Source: Niabella sp. (GTDB taxonomy: Bacteria > Bacteroidota > Bacteroidia > Chitinophagales > Chitinophagaceae). From it: a stretch of 64,000 nt of DNA. A program made the position numbers and the translations under genes. The stretch is taken from positions 47,581 to 111,580 of the forward strand of contig JAPUDO010000023.1 in NCBI GenBank assembly GCA_027493055.1. The letters run 5' to 3'. Below, piece after piece: positions 1 to 64,000 of this stretch (position 1 is its first letter; each line of letters begins with the position of its first letter). The notes beneath the pieces are model-generated. The model did not search any database. It saw only the letters and a list, made by a program, of their open reading frames with translations, and had not been told where the DNA came from.

Positions 1-575
1 TCCTTAACTGCTACTTCTAAAGTATTATACCCCACTATTGAAATAATCAAAACCGATTGCTCATTCTGCACTTTAATTGAAAAGCTGCCATCAGCCCTGG
101 TAACCGTACCATTGGTTGTGCCCTTTTCAATGATATTAGCATCCGCTATCGGCGCACCCATATCGTCCGCAATCCTTCCTTCAACAAGTTTTTCTGCCTG
201 ATCGGGTTCATTACCAATAATAACGATAAGGTCTTTATTCATTTTCTTATATGAAAAAGGCGTGCTTTGAAGCACCTGCTGCATCAACTCATCAATAGTA
301 GCATTGCGGGCAAATACGTCAATGCGCTGCCTGCTCAGTGCCACACTGTCGGTGTACACAAAACGATAATCATACCTGGATTCTATTCCCTGCAAAACAG
401 ACATGATTGAAATATTGGTCTGTCTAAGATTGATCTTTTCCTGGGAGAAGGAATTGATAGCAACCACCTGGCTGGAAGTAAGCAGTATCAAAAAAACGAC
501 AAGCTTCATTATCAACAGATATTTGATAATTAATTGCACCCCACTGCACATGGCCGGGCAATCCTTAATTTTCAT
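1..575 (-). CDS. SusC-type TonB-dependent receptor with STN domain, 5' part only
   Basis: This is the N-terminal third of an outer-membrane TonB-dependent receptor; the rest lies beyond the window edge. Reading from 575, about 191 residues are visible: a hydrophobic signal segment ending near SFSQ, then an STN (secretin/TonB short N-terminal) domain, then the start of a carboxypeptidase-regulatory-like beta-sandwich (motif EGRIADDMGAPIADANI). An STN domain marks receptors that signal to a FecR anti-sigma factor, which fits the sigma/FecR genes immediately upstream in the same direction. In-frame ATGs at 575, 551 and 509 are all possible; the longer starts resemble the extended N-termini common in this receptor class. 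The transported substrate cannot be told. Confidence 0.88.
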   Translation of the reverse strand, partial: MKIKDCPAMCSGVQLIIKYLLIMKLVVFLILLTSSQVVAINSFSQEKINLRQTNISIMSVLQGIESRYDYRFVYTDSVALSRQRIDVFARNATIDELMQQVLQSTPFSYKKMNKDLIVIIGNEPDQAEKLVEGRIADDMGAPIADANIIEKGTTNGTVTRADGSFSIKVQNEQSVLIISIVGYNTLEVAVK

Positions 576-723
576 ACTTTTGCAATGATTTAAGTGGTAG
601 AATATTGCTCTTCCGCAATTATTATTACTGTCTTGATTCCGGCGGGAAATGTTACGAGCATTTTCCGCCTTTTCATTATGTAGAGATTAAGTTTCTTTTT
701 TCATATATGCAATGCGTTTATGG

Positions 724-1779
724 CTATTTAAAAATGATTACTACTGAGTCTTCAGTTTTATATTTTAAACCTGCAGCAAGCTTAAAGGTTTCTAATACTT
801 CTGCAAGCGTTTCATTTTGAAATACTCCGCTCAGCCTTCTGTTCAAAAGACTGCTGTCCCGTACTATAATACGCGTATTATAGTACTGTTCCAGTTCTTT
901 TATAATGATGCCGAACTTAACCTGCTTAAACACCAGCTTATCCTGCATCCACTGTGTTTCCCGGGTAGTGGGAACGGCAGCAAGCGAATCATACCTGACT
1001 TTTACCACTGCAATTTCGGGCAGGTCATTTTCTTTTATTTCTGCTGATTCCCCGCCGGCATTTTTAACAATCACTTTTTCCATTGGCTTCAGGATAATTT
1101 TTTCTCCTGTCTTTCTTTTAAACTCTACTTCAACAGAACCTTCCAGCAACGTGGCCTCAGCGCTTTTTTCGTTGGCATAGGAACGCACATTAAACGCAGT
1201 TCCCACGGCTCTGATATCCATAAGCGACGTATGAACAATAAAAGGATGCGCTTTATCCTTTGCTACTTCAAAATAAGCTTCGCCGGTTAAAAATACTGAC
1301 CTGGTCTTTATCCCAAAAGAATGATCATACGTGAGCTTAGAGCCTGCATTTACCCACACTTTGCTGCCATCTGGTAATGTAAGCCTGGTTTTAGATCCCT
1401 CACCTGTTGAAACGATATTGGCTGCTTCTGCAGGTGCTGTAACTTTAGTTGTGGAAGAATACACCAGGTATCCCACAGCCACTATAGCAATGATGGATGC
1501 AGCTGCCAGCCAAACTCTTGTCATTTTACGCACACTGCCCCTATTATTATTGTCCTCTGCCTGCTTAATACGGGCCCTTAACTTTTTAATCTCACCAGCA
1601 GCCTGGTCTTCGGAGGTCTTGTTAAAAACCACATCATCCGAAACGATCTTCAGCGTTTCCAGGACGTCAGCATACCATTCGTTCTGCTCCAGGGCATCAT
1701 TTAATTCCCTTTGCTCCAGCAATGATATTTCACCGCTTTCTTTCTTCCTGATAAGTTCAATAAACCGGGATCGTTCCAT
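724..1779 (-). CDS. FecR-family anti-sigma factor
   Basis: This inner-membrane signal transducer is predicted to hold the adjacent ECF sigma factor and release it when the SusC receptor is occupied. Residues 1-85 form the cytoplasmic sigma-binding part, one transmembrane helix lies at about 89-108, a periplasmic FecR domain at about 122-220 (motifs LPDGSKVWVNAGSKL and GTAFNVRSY), and a C-terminal DUF4974/STN-like domain at about 281-350. The length of 351 residues is usual for the family. It lies between the sigma factor gene and the partial SusC, all on one strand. Family assignment is firm; the partners are inferred from position. Confidence 0.95.
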   Translation of the reverse strand: MERSRFIELIRKKESGEISLLEQRELNDALEQNEWYADVLETLKIVSDDVVFNKTSEDQAAGEIKKLRARIKQAEDNNNRGSVRKMTRVWLAAASIIAIVAVGYLVYSSTTKVTAPAEAANIVSTGEGSKTRLTLPDGSKVWVNAGSKLTYDHSFGIKTRSVFLTGEAYFEVAKDKAHPFIVHTSLMDIRAVGTAFNVRSYANEKSAEATLLEGSVEVEFKRKTGEKIILKPMEKVIVKNAGGESAEIKENDLPEIAVVKVRYDSLAAVPTTRETQWMQDKLVFKQVKFGIIIKELEQYYNTRIIVRDSSLLNRRLSGVFQNETLAEVLETFKLAAGLKYKTEDSVVIIFK

Positions 1780-1865
1780 AAAAAAGCTACACTTATTAAG
1801 TTAAGAGTATTGAAGCATCAAAAACCCTTAGTCTTAATAAAAAAAATTTAACAGAGGAATGCCCC

Positions 1866-2456
1866 TCAGGAGCCGGACTTCCGTTTGGAGGAATAAGAGC
1901 GGGTATGATGGGGTAAAATTGTTTCAAGACATTCCACAATCCGGCTATAGGCCAGGGTCATGTGCGCTTCAACAGTTTTCACTGAAACATCAAGCAGGCC
2001 GGCAACATCTTTATATTTTAACCCGTCTTCTTTAATTAACCGGAAAATAAGACGGCATTTATGAGGTAATGAGTTAATAGCTGCTTCCAGGAGCCGGCGG
2101 TTTTCCCTGGCTATTGCATCCAGTTCAGGGTTGGAGCATTCTAAGGTTACCAGATCGCTTTGCTCTTCAAAAAAAGTCACGCCTCTTTTCCGGGTTTTAA
2201 GGTAATGAACTGCATTGTTCTTTAAAGAACAATATAGATAGGTAGCTATATTATCTATGGAAGTAAGATTTCGCCTATTGGCCCAGATACCGGCAAAAAG
2301 ATCCTGAACAAGATCCAACGCAACTTCCTGATCTCCTGCAAGCGTTGCTGCATAAGCCCGCATCCCGGGAGAAAAATAAAGATACAACTTCTCAAAAGCC
2401 TCATGAGAGCTCTCTTCTGCAATAAGAATGATCCAATTTCTTATGTCACTTTTCAT
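1866..2456 (-). CDS. ECF RNA polymerase sigma factor (FecI/RpoE type)
   Basis: This 196-residue protein is an extracytoplasmic-function sigma factor. Region 2 spans about residues 22-88 and contains the helix with DLVQDLFAGIWANR; region 4 spans about 127-178 with the helix-turn-helix KYKDVAGLLDVSVKTVEAHM. No other domain is present, as usual for the class. The next gene on the strand encodes FecR and the next a SusC with STN domain, so it probably activates transcription of that receptor operon. It is separated by 119 bp from the GH29 gene of the large PUL, so it may be independent of it. Confidence 0.95.
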   Translation of the reverse strand: MKSDIRNWIILIAEESSHEAFEKLYLYFSPGMRAYAATLAGDQEVALDLVQDLFAGIWANRRNLTSIDNIATYLYCSLKNNAVHYLKTRKRGVTFFEEQSDLVTLECSNPELDAIARENRRLLEAAINSLPHKCRLIFRLIKEDGLKYKDVAGLLDVSVKTVEAHMTLAYSRIVECLETILPHHTRSYSSKRKSGS

Positions 2457-2575
2457 GAAGCTTCTGATCTTTTAATCACTGGTATCAATATTGTTTTTAC
2501 CGCATAAAGTTGCTGCTTTTTATTGATTTGCCTTTATTTTTTTGAGCAATCATCATTTAAAATATCACAGGCCGT

Positions 2576-4000
2576 TTAATCCAGCTCACCCGTATTCATT
2601 TTTTTACTGCCCTTTATATTTACGTTTGCAACTTTGCCTGCCACATTCAATTGTACCAGAGAGGCAATTTTGTCGGGTGCATTTTTACGCAGCGTAATCA
2701 CCACGTTTCCCTTTACATTTTTTGCTGTTAATGATTTATTGCCCGCTACCAGCTTTGCATTGATCACTTTATTGGCAAGAGCCGGCACTACCAGTTTTCC
2801 GTCAGCAGGCCAGTCAAATATAAACAGGTTTAACGTGGTATTGCTGCCATTATCTTTCATGGTGCAGCGTCCCCATGAAAGATCGGGTAACGGGCTGGCT
2901 TGTGTAGCATAAATGGCGCTGCTATTAACTTTCATCCATTCGCCAATTGCTGCCAGGCGGTCAATGCTTTCCTGTGGTACTGTGCCATCATCTTTAGGGC
3001 CAATGTTTAATAAATAGTTGCCGCCTTTGGAAGCGATGTCTACCAAATTGCGGATCAGCATTTCGGCAGACTTCCAGTTATGATCCCAGCTTTTATAACC
3101 CCAGCTGCCGTTCATGGTCATACAGGTTTCCCAGTCCTGGCCATCCAGTTCCGCCTGTGTAGGGATCTTCTGTTCCGGTGTTTTGGTGTCGCCTGGAAAG
3201 TTCGGCCTTTTCAGCCTGTCGTTGGTAATGATGTTAGGCTGCAATTTCAAAGCGTCTTGTAATTTCTGCGCTGCTTCATCAGTCATATTCGTTGGCGTAT
3301 CCCACCACAATACCGCAACATCACCATAATTACTTAAAATTTCCTTTACCTGTGGCACAGATACCTCATCAATATACTGATCAAAAGTTTTTGTTTCCTG
3401 CAACGGATCCCAATGACCTTTATGCGCCGCTGTGTACGCATCAATTTTTGCTGAATCAGGATTAGGCCATCCCTCCCTCATTTCTTTACGGGCGGCAGCA
3501 CCGCCAGGGTTGTTCCAGTCCTGCGCCTGCGAGTAATAAAAGCCCAGCTTCATGCCATACTTCCGGCAGGCATCTGCCAGGGGTTTTAATAAATCTTTAC
3601 CATACACAGTAGCATCTGCCACATTCCATTTGCTGGCAGCCGACTTAAACAAAGCAAAGCCATCATGATGTTTGGCGGTAATGATAATGTACTTCATCCC
3701 TGCATCTTTTGCCATCTTCACAATAGCATCGGGATTGTAGTTAACCGGGTTAAAAGATTTTGCCCGCTCCTGGTATTCTGTTACAGGAATCTTGCTGCGG
3801 TTCATAATCCATTCTGCACCACCGCGCGCCTGCTGATGTCCGTGATACACACCACCCCACTGTGAATAAACACCCCAGTGAATAAACACCCCAAAACGTG
3901 CCGCCCGCCACCACGCCATGCGGGCATCTTTATCCGGTGCCTGCGCATTTAATGAGGCTGTAAAGATTAAAGCTATTGCAATTGTAAAGATCCTTTTCAT
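2576..4000 (-). CDS. Alpha-L-fucosidase, GH29
   Basis: This secreted exo-glycosidase removes alpha-linked L-fucose with retention. A type I signal peptide covers residues 1-20. The GH29 barrel is clear from RFGVFIHWGVYSQWGG (35-50), YIIITAKHHDGFALF (104-118) and LGFYYSQAQDWNNPGG (152-167). The catalytic nucleophile is expected to be Asp234 in VLWWDTPTNM, where most GH29 enzymes have a W-F/W-D motif; the acid/base is not conserved across the family and could be Glu283 or Glu291. It is the last gene of the PUL directon, 79 bp after a PL6 lyase. Together with the GH95 gene it implies a substrate with fucose branches. The exact linkage is not predictable. Confidence 0.94.
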   Translation of the reverse strand: MKRIFTIAIALIFTASLNAQAPDKDARMAWWRAARFGVFIHWGVYSQWGGVYHGHQQARGGAEWIMNRSKIPVTEYQERAKSFNPVNYNPDAIVKMAKDAGMKYIIITAKHHDGFALFKSAASKWNVADATVYGKDLLKPLADACRKYGMKLGFYYSQAQDWNNPGGAAARKEMREGWPNPDSAKIDAYTAAHKGHWDPLQETKTFDQYIDEVSVPQVKEILSNYGDVAVLWWDTPTNMTDEAAQKLQDALKLQPNIITNDRLKRPNFPGDTKTPEQKIPTQAELDGQDWETCMTMNGSWGYKSWDHNWKSAEMLIRNLVDIASKGGNYLLNIGPKDDGTVPQESIDRLAAIGEWMKVNSSAIYATQASPLPDLSWGRCTMKDNGSNTTLNLFIFDWPADGKLVVPALANKVINAKLVAGNKSLTAKNVKGNVVITLRKNAPDKIASLVQLNVAGKVANVNIKGSKKMNTGELD

Positions 4001-4079
4001 GAATATATTTTTTATGCTTAGATATTAAATGCTTTGTATTAAAATATAATCCCCATTGTTTTTATCTATACTTAATTGA

Positions 4080-5462
4080 TCACCGGATACCTCTGGCCAA
4101 CGCACCAACTTCAGTAAGTGTCAATACATGGGCTATCGTTTTAGCATTACTATATTGGTCGGCACCAATATCCCATTTCCCCTGCCGTGGCTGTCCATCC
4201 ATATCAACCGTCACTACCTTAAAATCCGCATTACCGGCTGCAATTACCGGGCTACCGGCGCTAACGCGATAAATACCATTTTTATCTTTTGTTAGCTTAG
4301 GGTTTTCATTTTTAAAACTTCCCGCAGGCATATCCCCCGGACTGCTTACATTGTACAACCAATTATTTTTCCAGCTACCATCTTTTAAAGGCCCCAACAG
4401 AACCACAGCTTCTTCCCCACCCTGTACCAGGTTATCAGCTATAGTTATAGCCGTAGCACCTAACCCGTTTTGCCTTGCCTGCAGTACTATATTTTTCTTA
4501 TTATTTATTAAAGTATTAAAAGCGATCAGGACACGATCAGGCCGGTCATGAGAAGTGAGGGGTGCACCATCGGCTACTTCCGCGCCACCATTACCAATAG
4601 TTATTGCCTGGCTGCAATTCTCAAAATAGTTGCTGAAGATATTGTGATCATCCCCATAAATACGTAACCCAGGCGTATTAAAAAAGAAATTGCCATACAC
4701 ATTACAGTAATTCCCATGCCTCAATGTAAACTGTGCCGGGCAATCGCGAATGGTATTATAACGCAATGTTACACCAGATGCTTTTACTGAGATTAGCTCA
4801 TTTTCTCCGTGACATTTTTCAAAAAGATTGTATTCTACAATGCTGTTGCTAAAAGAAAGGCTTAAACCACTTAAACCAAACTGCAATGTTTCAGCCCCGT
4901 TAGCACCTCCCTGATCGGGGAAGTTATAGAAATAATTATGATGGATATGCAAGCGCGCTGCCACCTGCTTTCCCTCGCCCCTGATAGCCAGGATGCGCCC
5001 CATTTCTTTTTTGTTCTGAAATGTATTGTAATCTATTTCATGGTCATCTCCGGCAATAGTAAGGTACTCGCCGTTACCTGGTGTTTCAAATATATTACGT
5101 GTCCAGCGGCAGAAACGCGTACCGGTAGCCGATCGCGCATGAGAAGCGGTATGCGTAAACTTAAATCCTTTGATCACTATATTAGCGGCAGGACTTACAA
5201 GATTGAAACCCCCTTTACCACTAATAACCGCGCCCCCAATAGACTGTGATCGTATAACAATAGGATGCTCCTTTGTTCCTGCACAATTTATCTCAATGTC
5301 TGCTTTCGTTTTATACATACCATTTTTCAAAATAATGGTTGTGCCCGGAACTGCCTTGCTGATTGCTTTTTGCAGAGCTTCTATAGAGGACACTGTTATG
5401 GAAACTGCAAATGCAGGAAAGGTAAAAAAGAAATATACCAACACCAGTGAATATTTTATCAT
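4080..5462 (-). CDS. Polysaccharide lyase PL6 (alginate lyase/chondroitinase B family), secreted
   Basis: This protein is a right-handed beta-helix lyase that cleaves a uronic-acid-containing glycan by beta-elimination. A signal peptide occupies about residues 1-19. The PL6 active site is visible: Ca-binding acidic residues in HGENELIS (Glu220, Glu222), the catalytic base Lys227 in ISVKAS and the acid Arg248 in FTLRHGN. The Lys-Arg spacing of 21 equals that of Pedobacter heparinus chondroitinase B (Lys250/Arg271). PL6 includes alginate lyases and dermatan-cleaving enzymes, so substrate cannot be read from the fold. It sits 62 bp after a second PL6 gene and before GH29. Confidence 0.92.
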   Translation of the reverse strand: MIKYSLVLVYFFFTFPAFAVSITVSSIEALQKAISKAVPGTTIILKNGMYKTKADIEINCAGTKEHPIVIRSQSIGGAVISGKGGFNLVSPAANIVIKGFKFTHTASHARSATGTRFCRWTRNIFETPGNGEYLTIAGDDHEIDYNTFQNKKEMGRILAIRGEGKQVAARLHIHHNYFYNFPDQGGANGAETLQFGLSGLSLSFSNSIVEYNLFEKCHGENELISVKASGVTLRYNTIRDCPAQFTLRHGNYCNVYGNFFFNTPGLRIYGDDHNIFSNYFENCSQAITIGNGGAEVADGAPLTSHDRPDRVLIAFNTLINNKKNIVLQARQNGLGATAITIADNLVQGGEEAVVLLGPLKDGSWKNNWLYNVSSPGDMPAGSFKNENPKLTKDKNGIYRVSAGSPVIAAGNADFKVVTVDMDGQPRQGKWDIGADQYSNAKTIAHVLTLTEVGALARGIR

Positions 5463-5524
5463 ATTGTTATTACGTTTTTCTTTTTTAAAATTGATTCCGT
5501 GTCATTTCACAAGAACCGTAGCTA

Positions 5525-6988
5525 CTATGGTTGTAATAAATCCTTTCCTAAACCTGCAACCCATGACGGACCTATTCCTTCTGATTTTAGCAGCGCTTTA
5601 CGTTTATCATCTAAAGCTTTTGCGCCTACATCAGCAGAAGTGAAAAAAGGAAAAGATCCCTGGAAAGCGCCAAAAACAGGACTTCCGGTTTGCGGCTCAT
5701 AAGTACCAAAAGCAGTAATGCCCAGTGGTTGATTGATCTGTATAAAACCTTGCGGCATAACCACCGTTCCTGTCACATAAGCCATGTTACCCATATAAGT
5801 GAAATTTTCGGGAGTATCTGCCAGCTTTAACAAGGTAGCCCCGGCTTTTTGCTGCAGGTTATTAGCTACAGTACAATTTGCGGGAGGCATAGTACGGCCG
5901 TTTCCTCCTTTGCCTGCGCCTATTTCGAAGGCCTGGGAGCAATGAACTATTGTATTCCCTACAATTTTTGCATTTTTTACCTGGAAGTAGCCGCTGGGCG
6001 CCGAATTAGGCACGCCATCTAAAAGAGAAATGGCACAAAACTGGCCGGTTTGAGCTACGCCCTGGATATAGTTATTGTATACCAGGTGGTTTTCACCAAC
6101 TATTCTTATTCCACCAACATCAGCAACACCATTGCCTATAATATAATTTCCATATACCTCTGTATCATTGCCGTGGCGAAGGCATAGTGTTCCGCGACTC
6201 TCAAAAAACAGGTTATTCCGGATAATATTTTTACTCATCTTGTTGGAAATGATTTCGGTTTCTCCATTGCATTTATCAAAAATGTTTTCTTCTATGATAA
6301 CATTACTTTGGGTTAAATAGTAATCGCTGGTTCCTACCCTGATGGTTTCCCCGCCATTGTTTCCCAGATCAGGCCGGTTTCCAAAATAATTATGATCTAT
6401 ACGGTGATCAAGAGCAGCATTTTTACCCCAGATCACTACAGTGGCCCCCTGGTGCGCTTTACCTTTAATATAACAGTGATCTAAGCGATTTTTCGTTCCA
6501 TTCATAGAAACCCACCGGTAATCTATGGCAGCATCGGTTGGGTTATAGTCTGTAATAGAAGTATTAGTAAGCCTGCACCCCAGGGAAGAAGATGTAAAAT
6601 CAACAATAAATTGTCCCGCTTCCAGTTTTCCCTCTTTGAAATTCAAGCCGTTTACTTCCAGGTATTCGCCATCTATCCTGACAGATGATGATCCCTTCAT
6701 GATCACCTCTCCTGGTTTTTCGGCCATTAGCACAATCGGCGATTGCATTGTCCCTTTTGCTTTGAATATAACTTTCTGGTCCTTCCAATCTCCTGATTTC
6801 ATCACAACCGTATCGCCCGCCACAAGCGTAATCGCTGAAAGCTCTGCAGCTGAGGTTATTGTTTTGCAGGATGAGCAAACAGGAAGGGTCCCCTCCAATG
6901 GTTTCTCTTCTTCAGGCCCGCTTTTTTTGCAGTTTATTACGGACAGCGGCAATATCCCCAATACAAAAAATATGTTTATCGCTTTCAT
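5525..6988 (-). CDS. Polysaccharide lyase PL6, probable lipoprotein
   Basis: This is a second PL6 beta-helix lyase, divergent from its neighbour. The N-terminus (LPLSVINC, Cys20) resembles a lipoprotein signal, so it is probably membrane-anchored, unlike the adjacent soluble enzyme. The catalytic set falls at the same residue numbers as in Pedobacter heparinus chondroitinase B: Glu243 and Glu245 for calcium in CNGETEIIS, Lys250 in SNKMS and Arg271 in LCLRHGN. A calcium-binding Asn is expected near 210-211 (LGNNGGE). It lies in the PUL directon after GH88 and before the second PL6. One enzyme may cut at the surface and the other in the periplasm; this is inference. Confidence 0.92.
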   Translation of the reverse strand: MKAINIFFVLGILPLSVINCKKSGPEEEKPLEGTLPVCSSCKTITSAAELSAITLVAGDTVVMKSGDWKDQKVIFKAKGTMQSPIVLMAEKPGEVIMKGSSSVRIDGEYLEVNGLNFKEGKLEAGQFIVDFTSSSLGCRLTNTSITDYNPTDAAIDYRWVSMNGTKNRLDHCYIKGKAHQGATVVIWGKNAALDHRIDHNYFGNRPDLGNNGGETIRVGTSDYYLTQSNVIIEENIFDKCNGETEIISNKMSKNIIRNNLFFESRGTLCLRHGNDTEVYGNYIIGNGVADVGGIRIVGENHLVYNNYIQGVAQTGQFCAISLLDGVPNSAPSGYFQVKNAKIVGNTIVHCSQAFEIGAGKGGNGRTMPPANCTVANNLQQKAGATLLKLADTPENFTYMGNMAYVTGTVVMPQGFIQINQPLGITAFGTYEPQTGSPVFGAFQGSFPFFTSADVGAKALDDKRKALLKSEGIGPSWVAGLGKDLLQP

Positions 6989-7026
6989 CCGTATATTTTT
7001 TAATTTTTAATTTGGTCGGATGCCTG

Positions 7027-7043
7027 CCTGTCCGGCAGACAGG
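7027..7043. repeat. Short intergenic hairpin CCTGTC-N5-GACAGG
   Basis: A perfect 6-bp stem with a 5-base loop (CGGCA) lies in the 104-bp gap between the GH88 stop and the second PL6 start. An overlapping alternative stem, CTGCC/GGCAG, is also present. No T-tract follows on either strand, so it is not a normal terminator. It may be a dispersed genomic repeat or an mRNA processing or stability element inside the operon. Confidence 0.45.
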
Positions 7044-7092
7044 GAACGCCCTATCTACCTCCTCTCTGTTTGTAAAATTTTACATGGGCGTT

Positions 7093-8277
7093 TCATTTGT
7101 TTATTTTTTTCAGGCGCAACAACGCTTCAAGGTAATAGTAGTCTGCATAGCTTAAAGGAACATCTACTTCACTATTAGCTGGCTTTGAGCCGGTGCTGTG
7201 CAATAATATAAACCCGAAATCTTTTCCAACGGGCGCGCGGTAATGCTCGGTGATATTTATCAATAGCTTTTTAGCAAGCCCTTTATAATAACTTCCCTTT
7301 TTACTATAGGCGCTCAGCTCCAGCAATGCCGATGCTATGACCGTTGCGGCTGAAACATCACGTGGTTCATTGGGTATACCCGGCGCATTAAAGTCCCAGT
7401 AAGGAACCAGGTCCTTGGGCAGATTGGGATGCTTAAAAATAAATCCGGCAATATTCTCAGCCTGCTTCAGATACCGGGGATCTTTTGTTTCACGGTAACA
7501 CATGGTATAGCCGTATAAGCCCCAGGCCTGGCCACGCGCCCAGGCCGAAGCATCGGAGTAACCCTGGTGCGTTGTTTTCTTATTGATCTTACCGTATTGC
7601 GTAGAATCATAGTCTACTACGTGCCAGGTGCTGTAATCCTTCCTGAAATGATTTTTCATTGTGTTATCAGCATGGCTGACAGCTATATCATAATACTTTT
7701 TATCACCGGTAAGCCTGGAAGCTTCAAACAAAAGTTCCAGGTTCAGCATATTATCAATGATCACAGGATAATCCCATTTCTGTTTATTGTGATCCCAGGA
7801 GCGGATCACGCCGGCGGTTTTATTAAACCTGGTGCTTAATGTTTGAGCTGACCGGATCAACACTTCTTTGTAATGTTCATCCTTTGTGAGCCGGTAACCG
7901 TTGCCCACGCTGCAATACACTTTAAAACCCATATCGTGTGTACTGCCATTCCATTGCTCTTTTTCAATATTGGCTGTAAAAGCTTTTGCCTTTTCTCTCC
8001 AATCCTCATTTTTTGTATACTCATACAGGTACCATAATACTCCCGGGAAAAAACCGGAAGTCCAGTCGCCTGATTTAACAAGCCGCAAACAGTCGTTCTC
8101 AATAGTACGTGGCGATACCAGCTCTTTTGATCCGTTTTTGGCTTTATCAATTTCAGCCAGCATCACCAGGGTTTGTTGTTCTGCATCCCGAAACACGTTG
8201 GGAATACTTAGCTTCTGAGCGCCGGCTCCAGCACTCAGTAATAAAGCAGTTGTCAAAACAATTATATTACGTTTCAT
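7093..8277 (-). CDS. Unsaturated uronyl hydrolase, GH88 (GH105-like)
   Basis: This enzyme is expected to hydrolyse the delta-4,5-unsaturated uronic acid left on the non-reducing end of oligosaccharides by lyases. A signal peptide (1-20) precedes an (alpha/alpha)6 barrel. Family motifs are GDWTSGFFPGVLWYLYE (70-86), THDMGF with Asp115, and VIIDNMLNLELLFEAS with Asp175; the two Asp residues match the Asp88/Asp149 pair of Bacillus unsaturated glucuronyl hydrolase. GYSDASAWARGQAWGLYG is also typical. Its place between the PL5/PL38-like lyase and two PL6 lyases gives the obvious role of finishing their products. GH88 is preferred to GH105, but the families overlap at this level. Confidence 0.92.
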   Translation of the reverse strand: MKRNIIVLTTALLLSAGAGAQKLSIPNVFRDAEQQTLVMLAEIDKAKNGSKELVSPRTIENDCLRLVKSGDWTSGFFPGVLWYLYEYTKNEDWREKAKAFTANIEKEQWNGSTHDMGFKVYCSVGNGYRLTKDEHYKEVLIRSAQTLSTRFNKTAGVIRSWDHNKQKWDYPVIIDNMLNLELLFEASRLTGDKKYYDIAVSHADNTMKNHFRKDYSTWHVVDYDSTQYGKINKKTTHQGYSDASAWARGQAWGLYGYTMCYRETKDPRYLKQAENIAGFIFKHPNLPKDLVPYWDFNAPGIPNEPRDVSAATVIASALLELSAYSKKGSYYKGLAKKLLINITEHYRAPVGKDFGFILLHSTGSKPANSEVDVPLSYADYYYLEALLRLKKINK

Positions 8278-8432
8278 AGAATTTATGTTTTTATTTTTAT
8301 TAACCCAGCTATAGAATATATGGCATCGGTCTTGCGTCGCACAGCGTCATCTGCAGATTACATGGCATCTGCCCTCTTTATGAAACAGATCTTTGTCCTC
8401 ATCGCCTTTAAACTTTTCATCCTGTCAACGCA

Positions 8433-9611
8433 TTACCTATCCAGCCATATCAGCGGATTCCTTACCGGCAGGTTGCGGATCACTTCTTCTACTTCAGGGA
8501 AATGATCAAGTCCCGCCCATGTAGCCAGCCATTGCTTATTGCCAAATGCCGCAGCGCCAAACACCAGTGCTGGCTGAGCTACCGGCCAATCGTTCCAATA
8601 CATCACATCCTGCTTAAACGGCCATTTTGTTTTATCATTAATATAAGGATACAAATAAGCAATTCCTTTTTTTATAGAACGTCCATCGGCTGTTTGATAA
8701 TTCCATAAATCATCCTGCTTTGTTGAAAGAACCTGACAGAGCGTAACCATGGCTTCCAGGTTGAATAAAGAATAACCATAAGGTTTGGTTCTTGACAACT
8801 CTTTTGGGAAGCTGCCGTCTGCCGCCATCTGACCAGGTAGTAAAACCATTTTATAGCGGTCGCTGCAAAACTCCATTAGCTTTTTGTCTCCCGTAAACCT
8901 TGCAAAACAGGCCACCTGCATGGCCCAGCAGGTACCATGATTATTGGCAGCGTTCATTTCATCAATCCCGTATTGATGCGTGGTTACCCAATGCAAATAC
9001 TTCGTAAACCATTGTTTTATCTGTTGCAATACTTCCTGATCCATTAATGGGGAACGCTCCATAATATATAATCCCTGCGCTACTTCCATCAATTGGATGG
9101 CATCAATGATACCAATACCTCTTCCTGTTGCCCGCCCCTTAATTGCCTGCGCATACAACAGATGCGGGTTCATCATGGTGGCAGTATCCACAAACCAGGC
9201 AGTGCAATGTTCCATTGCTTTTTTTAAATAAACCTCTTTTTGAGTAATACGCCATGCCGAAGCCAACACACCAACTATCCGGCTAAAACGGATCATTGCC
9301 AGGCGATGCGCTACAAAATTATCGGGATTGGTCATCCCGTCTTTCTGAATATACGGGCTATCCGCACTTACCGGGTTTGGCCACCAGTAATCACCCTCGC
9401 TAAAAAAATCATGTTTTCCGCCCGCACTGCGCACGCTGGTTTCGGCAGTTACTGTTACCGGTTTTTCTTTCAAAGCCTTATAAGCTGCAATTAAAACCTC
9501 TTTCTGCAATACTTTTAATGCTTGCCCATAAACGCTCTTTACAGCATCTTTTCTTTGCGCGCTGACCCCGGTGCATATTAAAAAACAGCCTATCGTTATT
9601 ACTAACCGCAT
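8433..9611 (-). CDS. Alginate-lyase-domain protein, PL5/PL38-like uronan lyase
   Basis: This secreted protein has an (alpha/alpha)n toroid of the Alginate_lyase type (PF05426). The signal peptide covers residues 1-19. Motifs seen are FFSEGDYWWPNP (69-80), AANNHGTCWAMQ with the Asn224-His225 pair, and SRTKPYGYSLFNLEAM with Arg274 and Tyr278/Tyr280. An Asn-His plus Arg and Tyr about 54 residues later is the known active-site layout of PL5 alginate lyases. Length (392) and the GDYWWP motif fit Bacteroidota enzymes placed in PL38, whose members include glucuronan or alginate lyases. It follows GH31 by 3 bp, so translation is probably coupled. Subfamily and substrate are inferred. Confidence 0.85.
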   Translation of the reverse strand: MRLVITIGCFLICTGVSAQRKDAVKSVYGQALKVLQKEVLIAAYKALKEKPVTVTAETSVRSAGGKHDFFSEGDYWWPNPVSADSPYIQKDGMTNPDNFVAHRLAMIRFSRIVGVLASAWRITQKEVYLKKAMEHCTAWFVDTATMMNPHLLYAQAIKGRATGRGIGIIDAIQLMEVAQGLYIMERSPLMDQEVLQQIKQWFTKYLHWVTTHQYGIDEMNAANNHGTCWAMQVACFARFTGDKKLMEFCSDRYKMVLLPGQMAADGSFPKELSRTKPYGYSLFNLEAMVTLCQVLSTKQDDLWNYQTADGRSIKKGIAYLYPYINDKTKWPFKQDVMYWNDWPVAQPALVFGAAAFGNKQWLATWAGLDHFPEVEEVIRNLPVRNPLIWLDR

Positions 9612-9614
9612 GGT

Positions 9615-11768
9615 TTATTTTTGATCCGTCATAAAACGGAAAGTGATTTTATGATAAGACTGAACAGCTTTGTTATGTGCTGCTTCTACCGAGCCTTTTA
9701 ATTTCCCCCCGGCATCTTTTTCAATGGTAACAGTACGCCAGTCAAAAGCTCCTTTTTCATAATCCATTGTGAAGCCATCATCATCGTACAACTTATAAGT
9801 GGCCGGTTTGCTGCCATACACCCTGATCTCCAGGTCTACCTGCTCCCCCTTTACAGGCGCATGCAACATGGCAGGCATCATAGGTATCATACCACCATCT
9901 TTTACATACACGGGAATCTTATCCAAGCCCGGCATAACGGTGATGATCTCTCCATCACCCTCATAAGCGCCTGTATAGAAATCATACCATTTTCCTTTGG
10001 GCAATATTATTTTTCTTGATTGCTGCCCGGCAAATAAGGGCGCTACTAGTAAATATTCTCCTGCCATATACTGGTCTTTCACTTCCCTGGAAACCGCTTC
10101 CAGGTAAGGGTTGTCCTCCAGGTTATTTTTCACTGTGCTGCCTGTTTTGCTTTCAAATCCCGGCTCCAGGCTCATACCACGAAAAACAGGGGTTCCCTCA
10201 TAATGATATTTTGCAAATTCCGAATACCAGTAAGGCATCATGCGCATCCGCAACAGGGCCAGCTCTTTTACTGCCCCCGCTACATCTGCATAAGACCAGG
10301 GCTTAGTGCCGCTGGACCAGGCATTGATCATGGCCAGAGGTGAAAAGATCACCGTTTGAAAACGGCGCAACCACTCTTCCGAAGTTTTGGAAGCACGAAC
10401 CTCCGGCGTCCACAATACACCAATATAGCCACTATTAACAAGCGCTGTGATAAAATCTTCATGATTATAATAATCGTTATAAATAACATAGGGATAAGTA
10501 TTGGTGCCTGCATTGGAACCGCGCACCAATCCATAAGTACGTTCATTTTTTTCTTTAAACAGGTCAAGGCTATAACGCATGGCCAGCACACCATAGGTTT
10601 GCCGCACCTGCTCACCGGTTAGGCCACCCGGAAAGCGGGCCACATCCGGCCACAGGTAATAATCATATCCATCTACCTCGTCAATCTTGTAGCCGCTCAC
10701 ACCAATACCCACCTGGTCCTTTTTTAATTGATCAAAGAAAATTTTCCGCGCCCGGGGAATAGTTAAATCCGGAACCTCACCTACCCACACTGTATGCGAG
10801 CCTGTATAAGGTTTGATCTCGTTATAAAAAGAAGCCTGTTTGGATACATAAGGATTGATCCAGAGATTAAGCCGGATATTTTTATCCAGCATCTCTTTAA
10901 CAAAGCCTTTGGGATCAGGATAGCGTTTTTTATCCCACTCAAAAGTTCCGGGATAGGCACGGCTTTGCCAGCCGGGTTCCAGTCCCACAAAGTCAAGAGG
11001 ATATCCCTTTAAACGGAAAGCATCCACTTCCCCCCTCACTTCATCAGCCGTAAACAATGATTTAACGCGCTGTGTAAAACCCAATCCCCACCGGGGTGGC
11101 AATGCGCCGCCACCGTTAAACAGGTTATACCGCCTTACTGCGTCTAAAGCAGTAGGGCCTGCAAATACATATATTTCAACTCCCGCAGCTGGCACTAGTA
11201 TTTCAACAGCATCGGAGTAAGGGCGCGAGCTCCAGCTCTTATCTTCATTACGGTTCTTTTCTGCCGGCGAGTGCCCGCTATCCTTTCTTACCGCCGTACC
11301 GGCATACACCGTGACATAGCGCGCCGTGTTAATAAACACACCATAGCCGGCACTGGATACATAAAAAGGAACCGGCGCATGTGTTCTGCCATTGTCTTTT
11401 CCACCATAATGGTCCATGTGCAATTGCAGTATTTTACCCCGCTGATGAACGGTCTGGAAATTTAAGCCCAGGCCAAACAACTGTTCCTTTTCTGTTAAGG
11501 GAAAACGCAGGTAGGTTTTGCCATCTGTTAATGCAGCGCTAACAGCCCGCTGATCAAAAGGAAAAGGCTGGTTGCCCATTTTTTGCAAAGCCGGAACAGA
11601 CGGAGCAGAACCCGCCGCTTTTAACAGGTCATAAGCTTCGGGCTGGCCCGCCACGCCTTTCCACACGCCGGGAGCCACCTGCTGCCAGGCAAGCGGTTGC
11701 GCACCCGCTTTATGGAATAAAACAAATAAAAGAAAGATCAAAAAGAGTTTATTACCTGCAATTTTCAT
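9615..11768 (-). CDS. Glycoside hydrolase family 31 alpha-glycosidase
   Basis: This 717-residue protein has a signal peptide (1-24), an N-terminal beta-sandwich, a GH31 barrel (about 220-520) and C-terminal beta domains. The retaining nucleophile is probably Asp363 in SGYKIDEVDGYDYYLW. The acid/base is probably Asp432 in YVIYNDYYNHEDF, which follows RGSNAGTNTYP, the counterpart of the usual R-S-G-F-A-G-S-Q-R-Y-P segment. Both motifs differ from classical alpha-glucosidase and alpha-xylosidase signatures, so the sugar could be glucose, xylose, galactose or another. It lies between GH95 (38 bp) and the lyase (3 bp) in the PUL directon. Confidence 0.9.
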   Translation of the reverse strand: MKIAGNKLFLIFLLFVLFHKAGAQPLAWQQVAPGVWKGVAGQPEAYDLLKAAGSAPSVPALQKMGNQPFPFDQRAVSAALTDGKTYLRFPLTEKEQLFGLGLNFQTVHQRGKILQLHMDHYGGKDNGRTHAPVPFYVSSAGYGVFINTARYVTVYAGTAVRKDSGHSPAEKNRNEDKSWSSRPYSDAVEILVPAAGVEIYVFAGPTALDAVRRYNLFNGGGALPPRWGLGFTQRVKSLFTADEVRGEVDAFRLKGYPLDFVGLEPGWQSRAYPGTFEWDKKRYPDPKGFVKEMLDKNIRLNLWINPYVSKQASFYNEIKPYTGSHTVWVGEVPDLTIPRARKIFFDQLKKDQVGIGVSGYKIDEVDGYDYYLWPDVARFPGGLTGEQVRQTYGVLAMRYSLDLFKEKNERTYGLVRGSNAGTNTYPYVIYNDYYNHEDFITALVNSGYIGVLWTPEVRASKTSEEWLRRFQTVIFSPLAMINAWSSGTKPWSYADVAGAVKELALLRMRMMPYWYSEFAKYHYEGTPVFRGMSLEPGFESKTGSTVKNNLEDNPYLEAVSREVKDQYMAGEYLLVAPLFAGQQSRKIILPKGKWYDFYTGAYEGDGEIITVMPGLDKIPVYVKDGGMIPMMPAMLHAPVKGEQVDLEIRVYGSKPATYKLYDDDGFTMDYEKGAFDWRTVTIEKDAGGKLKGSVEAAHNKAVQSYHKITFRFMTDQK

Positions 11769-11806
11769 GTGTGAAGATTTGAGTCCATAGTCAATGGTCC
11801 ATGGAC

Positions 11807-14419
11807 TTACAACGGTACGATGGTATATTGTTTGCCTTTTTCCGTTTTAAAATCGATAGTATATCCTTTCACCTGGTTCACATCTGCCAATACACTCCTT
11901 GTATTATTATTGTATGGTGTTTTACCATAACGGTTCAGCAATACATTATCCACAGTTCCGGATGCATTTACTGATCTTACTTCCAGCACTTTTACAGGTT
12001 GTAATGTGCGCAGGCGGCAAACCCCTCCGTTTTCAGCATAAATGACCGCCTTGCTTAACCGGCTATTATCCCAATCAATCGATACACTAAAATTGCCCCT
12101 CGCTTTTACCCCACTAATGCTTCCCTTTTTCCATACAGGAGGTAATGCCGGCAACAGGAAGAGATAGCCCTCATGGCTTTGCAGCAACAGCTCAGTCATA
12201 CCCGCAGTAGCCCCAAAATTTCCATCGATCTGGAAAGGCGGGTGCGCATCAAACAGGTTGGGATAAGTACCGCCACCACTCATATTTTCCCTTGCCTGTT
12301 TGGGATCGATATAAGTGAAAGCATCGCTTAATATTTTATAAGCATGCTCACCGTCATAGAGCCTTGCCCACCAGTTTATTTTCCAGGCCATGCTCCAGCC
12401 GGTGCTTACATCTCCGCGAAAGATCAATGATTGCTTTGCGGCTGCGGCCAATTCAGGCGTTTCACTTAACGTAACCTGGCTTCCGGGGTATAACCCGAAC
12501 AAATGAGAAAGATGCCGGTGCTTGTCTTTGGGATCATCCCAATCCTGGTACCATTCCTGCAGCTGGCCATATTGGCCTATGTTGTAAGGATATAATTCTT
12601 TAGTCGCTGCTTCCAGTGTACGGGCAAATGCCGCATCTATGTCCAATAACTTTGCTGACCGGATCACTGCAGTAAACAGCTCCCGGATGATGGACATATC
12701 CATAGTGCTGGCCATTGTTAGCTGGTATTCCCTGCCTTTTATTTTTATAGTGTTTTCAGGTGAAGTGGAAGGGTTTGTGACAAGATAGCCTGAGGCCGGA
12801 TCTTTTACCAGCCAGTGCAATAAAAACTGCGCAGCGCCTTTCATTAACGGGTAAGCTTCTTTTTGCAGGAAGCTTTTATCACCTGTAAAAAGATAGTGCT
12901 CCCACAAATGCGTAGTTAACCATCCCCCTGCCATTGGCCAGCAGCTCCAGCGGGGCATACCCCGCGGATCATTCCATCCCTGTCCGCCGGGTGGTGATGT
13001 TTTAGCCCAAAGATCTGAATTATGGTGCGCTGTCCACCCTTCATTGATCCCGTAGTTGACTTTTGCAGTAATGGCCCCATTTACAGCCAGCTCTTTCATA
13101 AAATCAAACAAAGGCTGATGGCATTCGGAAAGATTGGTATTCTCTGCCGGCCAGTAGTTCATTTCAGTATTGATGTTAGTGGTATAATTACTTCCCCAGG
13201 GCGGTTGTATATGATCATTCCAGATACCTTGCAAATTGGCAGGCCGTGAACCGGGGCGCGATGCAGCAATCATTAAATAACGGCCAAGCTGGTAGTATAA
13301 TGTCTGCAAACCAAAATCATAAGGTTCTTTGGCAAATGCCTGCAGGCGCTCATCAGTAGGCAACCCTGCGTTGGCCGAGGCATTTTCAATTTTAAAAGAG
13401 ACCCTGTTAAATAACCGCTGATAATCGGCTACATGATTTTGCCAGAGTTTATTAAAGGGAATTGTTTGCACCCGCTGCATGTTTGCTGCAGCTTCCACAT
13501 GCGGATCCTTTCCCTCTTTACCAGGCGATTTATCAAAACCATTAAAGCTGGTAGCATTGGTTAAATAAATGGTAACCGAGCTGGCACCAGAAATATCAAG
13601 ATAACCGCTCTCCGCACTGATCGTTCCTCCCTGTGTTACAACCTTCACCTGCACTTCAAAGTTGGTTCCTTCTCCCTGCCAGTCGTCATAAACCACCTGC
13701 TCTTTTTCATAATCCCTGTTAGCTACAAACTTTGGCGCTTTGCCCTTCAGTAACAAGCCATCTTTCCCGTTGAGCACAACCCTGTGCTTTAGCTTGCTGG
13801 AGAGTGATAGGCTGAGGCTGACCGCGTTTTTTTTATTGGCTGTAATATGCACCACCATTGTTTTGTGCGGGTAACTGGTAAACGCCTGCCGGGTATATTT
13901 TACTCCATTTAAGGTATAATTTACAGTGGCCGTTGCGGTACGCAGATCCAGCTCGCGGTAGTAAGCCGAAGCAACTGTGTCCGTGCCTTTCAGTTTTAGC
14001 CACAGGTCCGCCATAGGCAGGTACCGGGCCGAATAAGGCCCGTGCATTTTCTTCCATACATTAGCGGCACTGTCATATTGCCCCGCAAAGATCAGTTTGC
14101 GTACTTGTTCCAGTATTACAGGGCCGCCAGGTGTATTGCCGGGATCCGGAGCTCCGGACCAAAGCGTATTATCGTTTAACTGGAAGCGCTCCGTGCCTAC
14201 TCCGCCAAAGATCATGGCGCCTGTTTTTCCATTGCCGAGTGGCAGCGCCTCTTCCCATATTGAAGCAGGGTTTGTGTACCAGAGTTTGAGCGCAGTTGTA
14301 GCTGCTGTATTAACAGCATTACGGGGTTGCGCCTGTAAAACAGTGACAGTGGTAATTAAAAACAATAAAGCTTTTATTGGCAAGATGCGACGGGATAATG
14401 ATACGAGGCGTGGACGCAT
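11807..14419 (-). CDS. Glycoside hydrolase GH95, alpha-L-fucosidase or alpha-L-galactosidase
   Basis: This inverting exo-enzyme acts on alpha-1,2-linked L-fucose or L-galactose. The order is an N-terminal beta-sandwich, an (alpha/alpha)6 barrel and a C-terminal beta domain, about 870 residues. Using the longer reading from 14473 for numbering, the catalytic set of Bifidobacterium AfcA is present: Asn433 and Asn435 in TTNINTEMNYW, Glu640 in GQLQEWYQDWDD and Asp750 in PFQIDGNFG. An ATG at 14473 nearly abuts the GH2 stop, but the ATG at 14419 gives a better placed signal peptide (LLFLITTVTVLQAQ), so 14419 is preferred. GH95 and GH29 in one operon suggest two fucose linkages, or fucose plus L-galactose. 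Confidence 0.92.
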   Translation of the reverse strand: MRPRLVSLSRRILPIKALLFLITTVTVLQAQPRNAVNTAATTALKLWYTNPASIWEEALPLGNGKTGAMIFGGVGTERFQLNDNTLWSGAPDPGNTPGGPVILEQVRKLIFAGQYDSAANVWKKMHGPYSARYLPMADLWLKLKGTDTVASAYYRELDLRTATATVNYTLNGVKYTRQAFTSYPHKTMVVHITANKKNAVSLSLSLSSKLKHRVVLNGKDGLLLKGKAPKFVANRDYEKEQVVYDDWQGEGTNFEVQVKVVTQGGTISAESGYLDISGASSVTIYLTNATSFNGFDKSPGKEGKDPHVEAAANMQRVQTIPFNKLWQNHVADYQRLFNRVSFKIENASANAGLPTDERLQAFAKEPYDFGLQTLYYQLGRYLMIAASRPGSRPANLQGIWNDHIQPPWGSNYTTNINTEMNYWPAENTNLSECHQPLFDFMKELAVNGAITAKVNYGINEGWTAHHNSDLWAKTSPPGGQGWNDPRGMPRWSCWPMAGGWLTTHLWEHYLFTGDKSFLQKEAYPLMKGAAQFLLHWLVKDPASGYLVTNPSTSPENTIKIKGREYQLTMASTMDMSIIRELFTAVIRSAKLLDIDAAFARTLEAATKELYPYNIGQYGQLQEWYQDWDDPKDKHRHLSHLFGLYPGSQVTLSETPELAAAAKQSLIFRGDVSTGWSMAWKINWWARLYDGEHAYKILSDAFTYIDPKQARENMSGGGTYPNLFDAHPPFQIDGNFGATAGMTELLLQSHEGYLFLLPALPPVWKKGSISGVKARGNFSVSIDWDNSRLSKAVIYAENGGVCRLRTLQPVKVLEVRSVNASGTVDNVLLNRYGKTPYNNNTRSVLADVNQVKGYTIDFKTEKGKQYTIVPL

Positions 14420-14475
14420 AGTATAGCATCTAGTATAGCTGATCGGTAACATAAATAATTTCTTTCCGGCCATTT

Positions 14476-16938
14476 TTATAAGTTTAAAAACACCACAGGA
14501 AGCTGATCTACTTTTGCGCTGGCAATCGATTTACCTCCATTGGTTCTGATACGGATCACAGCCCGCCCGTTGTATAACTGTACCTTGCCTGATCCGGATG
14601 AAGTACCTAAATCATCCAGCAATATGCCTTCTCCGGTTAAATCAAAACGGATCCAGTTGGCAGCATCCAGGCATTGCATATTTTTGGCATCATACAGCCG
14701 GGCTTCAATGGTTACGATCTCATTTTCTTCATTTAGCTTTTTAAGAGTAACCTTTGCAGGCTTTTCCCATTTGCCCGACTGGTATTCAAAATTGATAGTA
14801 TCACGCACAATTGATTTTCCCTTGCGGGCGATTATATACGCAGTGTAAGCTCCTGCCTGCATAGGTACGTTCCAGCGCAAACCTGCCGCCGGAAAATCCT
14901 GGCTGTTCCGCTTTTTAACACCATACGATTTGCCATTTACAAACAACTCCACCTCATCACAATTGGAATACACTTTGATCATTTTTTCTTCCCCCTCATT
15001 GCCCCAGCGCACCGGCCAGGAGTGGCCATAGATATGCGCCATTGGCTTACCTGTCCAATACGACTGGAATACATAATATGCTTCTTTTTTTGTAAGGTCT
15101 CTTTCTACCACCCCTTTCTGGTTCATATAAGGTACCGGATTGTCGGGGCGTACAGGTGTTGAAAAATCCTTAAATGGCCATTGGGCGGTTCCGGTAAGCC
15201 AGGGCATGGCTTCCTGCTCTTTTAAATGCCAGTCTACGAGGTTGCAGATATAGGTTTCGCTCCAGTCACCATCCTTTGAAGCACGTGCAGCGCCGCCGTA
15301 TAAAGACGCATCGCCCGCGCGCTCATCAGCGGCTCCGTTTGCTTTAATAAGCTGCAGTGCTTTATCAGGACTTTCGGAATGCCGCCCTGCATGGCTGTCG
15401 CCGCCCCATTCTACATGCAGGAAATGGTCTACTCTATCAAATTCGGTTTTTGTTACTTCTTTATATTCCGTATAAATGCCCCTGTACCATCCTGCCCATA
15501 TAGAGGGAGAATATACATCTACAATATCCTTGCAGAAATCACAACGTCGTATAGCCGTTTTGCGGGAAGGATCTAAGGAATGAGAAAGGCTGTTCAGCTC
15601 TTTCATATACGTGCGGATCTTTTCTTTATCGAATTCAGGGAAATCATTCGGCCAGTCATTTTCATTTCCCAGTCCCCAGATGATCACCGAGGGATGGTTA
15701 TAATGTTGCTCAATCATATTAGTGAGCATCCGTTTTCCCTGCGCCTGGTACACCGGACCGCCCAGGCCTCCGCGGCACCAGGGGATCTCTTCCCACACCA
15801 GGATACCCAGGCTGTCGCACAGGTTTAAAATAATCCGCGATTGCTGGTAATGCCCCAGGCGGATAAAGTTCACGCCCATTTCTTTCATGGAGATCATTTC
15901 TTCCCGCATCATTTCCTCAGTCATGGCCGCCGCCACTCCTGCATGGTCTTCATGGCGGTGGGTACCTCTCAGCAATAATCGTTTTCCGTTTAATAAAAAG
16001 GGACCTTTTTTCACAAATTCAAAGCTGCGGAAACCAATATGGGATACTGATGTATGTGTACCTGCCGATGTGGTAATGCTCGCTTCAACAGCATAAAGTT
16101 CCGGCTGATCAGGACTCCATAATTGCGGATTTTTAACTGCAAAGTCGGCCACCTGCATATCACCGTCAAAATGGTCCAGGTCCTTTTGAACTTTTTGTAC
16201 CTCTTTACCCGAAGGATCTTTAAGGCTTATCATCAATTTTCCCTCTGACAATTTTCCGGGGTTGGAGCAACGCAGCTTCACACTTAGGGAAGCGGATTTA
16301 CCATTAGCAGCTACCACCGGTAAGGCGAACAGCTTATCAATATACAGAGCAGGTTCATATACCAGGTTTACATAGCGATATAAGCCGCCATACAGGTTAA
16401 AGTCTGACAGATCAGAAGGCATCATTTCCAGATCGCGTGTATTGTCACATCGCACAGCTACAGGTATCTTTCCTTTATATACTTTAAAAAGGCTGTCATT
16501 ATTTTTAAAAGCATTTACCGCTTCGGTAATGTCTGCGGTCCATTCATCATATCCGCCTGTATGCACAGCTACTTTTGTTGTATATACATATACTTCTGAT
16601 TTTTGGCCGGCGCCTTCAAAATGAAGCAGGGTTCTTCCATCGTGATAAGGATTTTTTACATCCAGTGCTGTTTTATACCACATAGGCCCCTGGTAGTAAT
16701 TTACATCCGGATCTGTTGCGTCTCTTTCATTGGCGCAATGCGGCAGGGTTACAGCAGTCCATAAAGGAACAGTTTCGGGATCCCCTTTTTTTTCCGGGCG
16801 AACAGCTTCCCAGATGCCTCCCAGGTCCTGTTTCAGGAACTGCCAGTTACCGGTAAGCCGCACAGACTGTTGAGCAGATGATTGCTGCGTAAAGATGAAT
16901 AAAAAAACTATTGCCTTAAAATAGAAAGATATTTTCAA
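14476..16938 (-). CDS. Glycoside hydrolase GH2 (beta-glucuronidase/beta-galactosidase family)
   Basis: This secreted 820-residue retaining beta-glycosidase has a signal peptide (1-23), a sugar-binding jelly-roll (about 25-200), an immunoglobulin-like domain (about 200-305), a TIM barrel (about 306-610) and a C-terminal beta domain. The acid/base is Glu426 in IIWGLGNENDW and the nucleophile probably Glu510 in LHVEWGGDSHAG. The barrel begins with the usual RGTHRHEDHAG. Specificity could be beta-galactosidase, beta-glucuronidase or beta-mannosidase; the uronic-acid context makes glucuronidase or galactosidase plausible. It follows the fasciclin-like lipoprotein by 27 bp and precedes GH95. Confidence 0.92.
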   Translation of the reverse strand: MKISFYFKAIVFLFIFTQQSSAQQSVRLTGNWQFLKQDLGGIWEAVRPEKKGDPETVPLWTAVTLPHCANERDATDPDVNYYQGPMWYKTALDVKNPYHDGRTLLHFEGAGQKSEVYVYTTKVAVHTGGYDEWTADITEAVNAFKNNDSLFKVYKGKIPVAVRCDNTRDLEMMPSDLSDFNLYGGLYRYVNLVYEPALYIDKLFALPVVAANGKSASLSVKLRCSNPGKLSEGKLMISLKDPSGKEVQKVQKDLDHFDGDMQVADFAVKNPQLWSPDQPELYAVEASITTSAGTHTSVSHIGFRSFEFVKKGPFLLNGKRLLLRGTHRHEDHAGVAAAMTEEMMREEMISMKEMGVNFIRLGHYQQSRIILNLCDSLGILVWEEIPWCRGGLGGPVYQAQGKRMLTNMIEQHYNHPSVIIWGLGNENDWPNDFPEFDKEKIRTYMKELNSLSHSLDPSRKTAIRRCDFCKDIVDVYSPSIWAGWYRGIYTEYKEVTKTEFDRVDHFLHVEWGGDSHAGRHSESPDKALQLIKANGAADERAGDASLYGGAARASKDGDWSETYICNLVDWHLKEQEAMPWLTGTAQWPFKDFSTPVRPDNPVPYMNQKGVVERDLTKKEAYYVFQSYWTGKPMAHIYGHSWPVRWGNEGEEKMIKVYSNCDEVELFVNGKSYGVKKRNSQDFPAAGLRWNVPMQAGAYTAYIIARKGKSIVRDTINFEYQSGKWEKPAKVTLKKLNEENEIVTIEARLYDAKNMQCLDAANWIRFDLTGEGILLDDLGTSSGSGKVQLYNGRAVIRIRTNGGKSIASAKVDQLPVVFLNL

Positions 16939-16965
16939 CGCTATTATTTAAATGCAAATAAAAAA

Positions 16966-17763
16966 CTATTTTGACGGATACAATGCTGCTCCATATACAT
17001 GCACTACCCCATTGGTGGCCACGTACCCGATAGACCTGCTGTTACTGCGATCATTAAACACAATGGGGGCAATGTCGGCATTATTCTGAATACGCAGTGT
17101 AAATTTACCCTGTGGATCAAATCCGTTTCCACCTGCAGCATTAAACCCTGGCAGAGAAGGATCCCAATAACCCAGCATTGATTCTTTTGTAGCCACACTG
17201 TTAGGAGGCAGCAGCGATTGCACGGATTTGTTCTCAGCATTCAAATCGTAATAATTGAATATGCCTTCTCCTATAAGATACAGGAAGAAGTTCTTTACCG
17301 TTTCTTTTGAATAATCTTCCCACCTGGTAGCAGGGCGTGTTTGCGGCAGGCCCGTTGTGGGATTGATCACCGGGTTGCCGTTTGCATCCAGGGTCACAAT
17401 CTGAAAAGTAAAAAACAAACCTTTATCCATTACCCCTGAGCTATTAAATCCGCGTACGGCATCATTGAACAGGAATATAAAAGTCCTTCCGGGTTTTTCA
17501 TACTCTGAAAGATCGAACCCGCAATATTCCAGTCCCTTTTTCATCCACCTGAATACCGTATCATTAGGGGCTGTAGGTGAGCCATCTGCCCTGCTCAGTA
17601 AAAATTCTTTGGCCGTCATGTTGATATTTGGATCAAGCGTTTTTTTCTGGTAATCATAATTCTTCTGCAGCTCTAACCCAAGCAGCTTTTTACAGCCCGG
17701 CAAAACAGTTGCAGCTACTGCAATTATCAATACGCTGTTGATAATAATTTTACATATTTTCAT
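16966..17763 (-). CDS. Fasciclin (FAS1)-like lipoprotein in the SusE/SGBP position
   Basis: This 265-residue lipoprotein has a lipobox LPGC (Cys24). It has no clear enzymatic motif. Segments such as GRTFIFLFNDAVRGF and the ending ATNGVVHVYGAALYPSK resemble FAS1 domains, whose last strands read N-G-V-I-H-V. It sits just after SusD, where PULs usually encode SusE/SusF-type surface glycan-binding proteins. It is therefore a candidate surface adhesin or glycan-binding partner of the SusCD complex. The FAS1 assignment is moderate because the fold is poorly conserved; the role is inferred from position. Confidence 0.7.
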   Translation of the reverse strand: MKICKIIINSVLIIAVAATVLPGCKKLLGLELQKNYDYQKKTLDPNINMTAKEFLLSRADGSPTAPNDTVFRWMKKGLEYCGFDLSEYEKPGRTFIFLFNDAVRGFNSSGVMDKGLFFTFQIVTLDANGNPVINPTTGLPQTRPATRWEDYSKETVKNFFLYLIGEGIFNYYDLNAENKSVQSLLPPNSVATKESMLGYWDPSLPGFNAAGGNGFDPQGKFTLRIQNNADIAPIVFNDRSNSRSIGYVATNGVVHVYGAALYPSK

Positions 17764-17835
17764 CTGTTGATATTTTATCGTTTTGAATGGCGGGATAAGA
17801 TCCGCTGTCTTTCCCGCAGGTGTCAGAGAGCTGTT

Positions 17836-19410
17836 TTATTCACCTCCATAGCCCGGGTTCTGGACCAGTTTTCTGTTTGCATTGATTACGCTCCGGTTTA
17901 TGGGCCAAAGTATCCTCCTGGAGTCGCTAAAGCCAATTGCTTCTGCGGCAGGAGTACCGGCAGCTATCTGCCGTCTTTTCAATACCGGATCCATTATTTT
18001 TATCACATTGCCGGTGCGGACAAGGTCGAACCATCTTTTGCCTTCGCCCACCAGCTCCATCTGGCGTTCCTTAAGAATGGCATCTGCCAGCTCAGCCTGG
18101 CCGGCAACCGGCGCGCTGCCTGCCACATAGGCCGGGAGACCTGACCTTACCCGCACAAAATTCAGGTATTTCAGCGCGTTGGATGGATCGCCCGTAGCAT
18201 TCAGCGCCTCGGCATATAAAAGATATATATCCGCCAACCGGTATATTGGCAGGTACACAGGCGCTTCCCTTGAATAATATATTGCCAGCTCGGCTGTGGT
18301 AGATGCTTTGGTTGGATTGACAGGGGAAGCATACCATTTGATGAACCTGTCGCGGTTGGATGCAGTTGCGTCATTGCTTCTTGAATAGGGATCAATTGTT
18401 TGTTTAGAGCGGATATCAACGGCTGCAGGAGCCGCAACTGTTTGTGGGATCACCCAGTTGTTATAGAGGTCAATATCCATGACAATGGGCTTATTATTTT
18501 GCGTCCATGAAGTGTTCATACAGGCACATTCATTTTGCAGGAAATCCCAGTGAACGCTCCAGATGCCTTCAATACTTGTGTTGGGCACTGTAAACAAATT
18601 CTTCCATGTTGCCTGCGGCTGAAGGTTAGAGCCGCTTGCACCTGCATATACGGCGCCGGTTGGGCCTTTAGCCTTAAACAGGTTTTTCATCCAGATGATA
18701 GCATTGGCATAATCATGCTTCCACATATATACATCTGCAAGGATGGCACATATAGCCCCTTCGCCAAGCGTCCATACAGAAGGGGTTTGGTTCTTTACAA
18801 CCATTGCGTAGGCGTTGGTAAGATCGGGTATGATAAGCTCATCAATTACCTGGGCAGCCGGTACCCTGGGTTTTTCAAGTGTATCGGATAAGCTCTCCAT
18901 GGGGGTGGTCCATATAGGTGCATCGCCCCACACACGCACAATGTAAAAGTAACACATGGCGCGCATGGCATAACTTTCGGCCAGCGCTTTATTCATCACG
19001 TCCTGTGTAACACGACTGTCGGTTATTGCAGCGCCCGGAATGTATTTGATATTGGCATTAGCCCTTCCTATTACCGTATATAAGCCCGACCAGTCGGAAA
19101 ATTCATTGTCCGATGTTAGTGCATTCATAGTTATTTCGGTACTGGTGGTTGTAGTATAGGTTAAGAACCGATCAAAATTATCAGAACGGTAATCGCCCCA
19201 GTACAGCGCTCTTTCCTTGGTTTGCGCTTCGCCCACCATTTGTTTCTGAAATCCTGAATACATGCCTGCAATGGCAGCATCTACATCATATTTGGTTTTG
19301 TAAAATTTGCTTTGGGCCACCTGCGATTGTGGCGAAAGATCCAAAAATTTATTGCAACTGAAACATACAGTAATCATACTGCAAACTATAATATAACTCA
19401 GCTTTTTCAT
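17836..19410 (-). CDS. SusD/RagB-family nutrient-binding lipoprotein
   Basis: This surface lipoprotein caps the SusC transporter and binds glycan. A lipobox is at CFSC (Cys19), followed by LDLSPQSQ, typical of SusD starts. The tetratricopeptide-like region holds AESYAMRAMCYFYIVRVWGD (about 140-160), and the C-terminal half has the conserved YRLADIYLLYAEALN and ILKERQMELVGEGKRWFDLV motifs. It is 524 residues, normal for the family. The gap to SusC is 14 bp and to the FAS1-like gene 72 bp. Confidence 0.96.
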   Translation of the reverse strand: MKKLSYIIVCSMITVCFSCNKFLDLSPQSQVAQSKFYKTKYDVDAAIAGMYSGFQKQMVGEAQTKERALYWGDYRSDNFDRFLTYTTTTSTEITMNALTSDNEFSDWSGLYTVIGRANANIKYIPGAAITDSRVTQDVMNKALAESYAMRAMCYFYIVRVWGDAPIWTTPMESLSDTLEKPRVPAAQVIDELIIPDLTNAYAMVVKNQTPSVWTLGEGAICAILADVYMWKHDYANAIIWMKNLFKAKGPTGAVYAGASGSNLQPQATWKNLFTVPNTSIEGIWSVHWDFLQNECACMNTSWTQNNKPIVMDIDLYNNWVIPQTVAAPAAVDIRSKQTIDPYSRSNDATASNRDRFIKWYASPVNPTKASTTAELAIYYSREAPVYLPIYRLADIYLLYAEALNATGDPSNALKYLNFVRVRSGLPAYVAGSAPVAGQAELADAILKERQMELVGEGKRWFDLVRTGNVIKIMDPVLKRRQIAAGTPAAEAIGFSDSRRILWPINRSVINANRKLVQNPGYGGE

Positions 19411-19424
19411 CTGTATATTTTTTA

Positions 19425-22400
19425 TTAAAAGTTAACGTTGATCCCAAATCCGTACTCCCGTCTTTTAGGATACTTGCCATTGTCATAACCCGGCTGCAAC
19501 ACATCGGAAGCACTGAATTCCGGATCGAATCCCCTGTAATTGGTCCAGGTAAGCAGATTGCTGCCATACACATAAACCATTGCTCCTTTCAGAAAAGCCT
19601 TTTTAGTAATACGGGCCGGTAACGTATAGGAAAGGCGCAGGCTGGACAGCCTTATAAAAGAACCATCCTCTATGAAGATACTGTTAGCATCTTTTTTCTC
19701 ATTTCCCCTGCTTTTAAAGTCGGGATAGTAAGGGTACTTGGCTATATCACCCTGCTTTCTCCATACATTATAAACCATTTCCGGGCTGCCTGCGCCAGTA
19801 GCTGTTGGATAGCTTTGTGCCCACAGCAATGCATTATACACATGCGATCCAAAGGAAGCATTGAACAGAAAGGACAAAGAAAACTGCCGGTAGGTAAGGT
19901 TATTAAATAAGCCCAGGTAAAATTTGGGCTGTGCATTGGCCAGCACCTGCCTGTCGCGGTCATCTATCAGGCTGTCTTTGCTTACATTTTCCCAAATCAC
20001 ATCTCCGCCAAGCAGCTTACCTGCCGGATCGTACATATTGTGCACGGCTCCTGTATAACGCTGTCCGTTGAAAGTGTAGACAGGTGATCCGTTTTCATAC
20101 AAAGGCTTTCCATTGTCGCCCAGCACCACTGTCAGCTGCTCCCAGTTGTCATTATATGCATTAGACTCATTCCATTGATATACGCCAAGGTTTCTCCATC
20201 CAAAGAAATTACCGATCTTTCCACCTTCCTCAATATACCATTTGTTGGCCACGATAAACGGTGTGCCATCGCCCAGCTTTTTAATAATACTCCTTTCAAA
20301 AGAAATATTTCCACCCACGTCCCAGGTAAGGCCCCTGTTGTCTCCTTTTGCAAGAATGGGCGTGCCTTTTACAGAGAACTCAATCCCCCTGTTTTCTATT
20401 GTACCGAGGTTGATCTTCACATTATCAAAACCAGTTTCCCCGGGGAGGTCTCTTTGGTACAAAAGGTCCTTTGTTGTTTTAATATAGTAATCTGCCGTAA
20501 AGGTCAGTCTGCCGCGGAAGAAAGTGAGGTCCAATCCTGCATTTTGCTGTATGGTTGTCTCCCAATGCACGCGCCCGTTTCCAAATGTAGGTGTGGTATA
20601 AGCCCCGCCTACTCCGGCGTAATTTCCTCCTGTGAACGTAATTTTATTCAGGTAATCGTTTGAGCCGATACGGTCGTTACCCACCTGGCCAACGCCTATC
20701 CTGAACCGGCCATCCGTAAGCGCCCTCTTTGCCCACGCCATAAACGGCTCGTCGGAAAAGCGCCATCCGCCTGAAGCTGAATAGAAGTTACCGTACCGCG
20801 ACTCGTTGCCAAAGCGAGAAGAGCCATCCCGGCGCAGAATACCAGCCAGTGTGTACTTTCCTTTATAGCTATAATTGCCCCTCGCAAATAAACTTGCCCC
20901 GGCGCTGCGGTCTGCATCCGTATAGGTTCTGGAAGCAGTGAGATAAGATGGCTGGGTAATAAATATTTCTTCGCTCACCACGTTGGAGTATTCAGAATGG
21001 GCCCTGTCGTAACGTCTTTTATCTGCGCTGACCCCCAGCACCGCTGACAGGCTATGAGCTCCGTTAAATGTTTTGCTATAGTTGAAAAATGACTGGTATT
21101 CCCATGAAAATGTTTTCTGTACGTCGTTAGAGCCATTGTTCTGGTCTTTATTGGCCGAAACATAGCGTGGTGAGAAAAACAGGTTCTGGCGGGTATCCAG
21201 CATGGCATTAAATGTGGTAGTGAAGAAAAGGGTTTTTGTGATCTTGTACTGCACCGAATTGCTGAATTGTATTGAAAAGCGATCTGTGTTATTTTTTTCA
21301 TATAAGGCGTTCGCTACAGGGTTCCGCTTAGAACCAACATAACTGGTTAATGAACCATCCGGGTAATAAATCAGCGAAAACGCAGGTCGGTCAAATGCAA
21401 CGGCAACCGTTCTTGCAATCGGCACTTCGTTGCCGGTTTGGTACATCATGGAAACATTGCTCACATACTTAAACCGGGGAGAAGCCTGGTATTCTACATT
21501 GCTCCTCAACTGCACCCGCTTTATATAGCTGTTAGAAATAATTGACTTATCATTAAGATAGTTCACCCCCGTGTAATAACTCAGCCCTTTCTGTCCGCCG
21601 CTCACCCCCAGGTTTATCTGTTGCCGGTCACCAAGATTACCGAGGAGGAGCGCCTGCAGGTCATTATCCGAGTTAAATCCGGGATTCAGTGAGTCTGTGT
21701 TTCCGCCTGTACTGCCGGTAGGACTTCTTTGCTGTATTCTCCTGAATTCACGGACTTCAGCAGAATTGGTCTGCGGCAGCTTATGTGCCAGCCGTCCGAA
21801 AATGCGGGAATAATTCAGGTCTATCCTCGGACGACCTTCCTTACCTTTTTTAGTTGTAATAATAATTACACCGTTTGCTGCCCGTGCACCATAAATAGCT
21901 GCCGAAGATGCATCTTTCAAAATCTCTATCTGATCAATGTCCATCGGGTTAATATTAGCCCCATCAGGTGTAATCACACCATCAACCAGATATAAAGGGC
22001 CGTTACCTCCGTTAAGCGTGGAAGCTCCCCGAATCTGAATTGAGCCTTCTGCTCCAGGCGCTCCACCACCATCGTTCACCACTAAAACCCCTGCTGCCTG
22101 CCCCTGCAGGGCATCATATAAATTGACCGGCTGCCGCTCTTCTATAGTTTTGGAACTGACAGAGGAAATAGCACCCGTTACATCCCGCTTTCGCTGGGTA
22201 CCATACCCGATAACTATTACATTATCCAGATCTGAAAGCGATTCTTCAAGGATTACATTTATTTCCCGTGCCTGACCTACAGGTTGTTCCAGATCACTGA
22301 ACCCCACAGCGGAAAATACCAGGATGCTGCGGGCATTGGGCACCTGGATACTAAAATGTCCTGATGAGTCTGAACTAACGCCGGTGCCTGCGTCTTTTAC

Positions 22401-22562
22401 CAGAACGGATGCACCGGTGATGGGATTTCCATTTTTCCCTTTTACCGTTCCGCTAACCCTGATGCTCTGCGCATACAAAATGCCGGAAGAACAAAACAGG
22501 AGAAAGTGGAAAGCAATAAGTCGGGACAAGATGCTCTTTGTTTTTTTTAAGCAATGTTTCAT
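19425..22562 (-). CDS. SusC-type TonB-dependent glycan transporter, head of the uronan/fucose PUL
   Basis: This outer-membrane importer works with the SusD encoded 14 bp downstream. The order is a signal peptide (SRLIAFHFLLFCSSGILYAQ), a carboxypeptidase-regulatory-like domain (VSGTVKGKNGNPITGASV), the transition NVIVIGYGTQRKRDVTGAIS, a plug with LYLVDGVI and AAIYGARAANGVIIITTKKG, and a 22-strand barrel ending YGFGINVNF. An in-frame ATG exists at 22646, but MKHCLKKTKSILSRL at 22562 gives a proper signal peptide and is preferred. There is no STN domain, so this receptor is not expected to signal through FecR. It opens a directon of eleven genes ending with GH29 and is divergent from the AraC gene. 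Confidence 0.95.
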   Translation of the reverse strand: MKHCLKKTKSILSRLIAFHFLLFCSSGILYAQSIRVSGTVKGKNGNPITGASVLVKDAGTGVSSDSSGHFSIQVPNARSILVFSAVGFSDLEQPVGQAREINVILEESLSDLDNVIVIGYGTQRKRDVTGAISSVSSKTIEERQPVNLYDALQGQAAGVLVVNDGGGAPGAEGSIQIRGASTLNGGNGPLYLVDGVITPDGANINPMDIDQIEILKDASSAAIYGARAANGVIIITTKKGKEGRPRIDLNYSRIFGRLAHKLPQTNSAEVREFRRIQQRSPTGSTGGNTDSLNPGFNSDNDLQALLLGNLGDRQQINLGVSGGQKGLSYYTGVNYLNDKSIISNSYIKRVQLRSNVEYQASPRFKYVSNVSMMYQTGNEVPIARTVAVAFDRPAFSLIYYPDGSLTSYVGSKRNPVANALYEKNNTDRFSIQFSNSVQYKITKTLFFTTTFNAMLDTRQNLFFSPRYVSANKDQNNGSNDVQKTFSWEYQSFFNYSKTFNGAHSLSAVLGVSADKRRYDRAHSEYSNVVSEEIFITQPSYLTASRTYTDADRSAGASLFARGNYSYKGKYTLAGILRRDGSSRFGNESRYGNFYSASGGWRFSDEPFMAWAKRALTDGRFRIGVGQVGNDRIGSNDYLNKITFTGGNYAGVGGAYTTPTFGNGRVHWETTIQQNAGLDLTFFRGRLTFTADYYIKTTKDLLYQRDLPGETGFDNVKINLGTIENRGIEFSVKGTPILAKGDNRGLTWDVGGNISFERSIIKKLGDGTPFIVANKWYIEEGGKIGNFFGWRNLGVYQWNESNAYNDNWEQLTVVLGDNGKPLYENGSPVYTFNGQRYTGAVHNMYDPAGKLLGGDVIWENVSKDSLIDDRDRQVLANAQPKFYLGLFNNLTYRQFSLSFLFNASFGSHVYNALLWAQSYPTATGAGSPEMVYNVWRKQGDIAKYPYYPDFKSRGNEKKDANSIFIEDGSFIRLSSLRLSYTLPARITKKAFLKGAMVYVYGSNLLTWTNYRGFDPEFSASDVLQPGYDNGKYPKRREYGFGINVNF

Positions 22563-22675
22563 AAAAGCAATTTTAAAAAGTACAATCGTTTGCGCAGATG
22601 CAATTAAAGCCGTTTTAAAGCCAAAACAGCCAACGATATTATCCATTCATTAAGCTATTTTGGCATTCTTATATT

Positions 22676-22691
22676 CATTATGTATATAATG
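22676..22691. promoter_or_regulatory. Inverted repeat CATTAT-N4-ATAATG between SusC and AraC
   Basis: This 16-bp inverted repeat with perfect 6-base arms lies in the 173-bp space between the divergent SusC (start 22562) and AraC (start 22736) genes, about 45 bp before the AraC start. It is a candidate operator serving either promoter. AraC proteins often bind direct rather than inverted repeats and the area is AT-rich, so the call is tentative. No clear TAnnTTTG box was found for either gene. Confidence 0.35.
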
Positions 22692-22735
22692 ATGTACATT
22701 CAACTTAGTAGTTGCCATAATGTAAAAAATCAAGG

Positions 22736-23599
22736 ATGGATCCTCACTTTTTAAAAGTCATCAATATACCAGGTACTTCTTTTAAGGTAAGGCGAGACCT
22801 GGCCCCAATTAATAAACGCTGGCATTGTCATGAAGAAATTGAGCTGATTTATATTATCAAAGGAACAGGCACCCTGCTGTTAGGTGATCATTTGCGGTTG
22901 TTTTCCGAAGGAACTATTTGCCTTATTGGTGCCCATGTGCCCCACTATTGGAGGTTTGATGACAAATATGATGCAACCGGTACGGATAGCATTGATGTGA
23001 TCGCCATTCATTTCACAGAATCCTTTTGGGGGCAGGAATTCCTTAAACTACCGGAAAACAGCATGATCCGGTTATTGCTGGAAAATGCCAAAATGGGCAT
23101 TCTTATTCATGGGGAAATTATGCCTGTTATTCACCTGTTTGAACGCCTGCTGAATGCAGAGAAACCTCATCGCATCATTTTATTATTGGAGCTGTTGTTG
23201 AAAATTGCAGAGTGGGATGAAATATCTTACCTGTCAACCGCCAGCATTCAGTTCAATATAGATATAGCGGAAGAAGTACGTATAAATAATGTTTATGAAT
23301 ATACTATCAGGAATTTTCGAAAAAAAATTCATTTGGAAGAAATAGCCAAAATCGCCTGTATCAGCGCAAACTCTTTTTGCCGGTATTTTAAGCAGCGGGC
23401 AAGAAAAAACTACTCACAGTTTGTAACTGAATTAAGAATTGCACATGCATGCGAATTGCTAACAAAAACAGACAGCTCCATCAAGTGGCTATGCTATGAA
23501 AGCGGGTTTAACAATTTCACCTCATTTCATAAAAGTTTTAAACAAATAATGGGTATGAGTCCGCAGGCATATCGCGAGCACAGAAACTTAACAGGTTGA
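22736..23599 (+). CDS. AraC-family transcriptional regulator
   Basis: This 287-residue cytoplasmic protein has an N-terminal cupin-like ligand domain (motif KRWHCHEEIELIYIIKGTG, 26-44) and a C-terminal double helix-turn-helix of the AraC/XylS type (about 185-283, with LEEIAKIACISANSFCRYFK and the signature SGFNNFTSFHKSFKQIMGMS). It has no sensor kinase or transmembrane part, so it is a one-component regulator rather than a hybrid two-component PUL sensor. Its position, divergent from the 20-kb PUL and 54 bp before the beta-helix gene, makes both likely targets. The ligand is unknown, probably a small sugar from the glycan. Confidence 0.93.
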   Translation: MDPHFLKVINIPGTSFKVRRDLAPINKRWHCHEEIELIYIIKGTGTLLLGDHLRLFSEGTICLIGAHVPHYWRFDDKYDATGTDSIDVIAIHFTESFWGQEFLKLPENSMIRLLLENAKMGILIHGEIMPVIHLFERLLNAEKPHRIILLLELLLKIAEWDEISYLSTASIQFNIDIAEEVRINNVYEYTIRNFRKKIHLEEIAKIACISANSFCRYFKQRARKNYSQFVTELRIAHACELLTKTDSSIKWLCYESGFNNFTSFHKSFKQIMGMSPQAYREHRNLTG

Positions 23600-23653
23600 C
23601 ATTCTCAATTCCATGAATATCCTTCAACAAATCAATATCAAAAATCATTAACA

Positions 23654-25153
23654 ATGTATAAAGTACTTTCCATAGTCCTGTTTCCCTGTATATCAGCTGC
23701 TTTTTGCCTGCCGCAATGGCGTTCGAAGTACGTGGAGCAGCAGCCGGACGGCAGCCTGGTATACCACCCGGATGAACAGGGCAATATTCTTCCGGACTTC
23801 AGCAAAGTGGGTTATAAAACGGGGAATGTTGCCATCCCCGACGTAGCCGTTGTAAAAACGGTAACGCCCGGAGCTGATGCTACGCAGCGTATACAGCAGG
23901 CAATTGATGAGGTGTCGGCTATGCCACTTAACCAAAACGGCTTCAGGGGTGCTGTACTATTGAAAAAAGGCGTTTATCCTGTTAGCGGCAGTATTTACAT
24001 CAGTACAAGTGGAGTGGTTTTGCGTGGCGAAGGCGATGCTACAATACTGGTTGCAAAAGGTAGCGATAAGCGGGCGCTGATACAGGTAAGCGGTAACGGG
24101 AATGTTAAGGAAGTAAAAGGAACACGCACAGAAGTTACCGACAGCTATGTTCCTGCAGGCAGCTTTACTGTAACAGTAGCTTCAGCAAAAAATTTAAAAG
24201 CCGGCGATCCCATCATACTGGAATGGGGCGCCACTCAGAAATGGATCGAAGATCTAAAAATGGACAAAATTATTGAGCGGCAGGGTACGCGCCAATGGCA
24301 GGCTAAAGACTACCGGTTTTTATTTCAGCGGAAAATTGTAAAAATTGAGGGGAATAAAATCATGATGGAAAATCCGGTTGTGATGGAGATGCAGCCAGGA
24401 TATAATACCGCTTCTGTTTACAAATACAGTTTTGATGGCCGCATTGAGCATACAGCAGTAGAAAACCTGCGTTGCGAATCGGAGTTTTCATCGGATACAG
24501 CAGAAGATCATTCCTGGACAGCAGTACAGTTCAACAAAGTAGAAAACGGATGGATACGAAATGTAAGCGCCAGGTACTTTGCCTTTGGTTGCGTTAACCT
24601 GGGAAAGTTATCAAAAAATATTTCGGTACTCGATTGTATATGTACGGATCATAAATCCGTTATTACCGGTGGCCGCAGGTATTCTTTTAATAACGATGGT
24701 CAGCAAAATTTATTTATGAATTGCATAGCCAGGGATGGTCGGCACGACTATGTAACCGGCGCTCAAACCTGCGGGCCAAATGTATTTTATAACTGTGCTG
24801 CGAGTGTTACCCACTCCGATATAGGACCGCATCACCGCTGGTCAATGGGCGCTTTATACGATAATATTATAACTGACGGAGAAATGAATGTGCGGGACCG
24901 GGGCAACTGGGGCAGCGGGCACGGTTGGGCCGGAGTGAACCAGGTTTTCTGGAACTGCACGGCAGGTAAAGCAGCTGTTGAAAGCCCCTGGGTAGGTGGG
25001 AAAAACTACGCTATCGGGCTAAAAGGGGAAAAAGTCCCCGGGAGGTTTCCAAACCGTCCGGATGGTGAATGGGAAGGACAGAACCAAAAAGAGCTGTATC
25101 CGGCATCATTATACATGGCTCAAATGAAGGCAAGAACATTAAAAGGCATGTAA
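23654..25153 (+). CDS. Secreted right-handed beta-helix (pectate-lyase-fold) protein
   Basis: This 499-residue protein has a signal peptide (1-18), a short N-terminal region, and a beta-helix beginning at about residue 70 with the GADATQRIQQAIDEV motif used by pectate-lyase-superfamily proteins to start the helix. Repeating turns follow (VENLRC, VENGWIRNVSARYF, SVLDCICTD, NLFMNCIARDG). Conserved-looking segments IGPHHRWSMGALYDNI and GHGWAGVNQVFWNCTAG could form the active site, but I do not recognise a defined lyase or hydrolase family. It lies 54 bp after AraC on the same strand and is a candidate endo-acting enzyme for the divergent PUL. Confidence 0.8.
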   Translation: MYKVLSIVLFPCISAAFCLPQWRSKYVEQQPDGSLVYHPDEQGNILPDFSKVGYKTGNVAIPDVAVVKTVTPGADATQRIQQAIDEVSAMPLNQNGFRGAVLLKKGVYPVSGSIYISTSGVVLRGEGDATILVAKGSDKRALIQVSGNGNVKEVKGTRTEVTDSYVPAGSFTVTVASAKNLKAGDPIILEWGATQKWIEDLKMDKIIERQGTRQWQAKDYRFLFQRKIVKIEGNKIMMENPVVMEMQPGYNTASVYKYSFDGRIEHTAVENLRCESEFSSDTAEDHSWTAVQFNKVENGWIRNVSARYFAFGCVNLGKLSKNISVLDCICTDHKSVITGGRRYSFNNDGQQNLFMNCIARDGRHDYVTGAQTCGPNVFYNCAASVTHSDIGPHHRWSMGALYDNIITDGEMNVRDRGNWGSGHGWAGVNQVFWNCTAGKAAVESPWVGGKNYAIGLKGEKVPGRFPNRPDGEWEGQNQKELYPASLYMAQMKARTLKGM

Positions 25154-25272
25154 CAATAGCCAGAACATTTACGAAACAGGCATTATAAAAGTAACGTTAA
25201 TTTTAGCTCTATAAAAATAGAAATTATAGTAACTTTTCATAACTTTTGTTCTTTTATAAAAAATCCATTTTG

Positions 25273-26121
25273 ATGAAAACATCCATTGTCAGGAGCCATT
25301 TTTTCGCCATCTTCCTTTTTATTGTATTGGTACATGTGGCAGGGAAAAGCAGTGCGCAACGCGCACTTATTAAAATATGGGAAACAACCGACTCTATCCC
25401 CGTACCCGAATCTGTACTTCCCGTACCCGGCAAAGAGGAGCTGTATGTTTCGCTGATTGACGGTAATGGAAATGAGAAAGACGGCAAAGGCGGGGTTGCC
25501 ATCCTCAATAAAGATGGAAGCGTTAAAAACCTGAACTGGGTGAGCGGGCTGAATGCCCCAAAGGGATTAGGCATTTATAAGAACAAATTATATGTAGCAG
25601 ATATTACCGATGTTGTGGTAATTGATACAAAAAACGGGAAGGTACTTAAAACCATTCCCGTGCCAGGGTCTGTCTTTCTTAACGACATTGCAGTTGACGA
25701 CAAAGGCATCGTTTACGTTTCAGATACCCGCGAAAAAAAAGTGCACCGGCTTGTTAAGGATATTCCTGAACTATACCTGGATAACGTCAGCGGCGCTAAC
25801 GGGCTGAAAGCTATTGGCAGCGATTTATATGTGCTTGCCGGGAAAGAGCTATGGAAGCTGGATAAGCATAAAAATAAAACAATTATTGCGGCTGGCTTTG
25901 AACAGGGCGGAGATGGTATTGAACCCGTAGGCAATGGCGATTTTATAGTTACCTGCTGGGCAGGGATTATTTACTATGTAAAGGCAAACGGGAAGTTTGA
26001 AAAACTGCTGGACGTACAGGGGAAAATGAACACAGCCGATCTTGCCTACGAGGCAGCCACTCAAACGCTTTATGTTCCTACTTTTAATAACTATAGCGTA
26101 ATAGCATTCCGGTTAAAATAA
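25273..26121 (+). CDS. Secreted SMP-30/NHL-like beta-propeller protein
   Basis: This protein of about 282 residues has a signal peptide (FFAIFLFIVLVHVAGKSSAQ) and a repeated pattern of beta-propeller blades (GLGIYKNKLYVADITDVVVI, IAVDDKGIVYVSDTREKKV, LKAIGSDLYVLAGKELWKL). This is the SMP-30/gluconolactonase or NHL class, whose members include sugar lactonases and simple binding proteins. The ATG at 25273 is preferred to that at 25246 because it starts the signal peptide cleanly. It lies 119 bp after the beta-helix gene, probably with its own promoter. A lactonase role for uronic-acid products is possible but not shown; the metal ligands were not identified. Confidence 0.75.
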   Translation: MKTSIVRSHFFAIFLFIVLVHVAGKSSAQRALIKIWETTDSIPVPESVLPVPGKEELYVSLIDGNGNEKDGKGGVAILNKDGSVKNLNWVSGLNAPKGLGIYKNKLYVADITDVVVIDTKNGKVLKTIPVPGSVFLNDIAVDDKGIVYVSDTREKKVHRLVKDIPELYLDNVSGANGLKAIGSDLYVLAGKELWKLDKHKNKTIIAAGFEQGGDGIEPVGNGDFIVTCWAGIIYYVKANGKFEKLLDVQGKMNTADLAYEAATQTLYVPTFNNYSVIAFRLK

Positions 26122-26123
26122 TA

Positions 26124-26223
26124 CTGCGAAACTTAAAGTTTCGCAGAGCCTGCTCTTCGCAACCTTGCAGCCGTTCTTCGGGACTTGCAGTCCCGAAGTG
26201 CTATTCTATCGCTTTTAGCGATA
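26124..26223. repeat. REP-like repeat block A (three hairpins) beside the RAYT gene
   Basis: This 100-bp block carries three strong hairpins: CTGCGAAACTT-A-AAGTTTCGCAG (26124-26146), CTTCGGGACT-TGC-AGTCCCGAAG (26176-26198) and TATCGCT-TTT-AGCGATA (26207-26223). A degraded TGCTCTTCGCAA segment lies between the first two. The same three elements, in the same order and orientation, recur on the other side of the transposase gene. Such paired palindromes are the usual partners of REP-associated tyrosine transposases. Confidence 0.85.
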
Positions 26224-26228
26224 ACAAA

Positions 26229-26786
26229 CTAAAGCAATAAATCAATTTCCATGACTCCTTTCCTGCCTTCATAGTTGATAGCGCTGCTGTACAGATAATG
26301 AGATGGTTCAGCAACCAGCCCGGCTTTTACGGGATTATAATGGATATAATTGAGCCTGGTTCGCAAAAAGCTTCCGGTATAAATCACTTCCGGGTGGTTA
26401 TTGCCTGTCCATACTTTAAAGTAGTCATTAGCATTAGTGCGCTTTGCATAAAACCCAAACAGGTACAAAAGCCAATCCCTCCGGCTTTCCGGTTCTTCTC
26501 CGATTGATTTGGTAATGGCTTTGCTGGTATGCGTTTTAAAATCACGTATCACATCACTTAAATTGCCTTCACGGGCTGTCCAGATTACATGTACATGGTT
26601 GGACATAATTACATAAGCGCCTATTTGCAACCCTTTGTGTGCCCTGCAAAACTGCATACTTGTGACTATAATATCCCTAAAACGTTGCCTGGAAAAAATA
26701 TCAATCCAGCCCATTATGGTAAACGTCAGGAAGTGAGTGGCAGACTGGTCCCTTATCTTGTAACCTTCGGCAAATTCATAGGTCAT
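26229..26786 (-). CDS. REP-associated tyrosine transposase (RAYT, Y1/HUH nuclease)
   Basis: This single-strand-specific HUH endonuclease is of the IS200/IS605-related RAYT class that handles REP palindromes. From the ATG at 26786 it has 185 residues. Visible features are the entry YKIRDQSATHFLTFTIMGWI, the HUH motif His64-Val-His66 in VIMSNHVHVIW, and the catalytic-tyrosine region LNYIHYNPVKAGLV, where Tyr150 is the likely nucleophile. An upstream ATG at 26831 adds 15 unlikely residues. The frame is intact, so the enzyme may be active. It is flanked by direct copies of a three-hairpin repeat, forming a REPtron-like unit of about 820 bp between the beta-propeller gene and a SusC gene. Confidence 0.93.
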   Translation of the reverse strand: MTYEFAEGYKIRDQSATHFLTFTIMGWIDIFSRQRFRDIIVTSMQFCRAHKGLQIGAYVIMSNHVHVIWTAREGNLSDVIRDFKTHTSKAITKSIGEEPESRRDWLLYLFGFYAKRTNANDYFKVWTGNNHPEVIYTGSFLRTRLNYIHYNPVKAGLVAEPSHYLYSSAINYEGRKGVMEIDLLL

Positions 26787-26841
26787 AGTGTAGCTTTTTA
26801 TAAATGTAATGCAAATTATTGCCAAAGGCAATAAAATAATT

Positions 26842-26944
26842 CTGCGAAACTTAAAGTTTCGCAGAACTGCTCTTCGGAAATTGCAGTTCGCTGTTCTTCG
26901 GGACTTGCAGTCCCGAAGCCTATTCTATCGATTTTAGCGATAAC
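26842..26944. repeat. REP-like repeat block B beside the RAYT gene
   Basis: This is a second copy of the three-hairpin block, in direct orientation 718 bp from block A. Hairpins 1 (26842-26864) and 2 (26896-26918) are identical to those of block A. Hairpin 3 (26926-26942, TATCG-N7-CGATA) differs by one base, and the linker GCTCTTCGGAAATTGCAGTTCG is better preserved than in block A. The two blocks bracket the transposase gene. Confidence 0.85.
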
Positions 26945-26983
26945 AGATCGAAAAATACGCTTGTTTTTCATCCACCTTACCTC

Positions 26984-27003
26984 CCCCCAAAAGGGGGATT
27001 TTT
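26984..27003 (+). terminator. Terminator-like hairpin CCCCC-AAAA-GGGGG plus T-run
   Basis: A perfect 5-bp G/C stem with a tetraloop AAAA is followed by ATTTTT on the plus strand. It could stop read-through from the repeat region or the beta-propeller gene, which ends about 860 bp earlier. The stem is short, so the call is tentative. Confidence 0.4.
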
Positions 27004-27125
27004 AATACACCCCCCGGCCGAAACCCTTTATAGCACTTCGTTTCATCGCAAATCACCCTTTTAGGGGGATATTAAAAATTTAACAAATTATTTCCTTTGT
27101 CTCATTGCATTTGTAAAATACCCCA

Positions 27126-27221
27126 ATGGAAGTATATACAATAATTGCAGCAAACAGGGATTTTCACAAAAGCAAAATTGATCCTGAAAAAATTAAAATT
27201 CTTTTAAAGAAATGTATTTAG
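27126..27221 (+). CDS. Possible 31-residue small ORF, unknown
   Basis: An ATG at 27126 opens a 31-codon frame starting MEVYTIIAANRDFHKSK and ending KKCI before TAG. The product is lysine-rich with a plausible helix. No clear ribosome-binding site or homologue is recognised. It could be a real small protein, a leader peptide upstream of SusC, or the remnant of a longer gene; chance is also possible. Confidence 0.2.
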   Translation: MEVYTIIAANRDFHKSKIDPEKIKILLKKCI

Positions 27222-27305
27222 CCGAACGAGAAAACGGTTAGATGATCATTTCTGATAGTTTCCCGAAAGTGTTCAAAAATCAATGTTTAACCAAAAAATA
27301 AGTTC

Positions 27306-30300
27306 ATGAGAAAGACTTTCTTATTTCTTTCGCTATTGCTGTTCACGTGCCTTGTTACAAGGGCGCAAAGTAGTACTATTACCGGAGTTGTTACAGATGA
27401 AAAAGGCATTCCTGTTGCTTCAGCAAGTATACTTATTGCCGGCACCAACACCGGTGTATTTTCAGATGAAGCAGGCCGGTTTTCTATTACAATCCCCGAA
27501 GGTAAAAAGAGGCTGGATATCTCAGCCGTTGGAAGAGTTACAAGACAAATAACCATTGGCAGCGAATCACACCTGAATATTATGCTCTCGCAGGAGCAGG
27601 AATCAATGGAGACCATTGTTGTAACGGCCTATGGCCGGCAAACACGCAGGTCTGTAACAGGCGCTGTTTCCTCCATCAATGCCCAGGATATTGAGAAACG
27701 CGCCTTAACAAGTGTTACCGGGGCATTGGAAGGTGCCGCTACCGGGGTTATGGTAAATAACTCTTACGGTCAGCCTGGCAGCATGCCTGCTATCCGCATC
27801 CGGGGCTTTTCTTCTGTAAACGGGAACAACAGGCCATTGTATGTAGTAGACGGAGTGATTATGGGTACCGATGTGGTAGGAACAGAAGAGATAGGAAGCA
27901 GCATTGCAGATCTGAATCCAAATGATATTGAGAATGTATCTGTATTAAAAGATGCTGCTGCTGCTGCGTTATTCGGGAATAAAGCTTCCAATGGCGTTGT
28001 CTTAATTACTACCAAAAGAGCCAGTTCAGGCAAGCCGGTTTTTAATGCCATTGTGAACCAGGGCATGTACACCCGTGGTTTAAAAGACTATAAAACCATG
28101 ACACCGGATCAGTATATGGAAACTATGTGGCTGGGCTACAGGAACAACCTGCTGTCCACCAGCAATGTTTATAATACCGTTGAAAAGGCTAATGCAAAAG
28201 CCACACAATCTGTTATTACAGATAATATCCGTTACAACATCTACAACAAACCCAGCGATCAGCTTTTTGACAATAATGGCAAACTGGTAGCCGGCGCTTC
28301 CATACTTCCCGGGTATGCAGAAGACCTCGACTGGTATGCACCCATCCTGCAAAAAGGCCACCGGCAGGATTATAACGTAAACGGAGGCGCCCGCAACGAA
28401 AAAAGCAGCGTATATTTTTCAACAGGTTACTTAGATGAAAAGGGATTTTTTAAACGTTCCCGTTTTCAAAGGTTTACCGGCAGGATTAATGCAGATATAA
28501 CGCCCGTAAAATGGTTTAAGACCGGCGTAATGCTGAATGGTACCAGCCAAATCAACAATAACTATACTGATGACGATGAGGCTTTTAACAATCCCATCAA
28601 AAACGCCAGAACGATAGCGCCGGTATTTCCTGTACACCTGCACGATGCCACCACAGGAGACTATATCCTGGATGACAATGGAAATAAACAATATGATGAT
28701 GGCTCTTTATATAATCGCGGGCAATATCCCGCCCGCAATGCTATCTGGGAAAATGAGCTGAACAGCAGGAAAACCCATATCAACACTATGCAGGGACAGG
28801 CATTTGCCAATATCAGATTCCTGGAAGATTTTTCTTTTACCATAACAGGCGATCTTACCTCAAAAAATACAGAGCTGAGGCGGTATGAAAATCCCATTGT
28901 AGGTGACGGTTCGGGTAATCTTGGCAGGGTAGGCAGGAATATGTACCGGTATAAAACCTATACATTCCAGCAGCAGCTGAACTGGAGCCGCTTTTTTGGG
29001 AAGCACAGCTTTGATGTGCTGGCGGGACATGAGAATTATAATTTCTTCTACAGCAACCTGTATGGCAATAAAGGCATTCAAACTTTTCCCGGCTTAGAGA
29101 ATCTCGACAATTTTACCAGCATCCTGGACTTAGGCGAGTATGAAAGCGTGGTAAAAACAGAAAGCTACCTGGGAAGGATCCGATACAATTTTGACCAGAA
29201 ATATTTTATTGAAGGCTCACTACGGAGGGATGGCTCATCACGCTTCAATCCCCAACACCGCTGGGGCAACTTTGGCGGTATCTCGGCCGCATGGACCGTT
29301 TCAAAAGAAGCGTTTCTTTCGGGCAACAGGATCATTAACGACCTGAAGCTGAGAGCAGGCTATGGTTCCGTAGGGAACGACGGAAGCGCGGCCTATTACG
29401 CCTGGCAATCGTTATATGTTATGAACCAGAATGCCAATTTAGGAGCACTGTACCTTTCGCAGGTAGGCGCTACCAACCTGATCTGGGAAAAAGTAGGCAC
29501 CTGGGGCGCAGCTGTGGAAGGCCGGCTGTTCGACAAGCTGAATTTCTCTGCTGAATATTTTGATAAACGTTCTATCGACCTGATATTTCCTTTCAATCTG
29601 CCGCTTTCAGCAGGCGCAACCACCTCTCTTGTTGCAGAGGCCACGGTACTGAAAAACCTGGGCACATTATCCAACAAGGGATGGGAACTGGCTGCAGATT
29701 ATGATATCATAAGCGGCAAAGAATTCAGGCTGAACTTTGGCGCTAACGCTACTTTCCTGAAAAATAAAATCATTCGCCTGCCGGAAGAAAACAGGAAAGG
29801 CGGAATTATCAGTGGCTCCAAGAAGCTGTTTGAAGGCCACAGCATTTATGATTTCTGGCTATACCAGTTTGCCGGTGTAGATCAGATGACCGGAACGTCC
29901 TTATACATAGCAGATGATGTAGTGTACAATGGCGGCAATCCTGACAAACCGGGCACAGCCATACCTGCTTCCAGCCTGGTTACCATTAATGGTAAAAAAT
30001 ATGTGAAAAATACCACTTATGCCAAAAGAGACTGGAGCGGCACTTCTATCCCCAAAGTGTTTGGTGGTGTTACATTAAAAGCCGATTGGAAAAACCTGAC
30101 TTTCTCAGCATTATTTACTTACAGCCTAGGCGGCAAAATGCTGGATTATACATACCAGGACCTGATGGCTATGTCCGGCCCCGCTCACAATCTGCATGTT
30201 GACCTGCTGCAGTCCTGGAATGGTGCACCGGCAGGAATGACAGAAACTTCACCCAACAGGTTAGATCCCAAGGGCCTTCCGGTAGTTGATTATTCCAAAA

Positions 30301-30566
30301 GCGATCAGTCAAACGCAGTTTCATCCAGGTTTTTACAGGATGCCAGCTACAGTGTAATAAAAAATATATCATTGGGATACAGACTGCCGGCTGCGGTGCT
30401 GGAACGTGTGTCACTAAGGTCATTATCCATAAATCTTACGGCAGAAAACCTGGCAACTTTTACCAAACTACAGGGTATGGATCCGCAGCAATCTTTTAAT
30501 GGTCTGCACTACAGCTATTTTATGACACCAAGGGTGTTTTCACTTGGAATTAATTTAGGATTATAA
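27306..30566 (+). CDS. SusC-type TonB-dependent transporter (second pair)
   Basis: This 1086-residue outer-membrane importer has a signal peptide (residues 1-21, LFTCLVTRAQ), a carboxypeptidase-regulatory-like domain (ITGVVTDEKGIPVASASI), the transition ETIVVTAYGRQTRRSVTGAV, a plug with LYVVDGVIMG and AALFGNKASNGVVLITTKR, and a C-terminal barrel ending FSLGINLGL. No STN domain is present. The SusD partner starts 12 bp downstream. No carbohydrate-active enzyme gene follows, so the pair depends on enzymes encoded elsewhere, perhaps the beta-helix and propeller genes upstream. The substrate is unknown. Confidence 0.95.
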   Translation: MRKTFLFLSLLLFTCLVTRAQSSTITGVVTDEKGIPVASASILIAGTNTGVFSDEAGRFSITIPEGKKRLDISAVGRVTRQITIGSESHLNIMLSQEQESMETIVVTAYGRQTRRSVTGAVSSINAQDIEKRALTSVTGALEGAATGVMVNNSYGQPGSMPAIRIRGFSSVNGNNRPLYVVDGVIMGTDVVGTEEIGSSIADLNPNDIENVSVLKDAAAAALFGNKASNGVVLITTKRASSGKPVFNAIVNQGMYTRGLKDYKTMTPDQYMETMWLGYRNNLLSTSNVYNTVEKANAKATQSVITDNIRYNIYNKPSDQLFDNNGKLVAGASILPGYAEDLDWYAPILQKGHRQDYNVNGGARNEKSSVYFSTGYLDEKGFFKRSRFQRFTGRINADITPVKWFKTGVMLNGTSQINNNYTDDDEAFNNPIKNARTIAPVFPVHLHDATTGDYILDDNGNKQYDDGSLYNRGQYPARNAIWENELNSRKTHINTMQGQAFANIRFLEDFSFTITGDLTSKNTELRRYENPIVGDGSGNLGRVGRNMYRYKTYTFQQQLNWSRFFGKHSFDVLAGHENYNFFYSNLYGNKGIQTFPGLENLDNFTSILDLGEYESVVKTESYLGRIRYNFDQKYFIEGSLRRDGSSRFNPQHRWGNFGGISAAWTVSKEAFLSGNRIINDLKLRAGYGSVGNDGSAAYYAWQSLYVMNQNANLGALYLSQVGATNLIWEKVGTWGAAVEGRLFDKLNFSAEYFDKRSIDLIFPFNLPLSAGATTSLVAEATVLKNLGTLSNKGWELAADYDIISGKEFRLNFGANATFLKNKIIRLPEENRKGGIISGSKKLFEGHSIYDFWLYQFAGVDQMTGTSLYIADDVVYNGGNPDKPGTAIPASSLVTINGKKYVKNTTYAKRDWSGTSIPKVFGGVTLKADWKNLTFSALFTYSLGGKMLDYTYQDLMAMSGPAHNLHVDLLQSWNGAPAGMTETSPNRLDPKGLPVVDYSKSDQSNAVSSRFLQDASYSVIKNISLGYRLPAAVLERVSLRSLSINLTAENLATFTKLQGMDPQQSFNGLHYSYFMTPRVFSLGINLGL

Positions 30567-30578
30567 AATATTGAAAAT

Positions 30579-32105
30579 ATGAAGAAGCATATATTCCGCT
30601 TAATTATTACTATAGCCGCTTTCACCTCCTGCAGTAAAAGCTATCTTGATACAAAACCTACAGATGCAGTTGGCCTGGAATCGGTATTTAAAACCACTGC
30701 CAACGCAGCACTGGCCGTAAATGGACTGGCCAAAATGATGACCAATCAATACCTCGAAAGCCAGGGTTTTAACGGGGAAGGCACTATAAAAATGTGGTAT
30801 GGCAACTATGCCGGCGCCGACTTTTATGTAAACCTGCCGGGATGGGCGCCCCTGATCAATGCTACACTTTATGAGAATACAACCACTGTTTACAATTATT
30901 ATGTATGGTATTACTATTATAAAATAATAGGAAATGCTAACACCATATTGGCAAGAATAGATGCTGCAGAAGGCCCGGAGCCTGAGAAAGGGTTTATAAA
31001 AGCGCAGGCCTTAACTTTTAGGGCCTATTGTTACATGATGCTGGTTCAGTTTTATGGCAACCGCTGGTCCGACTCACAAAACGGAGCCGCCAAAGCCGTT
31101 GTGCTGAGGCTGGATGAAAGCTCGGGGGCCATTCCCCGCTCCACCTTAAAAGAGTGCTACGACCAGATATATAAGGACCTGGACAATGCCATTACCATGT
31201 ATGAAAGCTCGGGCGGTGAGCGCAGCGATTATTTTGAAGCCGATCAGAATGTAGCTTACGCTGTATATGCGCGGGCTGCCCTGAACCGGCAGGACTATGC
31301 AAAAGCCGAGCAGTATGCAAAGCTGGCACGCACAGGCTATCCCTTAATGAACAATGCTGATTATAAAGACGGATTTGCCAACCCTACTTCCGAATGGATC
31401 TGGAGCAGCTATGGCGCCACTGATGAATCACTTTATTACTACTCCTTCCTGGCCTATATAGCTTATAACTCCAACGCCGGCGCTGTTAGGGGAACACCTA
31501 AATGCATCAATAAGCTGCTGTTTAATAAAATTCCTGCTTCAGATATTCGCAAATCGCTCTTTTTAGATCCGGCAGGCTACACTTACAATACAGGAACCGG
31601 GCAGGCATCTGCAACACTGGCCGCTTATGGCAGATCATTATATCCCGATATTCAATCCAATGCTACCCTGTATGCCTATATGCAATTCAAGTTTAAAGCA
31701 AATGATTTACCCGGGGTGGGTAACATACCACATTTCCGCTCTTCGGAAATGATACTGATAGAAGCAGAAGCCAAATACTTTCAAAACAAACCGGCATCGG
31801 AAATACAGGCATTGTTAACACAGCTGAACAGAACATCCGGCAGGGATCCGGATTACACCGCCACTAAAACCGGAGAAGACCTCTGGAACGAGATTAAGCT
31901 GTACAGGAGTATTGAACTCTGGGGCGAGGGCTTCGACTGGTTTGACCTGAAACGATGGGGCGTTACTTTACAAAGAACTGCTACAGACCAGGGAGGCAGC
32001 TTCCCGGCAGCCCTGGCTGTTACCATAAAACCGGAAGACAGGAATAAATGGACATGGCTCATTCCAAACAAGGAATTTGATTACAACAGTGCCATAAATG
32101 AGTAA
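30579..32105 (+). CDS. SusD/RagB-family lipoprotein (second pair)
   Basis: This 508-residue surface lipoprotein has a lipobox FTSC (Cys18) followed by YLDTKPTDAVG. SusD features include KAQALTFRAYCYMMLVQFYG, the helical region around residues 190-250 and the C-terminal LYRSIELWGEGFDWFDLKRWG. It partners the SusC encoded 12 bp upstream, and a terminator follows at 32114. The operon is thus just these two genes. Confidence 0.95.
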   Translation: MKKHIFRLIITIAAFTSCSKSYLDTKPTDAVGLESVFKTTANAALAVNGLAKMMTNQYLESQGFNGEGTIKMWYGNYAGADFYVNLPGWAPLINATLYENTTTVYNYYVWYYYYKIIGNANTILARIDAAEGPEPEKGFIKAQALTFRAYCYMMLVQFYGNRWSDSQNGAAKAVVLRLDESSGAIPRSTLKECYDQIYKDLDNAITMYESSGGERSDYFEADQNVAYAVYARAALNRQDYAKAEQYAKLARTGYPLMNNADYKDGFANPTSEWIWSSYGATDESLYYYSFLAYIAYNSNAGAVRGTPKCINKLLFNKIPASDIRKSLFLDPAGYTYNTGTGQASATLAAYGRSLYPDIQSNATLYAYMQFKFKANDLPGVGNIPHFRSSEMILIEAEAKYFQNKPASEIQALLTQLNRTSGRDPDYTATKTGEDLWNEIKLYRSIELWGEGFDWFDLKRWGVTLQRTATDQGGSFPAALAVTIKPEDRNKWTWLIPNKEFDYNSAINE

Positions 32106-32113
32106 TAATACAA

Positions 32114-32138
32114 AGCGCCTTATCCGGGCGCTTTTTTT
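32114..32138 (+). terminator. Rho-independent terminator after SusD
   Basis: A stem AGCGCC/GGCGCT with a 7-base loop TTATCCG is followed directly by a run of seven T. It starts 8 bp after the SusD stop, a textbook position. It ends the two-gene SusCD operon and separates it from the PepSY-like gene. Confidence 0.85.
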
Positions 32139-32249
32139 AATATTACATAAGGGTTAAACCACCCTTTACCTGTTGCCCAAATTCACGCTTTAAGGGGGAT
32201 AGTTTTGCTTCATTACAATGCTACCTTTATAATAACACAACCGGCAAAA

Positions 32250-32696
32250 ATGAAAAAAATAATGCTCACCGCCTTGTTATTAGCATCGTTGCATGTTACC
32301 AGGGCCTTTCCGGGTTACAGTGATACAAATAACCCGGCTATATCCACCTTCAATAAAATCTTTAAGAATGTACAGGATGTATCCTGGCTTTTTCAAAGCC
32401 AATATTCCTTTGCTTCTTTTACTATTGACCAGGTATATGTAAAAGCATGGTTTGATAAAGACGGGAGGCTTACCCGAACCATCCGTTATTATCAGGAAGA
32501 AAACCTGGCCCCGTTCATTAAATCGCATATCAGCCAGAAATACGGGTCGTGGGAAATATTTGGTATCACAGAGTTGTCCACTAAAAATAATTTATACTAT
32601 GAAATAGTGCTGAAAAAAGAAGGGCATATACGTGTGATAGTAATGGATAATAAAGCAGGCATTTTATCAGAACGAAAATACCGGATCCCGGGCTGA
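32250..32696 (+). CDS. Small secreted PepSY/BLIP-like protein
   Basis: From the ATG at 32250 this protein has 148 residues with a signal peptide (MLTALLLASLHVTRAFPG). The body has the pattern of the PepSY-like (beta-lactamase-inhibitor-like) proteins common in Bacteroidota: FNKIFKNVQDVSWLFQ, then SFTIDQVYVKAWFDKDGRL, then YYEIVLKKEGHIRVIVMDN. Their function is unknown; most are periplasmic. An upstream in-frame ATG at 32205 would spoil the signal peptide. It has no operon partner: a terminator lies before it and a convergent gene after it. Confidence 0.7.
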   Translation: MKKIMLTALLLASLHVTRAFPGYSDTNNPAISTFNKIFKNVQDVSWLFQSQYSFASFTIDQVYVKAWFDKDGRLTRTIRYYQEENLAPFIKSHISQKYGSWEIFGITELSTKNNLYYEIVLKKEGHIRVIVMDNKAGILSERKYRIPG

Positions 32697-32731
32697 TAAC
32701 AGCTCCCTGTGTCTGTTTAGTATTAAATTTT

Positions 32732-33664
32732 TTAGAATGGGTTGCTATATTCCATATACCTGTTAAACAAATGATGCGCCTGTACATAAGAGCTTTGGGG
32801 GCTCATAAAATGACTGAACTCAAAAGTAATAGCTTTATCATATCCCGCGCGCGCGGCTGCCTGTAATTTCAATAACAGCTTTTCAAATTTAATGGGTAAA
32901 AATTTGATGGGCATATCGCGATCAAAAGTTTCTGCATTTGTCCAGCACTGCATTCCGTATTTATCTGCCAGCTTCTTATTAAGAGAAAAAAAAGCATCCA
33001 GCTCATCATAGTCAATTTGTCCATCCTGAAATGCAACTGCATCTACTGCACCCTGCAATCCGCTGAATATTTCGTTCCACTCTGCTTCGTGCTCCTGTAC
33101 ACTTACATAATCTGCTTTTGTTAGTTCAGCACCTGATGCAAGTACCGCCTTTTTACCATCTATCCATGGTGAGATGAATGTAGGAAGGTTATTGCTTATC
33201 TGTTTACATTGCAGGCCCAATGTTCTGAAAGCTTCTGTAGCGCCAATTGTTTTACGGCTGATCTCTGTACTTAAATACCAGCCTTTAAATGAGCTATACT
33301 GACCATAGCGTTCCCACACTTCTTCAATAACATATTTATTATCATTTATTTCACAGGTAAGATCGCCTGTGTCCCAGTACACGCCGCTATCATATAATCC
33401 AAAATAGAATTGCATTTCATACTTTTCCGCCAGTTGCAGAAAAAGTTCAAGCAAATCAACAGGTGGCTTATAACAGCCTTTTTTGATCAGGTAAGGAGAT
33501 GGATAAGTGATAAACTTTCTATACCCCGACCGGATCATTATAACGGTATCTATACCTGCCTGCTTCATGTACTGGAAATCACGCTCCCATTCTGCTGCGC
33601 TCCAGTTTTGATGCGGAATATCGTGGCTGATCTCATCAATAAAAGTGCCTGTTATTTTCATCAT
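32732..33664 (-). CDS. DUF4434 TIM-barrel protein, putative intracellular glycosidase
   Basis: This 310-residue protein lacks a signal peptide and matches the DUF4434 pattern: ITGTFIDEISHDIPHQNW at the start, DFQYMKQAGIDTVIMIRSGY, GWYLSTEISR and AITFEFSHFMSPQSS at the end. DUF4434 proteins are TIM barrels with glycoside-hydrolase-like active sites but no settled activity; Glu in STEIS and EFSH are candidate catalytic residues. Its ATG directly follows the MFS stop, so translation is coupled. It probably acts on the sugar imported by the MFS carrier; this is inference. Confidence 0.8.
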   Translation of the reverse strand: MMKITGTFIDEISHDIPHQNWSAAEWERDFQYMKQAGIDTVIMIRSGYRKFITYPSPYLIKKGCYKPPVDLLELFLQLAEKYEMQFYFGLYDSGVYWDTGDLTCEINDNKYVIEEVWERYGQYSSFKGWYLSTEISRKTIGATEAFRTLGLQCKQISNNLPTFISPWIDGKKAVLASGAELTKADYVSVQEHEAEWNEIFSGLQGAVDAVAFQDGQIDYDELDAFFSLNKKLADKYGMQCWTNAETFDRDMPIKFLPIKFEKLLLKLQAAARAGYDKAITFEFSHFMSPQSSYVQAHHLFNRYMEYSNPF

Positions 33665-34978
33665 TTATTCTTTAGTCAAATTCATTTCATCCGTATGCGC
33701 TTCTGCTGTTACTTCTTCAGGTTTTCTTAAAGGCACCAGCCAGGTTACTGCAAATGCCGGGATGGTGGCAATAAGCACCCAGATAAAAAATTCTTTATAG
33801 CCCAGGTAATCGCTCAGCATGCCGCTAATCATAGAAGGAATCATAAAACCCAGGTTCATTAACCCGCTGCCAAAAGCGTAGTGGGCCATTTTGTATTTGC
33901 CGGGAGCGATGTTTTGCATCATAAACAGAATAAGGCCCACAAAGCCATAGCCATAGCCAAAATACTCAATAGCCACCGCCGAAGCAATGACGTAGAGATT
34001 GGTGGGTTGTGCAATGGCCAGGAATGCGTATGCAGCAAAAGGGAGGTTAAAAAACGTACACAGGATGAGCAACGTTCTCCGGGTAAGCCCTTTGTTAGAA
34101 ACATAATAACCTGCCACAATAGAACCTATAACGAAGGCAATGGCCCCAAATACACCATACAGCAAACCAATTTCTGAAGTGCTTAAACCCAGGCCTCCCT
34201 GCTGCCGGGCGGCTTTAAAGAACAGGGGCGTAATTTTTATAGCCTGCCCCTCGGCAAAACGATAGAATACAATAAAACAGAGACTGAACCAGATATTTTT
34301 CTTTTGAAAAAAAGTAACAATCACATCTTTTAATGTATCAAATCCTTCTTTTACAGAGTTGGCCTTTTGGGCTTCACCTCCTGACGGCAATACCCTCATA
34401 TTATATAAGCCTAATATAACCATGATGATACCGTATATAAACATTACTACCATCCAGGCATTTTGAATACCAATGCTCTTTTCCAACTGCCCCGCCAGGT
34501 ACACCAGCACACCTCCTGAAAACACTTTAGCTATATTGTAGAAAGCGCCCTGCCAACCTACAAACCTGGCTTGCAGTTTGGGCGTAAGCTCGTTTAAATA
34601 AACACCATCAGCTGCAGTATCGTGGGTAGACCCGCTAAAAGCAATGATGGTTAATATGGCAATAGAAAAAGCAAAGAAGTGATTTAGCTGCAGCGTAAGC
34701 GCCAGCAATCCAAACAGCATCCCTGTAAAGATCTGTGTTGTATAAACAAAAAACTTTTTGGTTTTATACATTTCCAGGAATGGCCCCCAAAGCGGCTTAA
34801 TGGTCCACGGAAGCATGATGAGCGAGGTCCAGAAGGCAATTTGAGTATCAGATATACCCATGTTCTTGTACATGATGGAGCTTGCTCCCGACAGGGCTAC
34901 AAAAGGCAGCCCCATGGCAAACCAGGTAGTGGGTATCCAAAAAATGGGGCTAAGATTTTTATGTTTTGTTTGTGTCAC
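33665..34978 (-). CDS. MFS transporter of the AmpG/PAT type
   Basis: This 437-residue inner-membrane protein has about 12 transmembrane helices. The start PTTWFAMGLPFVALSGASS and the segments AFWTSLIMLPWTIKPLWGP and STHDTAADGVYLNEL parallel the AmpG/PAT family (G-L-P near the N-terminus, L-P-x-x-x-K-x-x-W-x-P, and S-Q-D-I-A-V-D). AmpG imports GlcNAc-anhydroMurNAc muropeptides, but Bacteroidota members vary. It lies between the NagX-like acyltransferase gene (18 bp) and DUF4434 (adjacent). It is the likely inner-membrane entry step of this locus; the substrate is inferred as an amino sugar or its oligomer. Confidence 0.88.
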   Translation of the reverse strand: MTQTKHKNLSPIFWIPTTWFAMGLPFVALSGASSIMYKNMGISDTQIAFWTSLIMLPWTIKPLWGPFLEMYKTKKFFVYTTQIFTGMLFGLLALTLQLNHFFAFSIAILTIIAFSGSTHDTAADGVYLNELTPKLQARFVGWQGAFYNIAKVFSGGVLVYLAGQLEKSIGIQNAWMVVMFIYGIIMVILGLYNMRVLPSGGEAQKANSVKEGFDTLKDVIVTFFQKKNIWFSLCFIVFYRFAEGQAIKITPLFFKAARQQGGLGLSTSEIGLLYGVFGAIAFVIGSIVAGYYVSNKGLTRRTLLILCTFFNLPFAAYAFLAIAQPTNLYVIASAVAIEYFGYGYGFVGLILFMMQNIAPGKYKMAHYAFGSGLMNLGFMIPSMISGMLSDYLGYKEFFIWVLIATIPAFAVTWLVPLRKPEEVTAEAHTDEMNLTKE

Positions 34979-34996
34979 TTTATTGAATGTATTTGA

Positions 34997-36382
34997 TCAG
35001 GTTTTCCAGAAGAATTTAATACGTGTAAAAGATACAGAAACCAGGGCAACAAGCCCGGTGAATATAATTCCCCTGGCAAAGCCGGTAAAAGCGCTGGTAT
35101 TCATTGCATCTAAAAAATTTGAAAGATTTGTAATCTTAAGCAGAGGAACAAGCAACAGGTTTCCTGCAGTATAGGCAATCATTGGATTCTTACCATTATC
35201 CGCCAGGAAACGGTTGACTCTTTTAAAGTAGCCTGATTCTTCAATTAGGCTAAAAGATAGTAAAGTAAGGAATGATAAACCTGAGCAAACAAAATAATAG
35301 CTGTATGTAGAATAGTCTTTTTTAATGCCGCCTTCATAAGCCTCAAAAAACAAACCCAGCAATAACAGGTACACGCCTGCGCTCACCATTCTTTTTATTA
35401 GCTTATGTTGCTTTATGCTTTTAGCCAGCCACACCAAACCTGCACACCCCACCAGGTTGAGCAATAAATTCACTTCCAGAAAGCGGGTAAAAAGCCCCCA
35501 CAGGTTTATAAAAACAAGAGCGCCTGCAATAACAGCAATAAGCAGCAATACTTTCTTTGAAACTGCCTCCGGATGCTCATTTTTACGTTCTTCCAAAAAC
35601 CATTCGCCTGCAAATGTTCCGGGAATAACAATGAACAGGTATTTAAGATAGTAGAACTTATAGCACCAGCCGGCCGGCGACCAATCAAAGATGAGCTGAT
35701 TAATGCTGCCCCCTTCTTTCGATGCCAAAAATACAGCCATCACAAAAGGGAGTATAGCTATGCGTGCTAAAGGGTACTTGCGGGTGCAATACCAGGCCAG
35801 GCCGCCAAAAAAGGCCATATTAGCCAGTACAATAATAATAATATCGCTTTGAGCTAAACTAAAATCGCCATAAGCAAAAGGATACACACATAAAAAAACA
35901 AGAGATAGTACAATGCCTGCTACCTTTAGTATAATGGCTGTCTTAGACCCTACAAACCGTGTCCAGTTACCGTAAATAAGAAATAAACATCCGAAACAGG
36001 CAATGGAAATCAGCTGTGTAAACATGCCCGGTGCTTTTCCCATTACCCAGGCTCGGGCATGAAAAGTAAAAATGGCAAACAATACCAAAAGTGCCATACG
36101 CTTAAACAGTTGCAGAAAAATCTTATGGAAAGGCTGTTCTTCAGCTTTTTTATGCAACGCCAAAGGAATAGCAGCGCCCATAGAAAACAGGAAGAAGGGA
36201 AATACCAGGTCTACCCAAGTAATACCTGGCAAATCAGGATTAAATATATATGCAGGGGGTGGTGTTTGGGCATGAAATGTCCAGGCAGGCATTACATTGC
36301 TGAAAGCAATGCTGCCCGAGAGCACCATACACAATATGGCCAGCCCTCTAAAAGCATCAAGACTGTCGAAACGTTTATTCAT
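34997..36382 (-). CDS. DUF5009/NagX-like membrane acyltransferase
   Basis: This 461-residue membrane protein begins RFDSLDAFRGLAILCMVLSG, the mark of the heparan-alpha-glucosaminide N-acetyltransferase-like family (COG4299, NagX), and continues with GITWVDLVFPFFLFSMGAAI. About 11-12 hydrophobic helices follow, ending with NPMIAYTAGNLLLVPLLK. Family members are thought to acetylate amino sugars across the membrane, and nagX occurs in GlcNAc-utilisation regulons of other bacteria. It lies between the FAD oxidoreductase and the AmpG-like carrier in one operon. Acetylating de-N-acetylated sugars before import is a fitting but unproven role. Confidence 0.85.
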   Translation of the reverse strand: MNKRFDSLDAFRGLAILCMVLSGSIAFSNVMPAWTFHAQTPPPAYIFNPDLPGITWVDLVFPFFLFSMGAAIPLALHKKAEEQPFHKIFLQLFKRMALLVLFAIFTFHARAWVMGKAPGMFTQLISIACFGCLFLIYGNWTRFVGSKTAIILKVAGIVLSLVFLCVYPFAYGDFSLAQSDIIIIVLANMAFFGGLAWYCTRKYPLARIAILPFVMAVFLASKEGGSINQLIFDWSPAGWCYKFYYLKYLFIVIPGTFAGEWFLEERKNEHPEAVSKKVLLLIAVIAGALVFINLWGLFTRFLEVNLLLNLVGCAGLVWLAKSIKQHKLIKRMVSAGVYLLLLGLFFEAYEGGIKKDYSTYSYYFVCSGLSFLTLLSFSLIEESGYFKRVNRFLADNGKNPMIAYTAGNLLLVPLLKITNLSNFLDAMNTSAFTGFARGIIFTGLVALVSVSFTRIKFFWKT

Positions 36383-36442
36383 AACCGGATCTGACCTTTT
36401 GGATTACATTTTCCTATTAATTATTGACAGGCATTTGCCTGG

Positions 36443-38305
36443 TCATATTTTTATTTTTCCTGTAAAGTCAATTGCTGTATTAAACGGATCCAGGAACCGG
36501 TCCAGCACATAGGCTGTCATGCTTCTTGTCAATATGCTGTTGGCCGTTAAACCGGGAAACTCATTTTGCTCCAGGTAAGAAAGAATTTGCCCGGCGCTTA
36601 CCTCTTTTTTACCGATAGCTTTGATTGCTCTTGCTAAAAAGTCCGCGGTTACCAGGTTGCCCGAAGGATGCAGCTCTTCAAACGGCGGGTAAAAGTCTTT
36701 TAAGCCGTTTACCAGGTCCCATTCACTAACAGGAAGCTGCGGATAGAACCAGGTTTGGTTAGCCCATTTATAAGACAGGCCTGTGCCTTTAAGAATCCCT
36801 GTGGCGCCAATTTTCTGGATTACTTTAAATGAGGCATCACCCGGCTTTACATCTATAAAAGGCATCAGGTAGGCATTATTTTCCAAAAGTGCTTTTTGAA
36901 CAGCCCTGATGCTCACATTAGCCGGATCCGTATTACCAAGAAGGGCCGTTGCAGCCAACGCTCCTGCTGCCTGCCCTACACCCAAAACCACCGGCTGCAG
37001 ACGGCTGGCGCCCGCTACTATATTAGTTACACTAATGCTTTTCTCTGCAACAATCAAACCTTCACCATCTGCAGGTATCAAAGCACCCAGGGGAATATTG
37101 TATGAAGGCACTTTAATTTTTACAAAATCTATCTGCGGGGCCTCAGGATTTTTAAGGTGATGGTGATCTATGGTATAATCTCCTACTGCAACACCGGTCC
37201 TGTACAATGCTGTTTTTTGTGTGTAGGGCGAAGTAACATCGTTTAAGGTTAGAGTTACCTGTCCCTTCAACCGCCTGGATTCCCTGTGATAAGGAATCAT
37301 TGGCAAACGGTCGGCAGTTGGAAACTCATCATCAGCTATGCCCAGATTTTTGAACCCTAATTTTGTCTGCAGGTGATAGATAAAACGCAGGCTGTGCAGT
37401 TTTGCTTTTTTAAGCGCCTCCTTGCGTTCGGTATCTGTCATTTCAATAATATTCAGGTAAAGATCATTACCGCATTTGGGCCAGTTGATCATGTATTTAT
37501 TGTTAGGCAGCCTGCCATAGGTGATCATCTGGTTACAATTTATTTTTGGTGTGTTATCATGCGATGCCGGGTCTGCAACATCGCAGCAGCAGGAAAACTC
37601 ATCAGGATCGTATCCTTCAGGTTTGGGGATTGTCTTGTCGGCACCAGGCCCAAAATCTTTCAGCACTACTACATAAGTCAGATCCTGGATAATACTGTTT
37701 GCTTTTTCCGGCGCAAAGCTTTCCCCGGTTTCAAAGCGGCTATCCATACCTACACGGTAAGGGATATGCAGCGCGGCCATTACATCACCCAGTTCCGTAG
37801 CATCTATAACTATTTTGGCTTCTACACTTTGTTTTTTGCCTTTGCTGCTGATTTCCGCCTTCCACAGTTTGCCCTCTTTACGGATGCTTTTCAACACGCT
37901 TTTATACCAGATAGCCAGGTTATGATGCCGGGCCATTGTTTTTAGAATTGTATTTCCTGCCGAGGGCTCAAAAAGTGTATTGCTTACCCAGCCCGTTTCT
38001 ACCGCTTTCGGACCGCCGTAATAATCATACAGGTGTTGCCTGAACTCGCCCCAAAGACCGGAAGGCAGGTTATGGTTACCGTCAATAGCCGAAACCCCCG
38101 CAGCAGTAAGCATTCCACCCAACCACTCTGTTTCTTCAACAATCAGTGTTTTTACGCCCATCCGTGCTGCCTGAATACCCGCAGTAGTTCCACTGGCGCC
38201 TCCTCCTATAATTAAGATATCGGTTTTATAGCTTACCTGTGCTGATGTTTGGCAGCATGTTAGTAAAAGGCCGTAAACCAGAAGCGGAATGAATTTTATA
38301 CCCAT
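36443..38305 (-). CDS. Secreted FAD-dependent oxidoreductase with C-terminal SLH-like repeats
   Basis: From the ATG at 38305 the protein has 620 residues. A signal peptide (FIPLLVYGLLLTCCQTSAQ) is followed by an FAD Rossmann motif, Gly34 to Gly39 in ILIIGGGASGTTAG, and the FAD_oxidored (PF12831) continuation with VIDATELGDVMAAL and a late ARLQPVVLGVGQAAGALA motif. A Cys triplet (EFSCCCDVADP) is notable. Residues about 483-609 resemble two S-layer-homology repeats (FIDVKPGDASF..IGATGILKG; NSILTRSMTAYVLDRF). A TTG at 38353 could extend it, but the ATG fits the signal peptide. It is first in the operon and divergent from ROK. Substrate unknown, presumably a sugar. Confidence 0.87.
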   Translation of the reverse strand: MGIKFIPLLVYGLLLTCCQTSAQVSYKTDILIIGGGASGTTAGIQAARMGVKTLIVEETEWLGGMLTAAGVSAIDGNHNLPSGLWGEFRQHLYDYYGGPKAVETGWVSNTLFEPSAGNTILKTMARHHNLAIWYKSVLKSIRKEGKLWKAEISSKGKKQSVEAKIVIDATELGDVMAALHIPYRVGMDSRFETGESFAPEKANSIIQDLTYVVVLKDFGPGADKTIPKPEGYDPDEFSCCCDVADPASHDNTPKINCNQMITYGRLPNNKYMINWPKCGNDLYLNIIEMTDTERKEALKKAKLHSLRFIYHLQTKLGFKNLGIADDEFPTADRLPMIPYHRESRRLKGQVTLTLNDVTSPYTQKTALYRTGVAVGDYTIDHHHLKNPEAPQIDFVKIKVPSYNIPLGALIPADGEGLIVAEKSISVTNIVAGASRLQPVVLGVGQAAGALAATALLGNTDPANVSIRAVQKALLENNAYLMPFIDVKPGDASFKVIQKIGATGILKGTGLSYKWANQTWFYPQLPVSEWDLVNGLKDFYPPFEELHPSGNLVTADFLARAIKAIGKKEVSAGQILSYLEQNEFPGLTANSILTRSMTAYVLDRFLDPFNTAIDFTGKIKI

Positions 38306-38419
38306 GCTGTTTATTTGCTCTAAAATGTAAGCAGCGCCTGTACCCGGTAACAATTGTCCTCAACATCATATACAAGCCCAACGTTATAATTATATCCGAT
38401 GTAAATATAAACTATATTA

Positions 38420-38443
38420 TTAATTAATTTTAATAATTAAAAT
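38420..38443. promoter_or_regulatory. Candidate ROK operator: overlapping AT-rich palindromes
   Basis: Two overlapping inverted repeats lie in the 253-bp space between the FAD oxidoreductase and ROK genes: TTAATTA-N7-TAATTAA (38420-38440) and the perfect ATTTTAAT-A-ATTAAAAT (38427-38443). AT-rich palindromes of this kind are bound by NagC/XylR-type ROK repressors. A near -7 box for the FAD operon (TATATTTA, minus strand, 38409-38402) lies about 10 bp away, so a bound repressor would cover that promoter. The region is very AT-rich, so chance must be allowed for. Confidence 0.45.
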
Positions 38444-38528
38444 GATTTTTTTAATTATTTTTCTTATATAAGCGCAGGTATATTTTACCTTTACATAAAC
38501 ATTCCACATAGCAGAATCCTATATGTGC

Positions 38529-38536
38529 TATTTTTG
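38529..38536 (+). promoter_or_regulatory. -7 promoter box TATTTTTG of the ROK gene
   Basis: The sequence TATTTTTG matches the Bacteroidota -7 consensus TAnnTTTG exactly and ends 22 bp before the ATG, giving a short leader. No good -33 TTTG was seen at the expected distance. Confidence 0.5.
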
Positions 38537-38558
38537 ATTTTTAAAATTTATTAAAAAA

Positions 38559-39773
38559 ATGACGTTTTTTGCCGATTTAAGTAATGAAAACACCTCGGGA
38601 GTTGCTTATAAGAATATAACATTAAAGAAAGCGATACTAGCCTATTTCAGCAAAAACGGGAACAGCACTATTGCCGAACTATGCGGTGAACTGGCTCTGA
38701 GCGCGCCCAAAATCAACAGCATCCTGAATGAAATGATTGCCGAAGGGCTGGTACGTGACTACGGGAAGCTGCAATCCAAAGGCGGCAGGAAACCTAATAT
38801 ATACGGCCTGGTGATGGAGTCTGCCTACTTCCTGGGAGTGGATGTAAAAAACGACCATGTAAATATCGGCCTTACCGATCTGCAAAAAAACCTGATACAT
38901 GTAAAATCATACATCCCTTATCATTTACATAACAGTAAAGAATCATTGGACGAACTCTGTAAAATCATTAACCACTTCATCAAGGAAGGGCCTGTGAAGC
39001 GGGAAAAAATTTTAGGAGCAGGACTAAATCTATCAGGACGTATTAATTATAAAACAGGTTACAGCTACAGCTTTTTTCATTTTAATGAAGAGCCGCTCAG
39101 CAGGGTTATAGGAAAAAATATCGGCCTGCCTATTTTCCTGGAAAACGATTCAAGAGCGATGGCCTTTGGCGAATTTTCGGCTGGAGTGGTTCATGAAGAA
39201 GAAAATGTGCTTTTCCTGAATATAGACTATGGTATTGGCGTTGGCATTATGATTAACAGCCAGGTTTACTATGGAAAATCAGGCTTTGCCGGTGAATTTG
39301 GCCATATACCTTTTTTCGACAATGAAATCATTTGCAACTGTGGTAAAAAGGGCTGTCTTGAAACCGAGGTTTCGGGATGGGCGCTGGTGCGAAAGTTTAA
39401 AGAAAAACTTACCGAAGGCTCTACTTCTATTTTATCCAGCACTCCTGCAGATAAAATTAAACTGGGCGACATCATTAATGCGGCTATTAACGATGATGTT
39501 TTAGCCATTGAACTGGTGGCCGAAGTAGGGGAAAAACTGGGCAGGGGAATAGCCGTGCTCATCAATATGTTTAACCCTGAAATGGTAATACTGGGAGGAA
39601 GCCTGGCCAAAACAGGCGAGTATATCAGCCTGCCTGTCAAAAGCGCTTTAAACAAGTACTCGCTTACTTTAGTGAATAACGATACGCAGCTAAAAATGTC
39701 CAAACTTGGCGAAGAGGCCGGGGTAATAGGCGCCTGCCTGCTGGTTCGAAACCGGCTGCTGGGGCTGGCTTAA
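38559..39773 (+). CDS. ROK-family transcriptional regulator (NagC/XylR type)
   Basis: This 404-residue protein has an N-terminal winged helix (about 20-80, TIAELCGELALSAPKINSIL) fused to a ROK domain (about 90-400). The zinc site is complete: His249 in GEFGHIPFF and Cys259, Cys261, Cys266 in CNCGKKGCLE. The sugar-site ENDSRA (Asp197) is kept, but the ATP-binding DxGGT is replaced by DVKNDHVN, as in repressors rather than kinases. It is divergent from the FAD/NagX/MFS operon and convergent with the GlcNAc-epimerase/SusCD operon, so it probably controls both. An amino sugar or its phosphate is the expected ligand. Confidence 0.92.
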   Translation: MTFFADLSNENTSGVAYKNITLKKAILAYFSKNGNSTIAELCGELALSAPKINSILNEMIAEGLVRDYGKLQSKGGRKPNIYGLVMESAYFLGVDVKNDHVNIGLTDLQKNLIHVKSYIPYHLHNSKESLDELCKIINHFIKEGPVKREKILGAGLNLSGRINYKTGYSYSFFHFNEEPLSRVIGKNIGLPIFLENDSRAMAFGEFSAGVVHEEENVLFLNIDYGIGVGIMINSQVYYGKSGFAGEFGHIPFFDNEIICNCGKKGCLETEVSGWALVRKFKEKLTEGSTSILSSTPADKIKLGDIINAAINDDVLAIELVAEVGEKLGRGIAVLINMFNPEMVILGGSLAKTGEYISLPVKSALNKYSLTLVNNDTQLKMSKLGEEAGVIGACLLVRNRLLGLA

Positions 39774-39840
39774 TATCTTAACGGATGACCCCTGTTTTTT
39801 CATTATGCGACATTTAGAACATCCTAAACTCACGTTATAG

Positions 39841-41022
39841 TTACAAATCAACCGGAACAAAAATCAATGGCGTTGGCAGGCACGATGCACCTGGAGGTGA
39901 GTATGTGAGTTTTATATCCTGTACCTCTTTGGAAGGATCGGGTTGAAACACCTGTATCAATATAGCATCCGGAGCGGCTCTAACACGTAACTCTTCAGAC
40001 GGCAACTGCACAACCCCTTCTTTAAACTTACCCTTGCTTACTACCATTGTATTGGCCATACCCCCGCACCATTGATTATCTCCTGAACGCGAGTTCCAGG
40101 TAATCAATGCCAGTCCCTTGCCATCCGTACTCTTCCATTTCATGTCAATATGATACATGACACCGTAGTTGCCTGCATTTTGAATTACTTTACCTGTAGA
40201 CCCTTCTGTTCCTACAATCCAGGGATCAAGTTTTCCATCGGCAACAACTAAATGTTTCACTTCGCCATCAGTTCTTATGGTGTCACTTACTTTTACCAGG
40301 TAATTGGAAACACCAAATAAGCCCCTACCGGCATTTATTCCCTTAGGAGGATGAACTGATTTAATTCTTTTTAAAGCAGTAATACCACTGGTTCTCGTAT
40401 CAGTTTGTATTACGCTGATCTGCCCGGGCTGATCAACAAGAAACTCATAAAACCCATGCACCAGCTCATCGTATTTTACGATGTTTTTTTCAAGCTGGGG
40501 ATCAAGCGGTATTGCTTCGCCAGGTTTGATCGTATAAACATATTTTACAGGCTGATCCATTAAATAGTCTCTCAAACCATTCTTTCCTGCAAGAAAATAA
40601 TTAGTGGTTGGCTTTTGTGAAGCGTAGCGCAGCATTTGTAATCTCATTGGCGTATTCCCCAGGTTCTTTATTACCACTGTTATTTTTCTTTCCATTTGCC
40701 GGGGCTCTTTTACGCCATTTACATTATACAAATAAAACCGCACTGTTCCCGGCTGAACGGTCTCCTGCAATGCAATAGCCTCAGGTACCCTTATATATTC
40801 AGGATCATCTGAAATAATAAACTGCGGTCCAGGTGATACAATTTTCTGATACGGTATCAACGGAAGCTTCTCTGTAAGAAAATTTTCCAGCTTCACAATT
40901 GAGCCCTGTTTAGCCGTAGTTAGCGCCTGCCGGATCTCGGGAGTAACTTTTTGGGCAAGCAGAAAGGTGGCAGGTAGCATAAAAAGCAGCGATAACAATA
41001 CATTTTTCTTGTTCATGAACAT
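39841..41022 (-). CDS. Uncharacterised secreted protein, last gene of the epimerase/SusCD operon
   Basis: This 393-residue protein has a signal peptide (LLSLLFMLPATFLLAQ) and no family I recognise. It is beta-rich: the central part (about 90-130) reads like an immunoglobulin-like sandwich (TVRFYLYNVNG, ERKITVVIKNLGNTPMRLQM), followed by FYEFLVDQPGQISVIQT, and by a C-terminal GNYGVMYHIDMKWKSTDGKG and LRVRAAPDAILIQVFQPDP. It could bind a glycan or cell-surface polymer. It follows the SGNH esterase gene by 62 bp on the same strand and is convergent with ROK. ATGs at 41022 and 41016 are both possible. Confidence 0.6.
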   Translation of the reverse strand: MFMNKKNVLLSLLFMLPATFLLAQKVTPEIRQALTTAKQGSIVKLENFLTEKLPLIPYQKIVSPGPQFIISDDPEYIRVPEAIALQETVQPGTVRFYLYNVNGVKEPRQMERKITVVIKNLGNTPMRLQMLRYASQKPTTNYFLAGKNGLRDYLMDQPVKYVYTIKPGEAIPLDPQLEKNIVKYDELVHGFYEFLVDQPGQISVIQTDTRTSGITALKRIKSVHPPKGINAGRGLFGVSNYLVKVSDTIRTDGEVKHLVVADGKLDPWIVGTEGSTGKVIQNAGNYGVMYHIDMKWKSTDGKGLALITWNSRSGDNQWCGGMANTMVVSKGKFKEGVVQLPSEELRVRAAPDAILIQVFQPDPSKEVQDIKLTYSPPGASCLPTPLIFVPVDL

Positions 41023-41084
41023 TAATTTTTTAATACTATTTTTCAGAAAACAACCGGTGATCCTATTTGTAAAAGGATCTGCAC

Positions 41085-41765
41085 TTATAAATATTTTTTA
41101 TCTTTTAAGTATTGAACCCAGCGTATGTACGCATCAGTATTTACATGAATGCCATCCTGCGTAAATTCTTTTTTCAGCACATACCCGTCTGCCAACACCT
41201 CTTTTACATCAACATATACCAACCCATATTTACCGGCGATCTTCCGGATAGCAGTGTTCAGATCACGTATAGCTTTTTCACAGTTTAAAAGATAATCGTA
41301 CTTTAATACTGTTTCGTTAAGAGGTAATACACTTTGCAGGTATATCCTGGTTTTCGGACTTACTTTTTGTATTATCTGAATGACAGACTCGTAATTGGCC
41401 AGTGTCCACGATGCGGGCAGTCCTCTCCCAATATCATTGATACCCATCATCAAAAATATTTTTTTCGGCTTCGACAATACAACATCTGCAATCCGGGCTT
41501 TCATTCCAAAAGTGTTATCACCTCCGATGCCCCTGTTGCCCACTTTATATTTGCGGCCCACCAACTCCTGCCAGGGCCCGTTTTCCGTAATACTATTGCC
41601 AAAGAAAATAACATCATATTTTACATCCTTCAGCCTTTGATACAGCTTTTCTCTTGAAACGTAATACCAGTTATCGAAAGTGCTGTCTGTTGATACTTTT
41701 TTCTCCTGGGAAATAGCCGGAAGTCCATAAAGGGCCGCCATAAAAAACAGAACCATATACCTCAT
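41085..41765 (-). CDS. SGNH/GDSL esterase, copy 1
   Basis: This secreted hydrolase of 226 residues has a signal peptide (FFMAALYGLPAISQ). SGNH blocks are visible: FFGNSITENGPW (block I serine in GNSIT), NRGIGGDNTFG (block II glycine), LMMGINDIGRG (block III asparagine in GIND) and the C-terminal QDGIHVNTDAY (Asp/His dyad). Members remove O-acetyl or other acyl groups from sugars. The gene follows its paralogue by 1 bp. Within this PUL it is likely to deacetylate the glycan; NanS-like or peptidoglycan O-acetylesterase roles are both possible. Confidence 0.9.
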   Translation of the reverse strand: MRYMVLFFMAALYGLPAISQEKKVSTDSTFDNWYYVSREKLYQRLKDVKYDVIFFGNSITENGPWQELVGRKYKVGNRGIGGDNTFGMKARIADVVLSKPKKIFLMMGINDIGRGLPASWTLANYESVIQIIQKVSPKTRIYLQSVLPLNETVLKYDYLLNCEKAIRDLNTAIRKIAGKYGLVYVDVKEVLADGYVLKKEFTQDGIHVNTDAYIRWVQYLKDKKYL

Positions 41766-41766
41766 A

Positions 41767-42453
41767 TCACAATGCTTTTAATTTCTTCAAATAGTTCACC
41801 ACATCTACATAGGCAGCAACTTCTAAATGAATCCCGTCCGGTGTAATTTCCGGGCGCAGGTTTCCTTGTGAATCGGCCAGCAGCACATGCAGGTCAACAT
41901 ACTGAACCTGCCGGCTTTTTTTGCTTATTTCAAGCAGCGCTTTATTCAGGGTTTCTATATCCTGGTTCTTTACGGCCCTGAAAGGGGCTATCAGCTTTTG
42001 CTCATTAACAGGTAAAACACTGTTCAGGTAAATTATTGTTTGAGGAGATGCTGCGCGAATTCCCTGAACTATTTTTTGATAGTTGGCAATGATATATGCC
42101 GGCGGAACATTTCTCTTCAGGTCATTCACTCCTATCATTAAAAAAACCTTTGCTGGCTTATGCCTTACAATTTCATCAAGCCGGGCCAATACCCCAAACG
42201 AAATATCGCCGCTAATACCCCTGTTCAGAACAGGCAGCTCAGGCGCTATATCATTCCAGCGCCCGGCGTCAGTAAGGCTGTTCCCTAAAAAAATGATCGC
42301 CCCTTTAAGAACCGGCATTTTTTTAAACCGGGCCAGGTTCTCGGTATAGCCCGAAAAAATATAGTTGCTGTCTATTGCTGCATCCTGCTGTGCCCGGGCT
42401 ACGCCAAATGAACACAACACAGCAAAGGCAAATACATATTTCATAAATTCCAT
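41767..42453 (-). CDS. SGNH/GDSL esterase, copy 2
   Basis: This is a 228-residue paralogue of the next gene, with signal peptide (YVFAFAVLCSFGVARA). Blocks are FLGNSLTDAGRW (serine), NRGISGDISFG (glycine), LMIGVNDLKRN (asparagine) and TPDGIHLEVAAY (Asp/His). The two copies clearly share domain order and most motifs but differ in sequence, so the duplication is not recent. It lies 29 bp after the GHL10 gene. Two esterases side by side suggest acyl groups at two positions or on two sugars. Confidence 0.9.
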   Translation of the reverse strand: MEFMKYVFAFAVLCSFGVARAQQDAAIDSNYIFSGYTENLARFKKMPVLKGAIIFLGNSLTDAGRWNDIAPELPVLNRGISGDISFGVLARLDEIVRHKPAKVFLMIGVNDLKRNVPPAYIIANYQKIVQGIRAASPQTIIYLNSVLPVNEQKLIAPFRAVKNQDIETLNKALLEISKKSRQVQYVDLHVLLADSQGNLRPEITPDGIHLEVAAYVDVVNYLKKLKAL

Positions 42454-42482
42454 TTCCGTTATTACTCTTACAGGTTTCTTAG

Positions 42483-43862
42483 CTACTTCAAAGCAGCATC
42501 AATGCCTTGTTTTACGTATTGCCATTGATTGGCCATTTTCAAATGAATCATATCAAACAAAAAGTATCCGTCACACTCATCCATACAGGCTTTTACAGAA
42601 TTAACTATCGCCTGGTTTTCCTGCTCCTGCGTAGCAGTGTTGCCGGCATCCCAATTGCCTACATCGGGGCCGGCAGCCACAATAGGACAATCTCCAAAAA
42701 TCTTTTCCTTTGCCAGCCTGCTAAAACCCTGCATAGTCCATTCTGTTGTTCCGTACACTTTTAATGGCGATGCATAAGCGCCTATGAGCATTTGATCCAG
42801 CAATGCGGCATACCCATACTTCTGATAATCTGAACCGGCCCATTTATAATACCTTGAGGGGTCGTAACGATGACTGGCCCAGTTTACGCCCACCTCATAA
42901 TAAGAAGAATACCACCCGCCAACATACACGCCAAACTTAATATTACTGTTTACTTCCTTAATGGCGCTTTTTGCCTTTGCAAAAAAGTCGTAAATGGTTT
43001 TTGCCCTGAACTCCAGCCATTTTTTAAAATGTACGGGATATGTGGCCATAGCCGAAATAGTGCTCATTGTTGCACCTGGAGGCAAAATATCCCCCGGGAA
43101 GTTTGATATCTGCGCCCCGTTTAAAAATGCCTGGAATTTCTGCTTGCTGATATCAGAGAAATCAGCGTCTATGCCATCATATCTGCCCCTGTCAATAAAA
43201 ATACCGTCCAGGTTATACTTTGCAAGATCTTTCAGCAAATTGATAAGATAGGTTTGAACCTCATCATTAGCAGGGTTAAAAAATTTAGCGCCCTGGGCGC
43301 CATCCATGGTATTGACGATCCCGGCAGCTGTATTTAAAGACGTGGCCCAGCCTTTCTTTGTGGCATCTCTAAACAAAATGCCCTGGGATCCAAGAGAAGA
43401 AGAATGGCCGCCAACCATTGTATTAAACCCTGCATGAACCTTTAACCCTAAAGCGTGTCCGGCGTCTATAAAAGCCTGGAGATAATCCCAGCTGGCGGAA
43501 CGGGTTACTTTTGTGTACCCCCCGTTGATCCATGCGCCCATCCATTCCACCTTTTGTACGCCCGGTACGGATGAATTGTACAATATATCGCCGCTGGTGG
43601 GCCTTATATCAACCACTACATCGGTAAAACCTGCCCCTTTTGCAAGGGTAAGATCGCGGGTAATATTCTCCCTGTTGTTTGCAAAATCATTAAAGTTTGC
43701 CGCAGCATCAATCCAGATGTACCGGGGCTTTTCATTATTGGATTTTGGAGCTTCAGGAAAGACATACTCCGGCTTGCTCTTTTCCTGGCAGGAAACTATT
43801 ATACAGGCCAACAATAATATCAATCCCCCGAAAGACCAGCTTTTCATCTTTTTAATTGTCAT
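42483..43862 (-). CDS. GHL10 (DUF187) family glycosidase lipoprotein
   Basis: This 459-residue lipoprotein has a lipobox IVSC (Cys25) and a TIM barrel of the glycosyl-hydrolase-like 10 family (PF02638): YIWIDAAANFNDFANNREN, KGAGFTDVVVDIRPTSGDIL, KVHAGFNTMVGG, YNLDGIFIDRGRYDGIDADF and NIKFGVYVGGWYSSYYEVGV. E. coli DigH (YddW), a GHL10 member, cleaves denuded peptidoglycan glycan strands; other members are uncharacterised. The gene lies 21 bp after the DUF5018 gene. It is the only glycosidase-like protein of the operon exported to the envelope and so the likely depolymerase. Confidence 0.85.
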   Translation of the reverse strand: MTIKKMKSWSFGGLILLLACIIVSCQEKSKPEYVFPEAPKSNNEKPRYIWIDAAANFNDFANNRENITRDLTLAKGAGFTDVVVDIRPTSGDILYNSSVPGVQKVEWMGAWINGGYTKVTRSASWDYLQAFIDAGHALGLKVHAGFNTMVGGHSSSLGSQGILFRDATKKGWATSLNTAAGIVNTMDGAQGAKFFNPANDEVQTYLINLLKDLAKYNLDGIFIDRGRYDGIDADFSDISKQKFQAFLNGAQISNFPGDILPPGATMSTISAMATYPVHFKKWLEFRAKTIYDFFAKAKSAIKEVNSNIKFGVYVGGWYSSYYEVGVNWASHRYDPSRYYKWAGSDYQKYGYAALLDQMLIGAYASPLKVYGTTEWTMQGFSRLAKEKIFGDCPIVAAGPDVGNWDAGNTATQEQENQAIVNSVKACMDECDGYFLFDMIHLKMANQWQYVKQGIDAALK

Positions 43863-43883
43863 ATTTATCTATTCAATTTATAA

Positions 43884-45545
43884 TTACATATCAATACAAT
43901 CAAACTGAACACAGGCCACCTGACCGTTAGTAAACATAAAATATAAATACATATAATACCCGTTATCGGAAACCTGCAGGGCTACATCACCGGTACCATT
44001 GGCGTTTTGCCCACCATTATCTTTTCCTCCATATATACCAATAGGCGCTTTCCAGATTGCAGAACCGAAAGTAGTTGTTGAGCTTACATCATACAGGTAC
44101 ACTGCATCATCGCTACCCCATGTAAATGAGTTGATAGAATTATGAACCGCATAAGGAGCATTATTAAAGACCGCATAGTCCACCGCATTCTGGATCCAGT
44201 TTGAGCTGATTTCTGGTCCCAGGGCTTTTACAGTGTTAGTGGCCCCGTTGATCCAGGCAAATTTGTATGGAGCCGCATAGTACGATACAAAATAATCGCT
44301 TGATGCATCTGTGGCACTGGTCTGAACAATATCGGCATTATTGTTCCATGCCCCGCCAAGACCGGTTATGGTAACTATTTCAGGTGTTTGCGACTGAAGA
44401 GCGCCGTTCACTACTTTCCACCTGGCAAATTTATTCCCGGTACCAAGTATAGCTGCGGTAATAATTGCGTTTCCATCAAGATTACCCTTAACTGATAATT
44501 TCCGGCCGACAGCCTGTCCGTCATTCCACTCAATATATTGTTGGGGCGAGCCTGCAACCCCTTTTATACGCCATACTTTAAACGCACCTGCATTAGGAGC
44601 TAAATTACATACAAGAATGTTATTATTTTCATCCGCCGTATGGTAGAAGTTGGTAAGATTGCCTGCTATGCTGCCTAAATTTACTGACCCGGCAATTTGC
44701 CCCGTTTTCCTATCCAGGTAAATGCTATTCAGCGTCCTGGTATTTATTACCAGATAATCCTTTGTTGCCGCTATACCTGTTGTAAGGTTAAGTGTACTGA
44801 TACCTAGTTCTGAGTTTAGCTTTTTAGCCCAGAGCACTTTTGCGCTTCCCGAACGCAAACCAAAAGTAGTTTTTGCCGGCACAGCTTTTTTAACGGTGTA
44901 CACATTTTTGGTAACCCCATCCTGCGCAGTAACCGTAAGCTGTACGTCAGCATCATAATTTAAAGGCGTTTGTGCCGGGTCGGGACTTATTGTGGCGCCA
45001 TGAGAAATAGACACATTTGCCAGCACATTGCCTATTGATTCAATTGAAATAAGAGAAATTGTTTTACCGGCTTCATCTACAATCCCGTTCAACCCTAAAG
45101 ATGAAAGATCAAAATTGGTTATAAGGGCAGCCCGGCTTTTCCTGATTTCGGCCACTATTTTATATTTCCTTACCGTTTTTGCCTGATCTGTGATCTCAAT
45201 GTAGTTTTCCTTTGTAAGATCAAGATATAGCAAGGCGGGCGATATGATAACATTATCATCCAGGTTGGCCTTTACCCTTACATTTGCCAGGTTAGCCGTA
45301 GTTAATACGTTATTGGATGTTCGGGGATAGTTGTAAGGAAACACAATAGTGATTACCCTGTTTTGATGATCAATCTCGCTTTCGAATAAGTTCTCTGTAC
45401 TCTCATCATTCATAAAAGAAGCTGTAATACTGTTGATCCCTTCGCGCGATGTAGAAGGCGTCAGGTCTTCAACTTTCTGACACCCCAGTATTCCGGCCAG
45501 GAAAGAAAGAAAAATGCAATATGTAAAAAATATGTTGATTTTCAT
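43884..45545 (-). CDS. DUF5018-domain lipoprotein, putative surface glycan-binding protein
   Basis: From the ATG at 45545 this is a 553-residue lipoprotein with lipobox ILGC (Cys22). The N-terminal third has tandem bacterial-Ig/DUF5018-type repeats (IVFPYNYPRTSNN, YIEITDQAKTVRKYKIVAE, LTVTAQDGVTKNVYTVKK). The C-terminal two-thirds looks like a beta-propeller (NLTTGIAATKDYLVINTRTL, YLDRKTGQIAGSV, NADIVQTSATDASSDYFVSY). It sits after SusD, the usual place of surface glycan-binding proteins. An ATG at 45575 overlaps the SusD stop by 10 bp but would precede the signal peptide by ten residues. Confidence 0.8.
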   Translation of the reverse strand: MKINIFFTYCIFLSFLAGILGCQKVEDLTPSTSREGINSITASFMNDESTENLFESEIDHQNRVITIVFPYNYPRTSNNVLTTANLANVRVKANLDDNVIISPALLYLDLTKENYIEITDQAKTVRKYKIVAEIRKSRAALITNFDLSSLGLNGIVDEAGKTISLISIESIGNVLANVSISHGATISPDPAQTPLNYDADVQLTVTAQDGVTKNVYTVKKAVPAKTTFGLRSGSAKVLWAKKLNSELGISTLNLTTGIAATKDYLVINTRTLNSIYLDRKTGQIAGSVNLGSIAGNLTNFYHTADENNNILVCNLAPNAGAFKVWRIKGVAGSPQQYIEWNDGQAVGRKLSVKGNLDGNAIITAAILGTGNKFARWKVVNGALQSQTPEIVTITGLGGAWNNNADIVQTSATDASSDYFVSYYAAPYKFAWINGATNTVKALGPEISSNWIQNAVDYAVFNNAPYAVHNSINSFTWGSDDAVYLYDVSSTTTFGSAIWKAPIGIYGGKDNGGQNANGTGDVALQVSDNGYYMYLYFMFTNGQVACVQFDCIDM

Positions 45546-45565
45546 ATACCTGCTTTTTAAAGATT

Positions 45566-47188
45566 TTACTTCCATTGGTCATGTTGTTGTATAAGTGAGT
45601 TGTTTTCCAGCTCACTTAGCGGAACGGGGAGGACATAAGTTCTTTCCGAAAATTTCCTGTCCTGATAATCCACGTCAATGTATTCATAATTGTCGCCGGT
45701 TATTTTAAACCCGTGAGCCCTGTAATTATTATACTCAATATGAGCCAGCTTCCAGCGCCTCATATCCCAGAACAAATGCCCTTCATAAGCCAGTTCTACC
45801 TTTCGTTCGTTCCTGTAGTCTCTGAAAAACTCTTCACCGCCCGAAGATTTAGCCGGCAGCCCTACCCTGGCTCTCACTAAATTCATAGCCGCTCTTGCTT
45901 CCTCCATCTTATTTAACCTGTAAGCAGCCTCGGCTTTATTCAGCAGTATTTCAGCGTAGCGGAGCTCAACCCAGGTTTGGGTGCTTGGTTTACCGTTTAC
46001 ATCTGTCAGGCTTTCGTCCAGCAGCTTTCTCAGGTAATACCCGGTTGTTGTATATCCATAAGTATATGGCTGAGCCCTGTAAGCCATAAACATCCCATAG
46101 GTTCCATTAACCGAGTTTTGCATTACGTTACCCTTCCATGTTGATCCGGGATAAATTATCGTAGCCTTAAAACGGGGCTCCAGTTGCTCGTATGGCGGGC
46201 GGGTAGCAGTTGCTGAATGGTAAGGCGTCCAGTCAAATTTTGCACCATCTGCTTTCTCATAGCTTTCAACCATTTCCTGCGTTGGCGTTCCCAATCCTCC
46301 AAAATTATATCCGTCACTTAACGGGACATAGTCTTTATCAAAACTATGATTAGGCCCCGTAGTATTATACTGGAACTCCAATACAGACTCATTGTTGTTT
46401 CCCCTGAAGGATTGCGCATAGTTATTAACCAGTGAATAAAGCCCTGACTTCACAACCGAATCTGCTGCTGCATAGGCCGATTCCCATCTTTGAGCATAGA
46501 GCATGGCCCTGGATTTTAATCCAAACGCCGCATACCGGGTTACTCTTCCTTTGCCTGCTGTTGGCCAGGCTGCAGGTAAATGGGCAATGGCATAGTCCAG
46601 GTCAGACTCTATAAGATTCCAGGTTTCCTGTTCGGAGCTCATGGCTATATCTTTTTTCATGCTCTCCAAATCTGTATAAATGATAGCGCCCCCATGTCTT
46701 TTGGCTACCTGGAAATACATAAATGCCCTGAAAAACCTGATCTGTGCCTCCCAAAGCGCATTTTGCTGTTCGGTAAAGCCTGAGTATTTTTTCATGGAAG
46801 ATAAAAACTCGTTTAAACGCCTGATCTTGTTATACCCATCACCCCAGTTGTCATAAAAGCAACTTGCCGGTGTTACAATAGCGGGGTCAAAAACATAGTT
46901 GTTGGGATGCCCGGCTTTGTGGCCCAGGGCATAAGAGCCGTATTTAAAAGTGCTGGTAAGACTTTCGGTAAGGCTTCCCTGGAACTGCTGCGTTCCAAAC
47001 TGCCCATACTGATGCAGATACGTATAAAACCCGTTAACATAGAGATCTACATTGGTATTGTTTTCCCAAATGATCTTGTCTGTTAACTGATCGGTAGGAG
47101 TTAAATCAAGCCACTTTTTACACCCGGCCAAACTCACCAACGCTGCAAACGATAACAGGATTATTGATTTTATATTTTTCATATTCAA
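45566..47188 (-). CDS. SusD/RagB-family lipoprotein (third pair)
   Basis: This 540-residue lipoprotein has lipobox LAGC (Cys23) followed by KKWLDLTPTDQLTDK. SusD helices are seen in WEAQIRFFRAFMYFQVAKRH and LRYAEILLNKAEAAYRLNK, and near the C-terminus YRNERKVELAYEGHLFWDMR. The gap to its SusC is 4 bp, so the two are tightly coupled. It supplies glycan capture for the amino-sugar-type locus. Confidence 0.95.
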   Translation of the reverse strand: MNMKNIKSIILLSFAALVSLAGCKKWLDLTPTDQLTDKIIWENNTNVDLYVNGFYTYLHQYGQFGTQQFQGSLTESLTSTFKYGSYALGHKAGHPNNYVFDPAIVTPASCFYDNWGDGYNKIRRLNEFLSSMKKYSGFTEQQNALWEAQIRFFRAFMYFQVAKRHGGAIIYTDLESMKKDIAMSSEQETWNLIESDLDYAIAHLPAAWPTAGKGRVTRYAAFGLKSRAMLYAQRWESAYAAADSVVKSGLYSLVNNYAQSFRGNNNESVLEFQYNTTGPNHSFDKDYVPLSDGYNFGGLGTPTQEMVESYEKADGAKFDWTPYHSATATRPPYEQLEPRFKATIIYPGSTWKGNVMQNSVNGTYGMFMAYRAQPYTYGYTTTGYYLRKLLDESLTDVNGKPSTQTWVELRYAEILLNKAEAAYRLNKMEEARAAMNLVRARVGLPAKSSGGEEFFRDYRNERKVELAYEGHLFWDMRRWKLAHIEYNNYRAHGFKITGDNYEYIDVDYQDRKFSERTYVLPVPLSELENNSLIQQHDQWK

Positions 47189-47192
47189 TAAT

Positions 47193-50100
47193 TTATAGAG
47201 TTAAGTTAACACCAAAAGAAAAGGTCTTCTGTTGCGGATAGTACCCGTTATTGACACCAGGCTGTTCGGGGTCGATATTATATTTGGTAAGCTCGCTGAA
47301 CGTAAGAATGTTGGAGCCCTGAACAAACAACCTGAAACTTTCAATCCCTGCCTTCTTTACTATACGCTGGGGAAGTGTATATCCCAGTTGAAATGATTTT
47401 AACCTGAGATAATCGCCCGGACGATACCAGAATGTAGATGCATAGGCGTTATTGCTGCTTACGTTCACCAGTGAGAGCCTGGGAAACTCGGCATTAGTGT
47501 TTTCCGGCGTCCATGAGTTCTCTGCCAGGAAACGTGGCGAATTGCCTCCATGATAGAAAAGCTTTGTAAATGCGGTATTGTCCATCACTCCTTCAGAACC
47601 GCTGGATGTGTATACCCCGGTTAAAGCCACATCTCTTCCCAATCCCGCCTGGAACAAAATATCAAAATCAAAACCTTTCCAGTCCCCGTTAAAATTTAAA
47701 GAAGTTTGATACTTCGGGTACGGGCTTTTTCCCACGTAAGCCATATCCTGCGCATAGGTTATCTTTCCATCACCGTTAAGATCCCTGTACTTTATATAGC
47801 CCGGCAAAACTTTTGCTCCTTCTACAAGCGGAGAGCCATTTATATCATCCTGTGATTGGAATAAACCTTCTGAAATAAAGCCCAGCTGGGCGCCTACTTC
47901 TTTCCCGGTAAGCTTCCTGTAATCAGGTGTGTTTTCAGAATCGCCTGCATAGTACAGCCATTTACGTTTTACATAAGAGCCTACCAGCCTGAGGCCGTAC
48001 CGGAAATCCCCGATCTTATTGTTATGGCTTATTGTAAAATCAAGGCCGCGATAGTCTATCTTATTCACGTTGGCTGTGGTGAAATAGTACCCTCCCATTG
48101 AAGGCGGATAGGCCCCTGCAATAGCGCCAAGCAGATCATATTGATATTTGTAAAAAGCATCAAACTCAATACCTAATAAACCTTTCCAGGCAATTAAGTC
48201 TATACCCCCGTTGTACGTTAATGCTTTGGCCCAGGTAAGATTGGGATTGCCTAAAGTAGCAGAATATACCATGCTCTGACTGGCGCCGCCAATCATTACC
48301 TGGTTTGAGGCCAGGGTCATCAGGTTCAGATACTGGAAAGCGTTAACTGCAGAAGTAGCGGTTTTACCAAGACCTCCCCTGAGCTTAAGCGTATTGATCC
48401 ATCCCGATTCAAACCACTCCTCATTATCTATTCTCCAGCCCAAAGATGCTGCAGGTAAATTGATCCAGCGCGAACCGTTCATGCCACTAAACAAATAGCT
48501 TCCATCTCTCCTTATGGATACTTCTGCCAGGTAACGCCCGTCAAAATCATAGTTAAGCCTTCCTACATAACCTATCAGCCTGGACTGGCCGCTGGATCCG
48601 CTTAAGGAAGGAATGCGCTCGCTTCCGTTGCCTGAAAGATTGGTTATTTTACTCAACTCATCCAGTTCAAGAAAGTCCAGGCCATACCCTGTAACGCCCA
48701 GCGTATTGCTAAATGCGTTCCTGGTTTCTGCCAGTCCAAGAAAAGTGATCCTGTGTTTATCAAAAGCACGGTCAAAGTTGATACTGGACTGGGTTACTAC
48801 GTTTGTTGAATTATAGGCCGATTCAGTTAAAGAAGTATTACCCGAGTTATCCATAAAAACCCGGTAGTCTATTGTCTGGGTTGTTGCATTGGGCAGGCTG
48901 GCCAGCATTGTTTTATAAGGTATTGCCAGCGATTTGGCAAACTGGAACAGTTTGTCATAAGCACCCATAAACTTAAATGACAGCCCTTTCAGCCATGGTG
49001 CATTGTACACCAATGTCAGGTTTGATTGTATATAGTTATTATTTGATCTTGCGTAGCCTGATTCATTAATAGCGGCTAGCGGACTAACCGGTGAAGAAGC
49101 GGTGGGTGTAGAAGTATAATACTCAACTCCGTCTACTGTAACTCTTTCAGGGAAATAAGGTATTGCCCTGACGGCCTGCTGGGGTATATTGTGCCAGTCA
49201 TTAGGGTTGGCCGAATACCGGGGATTATCTCTGTTTTCCACGCGCCCGCCAATGCCCAGTATCATTTTTATGCTGTTGGATATATTGGCATCAATATTTG
49301 CACGCAGGTTGTACCGGTCATAATTGAATTTATCTACGTTACCCTTTTGCGAAAAAGCTCCCACTGAAGTAAAAAACTTCACTTTTTCGTTACCGCCGGA
49401 TGCGCTTATATTATTGTGCACGGTATTTCCTTCATCAAAAACTTTTTTGTACCAGTTTGTATTACCCCAGCCATCAACGCCATCAATCATTTTCTGTATG
49501 ATATCGGCGTTAAAAACAGGCTGGTCTCCGTCCAGAACCCTGGCCTGGTTATAATAATAAGCATAGCCCGGGGCATCTAACCATTCTATTTGCCGTGCAT
49601 TCTGGCTGGTACCGTATGACCCGCTATAGGATATGTTCAGCTTTCCGCCGGCACCCTTTTTCGTAGTTACAATTACTACAGAGGTTGCGTTTAATCCATA
49701 TATAGATGCGGATGTAGCGTCTTTCAAAACAGAAATAGATTCAATTTCGTTAGGATCAATCTCATTAATGCTGCGCACCACACCGTCTACAATATAAGTG
49801 GCGCCTTCCCCACGCACCAGTAATGACGCCGCATCGGCACCAGGCTGACCAGACTGCTGCAGCATGGTTACACCCGCAACCCTGGACCCCAGAACATTTG
49901 TAATGCCCACAGGAGGCACTTTGAGTATTTCTTTATCGGTTATGGAAGAAACGGCTCCGGTGATACTTCCCCTCCTTTGCGTGCCGTACCCTACCACCAC
50001 TACTTCCGACATGGACTGCCCGCTTTCGGACAAGGTTACAGTTACATTTCCTGATGTTACAGTAACTTCCGATGGTGCATAGTTTATACTTGTGATCTGC

Positions 50101-50303
50101 AATACATCACCAATTGCTGCACGAATCGAAAAAATACCCTGCTCATCGCTCATTGTCCCTGTGGATGCTCCTTTCAAAACTATTGAGGCTCCGGCAACCG
50201 GCTTACCTTCCATGTTTTGTACGTGTCCCTTTATCTGGGTCTGCTGTGCCCATGCAGGGAGGCAACAGCAAATGACAAGAAACGAAAGAATTGATCTTCT
50301 CAT
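47193..50303 (-). CDS. SusC-type TonB-dependent transporter (third pair)
   Basis: This 1036-residue outer-membrane importer has a signal peptide (1-20, VICCCLPAWAQ), a carboxypeptidase-regulatory-like domain (IKGHVQNMEGKPVAGASIV), the transition SEVVVVGYGTQRRGSITGAV, and a plug with TYIVDGVVRS and SASIYGLNATSVVIVTTKKG. The barrel ends FSFGVNLTL. The plug is slightly short: the usual longer variable loop before the VDGV motif is missing (RGEGATYIVDGVV). The gene is 127 bp after the GlcNAc epimerase gene in the same direction and is probably co-transcribed with it. Confidence 0.95.
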   Translation of the reverse strand: MRRSILSFLVICCCLPAWAQQTQIKGHVQNMEGKPVAGASIVLKGASTGTMSDEQGIFSIRAAIGDVLQITSINYAPSEVTVTSGNVTVTLSESGQSMSEVVVVGYGTQRRGSITGAVSSITDKEILKVPPVGITNVLGSRVAGVTMLQQSGQPGADAASLLVRGEGATYIVDGVVRSINEIDPNEIESISVLKDATSASIYGLNATSVVIVTTKKGAGGKLNISYSGSYGTSQNARQIEWLDAPGYAYYYNQARVLDGDQPVFNADIIQKMIDGVDGWGNTNWYKKVFDEGNTVHNNISASGGNEKVKFFTSVGAFSQKGNVDKFNYDRYNLRANIDANISNSIKMILGIGGRVENRDNPRYSANPNDWHNIPQQAVRAIPYFPERVTVDGVEYYTSTPTASSPVSPLAAINESGYARSNNNYIQSNLTLVYNAPWLKGLSFKFMGAYDKLFQFAKSLAIPYKTMLASLPNATTQTIDYRVFMDNSGNTSLTESAYNSTNVVTQSSINFDRAFDKHRITFLGLAETRNAFSNTLGVTGYGLDFLELDELSKITNLSGNGSERIPSLSGSSGQSRLIGYVGRLNYDFDGRYLAEVSIRRDGSYLFSGMNGSRWINLPAASLGWRIDNEEWFESGWINTLKLRGGLGKTATSAVNAFQYLNLMTLASNQVMIGGASQSMVYSATLGNPNLTWAKALTYNGGIDLIAWKGLLGIEFDAFYKYQYDLLGAIAGAYPPSMGGYYFTTANVNKIDYRGLDFTISHNNKIGDFRYGLRLVGSYVKRKWLYYAGDSENTPDYRKLTGKEVGAQLGFISEGLFQSQDDINGSPLVEGAKVLPGYIKYRDLNGDGKITYAQDMAYVGKSPYPKYQTSLNFNGDWKGFDFDILFQAGLGRDVALTGVYTSSGSEGVMDNTAFTKLFYHGGNSPRFLAENSWTPENTNAEFPRLSLVNVSSNNAYASTFWYRPGDYLRLKSFQLGYTLPQRIVKKAGIESFRLFVQGSNILTFSELTKYNIDPEQPGVNNGYYPQQKTFSFGVNLTL

Positions 50304-50430
50304 AACCTTGTGTTTAATTTAAAAGTTTATTTTAAAGTATCAGTGATGACCTGTTTTCCCTAAATGAAATAAATAGGTTCTACATTTACATATGGCATTA
50401 TGCACGAACCTGTCTGAAATATGTTATGTT

Positions 50431-51585
50431 TTATTGCTCCAATGTTTTCCAAACCTGGTACAGGGCCCGTGGTACATGAAAACATCCTTTCCACTTCCCG
50501 CCTTTCAGAGGCAGCAGCACTTCGCCTCTCCTGTTAAGATATCCAAACCATTCTTTATAATCCGGATCTTTAAAATGCTGCCAGGTATAATCATGTACTT
50601 TTGTAAACCATTCAGCACATTGCTCATTTCCTGTAAACCTGTATCCTTTAGCTAAAGCAACCAATGCTTCAACATGTACCCACCATAATTTCTGGTCCCA
50701 TTCCAATTGCTGGGGCGGCTTTTGTTTAATATCAAGAAAATAGAATATGCCGCCGAAATCATTGTCCCATCCATATTCAAGCATGCGCAGCATTCTTTCA
50801 CAAGCCGTTTTTACCAGTTCATCATTGCCAATTCGTTTTCCCAGATCCATAATAAACCACATGGCTTCAATAGCATGACCGGGATTGATCAGCCGGCCTT
50901 CAAAAGAGTCAACAAAAGAACCGTCAGGTGCAATATTCTCTAATACCAATCCTGTATCGGGCTGATAAAAATCATCCATCACTTCCTGTATGATCAATGG
51001 AACAAACTCATTCACTTTCTCTTTTCCCAGCAAAGTCTCCATTTCAAGCGTCAGGTTACATAGTATCATAGGTAAACTGAAGTTCTTTAGAGGGCGTGTG
51101 CCGGGGTAGGTTTTATTATATTGCCCCTTCCAGTTGTCCTGCCGGTTCAAAATGTTATCAAAAGTTTCAATGGCAATTTTTTTATATCGCTCTTCCGGGA
51201 GGGCTTTGTACAGTTCGGAAAAGGCCATGGCCGCAAAACAATCGCTGAAAATATTATAAGGCTGCACCAGGGGTTTCCCATCGGCGGTTAATGAAAAGTA
51301 CCAGTTCCCTTTTTCATCACGACCAAATTTTTCCATGAACGCGGCTCCTTGTAATGCCATTTTCAACCATTCCTGCCGGGGCTCAATATGATTATAAAAG
51401 AAGCTGAAACACCACACCTGGCGGCCCTGCAACCACATAAACTTATCGGTATCAAACACCTGCCCATTGCGGTCAAGGCAGGTAAAATAGCCTCCGTTAA
51501 CAGTATCTATACTATGCTCCGTCCAGAAAGGGAGCACGTTATCCAGCAGCTCTGTTTTGTAAACAGGAGCATAATCTACCAGCAT
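50431..51585 (-). CDS. N-acylglucosamine 2-epimerase (AGE/RnBP family)
   Basis: This cytoplasmic (alpha/alpha)6-barrel enzyme interconverts GlcNAc and ManNAc. Signature segments are [50 protein letters not shown] and [18 protein letters not shown], which supply the active-site histidines. These fit the renin-binding-protein branch better than cellobiose 2-epimerases, but mannose or glucose epimerases of the superfamily are not excluded. The start [16 protein letters not shown] at 51585 matches the family N-terminus and leaves a normal leader after the -7 box; an ATG at 51624 would leave almost none. It is the first gene of the SusCD operon. Confidence 0.9.
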
Positions 51586-51639
51586 ATCGCACTTATTTAT
51601 ATGGCCTGTATTTTGCAAATACAATTGTTAAGTTTTTCT

Positions 51640-51647
51640 CAAATATA
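51640..51647 (-). promoter_or_regulatory. -7 promoter box TATATTTG of the epimerase/SusCD operon
   Basis: On the minus strand TATATTTG is an exact match to the Bacteroidota -7 consensus. It lies 54 bp before the preferred epimerase start (51585) but only 15 bp before the alternative ATG, and so supports the shorter protein. No TTTG is seen at the -33 distance. Confidence 0.5.
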
Positions 51648-51650
51648 AAT

Positions 51651-51700
51651 AAATTAATTTAATAAACCATAATTAGTAAAAAAATTTATTAATTAAATTT
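51651..51700. promoter_or_regulatory. AT-rich palindromes upstream of the epimerase operon
   Basis: Two palindromes lie just upstream of the -7 box: AAATTAATTT (51651-51660, perfect) and AAATTTA-N5-TAAATTT (51682-51700). They share the TTAATTAA-like core seen between the FAD oxidoreductase and ROK genes. They are therefore candidate sites for the same ROK repressor. The local base composition is strongly AT, which weakens the case. Confidence 0.35.
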
Positions 51701-51710
51701 CTATCCTTTA

Positions 51711-52176
51711 TACATTGTTCATGAAGCTATTACTCAAGATTGTTTACAAAAGATGCTTCAGTAGTATTTAGACTCAGTTTTTCGCTATCGGAATCGTTCC
51801 TATAGGCAGAACTAAATATAAGCTATAAAGTAATTTTATTATATAAGTTAAGACACATAAAGAAAAAAGTTTATGAACTTGATGATATTACCTGTTGAAT
51901 AACGTTCTCCTCCTGCCTGATAAGAAAATACAGACTTTCGTGACTTGCAGTTGGGACGCCCTATTCTGGGGCTGACCTTTTTAGTCAGCCCCATGACGCA
52001 GGCAACAAACAAAGTGTCTGCAATTATAAAGCTAAAAAGCACGGCTCTGTTTTTGAGCTGTGCCTTTGTAATCTTGGGGGAATGAACCTTTTAGTCAGCC
52101 CCTCTTATTTTATCGCTTTTAACGATAACAATGAAGATTCGCTGCTCGGCGCTTCAGAACTTGTAATCCCGAAGTC
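51711..52176. repeat. Gene-free stretch with decayed REP-like hairpins
   Basis: No gene is seen in these 466 bp. There is a degraded relative of RAYT hairpin 2 (51936-51959, sharing GACTTGCAG), then CTATTCT and a strong hairpin GGGGCTGAC-N7-GTCAGCCCC (51968-51992). A hairpin GCACGGCTC-N7-GAGCTGTGC with one G-T pair follows (52039-52063), then a half copy of the second hairpin (CCTTTTAGTCAGCCCC, 52087-52102), TTATCG-N7-CGATAA (52110-52128) and a decayed hairpin 2 (52152-52174). The last ends 2 bp from the stop of the S9 peptidase gene. They are probably relics of the REP family mobilised by a RAYT. Confidence 0.65.
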
Positions 52177-54603
52177 CTACTTTCCCTTCAGGTATTTATC
52201 CAAAAACTGCTCCTGCTCCCAAAGCGTATGCAGCACATTTTCTTTGGCAGCGTACCCGTGACTTTCCTTTGGAAGGATCACCATCCGGGCCTGGCCACCT
52301 AAGCCTTTAATGGCCTGAAAATACCTTTCTGTTTGCAGTGTAAATGTACCCGGGTTATTATCGGCTTCACCATGGATCAGCAAAATGGGCTTTTTCATTT
52401 TTCGTGCATTCATAAATGGCGACATCGTGTTATATACCTCCGGTACATCCCAGTAATTGCGCTGCTCAGTTTGAAAACCGAAGGGGGTAAGTGTCCGGTT
52501 ATACGCGCCGCTGCGCGCAACACCACATGCAAAATCGCTGGAATGGGTAAGCAGGTTGGCTGTCATGAACGCCCCGTAAGAGTGCCCTCCTACAGCTACT
52601 TTGGTACGGTCTATATAACCTAATTTGTCCACTGCATCAATAGCGGCACGACCATTGGCTACTAATTGTTCAATAAAATTATCATTAGGTTCTTTGTCAC
52701 CTTCGCCAATGATGGGAAAAGAAGCATCGTCCAGCACTACATACCCTTTGGTAACCCAATAAACAAAAGAACCATAGGAAGGAAAAGTAAACTGGTTGGG
52801 GTTCTTATCGCTTTGTCCGGCACTGTTCTTATCCTTGAACTCCTCGGGGTATGCCCATATCAATAAAGGAAGCTTTTCTTTTTTATTCATATCATATCCT
52901 ACCGGCAGGTACAGCGTGCCGGACAGGTCCACGCCATCTGCCCGTTTATAATGGATCACTTCCTTATGCACATTAGCGATAGCCTCAAAAGGGTTTTTAT
53001 TAAAAGTAACCTGTTGTGGTGCTATTCTCTTTTTGTAGTTCCTGAAATAGTAATTGGGGTATTCATTTTTAGATTGTATCTGTACCAACGCTATACCGTT
53101 CTTAAAATCTTCAATAGAAAAAATATCTTCCTTTTTATCTTTAAAACTGCTTTGGTAAAGTCTTTTGGTTTTTAAAGTTTTCAGATTAAACTCATCAATG
53201 AACGGGAACTGGCCTTCTTTTGTAAATCCTTTGCCAATTAAAAACAAATTGCCGTTTTCTATTGCCAGCACAGGCCTGCCATATTCGTTTTCTTTGGTTT
53301 CAAATTTACCGGGATCACTGTAAATATCCTGGTAGTTACGATCCCCGATCAGCTTAGGCGCTTCGCCCGGCCGGGAAGGGTTTAAAAGATAGGTTGTAAG
53401 GTTGCGCGTATCATACCAGTTGTCATACAAAACAGCAGTAGTAGCATTGCCCCATATAATACCGCTAAAACGCTGCCGGGTTTTAGCCAGGGAAACCGGA
53501 TCGGATGTAAAAGGAGCTTCCCATACAAAAACCTCGTCACGGTAATCCACTTTATTAGCAGGGTCGCCTTTATCCAGCGCCTCCACATAATACAAAGCAG
53601 ATGGCTTGTCGCTTCTCCAATTCATAGCCCTTTTACCTGTTGGCACCGCCCCAAACCCTTTTGGTATAATTTCAACCAAAGGCGTTTCATTCACTGTTTT
53701 TATTTCATTGCCCTGCCTGTCATATACTTTTGTCACCTGCGGAAAGCGGCTTAGCGGAACAATATAAGAAAAGGGTTTTTTGATGGTAGTAAGCATGATA
53801 TAGTTGCCGTCAGGAGAAATAGATTGCTCTGAATACATGTCTGTATTTTTAAACAATTTTTTAGATCCATCAACACCCACATTATATAATTCAGAAGATA
53901 TAAGGGTTTCAAAATTCTGTTCATCTGTTTTATTTTTCAGCAGGTCCTGATAGGTCCTGTTCTGCGAAACCCTGCCATCTGCAGTGGATATAATTGGTCC
54001 TGTGGGCAGATCTTTTTTTGAATCAATCAAAGCTGACCGGTTCGCCGGTATAGTGCGCACCAGCAAGCTTGTATTATCCTTATGCCAGCTGTATGGCATT
54101 CCCATATTGGCATTAAGGTCAGCGCCTGTAATCCGGGTGGCTTTGGCTGTGGCAACATCTATCACCCACAGTTCCACTCCAGTAGCAGCTGTGTGGGTAA
54201 ATGCGATCCTGGAATCGTCAGGGCTCCAGGTTATATAAGTGATCCTGGGATTTTCGGGCAGACCTGTAACCTGCATGGGTTCAGCCTTTACATCTTTAAT
54301 TTTCCTGATCTTCAGGTTGTTGATATAGCTTACTGCCGCTGAAATATTAGTGACCGGGTTAATACGTAACCCGCCCAGTCTCATTTCATCCTGGTTCAGA
54401 TCGTCCAGTGTTTTATAGGCGCTCCTGTAAGAGAGCAGCATATAGTTTTTCCTGGTATCCATGGATACTAACGGAGCCGGTTCATAATCGGCAAGGGATA
54501 ATATCGGTTCAGATGGTTTTTGATACGTAAGGTCTTCCTGCGCCATTAAAGCGCTGAAAGAAAAAAAGCAGAAAAAAGCAGGTAAAAAAAAGAAGCGCAT
54601 CAT
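52177..54603 (-). CDS. Secreted S9 family prolyl oligopeptidase-like peptidase
   Basis: This protein of about 808 residues has a signal peptide (FFFLPAFFCFFSFSALMAQ), an N-terminal beta-propeller (about 100-540) with ITYITWSPDDSRIAFTHTA, and a C-terminal alpha/beta-hydrolase domain. In the longer 820-residue numbering the triad is Ser687 in VGGHSYGAFMTA, Asp760 in IHGEADNN and His794 in KESHGYA. It probably cuts peptides in the periplasm. The ATG pair at 54603/54600 starts the signal peptide, so it is preferred to 54639. It is divergent from DUF3127 and not obviously part of the neighbouring PUL. Confidence 0.92.
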   Translation of the reverse strand: MMRFFFLPAFFCFFSFSALMAQEDLTYQKPSEPILSLADYEPAPLVSMDTRKNYMLLSYRSAYKTLDDLNQDEMRLGGLRINPVTNISAAVSYINNLKIRKIKDVKAEPMQVTGLPENPRITYITWSPDDSRIAFTHTAATGVELWVIDVATAKATRITGADLNANMGMPYSWHKDNTSLLVRTIPANRSALIDSKKDLPTGPIISTADGRVSQNRTYQDLLKNKTDEQNFETLISSELYNVGVDGSKKLFKNTDMYSEQSISPDGNYIMLTTIKKPFSYIVPLSRFPQVTKVYDRQGNEIKTVNETPLVEIIPKGFGAVPTGKRAMNWRSDKPSALYYVEALDKGDPANKVDYRDEVFVWEAPFTSDPVSLAKTRQRFSGIIWGNATTAVLYDNWYDTRNLTTYLLNPSRPGEAPKLIGDRNYQDIYSDPGKFETKENEYGRPVLAIENGNLFLIGKGFTKEGQFPFIDEFNLKTLKTKRLYQSSFKDKKEDIFSIEDFKNGIALVQIQSKNEYPNYYFRNYKKRIAPQQVTFNKNPFEAIANVHKEVIHYKRADGVDLSGTLYLPVGYDMNKKEKLPLLIWAYPEEFKDKNSAGQSDKNPNQFTFPSYGSFVYWVTKGYVVLDDASFPIIGEGDKEPNDNFIEQLVANGRAAIDAVDKLGYIDRTKVAVGGHSYGAFMTANLLTHSSDFACGVARSGAYNRTLTPFGFQTEQRNYWDVPEVYNTMSPFMNARKMKKPILLIHGEADNNPGTFTLQTERYFQAIKGLGGQARMVILPKESHGYAAKENVLHTLWEQEQFLDKYLKGK

Positions 54604-54717
54604 ATTGTTTTTTACAAACCTACAGGAAATTTTCCCCAAAGGCGTTCATTGAACAGCAGAAATATAACAATATCAGCCCTGACAACAGATATTCATAAAG
54701 CTTATTGATTCACCCTT

Positions 54718-54725
54718 TATCTTTG
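54718..54725 (+). promoter_or_regulatory. -7 promoter box TATCTTTG of the DUF3127 gene
   Basis: TATCTTTG followed by C is a perfect match to the TAnnTTTG consensus and ends 17 bp before the ATG at 54743. It lies in the divergent space with the S9 peptidase gene. The -33 element is not evident. Confidence 0.6.
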
Positions 54726-54742
54726 CAGTTAATAAACAGTTT

Positions 54743-55093
54743 ATGGAATTAACAGCAAAATTAACACAGGTGCTTCCCTTACAAAGAGGCACCGGCAAAA
54801 CCGGTAATGAGTGGCGCAAACAGGATATTATTGTAGAAACCGCCGGACAATACCCTAAAAAAGTATGTATCTCTATCTGGGGCGATAAAATAAATGAAAA
54901 AATTTTACAGACAGGGAATATGCTGAATATATCCTTTGATGTGGAAAGCCGTGAGTTCAACGGCAGGTGGTACACCGATGTAAAGGCATGGAAGGTTGAA
55001 GCGGCAGGTAATACAGGCGGTGATAACAGCTACGCTGATGAAATGCCACCAGGTGTTCAATATAACGACTCACAGGACGATCTTCCGTTTTAG
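54743..55093 (+). CDS. DUF3127 OB-fold protein with SSB-like C-terminal tail
   Basis: This 116-residue protein matches DUF3127, a small OB-fold family related to single-stranded-DNA-binding proteins: MELTAKLTQVLPLQRGTG, EWRKQDIIVETAGQYPKKV, then ISFDVESREFNGRWYTDVKA. A flexible glycine/asparagine-rich linker leads to the final SQDDLPF, which resembles the acidic SSB tip (D-D-D-I-P-F) that recruits repair and replication proteins. It probably binds nucleic acid. It has its own promoter and is followed 70 bp later by a lipoprotein gene. Confidence 0.88.
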   Translation: MELTAKLTQVLPLQRGTGKTGNEWRKQDIIVETAGQYPKKVCISIWGDKINEKILQTGNMLNISFDVESREFNGRWYTDVKAWKVEAAGNTGGDNSYADEMPPGVQYNDSQDDLPF

Positions 55094-55163
55094 TTTTAAG
55101 CCTTTGTTATGAACAGGATAAAGTCTTTGTGCTTTAACTTTATCTATTGAAAACCTTATTGTA

Positions 55164-55856
55164 ATGAAAAAAATTTTTGCGCTTCTGGTGGTAAGCAGCG
55201 TGCTTATTGTTGGTTGCAAGAACGGATGTAAGAAAAAAGGAGATACGCCTCCATCAAACGAAGATTCCCTGAATGTGAACCTGGGCGAAAGGGCCGACTC
55301 TTTGCAAAACAATCCTCCCGTTCATATTGACTCTGTACAGCTAAAAGCCAGTAAAGACTCTATACTGACAAGCCTTACAAAAGAAGTACTGACCATATTT
55401 AAGAATAAGCAATACACCAGACTGGATTCGCTCATACACCCTGAAGAAGGCGTTCGCTTTTCTCCTTATGCAACTATATTGCCTGAGGATAACAGGTTTT
55501 CGCGCGAAGCCTTTCAAAAGCTGGTCACTGCTAATAAAAATAAAAAGCTGAACTGGGGCAATTATGACGGCAGCGGCGATCCTATTCTCTTAACTCCTGC
55601 CGAGTACTTCGGCAAGTTTGTTTACGATGCCAATTTTGTAAGCCCCCAGAAATTTGACATTAATGATTTTATACAAACCGGTAACTCGGTAAATAACCTC
55701 AGATCAAAATATGAAGGCTGCGACTTTACAGAAAGCCATTCTTCCGGCACAAAAAAATATGGTGAGATGGACTGGAAATCAGTAAGGCTGGTATTTAAGG
55801 AAGTGAACGGCAAATACTACCTGGTTGGGGTAGTGCACGACCAGTGGACGATATAA
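55164..55856 (+). CDS. Uncharacterised lipoprotein
   Basis: This 230-residue protein has a lipobox IVGC (Cys18) followed by a Lys/Cys-rich stretch (KNGCKKKGD) and a Ser/Asp-rich linker. The folded part (about 65-230) includes VLTIFKNKQYTRLDSLIHPE, GVRFSPYATI and a C-terminal MDWKSVRLVFKEVNGKYYLV followed by GVVHDQWTI, the pattern of an NTF2-like or SnoaL-like alpha+beta barrel that ends with a stored-state beta sheet. Function is unknown. A strong hairpin follows at 55887. Confidence 0.7.
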   Translation: MKKIFALLVVSSVLIVGCKNGCKKKGDTPPSNEDSLNVNLGERADSLQNNPPVHIDSVQLKASKDSILTSLTKEVLTIFKNKQYTRLDSLIHPEEGVRFSPYATILPEDNRFSREAFQKLVTANKNKKLNWGNYDGSGDPILLTPAEYFGKFVYDANFVSPQKFDINDFIQTGNSVNNLRSKYEGCDFTESHSSGTKKYGEMDWKSVRLVFKEVNGKYYLVGVVHDQWTI

Positions 55857-55886
55857 TAAGATAACAGTTTTCAGATGACAGTTGAC

Positions 55887-55920
55887 AGAAACGATGTGTG
55901 AGCGTTCGTACATCGTTTCT
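55887..55920. terminator. Hairpin between the convergent lipoprotein and MDR genes
   Basis: A perfect 11-bp stem AGAAACGATGT/ACATCGTTTCT with a 12-base loop lies between the convergent stops at 55856 and 55963. On the plus strand it is followed by TTTAT. It is probably a terminator, possibly working in both directions. Confidence 0.6.
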
Positions 55921-55962
55921 TTATCCGGTTATTGGCAATACAAGTTATTAGCTGTTGTTTTT

Positions 55963-56937
55963 TCAGATTAAAACTACCAACCGCTTCCCCCCCTCAATGT
56001 TCATATCCCAGGCATCTTGGATGTCTTTGAGCGGGATGTTTACGGTTTCGATTTTCAGCTTACCGTTTGCCGCGAGTTGGAACATTTCGGGAAGAATTTC
56101 GGTAATCAGTAATTTCACTTCTTCGCGTGTCCAGGTCCCAAGGCCCGAACCTGAAATCTGGATGTCTGTACTGCGTAAAATGGAAGAAGATAAAGTAATG
56201 GTATCGCTCATCATTCCGCCAACGGTAACAAAACGTGTACGATGCGAAAAACTGCCATTGCCTTTTAATGCAGACAAAATCAACTCTGCACTATGTCCCC
56301 ACAAATAATCAATCACCACATTAACCGGATTTTGTTGGTGTGCATTTTTTATTTGCTCAACAAAAGTTTCATCATCTTGTTTAAGAGAAATAATTTCATC
56401 TGCACCCAATGATAATAATTCTTTCAAAGATTGCTCGTTCCTGCCTGTTGCAATTACTTTTTTGGCGCCGTAATATTTGGCGATCTGCACCGAAATTTTT
56501 CCTGTAACGCCTGTTGCACCGTTAATCAGAACTGTTTCACCTTTTTGCAAACCCGCTCTGAAGTACAATGCCAAAGCCGACCCCATTACAGCATTGGGCA
56601 AGGCAGCGGCTGTTGCATCATCAATATTTTCAGGTAGCTTTACTATCCCGTTCTTTTCTACAATGGCTTTTTCGGCAATCATGCCACTTATGCCAATACC
56701 GTAAACCCGTGTTCCGTCTGCAAGCAAACCAACGCCATCCCCGCCTACAACTTTCGCTGCAAAAGCTTCGTTTTGTGTGGAATAATGTTTTCCGCTTGCC
56801 CGCATTTTGTCGAGGTTTTTCACGGCCGATGCTTTTACAGAAATCAACAACTCGTTTTCGTTTTGCACTTTTGGCTCTGCAAAATCTTCTACATATTTTG
56901 GCATTTCGCCTTTTTGAAATACTACTGCGGCTTTCAT
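55963..56937 (-). CDS. Zinc-free MDR-family NADPH oxidoreductase (quinone oxidoreductase-like)
   Basis: This cytoplasmic medium-chain dehydrogenase/reductase has 324 residues. The GroES-like N-terminal half is followed by the Rossmann motif GATGVTGKISVQIAKYYGAK (140-159), with A-T-G-R-N nearby suiting NADPH. The structural and catalytic zinc cysteines are absent, as in quinone oxidoreductases. The C-terminal motif LPEMFQLAANGKLKI is typical. It is downstream of a Crp/Fnr-type gene in the same direction, 144 bp away, which may control it. Confidence 0.9.
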   Translation of the reverse strand: MKAAVVFQKGEMPKYVEDFAEPKVQNENELLISVKASAVKNLDKMRASGKHYSTQNEAFAAKVVGGDGVGLLADGTRVYGIGISGMIAEKAIVEKNGIVKLPENIDDATAAALPNAVMGSALALYFRAGLQKGETVLINGATGVTGKISVQIAKYYGAKKVIATGRNEQSLKELLSLGADEIISLKQDDETFVEQIKNAHQQNPVNVVIDYLWGHSAELILSALKGNGSFSHRTRFVTVGGMMSDTITLSSSILRSTDIQISGSGLGTWTREEVKLLITEILPEMFQLAANGKLKIETVNIPLKDIQDAWDMNIEGGKRLVVLI

Positions 56938-57081
56938 CTTTTTATTTTTACTGTGGTCAGATGGAATTACACATAAAAATTAATTGCTCATAATTTTTAT
57001 ACTTCATCTCATTTTAAATATGCAAAATTAAACATCCATATTTTAGCAGGCAATAACATTTGTTATTAAATACAAGGTGAA

Positions 57082-57657
57082 TTATTCTTCTTTAGAGCGT
57101 TTACTTTTTATGCGGCTAAGATGAACGGTGGAGATTCCGAGGTAAGAAGCGATATAATGCTGTGGAACCCTTTTTACAATTTCGGGTCTTTCTTTTAGCA
57201 AGTTGAGATAGCGTTTTTGCGGGGTGTCTTTAATCATTGAAAAAAAATATTTCATATAGTCAAATGTCCTATCAAAGATTTTATTGATGAACATATCCCT
57301 CAAGTGTGGAATTTCCTTGATTTCTTCAAGTATCCTGTTTAAGTCATTTTTATGTATCCACCATAAAACACTTGGCTCAATGGTTTCTATGGTAACGGGG
57401 CTTGGAATATTTTTCCTGAAGCTTTCAATAGAACCTACTGTTTCATTTTCGAAGAAAAACTGGGAAGTAATATCTTTTCCATTGTTGTTAAACCACACAC
57501 GGATACAGCCTTTTTCAATCAGGAACATCTTTTTTGAAACTTCACCTTCGTGCAGAAGTGTAGTTTTGGCATAAATTTCAATGCGTTTAAAACAATTTGT
57601 ATAGTTGTTCCATTTGTCATCATCAAGCTGAAATTTATTTCTGAATTGTTCAAGCAT
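57082..57657 (-). CDS. Crp/Fnr-family transcriptional regulator
   Basis: This 191-residue protein has a cyclic-nucleotide-binding-like beta-roll (about 25-115, TLLHEGEVSKKMFLIEKGCI and FFFENETVGSIESF) and a short C-terminal helix-turn-helix (about 160-190, RVPQHYIASYLGISTVHLSRI). It has no Fe-S cysteine cluster and the phosphate-binding residues of cAMP-responsive Crp are not evident, so the ligand is unknown. Proteins of this size and pattern are numerous in Bacteroidota. It probably regulates the neighbouring MDR gene or itself. Confidence 0.9.
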   Translation of the reverse strand: MLEQFRNKFQLDDDKWNNYTNCFKRIEIYAKTTLLHEGEVSKKMFLIEKGCIRVWFNNNGKDITSQFFFENETVGSIESFRKNIPSPVTIETIEPSVLWWIHKNDLNRILEEIKEIPHLRDMFINKIFDRTFDYMKYFFSMIKDTPQKRYLNLLKERPEIVKRVPQHYIASYLGISTVHLSRIKSKRSKEE

Positions 57658-57789
57658 TTTTCTTATAGTTGTTAAGGTGCCGGTTTGTAAAACAGCAGGT
57701 AACAGGCTGATATACGTAATAAAAACGCGCTAATCATGCCAGCTTAGGTTCACCGGCGCAATAATATTACGTATTGTATGTATGCTCAC

Positions 57790-59076
57790 TTAAACCAACC
57801 CCTGCTTTCTCATACCAATATATGCGGTTACCTGGAAAATCACGATCATCACAATAATGGGAACGAGTATAACGAAAATGTCTTTGAGTTTTCCTCCTTC
57901 AAGGAACAGGCCGTAAAAGGCTTCAAGGCACCAATGCAGGGGCGATATGCGCATAATGCCCTGCATGGATTGCGGCATAGCAAAAGCAGGCACCAGCAGG
58001 CCGCCGATGGCCGCAAACAGTACAATAGTCACTGCTCCTATCCCATTGCTCTGTTCCTGGGTTTTGGCAAATACCCCTATCATAATAGCAAAGCTTGCTG
58101 CACACCAGCCGCATAAAATAATTACCAGCATCAGGCTGGCCATATCTTTAGGAAAATCAAGTCCTGGCAAGCCAATATGCGGGAACACCCATTTACCAAT
58201 AGAAAAAATGACCAGCGCCTGTAATACCGTAATAGTTATATAGGCTATTTGTTTGGATATCATAGCCAGCGTTAGCGAAGTAGGCATGGTTTTAAGGCGC
58301 ATAAAGCTGCCGCTGTTCTTTTCCCTTACAATACCTGCCCCAAGCGATATTACAATAAAGAACATGGCAAAAACCGTCCATGCCGGTATATTATGCTGCG
58401 TGGCATTTACTATAACATGGCCTCCGTCCTTAGAAACAGAAAATTGTTGGATAGGTGTTTGATTGGAGAGTATTTGCTGTTCCAGGCCAGCCGGCAGTTC
58501 TGCCGAATCATTGATAGCACTATACAATTGTCTTACAATATATTTGCTTTGCACGATCTGCAATACACTGTTAAGCGCGCCATCTATCCCTTGCCTGAAA
58601 GAGGCCTGCAATACCGGGTGATAGAATAATGTTACCGGTGCCACAGTATTTTTTTGCGATGCCTGTGTACTATCCGCAGCAACAGCAACCATTTGCAAGG
58701 CCTGTCCGGCAACATTTTCTGATTTCGCCAGCACATCGGCTGTATATTGCTCCGGCACTACCAGTGCCAGCAGGGCTTCTTTATCCTGCAGCCGCTGTTT
58801 CAGCATTCCCTCTCCCTGGCCCGGTAAAACTTCTTTTAAGGTAAACATGCCCCCGTTCTGCAATGCGGCTTCCAGCTCCTTCCCCGCAACGCCCTTATCC
58901 TTATTTAAAAAGAGCAGCGGAACTTTCTTATCATTCACCAATTCAAAAGTGCTGTTCTGAACAGTGGTAATAACTATAGCTAAAACAATGGGCATTACAA
59001 ACATAAGCGTAAGACCCACTTTATCGCGGGCCAGGATACGCCAGTCTTTTTTTATAGTTGCCCGGAGCTTGTACAT
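57790..59076 (-). CDS. ABC-2 type transporter permease
   Basis: This 428-residue inner-membrane protein starts KKDWRILARDKVGLTLMFVM with one transmembrane helix (about 20-40), a large extracellular region (about 41-230) and five further helices toward the C-terminus, including PAWTVFAMFFIVISLGAGIV and VLFAAIGGLLVPAFAMPQSM. This is the ABC2_membrane_3 pattern used by drug, lipid or polymer exporters (YhgE/YadH-like). No ATP-binding subunit or HlyD-type adaptor is encoded nearby in this window, so it must pair with one encoded elsewhere, or be a relic. Confidence 0.88.
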   Translation of the reverse strand: MYKLRATIKKDWRILARDKVGLTLMFVMPIVLAIVITTVQNSTFELVNDKKVPLLFLNKDKGVAGKELEAALQNGGMFTLKEVLPGQGEGMLKQRLQDKEALLALVVPEQYTADVLAKSENVAGQALQMVAVAADSTQASQKNTVAPVTLFYHPVLQASFRQGIDGALNSVLQIVQSKYIVRQLYSAINDSAELPAGLEQQILSNQTPIQQFSVSKDGGHVIVNATQHNIPAWTVFAMFFIVISLGAGIVREKNSGSFMRLKTMPTSLTLAMISKQIAYITITVLQALVIFSIGKWVFPHIGLPGLDFPKDMASLMLVIILCGWCAASFAIMIGVFAKTQEQSNGIGAVTIVLFAAIGGLLVPAFAMPQSMQGIMRISPLHWCLEAFYGLFLEGGKLKDIFVILVPIIVMIVIFQVTAYIGMRKQGLV

Positions 59077-59312
59077 ACCGGCGGCAAATGTAATTGTTTT
59101 TTCAGCTTTGATTCTGAATAGGTATATAGCATTTTCTTACCCGTGCCATTATTGCAAGAATAAATAATGTAGGGCAAGCAGAAACAGTAATCCAGCCTTT
59201 TCGCCTGTCCAATAACAAACAAAGGCATGACGTAAATCATATTCTTAGCAAAGAACAACTCTAATTTAGCGGTGCATTTTTAAACCAGAACCAACCCATA
59301 AATCTACCATAC

Positions 59313-59891
59313 ATGAAACTATATAAGAAATGGATATTGTATTTACTATTAGGTATAACTATAAAAGCTAATGCACAGCATGGGCAGGCGCACCAGAAGG
59401 AGCATTCAACCAGGGGCAACCTCCGTATTAGCACCGCAATGGGACATGCTTTTATTAAGAAAGCTTTGCATAAAGATTTAGAAACAGCCACAGTTTCGGC
59501 AGCAGCACTGGCTTTGGATGCAGATTACTGGTTTTTGAACAGGTTGGCTGCAGGCCTGCATTCTGACCTGGTATTTGAGAGCTTCCTGGTGGAGAAAAAA
59601 ACAGGAGGAGAAGAAGTTGATTTCATTGAACGTGAATATCCGCTCGCCATAGTACCGGTAATAATGTTCAGTCCAGTAAACCATGTCACCCTTATTGGAG
59701 GCGTAGGCAGAGAACTTAGCAGGGGAAAAAACCTTACATTATACCGCGGTGGCGCAGAGTATGGTTTCGAGTTACCTAACCATTGGGAGCTGGCGCTTTC
59801 TGCCATGTACGATGCCAAACATAAATCGTATGATACCTGGATGCTGGGATTGGGTATAAGCAAATGGATAGGACTATCACATAAACATTAG
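59313..59891 (+). CDS. Small secreted beta-barrel-like protein, unknown
   Basis: This 192-residue protein has a signal peptide (WILYLLLGITIKANA) and a histidine-rich start (QHGQAHQKEHSTRG). Alternating hydrophobic strands (RLAAGLHSDLVFESFLVE, ANALDADYW-like turns, HWELALSAMYDAKHKSYDTW) end with GLGISKWIGLSHKH, as expected for a small eight-stranded outer-membrane barrel. No family was recognised. It starts 236 bp from the divergent ABC permease and is followed by the convergent CysS gene. Confidence 0.65.
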   Translation: MKLYKKWILYLLLGITIKANAQHGQAHQKEHSTRGNLRISTAMGHAFIKKALHKDLETATVSAAALALDADYWFLNRLAAGLHSDLVFESFLVEKKTGGEEVDFIEREYPLAIVPVIMFSPVNHVTLIGGVGRELSRGKNLTLYRGGAEYGFELPNHWELALSAMYDAKHKSYDTWMLGLGISKWIGLSHKH

Positions 59892-59930
59892 TTGACAAGT
59901 TCATGACTTGTAGCCCATAGCTAAACAACT

Positions 59931-61433
59931 CTAATCCACGCTCCAGCTTACGCTTCCATCCTTTTCATCTTTCAGGTTAATGCCCATAGCAGCAAGCTGA
60001 TTGCGTATTTTATCCGATGTTACAAAGTCCTTACGGCTGCGGGCTTCTTTTCGTATGTCGATCAAAAGCTGCATAACATCTTTCAGCTTTTCATTATCAG
60101 CTTCAGATACATTTTTCAATCCAAAAATATCTTCGAGGTACACTTTAAACTGTTGCTGTAATTTTTGAAAAGTATTGGCCGACAAAGCGGTAACAGCCAC
60201 CAGGTTATCCTTCATGCCGTTGATAACCGGCGCCAGCTCAAACATATTGGCCAGCACCTTTGCGGTATTGATGTCATCGTTCATAAACTCGTCAAACTCA
60301 TCTGTCAGTTTATTTACTTTGGCATCTAATTCTTTATCACCGGCAGTTTCCGTTAACACATCGCTTTTTGATTGCAGTTTTTGCAGATTCTCATAAGCCT
60401 CCCACAACCTTTTTAATCCTTTTTCAGAAGCCTGCAGCGCTTCATTACTAAAATCAAGTGTACTGCGGTACTGGCTTTGTAAAATAAAAAATCTTACTGC
60501 CATTGGATGAAAAGCCTGGCTCAGTAATGGATGGTCACCGCTAAACAGTTCCGTAAGCTTAATTACGTTATTGTAGCTTTTACCCATTTTACGGCCGTTA
60601 ATGGTAATCATATTATTGTGCATCCAGTATTTTACCGGCGCGGTATGATTACAGATAGTGCTTTGCGCAATTTCGCTTTCGTGGTGTGGAAACTGCAAAT
60701 CCATTCCACCACCATGAATATCAAACTGCTTGCCCAGGTATTTGGTGGCCATTGCCGAGCACTCTATATGCCAGCCGGGAAACCCTTCTCCCCAGGGGCT
60801 TTGCCAACGCATAATATGCTGTGGCGGTGCCGCTTTCCATAAGGCAAAATCAGCAGGATTATTCTTCTCATCCTGCCCTTCCAGGTCTCTTGTATTTTCC
60901 AGCAGGTCTTCTAACTTTCTTCCGCTCAGCTTTCCATAATCATAATGGGCAGCATATTTCTTTACATCAAAATATACCGAACCGTTTCTTTCATAAGCAT
61001 ACCCATCTGCTATGATCTTCTTTATCATTTCGATCTGCTCCACAATATGCCCTGTTGCAGTAGGTTCTATGGAAGGCGGTATATTATTGAACTGAAGCAT
61101 GGCCCAGTGAAACAGGTTGGTGTATTTCTGTACCAGCTCCATAGGTTCCAGCTTTTCCAGTACTGCCTTGCTGGATATTTTGTCCTCGGCTTCGCGGCCT
61201 TCTTCTTCAAAATGGCCGGCATCGGTAATATTTCTTACATACCGAACTTTATATCCCAAATGAGTTAAATACCTGTATAGTACATCAAAGGTTACATAAG
61301 GCCTGGCATGGCCCAGGTGACTTTCTCCACTCACCGTGGGTCCGCACACGTACATACCCACATATCCCGGCGTAACCGGCTCAAAAACTTCTTTCTGCCT
61401 TGATAAAGAATTGTAAACTTTTAACTCACTCAT
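59931..61433 (-). CDS. cysS: Cysteinyl-tRNA synthetase
   Basis: This class I synthetase charges tRNA-Cys. It has 500 residues, the usual length. The HIGH-type motif is HLGH (39-42) in SGESHLGHARPYV, and the KMSKS-type loop is GRKMGKSYNN, with Gly replacing the first Ser. The zinc that selects cysteine is held by Cys30 in MYVCGPT, Cys in WHIECSAM and the His/Glu in LQFPHHESE. The C-terminal helices with RSRKDFVTSDKIRNQLAAMG are typical. A -7 box lies just upstream. Confidence 0.98.
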   Translation of the reverse strand: MSELKVYNSLSRQKEVFEPVTPGYVGMYVCGPTVSGESHLGHARPYVTFDVLYRYLTHLGYKVRYVRNITDAGHFEEEGREAEDKISSKAVLEKLEPMELVQKYTNLFHWAMLQFNNIPPSIEPTATGHIVEQIEMIKKIIADGYAYERNGSVYFDVKKYAAHYDYGKLSGRKLEDLLENTRDLEGQDEKNNPADFALWKAAPPQHIMRWQSPWGEGFPGWHIECSAMATKYLGKQFDIHGGGMDLQFPHHESEIAQSTICNHTAPVKYWMHNNMITINGRKMGKSYNNVIKLTELFSGDHPLLSQAFHPMAVRFFILQSQYRSTLDFSNEALQASEKGLKRLWEAYENLQKLQSKSDVLTETAGDKELDAKVNKLTDEFDEFMNDDINTAKVLANMFELAPVINGMKDNLVAVTALSANTFQKLQQQFKVYLEDIFGLKNVSEADNEKLKDVMQLLIDIRKEARSRKDFVTSDKIRNQLAAMGINLKDEKDGSVSWSVD

Positions 61434-61456
61434 TGTTCCTGCTTTTCTAAGGACTG

Positions 61457-61464
61457 CAAAAATA
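61457..61464 (-). promoter_or_regulatory. -7 promoter box TATTTTTG of cysS
   Basis: On the minus strand TATTTTTG followed by C fits the Bacteroidota -7 consensus exactly and lies 23 bp before the cysS ATG. The -33 element is weak. Confidence 0.55.
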
Positions 61465-61572
61465 GTGATATTGAATATGAAAGTGGAAGACGCTGGTTGG
61501 TTTACTTTTCGTCTTCTGCATCTGCCAGATCAAGATACCCTTGGATGAGCCTATAGTTTGAGCTTATTCTTT

Positions 61573-61986
61573 TTATACACCAGGAAAACGGTGTAAAGAC
61601 GTATGCCGCCGGCTTCCAAGCTGAAGTATTTCTGTGGAATACTCATAATAGTTGTACCGCGATTTGAATTTCCGCGCCCTCGCTGCCCCTTTGCCATCTG
61701 TAGGGTCGCATACATAAACAACGGCATTCACCCGGGAGGAAAGAAAATCTCCTACAATTTGGATGACCGTATCTGCAATGCGCCAATCAACACCTTTACG
61801 TTTAATGTGCGGGGTAACAAGTGTAATATTAAACGAAAATACTTTTGAAGCAATATCTTCATGCTGTAAAAAGTATTCCGCATACGAATAAAAAGAGCAC
61901 TCGTATTCAGCATTGGTTTCGGTTACAAACCTGTAATAATATTCGCTAATCCTATAGATGTGATAGGCGTGCAAATCGGAAGCCAT
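61573..61986 (-). CDS. DUF6169-family protein, unknown function
   Basis: This 137-residue protein matches the DUF6169 pattern: YHIYRISEYYYRFVTETNAEY, an aromatic N-terminal stretch, then DTVIQIVGDFLSSRVNAVVYVCDPTDGKGAARARKF and a C-terminal EYSTEILQLGSRRHTSLHRF. It lacks a signal peptide. Function is unknown. Its start overlaps the end of the small upstream gene by 35 bp, so translation is probably coupled and the two form a unit. Confidence 0.75.
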   Translation of the reverse strand: MASDLHAYHIYRISEYYYRFVTETNAEYECSFYSYAEYFLQHEDIASKVFSFNITLVTPHIKRKGVDWRIADTVIQIVGDFLSSRVNAVVYVCDPTDGKGAARARKFKSRYNYYEYSTEILQLGSRRHTSLHRFPGV

Positions 61987-62146
61987 ACTCTTTCTCTAAT
62001 TGTTCATAAGAAATGCCTTTTTGCCTTGCCTCTTTTATAATCTTCTGATCCGAAATCATCTTCTGCAACATTTCGGCTTTTGTCATAGGTTGAGGTTTAT
62101 GGCTGCCACGTCCCGCACGTTTTCTTTTTTTTGTTACTGAATCCAT
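61952..62146 (-). CDS. Small basic protein overlapping DUF6169, possible partner or antitoxin
   Basis: From the ATG at 62146, which has an AAAAGG ribosome site 6-7 bp before it, the product has 64 residues. The start is very basic (VTKKRKRAGRGSHKP), then a helical part MTKAEMLQKMISDQKIIKEA and ISYEQLEKEYGFRFARL follow. An ATG at 62164 is also in frame. It lies 34 bp after the membrane EEP gene and overlaps the DUF6169 gene by 35 bp. Small coupled genes of this kind are often antitoxins or regulators, but no known family is recognised. Confidence 0.6.
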   Translation of the reverse strand: MDSVTKKRKRAGRGSHKPQPMTKAEMLQKMISDQKIIKEARQKGISYEQLEKEYGFRFARLSHL

Positions 62147-62180
62147 AAAAATCCTTTTATGCAATTTACGAAAAATACCT

Positions 62181-63311
62181 TTAAGGTGAAACAGGCTTAT
62201 TTTTCAGGCTAACATCAGCCACTACCATATAATGATCGGAGTATCTTGTGGTAATTCGCTGGTACTGCCCGATATCAAAACTTTCATCGGCAAGAATATA
62301 ATCAATCCTCAGGGTTGGCGAAAGCGAAGTGTACGTTCGGCCAATACCAAAACTTTTTTGCAAAAACGCATCCTGTAAGTTGCCTTTTACTGTTTTGTAG
62401 GTATAGGAATTGGGCACATCGTTCATATCTCCGCAAAAAATAACCGGGTAAGGGCTGTTATCAATAATCGTTCGGGCCATATCGGCCTGTATGCTCCGGT
62501 GTGTAATAGCTACCGAAAGCTTGGATAAGATATGGCGGGTATTACTTAAAATATTGCGTTTCCCGCCTTTTATTTCCTGTATTTTGGAAAGGTCTTCCTT
62601 TCTGAACTGGTTGGATTGCAAATGCGCCGTATGTACCCTGATCAGCTTTTTCCCTACCTCAATATCAGCAAACACAATAGCTTCGGGCAATGTAGGCCTG
62701 GGAAAGCGTACCATTCCCGTATCTGCTATGGGGAACCGGCTGAAAATAACGTTACCATTGAACAGTCTGTCACCATCCAGGTCATGATGAAAATAATAAT
62801 AAGGATAGTTCAGTCCCTTGCTTACGGCAACAATATTATTATACCAATCAGGATTTACAGAGGAAGAAAACTCCTGGAAACAAAGAATGTCTGCATTTAC
62901 GCGGCTGATCTGTTTCAGCATTTTATACCGGGTCTGACTGCCCATATTATTATTCTTTACCATTTCAATAAAACGGGCCACATTCCAGGTAGCGATTCTT
63001 ATAGTACCTTCTTTTTTAGGTTCTTTAAACGAAGCATAGAACTTAACTGCAAAAAAATCAGTGATTTCACCGCCACCTAATATTAAGGCAATGCCCGATA
63101 GCAGGGCCCATTTCCGGCGCACCAGCAGCCACCATACAAAAAAAGCAATGACCAGGATAAGTAAAAATGGAAAAGCAAGGCTGATTAATGATACCAGCGG
63201 CCAGTTTTCAGGATTGATATGAGGATTAATGCAAGCCAGTAAAAAGGCCGCCGCTACGATAATGTTTATCACAAACAATACCCGATTGCTTATTCTTGCA
63301 AAAATTCCCAT
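62181..63311 (-). CDS. Membrane-anchored endonuclease/exonuclease/phosphatase-family protein
   Basis: This protein of about 376 residues has three N-terminal transmembrane helices (to about residue 95) and an EEP domain facing the periplasm. Active-site motifs are all present: IRIATWNVARF, DILCFQEFSS (Glu metal ligand), PVIFCGDMNDVPNSYTY (Asp and Asn), RIDYILADES and YSDHYMVVADV (His). It could be a nuclease, phosphodiesterase or phosphatase. The ATG at 63311 (MGIFARISNRVLFV) is preferred to 63356, which would nearly touch the rhomboid stop. It is probably co-transcribed with the rhomboid gene. Confidence 0.9.
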   Translation of the reverse strand: MGIFARISNRVLFVINIIVAAAFLLACINPHINPENWPLVSLISLAFPFLLILVIAFFVWWLLVRRKWALLSGIALILGGGEITDFFAVKFYASFKEPKKEGTIRIATWNVARFIEMVKNNNMGSQTRYKMLKQISRVNADILCFQEFSSSVNPDWYNNIVAVSKGLNYPYYYFHHDLDGDRLFNGNVIFSRFPIADTGMVRFPRPTLPEAIVFADIEVGKKLIRVHTAHLQSNQFRKEDLSKIQEIKGGKRNILSNTRHILSKLSVAITHRSIQADMARTIIDNSPYPVIFCGDMNDVPNSYTYKTVKGNLQDAFLQKSFGIGRTYTSLSPTLRIDYILADESFDIGQYQRITTRYSDHYMVVADVSLKNKPVSP

Positions 63312-63375
63312 ACTGTAATTCTCAGCCGGAAGATAGAGAAGTAAAACAAAAAGCAATACACAAATAGTGTAAATT

Positions 63376-64000
63376 TTACTTCCCTTTTAAATCTTCATTA
63401 CTCGCTCTTTTTAAAAAATCCTTTTCATCCGCAGAGAGCTGATCATATCCCTGCTGGCTGATCTTATCAAGTATTTCATCCAGTCTTTGCTGTGTAAGTT
63501 TGGGTGTTTTTGAAAAAGGACTTTTAGCTGCGTTATAAAAAAGTGTGGATTTAACCTGGCTCCTGGCCTGGTAAGGCTTTTCGGGAGTGAACAGGTTCGT
63601 AAACCAATCGTACAAATGATTCATCCACTCGCTTCCATCCATTCCTTTTCTCAAAAGAAAAATAAACAAAAAGCCCGTTAAAGCACCTGCCAGGTGCGCA
63701 ATATACAACGCGGGATTATGAGCCGGAAGTGTAGCCATGTCTATTGCCAGGTAAAGGATGGACAATATCCACAAAGAAAATCCACCGCCCAGCATTGGCA
63801 GTATCTTATAGTTAGGCGAAACAGTGGTTGCTGCCGCACAAACGGCCAATACCGCCGCTCCCCCACCTGAAAAATACTGCGAATCTCCGGCGCCGGCAAA
63901 TGGCATGAAACGCAGGGCAACCAGAAAAGCAACGGCGCCAATAACAGTGCCATATAGAAATACCGGAACAATTTTTTTAACCCCGGTGAGATCAATTAAT
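63376..64000 (-). CDS. Rhomboid-family intramembrane serine protease, C-terminal part
   Basis: The frame stays open to the window edge, so the N-terminus is missing; about 208 residues are seen. The catalytic serine is in QYFSGGGAAVLAV, a variant of the G-x-S-G motif, and the catalytic histidine in YIAHLAGALTGFLF. A soluble C-terminal tail of about 90 residues (TKLTQQRLDEILDKISQQGY-type helices) follows the last helix, as in many Bacteroidota rhomboids. It cleaves membrane-spanning substrates; they are unknown. An internal ATG at 63906 is not the true start. Confidence 0.85.
   Translation of the reverse strand, partial: LIDLTGVKKIVPVFLYGTVIGAVAFLVALRFMPFAGAGDSQYFSGGGAAVLAVCAAATTVSPNYKILPMLGGGFSLWILSILYLAIDMATLPAHNPALYIAHLAGALTGFLFIFLLRKGMDGSEWMNHLYDWFTNLFTPEKPYQARSQVKSTLFYNAAKSPFSKTPKLTQQRLDEILDKISQQGYDQLSADEKDFLKRASNEDLKGK

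Follow-up and report, generated by a model that had tools for sequence, protein, structure and literature searches.

The window, by which is meant the whole 64-kb stretch of DNA analyzed, comes from a bacterium of the family Chitinophagaceae and contains about a dozen conserved genes that are apparently switched by one sugar sensor, a regulator of the ROK family. The locus probably serves the uptake and breakdown of an amino-sugar polymer that is not a sialic acid glycan. With a probability of a little over 40%, it is a ROK-controlled unit for an O-acylated amino-sugar glycan, most likely from the bacterial envelope, that would yield ManNAc without sialic acid. An N-acylglucosamine 2-epimerase (AGE) without a source of sialic acid points to ManNAc from bacterial glycans; to our knowledge, no uptake locus for such ManNAc has been described. 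DUF4434, DUF5009, DUF5018, DUF4985 and the protein UNK393 would each gain a testable role.

Locus organization and gene families

Open frames exist for all 13 genes at the places listed in Table 1 (window positions 32732..51585); the end coordinate 51585 matches an ATG that lies 13 codons within the mechanically called ORF. Families were assigned by Pfam and NCBIfam scans of the window proteins, and lipoprotein-like leaders were judged by eye. The scans bear out the gene families named in a preliminary description of this DNA, including both SGNH esterases, and leave the 393-aa protein without a family, as in that description. Its AmpG/PAT-like transporter is an MFS protein, but the likeness to AmpG falls far short of the model's curated cut-off, and its GHL10 protein is a Pfam match of a divergent kind. 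SusC adjoins SusD and is accompanied by further lipoproteins and enzymes, as in a polysaccharide utilization locus and as expected for the SusCD route proposed earlier. UNK393 matched no Pfam family and no PDB entry; its relatives recur in other genomes beside ROK or within a long gene run. Matches of the FAD enzyme to the PDB are partial and lie in the nucleotide-binding part. The DUF5009 protein may, by its Pfam match, be an HGSNAT-type acetyltransferase acting on terminal glucosamine; an excerpt of a published account states that no DUF5009 function is experimentally confirmed (PMC12423673).

Table 1. Genes and candidate operator sites of the locus, in window coordinates
Feature	Position	Strand	Evidence
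DUF4434 enzyme without leader	32732..33664	-	PF14488 286 bits; PDB 4h41 548 bits; E134 and E245 invariant in 22 rows
MFS importer, AmpG-like	33665..34978	-	MFS_1 74 bits; TIGR00901 119 bits, cut-off 350
DUF5009 (HGSNAT/NagX-like) putative membrane acyltransferase	34997..36382	-	PF16401 377 bits
FAD-dependent oxidoreductase with leader (by eye), start likely near 38305	36443..38353	-	PF12831 (FAD_oxidored) 327 bits
Candidate ROK operator sites, FAD enzyme/ROK divergent promoter	38405..38556	.	38418, 13.2 bits; 38539, 10.1 bits
ROK regulator, winged helix and ROK domain	38559..39773	+	PF00480 190 bits, PF13412; NagC model 191 bits, cut-off 650
UNK393, 393 aa, leader, without Pfam match	39841..41022	-	Homologues 55-62% identical
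SGNH esterase 1, leader	41085..41765	-	PF13472 (GDSL/SGNH) 92 bits
SGNH esterase 2, leader	41767..42453	-	PF13472 93 bits; PDB 6njc sialate O-acetylesterase 122 bits
Divergent GHL10 and DUF4985 lipoprotein	42483..43862	-	GHL10 48 bits, DUF4985 120 bits; profile match Cwp19 5oq2, E 1.7e-19
DUF5018 lipoprotein, proposed surface glycan-binding protein	43884..45575	-	PF16410 366 bits
SusD-type lipoprotein	45566..47188	-	PF07980 179 bits
SusC-type TonB-dependent transporter	47193..50303	-	PF13715 (carboxypeptidase-like domain), PF07715 (plug)
AGE, N-acylglucosamine 2-epimerase	50431..51585	-	GlcNAc_2-epim 266 bits; NF052547 682 bits, cut-off 600; PDB 2gz6 573 bits
Two candidate ROK operator sites upstream of AGE	51647..51691	.	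51647, 15.8 bits; 51674, 15.7 bits; window's two best

ROK regulator and candidate operator sites

Both minus-strand operons and the ROK gene look like one unit, because relatives carry these families as a single run beside ROK and because a candidate operator palindrome scores best at their promoters; the ROK-centred organization proposed earlier is supported. The whole gene set forms one run beside ROK in the relative G770 (locus L273, then L274). The palindrome motif was learnt from the ROK-AGE promoters of 50 relatives. Within the 64-kb window it scores best at the FAD enzyme/ROK and AGE promoters, and its nine best separate sites all lie within these two. None of 500 permuted motifs reached both promoter scores; 86 of the 500 also placed their top three sites there. 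As the palindrome is AT-rich, it lends moderate support. The regulator itself stays under the cut-off of the NagC model.

Occurrence in related genomes

A search for the gene set in other Bacteroidota, as the preliminary description had suggested, found the same families recurring together, and the grouping is therefore more than chance. Chitinophaga japonensis, a cultured species, is among the carriers (L028). Loci with DUF4434 (69) were compared with 40 control stretches drawn from 28 of these genomes; the Fisher values ignore kinship, and the counts are lower bounds since many loci end at contig ends. The 69 remain from 73 numbered loci after removal of the extension pieces L181 and L184 and of L171 and L206, where an opposite-strand ORF apparently hid DUF4434; the short duplicates L151, L152, L193 and L194 were not counted. 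Beside DUF4434 were found AGE of any identity (34/69), DUF5009 (25/69), SGNH (21/69), SSF (19/69), the FAD enzyme (18/69) and NagB-PIGL (12/69), each against 0/40 in the controls.

AGE and the distinction from nan loci

AGE exceeds its equivalog cut-off (NF052547, 682 bits against 600) and is close to solved N-acetylglucosamine 2-epimerases (PDB 2gz6, 6f04). Because of this, and because relatives add NagB/deacetylase, the amino-sugar catabolism named in the preliminary description holds; a NagB/deacetylase gene is present elsewhere in the own genome. By Pfam, neither NanA nor sialidase was found in the locus or in the other scanned window ORFs of at least 200 aa (36 of 37 scanned, all except the 1073-aa ORF at 19425), so the pairing of AGE with NanA and/or sialidase that defines a nan locus is missing. 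Among the best 80 AGE loci listed, DUF4434 occurs in 22 (in one, L102, at only 28% identity), NanA or sialidase in 11, and both in none, where NanA means a best BLAST match to the DHDPS-family protein of a nan-type locus. The earlier statement that this is not a standard nan locus agrees with these counts.

It is very improbable that the locus nevertheless serves sialic acid, with NanA lost and supplied from elsewhere in the genome, or with a modified sialic acid as substrate. SGNH esterase 2 resembles a sialate O-acetylesterase, AGE is also part of nan-type loci, and in L146 NanA and a second AGE lie within the same strand run as the DUF4434 locus. Against this, the genome carries a nan-type locus elsewhere (L135) with its own AGE, which together with the missing overlap among AGE loci disfavors a sialic acid locus, and NanA shows no excess beside DUF4434 over the controls (1/69 against 1/40; sialidase 0/69 against 0/40). 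AGE without NanA calls for another source of ManNAc.

DUF4434 and its co-occurrence with AGE

On the favored reading, DUF4434 would be a glycosidase that acts on a bacterial envelope glycan and frees a hexosamine for AGE; the presence of AGE suggests ManNAc as this hexosamine. In the TIM barrel of clan GH-A glycosidases, strands 4 and 7 each bear a catalytic Glu, and the invariance of E134 and E245 across the aligned rows would fit such an enzyme. The DUF4434 profile matched only 4h41 in the PDB, a protein which we take to be BT_0435; other matches were at chance level. AGE of more than 55% identity is present in 36 of 41 DUF4434 genomes, selected from 52 with any match by leaving out the own genome, weak, broken and near-duplicate cases and a few others. 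Where both genes are on one contig, they are at most 21 kb apart in 31 of 32 genomes, and in other classes DUF4434 directly adjoins AGE in 17 of the 30 loci listed.

In loci with a typable transporter, leaderless DUF4434 lies beside an AmpG-like MFS or SSF importer in 39/39 cases, and Tat-led DUF4434 beside a sugar porter in 19/19; since this split arose about twice on the tree, the 58 proteins do not count as independent cases. In L138 and L182 the FAD enzyme is followed by DUF4434, a sugar porter and AGE. This order and the swap of location are what one would expect of a DUF4434 that produces the sugar used by AGE.

Proposed working of the locus

From family roles, the DUF5018, SusD and GHL10-DUF4985 lipoproteins would hold the polymer at the cell surface and cleave it there, and SusC would import the fragments. 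In the periplasm, the SGNH esterases might remove O-acyl groups, the DUF5009 protein might put acetyl back on free amino groups, and some position might be oxidized by the FAD enzyme. The AmpG-like MFS would carry a short glycoside into the cytosol, where DUF4434 would hydrolyze it to ManNAc, the step closest to the comparative data. AGE, by its family assignment, would convert ManNAc to GlcNAc, which would enter the NagB/deacetylase route encoded elsewhere in the genome. ROK, judging by the shared motif, would repress both operons as long as no sugar is bound. Some observations speak against ManNAc glycans as substrate: the alpha-mannosidases GH38 and GH92 that recur beside DUF4434 are superfluous in this scheme, L146 includes NanA and another AGE in its run, in five of the 41 DUF4434 genomes the AGE reaches no more than 35-38% identity, and the distribution of MurQ (below) favors peptidoglycan.

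Candidate target polymers

Peptidoglycan strands, raised in the preliminary description, are a possible but weak candidate. GHL10 would then cleave denuded strands as a lytic transglycosylase, the SGNH esterases would take off the muramic 6-O-acetyl group, DUF5009 would repair de-N-acetylated GlcN, and DUF4434 would split GlcNAc-anhydroMurNAc imported by the MFS protein; as an account of the whole locus this is doubtful. DigH is a GHL10 peptidoglycan enzyme, and a second GHL10 type, labeled DigH-like here for convenience, occurs beside DUF4434 in 18/69 loci against 1/40 controls. MurQ exceeds its cut-off in 31/31 DUF4434 genomes against 18/26 without a DUF4434 match, two more of which are just under it (G004, G005, G011, G014 and G015, with no DUF4434 search result, were left out). 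The MurQ counts slightly raise peptidoglycan, and a link to muramic acid is conceivable. The best PDB match of the GHL10 profile is Cwp19, described in excerpts of two reports as a lytic transglycosylase (PMC6016235) whose proposed active-site residues include Asp196 and Arg132 (PMC5765458). The window GHL10 has equivalents of neither, with R225 at the Asp196 position in an alignment whose residue mapping (chain numbering plus 5) is our own; in window-type GHL10 proteins this site is D-Y or D-R in 41/44, and 3 are unmatched. The locus contains no amidase, NamZ or GH3 by Pfam, and the neighborhoods of DUF4434 show no clear excess of peptidoglycan-specific genes: NamZ 2/69 against 1/40, Amidase_3 1/69 against 0/40 (both present in L142), and LD-carboxypeptidase S66 3/69 against 0/40, all in one genus (L139, L140, L189). 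The missing residues and these counts lower peptidoglycan as the main reading, which also has no role for AGE and leaves its ManNAc without explanation.

Eukaryotic glycoprotein glycans (N-glycans or similar), pre-trimmed by other loci and with DUF4434 splitting the core disaccharide, are an unlikely substrate. GH38 (16/69 against 0/40) and GH92 (9/69 against 2/40) beside DUF4434 and GH20 in L169 and L170 would suit them, and a sialidase gene presumably lies near B. thetaiotaomicron BT0453-BT0449. That operon was induced in vivo, according to an excerpt of PMC6989115. By Pfam, the window locus has no mannosidase, hexosaminidase or GH18/GH85; AGE is left unexplained, and even genomes of 2.0-2.5 Mb in the same family (G152, G859, G878, G629) retain the locus.

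The linkage between Gram-positive wall polymers and peptidoglycan is ManNAc-GlcNAc-1-phosphate on muramic acid. We give little credence to a unit digesting it, in which NAGPA or a metallophosphoesterase of relatives would cut the phosphodiester, GHL10 would open the wall, and DUF4434 would be the first N-acetylmannosaminidase family, feeding AGE. NAGPA occurs beside DUF4434 in 12/69 loci against 0/40, and a single position, between GHL10 and DUF5009, is taken by NAGPA (L145, L165) or by a metallophosphoesterase (L167, L273, L088); however, Pfam shows neither of them in the window locus, and the three NAGPA genes of the genome are on other contigs. A literature search for NAGPA and teichoic returned nothing useful.

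Comparison with known systems

The closest likeness to the ManNAc-yielding unit proposed here is B. thetaiotaomicron BT0446-BT0454, which an excerpt of PMC10434189 lists with DUF5009, two family 10 glycosyl hydrolases, a calcineurin-like phosphoesterase, SusD, a TonB receptor and a sugar porter, the same families by name as in the window; its substrate is reported as unknown in an excerpt of PMC6989115. The gene order of the Bacteroidia loci L146, L179 and L182 matches BT0446-BT0454, and PDB 4h41 and the window DUF4434 are alike (548 bits). B. thetaiotaomicron has a sugar porter and, by analogy with L182 only, probably a Tat-led DUF4434, whereas the window has an AmpG-like MFS and a leaderless DUF4434. 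AmpG permease and the window importer are both MFS proteins, and AmpG is the best NCBIfam model, below its cut-off. Cwp19 and the window GHL10 share the profile match, but the latter differs in the two proposed active-site positions and in an extra DUF4985 domain. Bacteroidota nan loci (NanA, AGE-type epimerase, SusCD-type pair, esterase, sialidase) have AGE, the SusCD pair, SGNH esterase and MFS in common with the window locus, which is without NanA, sialidase and NanM and has instead ROK, DUF4434, the FAD enzyme, DUF5009 and GHL10.

Organization of the locus

The locus appears to be one unit, not two. All 13 genes of the preliminary description were found in the window at the positions and under the family names it gave, and the co-occurrence check it proposed for other Bacteroidota showed the families of both window operons as a single run in relatives. 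In the relative G770 (L273, then L274), UNK393 (a 393-aa protein without family) and ROK lie on one strand and the remainder on the other, in the order AGE (N-acylglucosamine 2-epimerase), FAD enzyme, SusC, SusD, DUF5018, GHL10, metallophosphoesterase, DUF5009, SGNH, SSF transporter, SGNH, SGNH, a 308-aa protein and DUF4434. A similar run in G018 (L137 and L170) also contains a GH20-like protein and one of DUF5017 size. From 50 divergent ROK-AGE intergenic regions, window excluded, the palindromic motif TAATAAA-N4-TTTATTA was derived. When the 64 kb window was scanned with this motif, the nine top-scoring separate sites all fell in two promoters, that of AGE and that between the FAD enzyme and ROK. 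The top three sites of 86 of 500 column-permuted motifs also fell in these AT-rich promoters; both real motif scores were matched by none of the 500.

The window SusC, SusD and DUF5018 share 69, 72 and 65% identity with those of G576 (L182), a genome of another family, while SusC shares 27-38% with own-family loci and the closest of the 80 top AGE matches kept, from at least 594, come from Ferruginibacter and other Chitinophagaceae. These relationships suggest that the SusCD cassette was probably acquired horizontally into a native AGE-ROK frame. Coordinates are summarized in the table.

Coordinates of features in the window and, in the last line, on contig C119 of the same genome
Feature	Position	Content or observation
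SusC, SusD, DUF5018	43884-50303	
Separate locus	724-22646	SusD, alpha-L-fucosidase, GH95, two chondroitinase-B-like, GH88-like, alginate lyase, GH31, GH2, AraC regulator; apparently a locus for fucose and uronate glycans
1073-aa ORF	at 19425	SusC-sized; in the separate locus
IS200-like Y1 transposase gene	26229-26831	200 aa; near second SusCD pair
FAD enzyme, C-terminal part	36443-36900	Past the Pfam domain; like S-layer-homology repeats, by eye
Repeated stretch	51965-52105	Between AGE and S9 peptidase gene; ends in CTTTTTAGTCAGCCCC or CTTTTAGTCAGCCCC, present twice, first copy with a complementary arm, by eye
Nan-type locus L135	43000-62999	SusC-like, NanA, NanM, MFS, sialidase, SASA-type esterase, divergent AGE, GH20

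The epimerase and its sugar

The window AGE scores above its NCBIfam cut-off and matches the epimerase structures 2gz6 (573 bits) and 6f04 (567 bits). Among the 80 top-scoring AGE loci, from a total of at least 594, DUF4434 occurs in 22, NanA or a sialidase in 11, and both in none, which bears out the earlier view that this is not a standard nan locus. Loci of the NanA/sialidase kind carry sialidase, GH20, NanA and NanM and belong mostly to Prolixibacteraceae and their kin. Since the two kinds never coincide and the window genome (5.75 Mb, 131 contigs) carries a further locus, of nan type, that includes a divergent AGE, the window AGE very probably has a role unrelated to sialic acid. The preferred reading, in which a cytosolic DUF4434 would free ManNAc for AGE, does not explain a NanA within the gene run of L146.

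Neighbourhoods of 69 DUF4434 loci were compared with 40 control stretches, gene labels being BLAST matches to representatives with a coverage limit and the genomes being related to each other. NagB fused to a PIG-L deacetylase adjoins DUF4434 in 12/69 loci against 0/40, which supports an amino-sugar route; the fusion of the window genome lies on contig C63, next to GH20.

DUF4434 and its neighbours

DUF4434 has strong matches across the phylum (46-81% identity) and is the constant partner, the transporter varying between AmpG-like MFS, SSF and sugar porter. The DUF4434 of L271, a locus in the same family group (f1) as the window genome, is identical to that of L060, a Hydrotalea record under Chitinophagaceae, which makes this the probable family of the window genome. 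Among 92 proteins, those with a twin-arginine-like (Tat) leader and a typed neighbour have a sugar porter in 19/19 cases and leaderless ones MFS or SSF in 39/39; the proteins with an untyped transporter comprise 25 that lack a leader, 5 with a Tat leader and 3 with another kind of extension, and one protein is unplaced. As Tat-led proteins are confined to two clades of the tree of all 92, one of them a paralogue in genomes mostly carrying the other as well, this split corresponds to about two origins rather than 58 independent cases. The gene order in L138 and L182, with the FAD enzyme followed by DUF4434, sugar porter and AGE, fits DUF4434 as the putative enzyme freeing the sugar that AGE uses next. 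Two glutamates, E134 and E245, are unchanged across all 22 aligned rows, one of which has only 24% identity. Of solved structures, only 4h41 turned up as a relative; its annotation as a putative alpha-L-fucosidase is supported by no result here.

Alpha-mannosidases recur near DUF4434 (GH38 16/69 against 0/40; GH92 9/69 against 2/40), GH38 mostly together with AGE in distant Bacteroidota (L141, L142, L150, L191, L192, L195, L198-L202, L205, L207, L211-L213); release of ManNAc by DUF4434 leaves this recurrence unexplained. NAGPA lies beside DUF4434 in 12/69 loci against 0/40, and the slot between GHL10 and DUF5009 holds NAGPA in L145 and L165 and a metallophosphoesterase in L167, L273 and L088. 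On these grounds the unit could digest the link between wall polymers and peptidoglycan of Gram-positive bacteria, an improbable function; the window locus contains neither gene.

GHL10 and peptidoglycan

Use of peptidoglycan glycan strands, first raised as a possibility, is unlikely. The best solved relative of the window GHL10 family is Cwp19 of C. difficile, whose GHL10 has lytic transglycosylase activity (available part of PMC6016235). The window protein lacks equivalents of Asp196, implicated in the accessible text of the structure paper (PMC5765458), and of Arg132, a guess there, having R225 and valine in the alignment. The Asp196 site reads D-Y or D-R in 41 of 44 window-type GHL10 (three unmatched). 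A second type, here labelled DigH-like, has GDDR in the 12 examples listed and a D-R pair in 31/35. DigH-like GHL10 is enriched beside DUF4434 (18/69 against 1/40), which favours peptidoglycan, but the window GHL10 belongs by alignment to another subfamily, so the inference is not simply transferable. MurQ exceeds its cut-off in 31/31 DUF4434 genomes against 18/26 seen without DUF4434, a modest point for peptidoglycan. LD-carboxypeptidase, NamZ and amidase neighbours are limited to few lineages.

Comparison with known systems

In the accessible portions of the literature found under the names DUF4434, DUF5009, DUF4985 and DUF5018, DUF4434 and DUF4985 are absent, and the available part of PMC12423673 states that experimental confirmation exists for no function of DUF5009. 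Relatives in B. theta appear in an iron-response table in the sections available of PMC10434189, where the gene names of BT0446-54 agree with the families of this locus.
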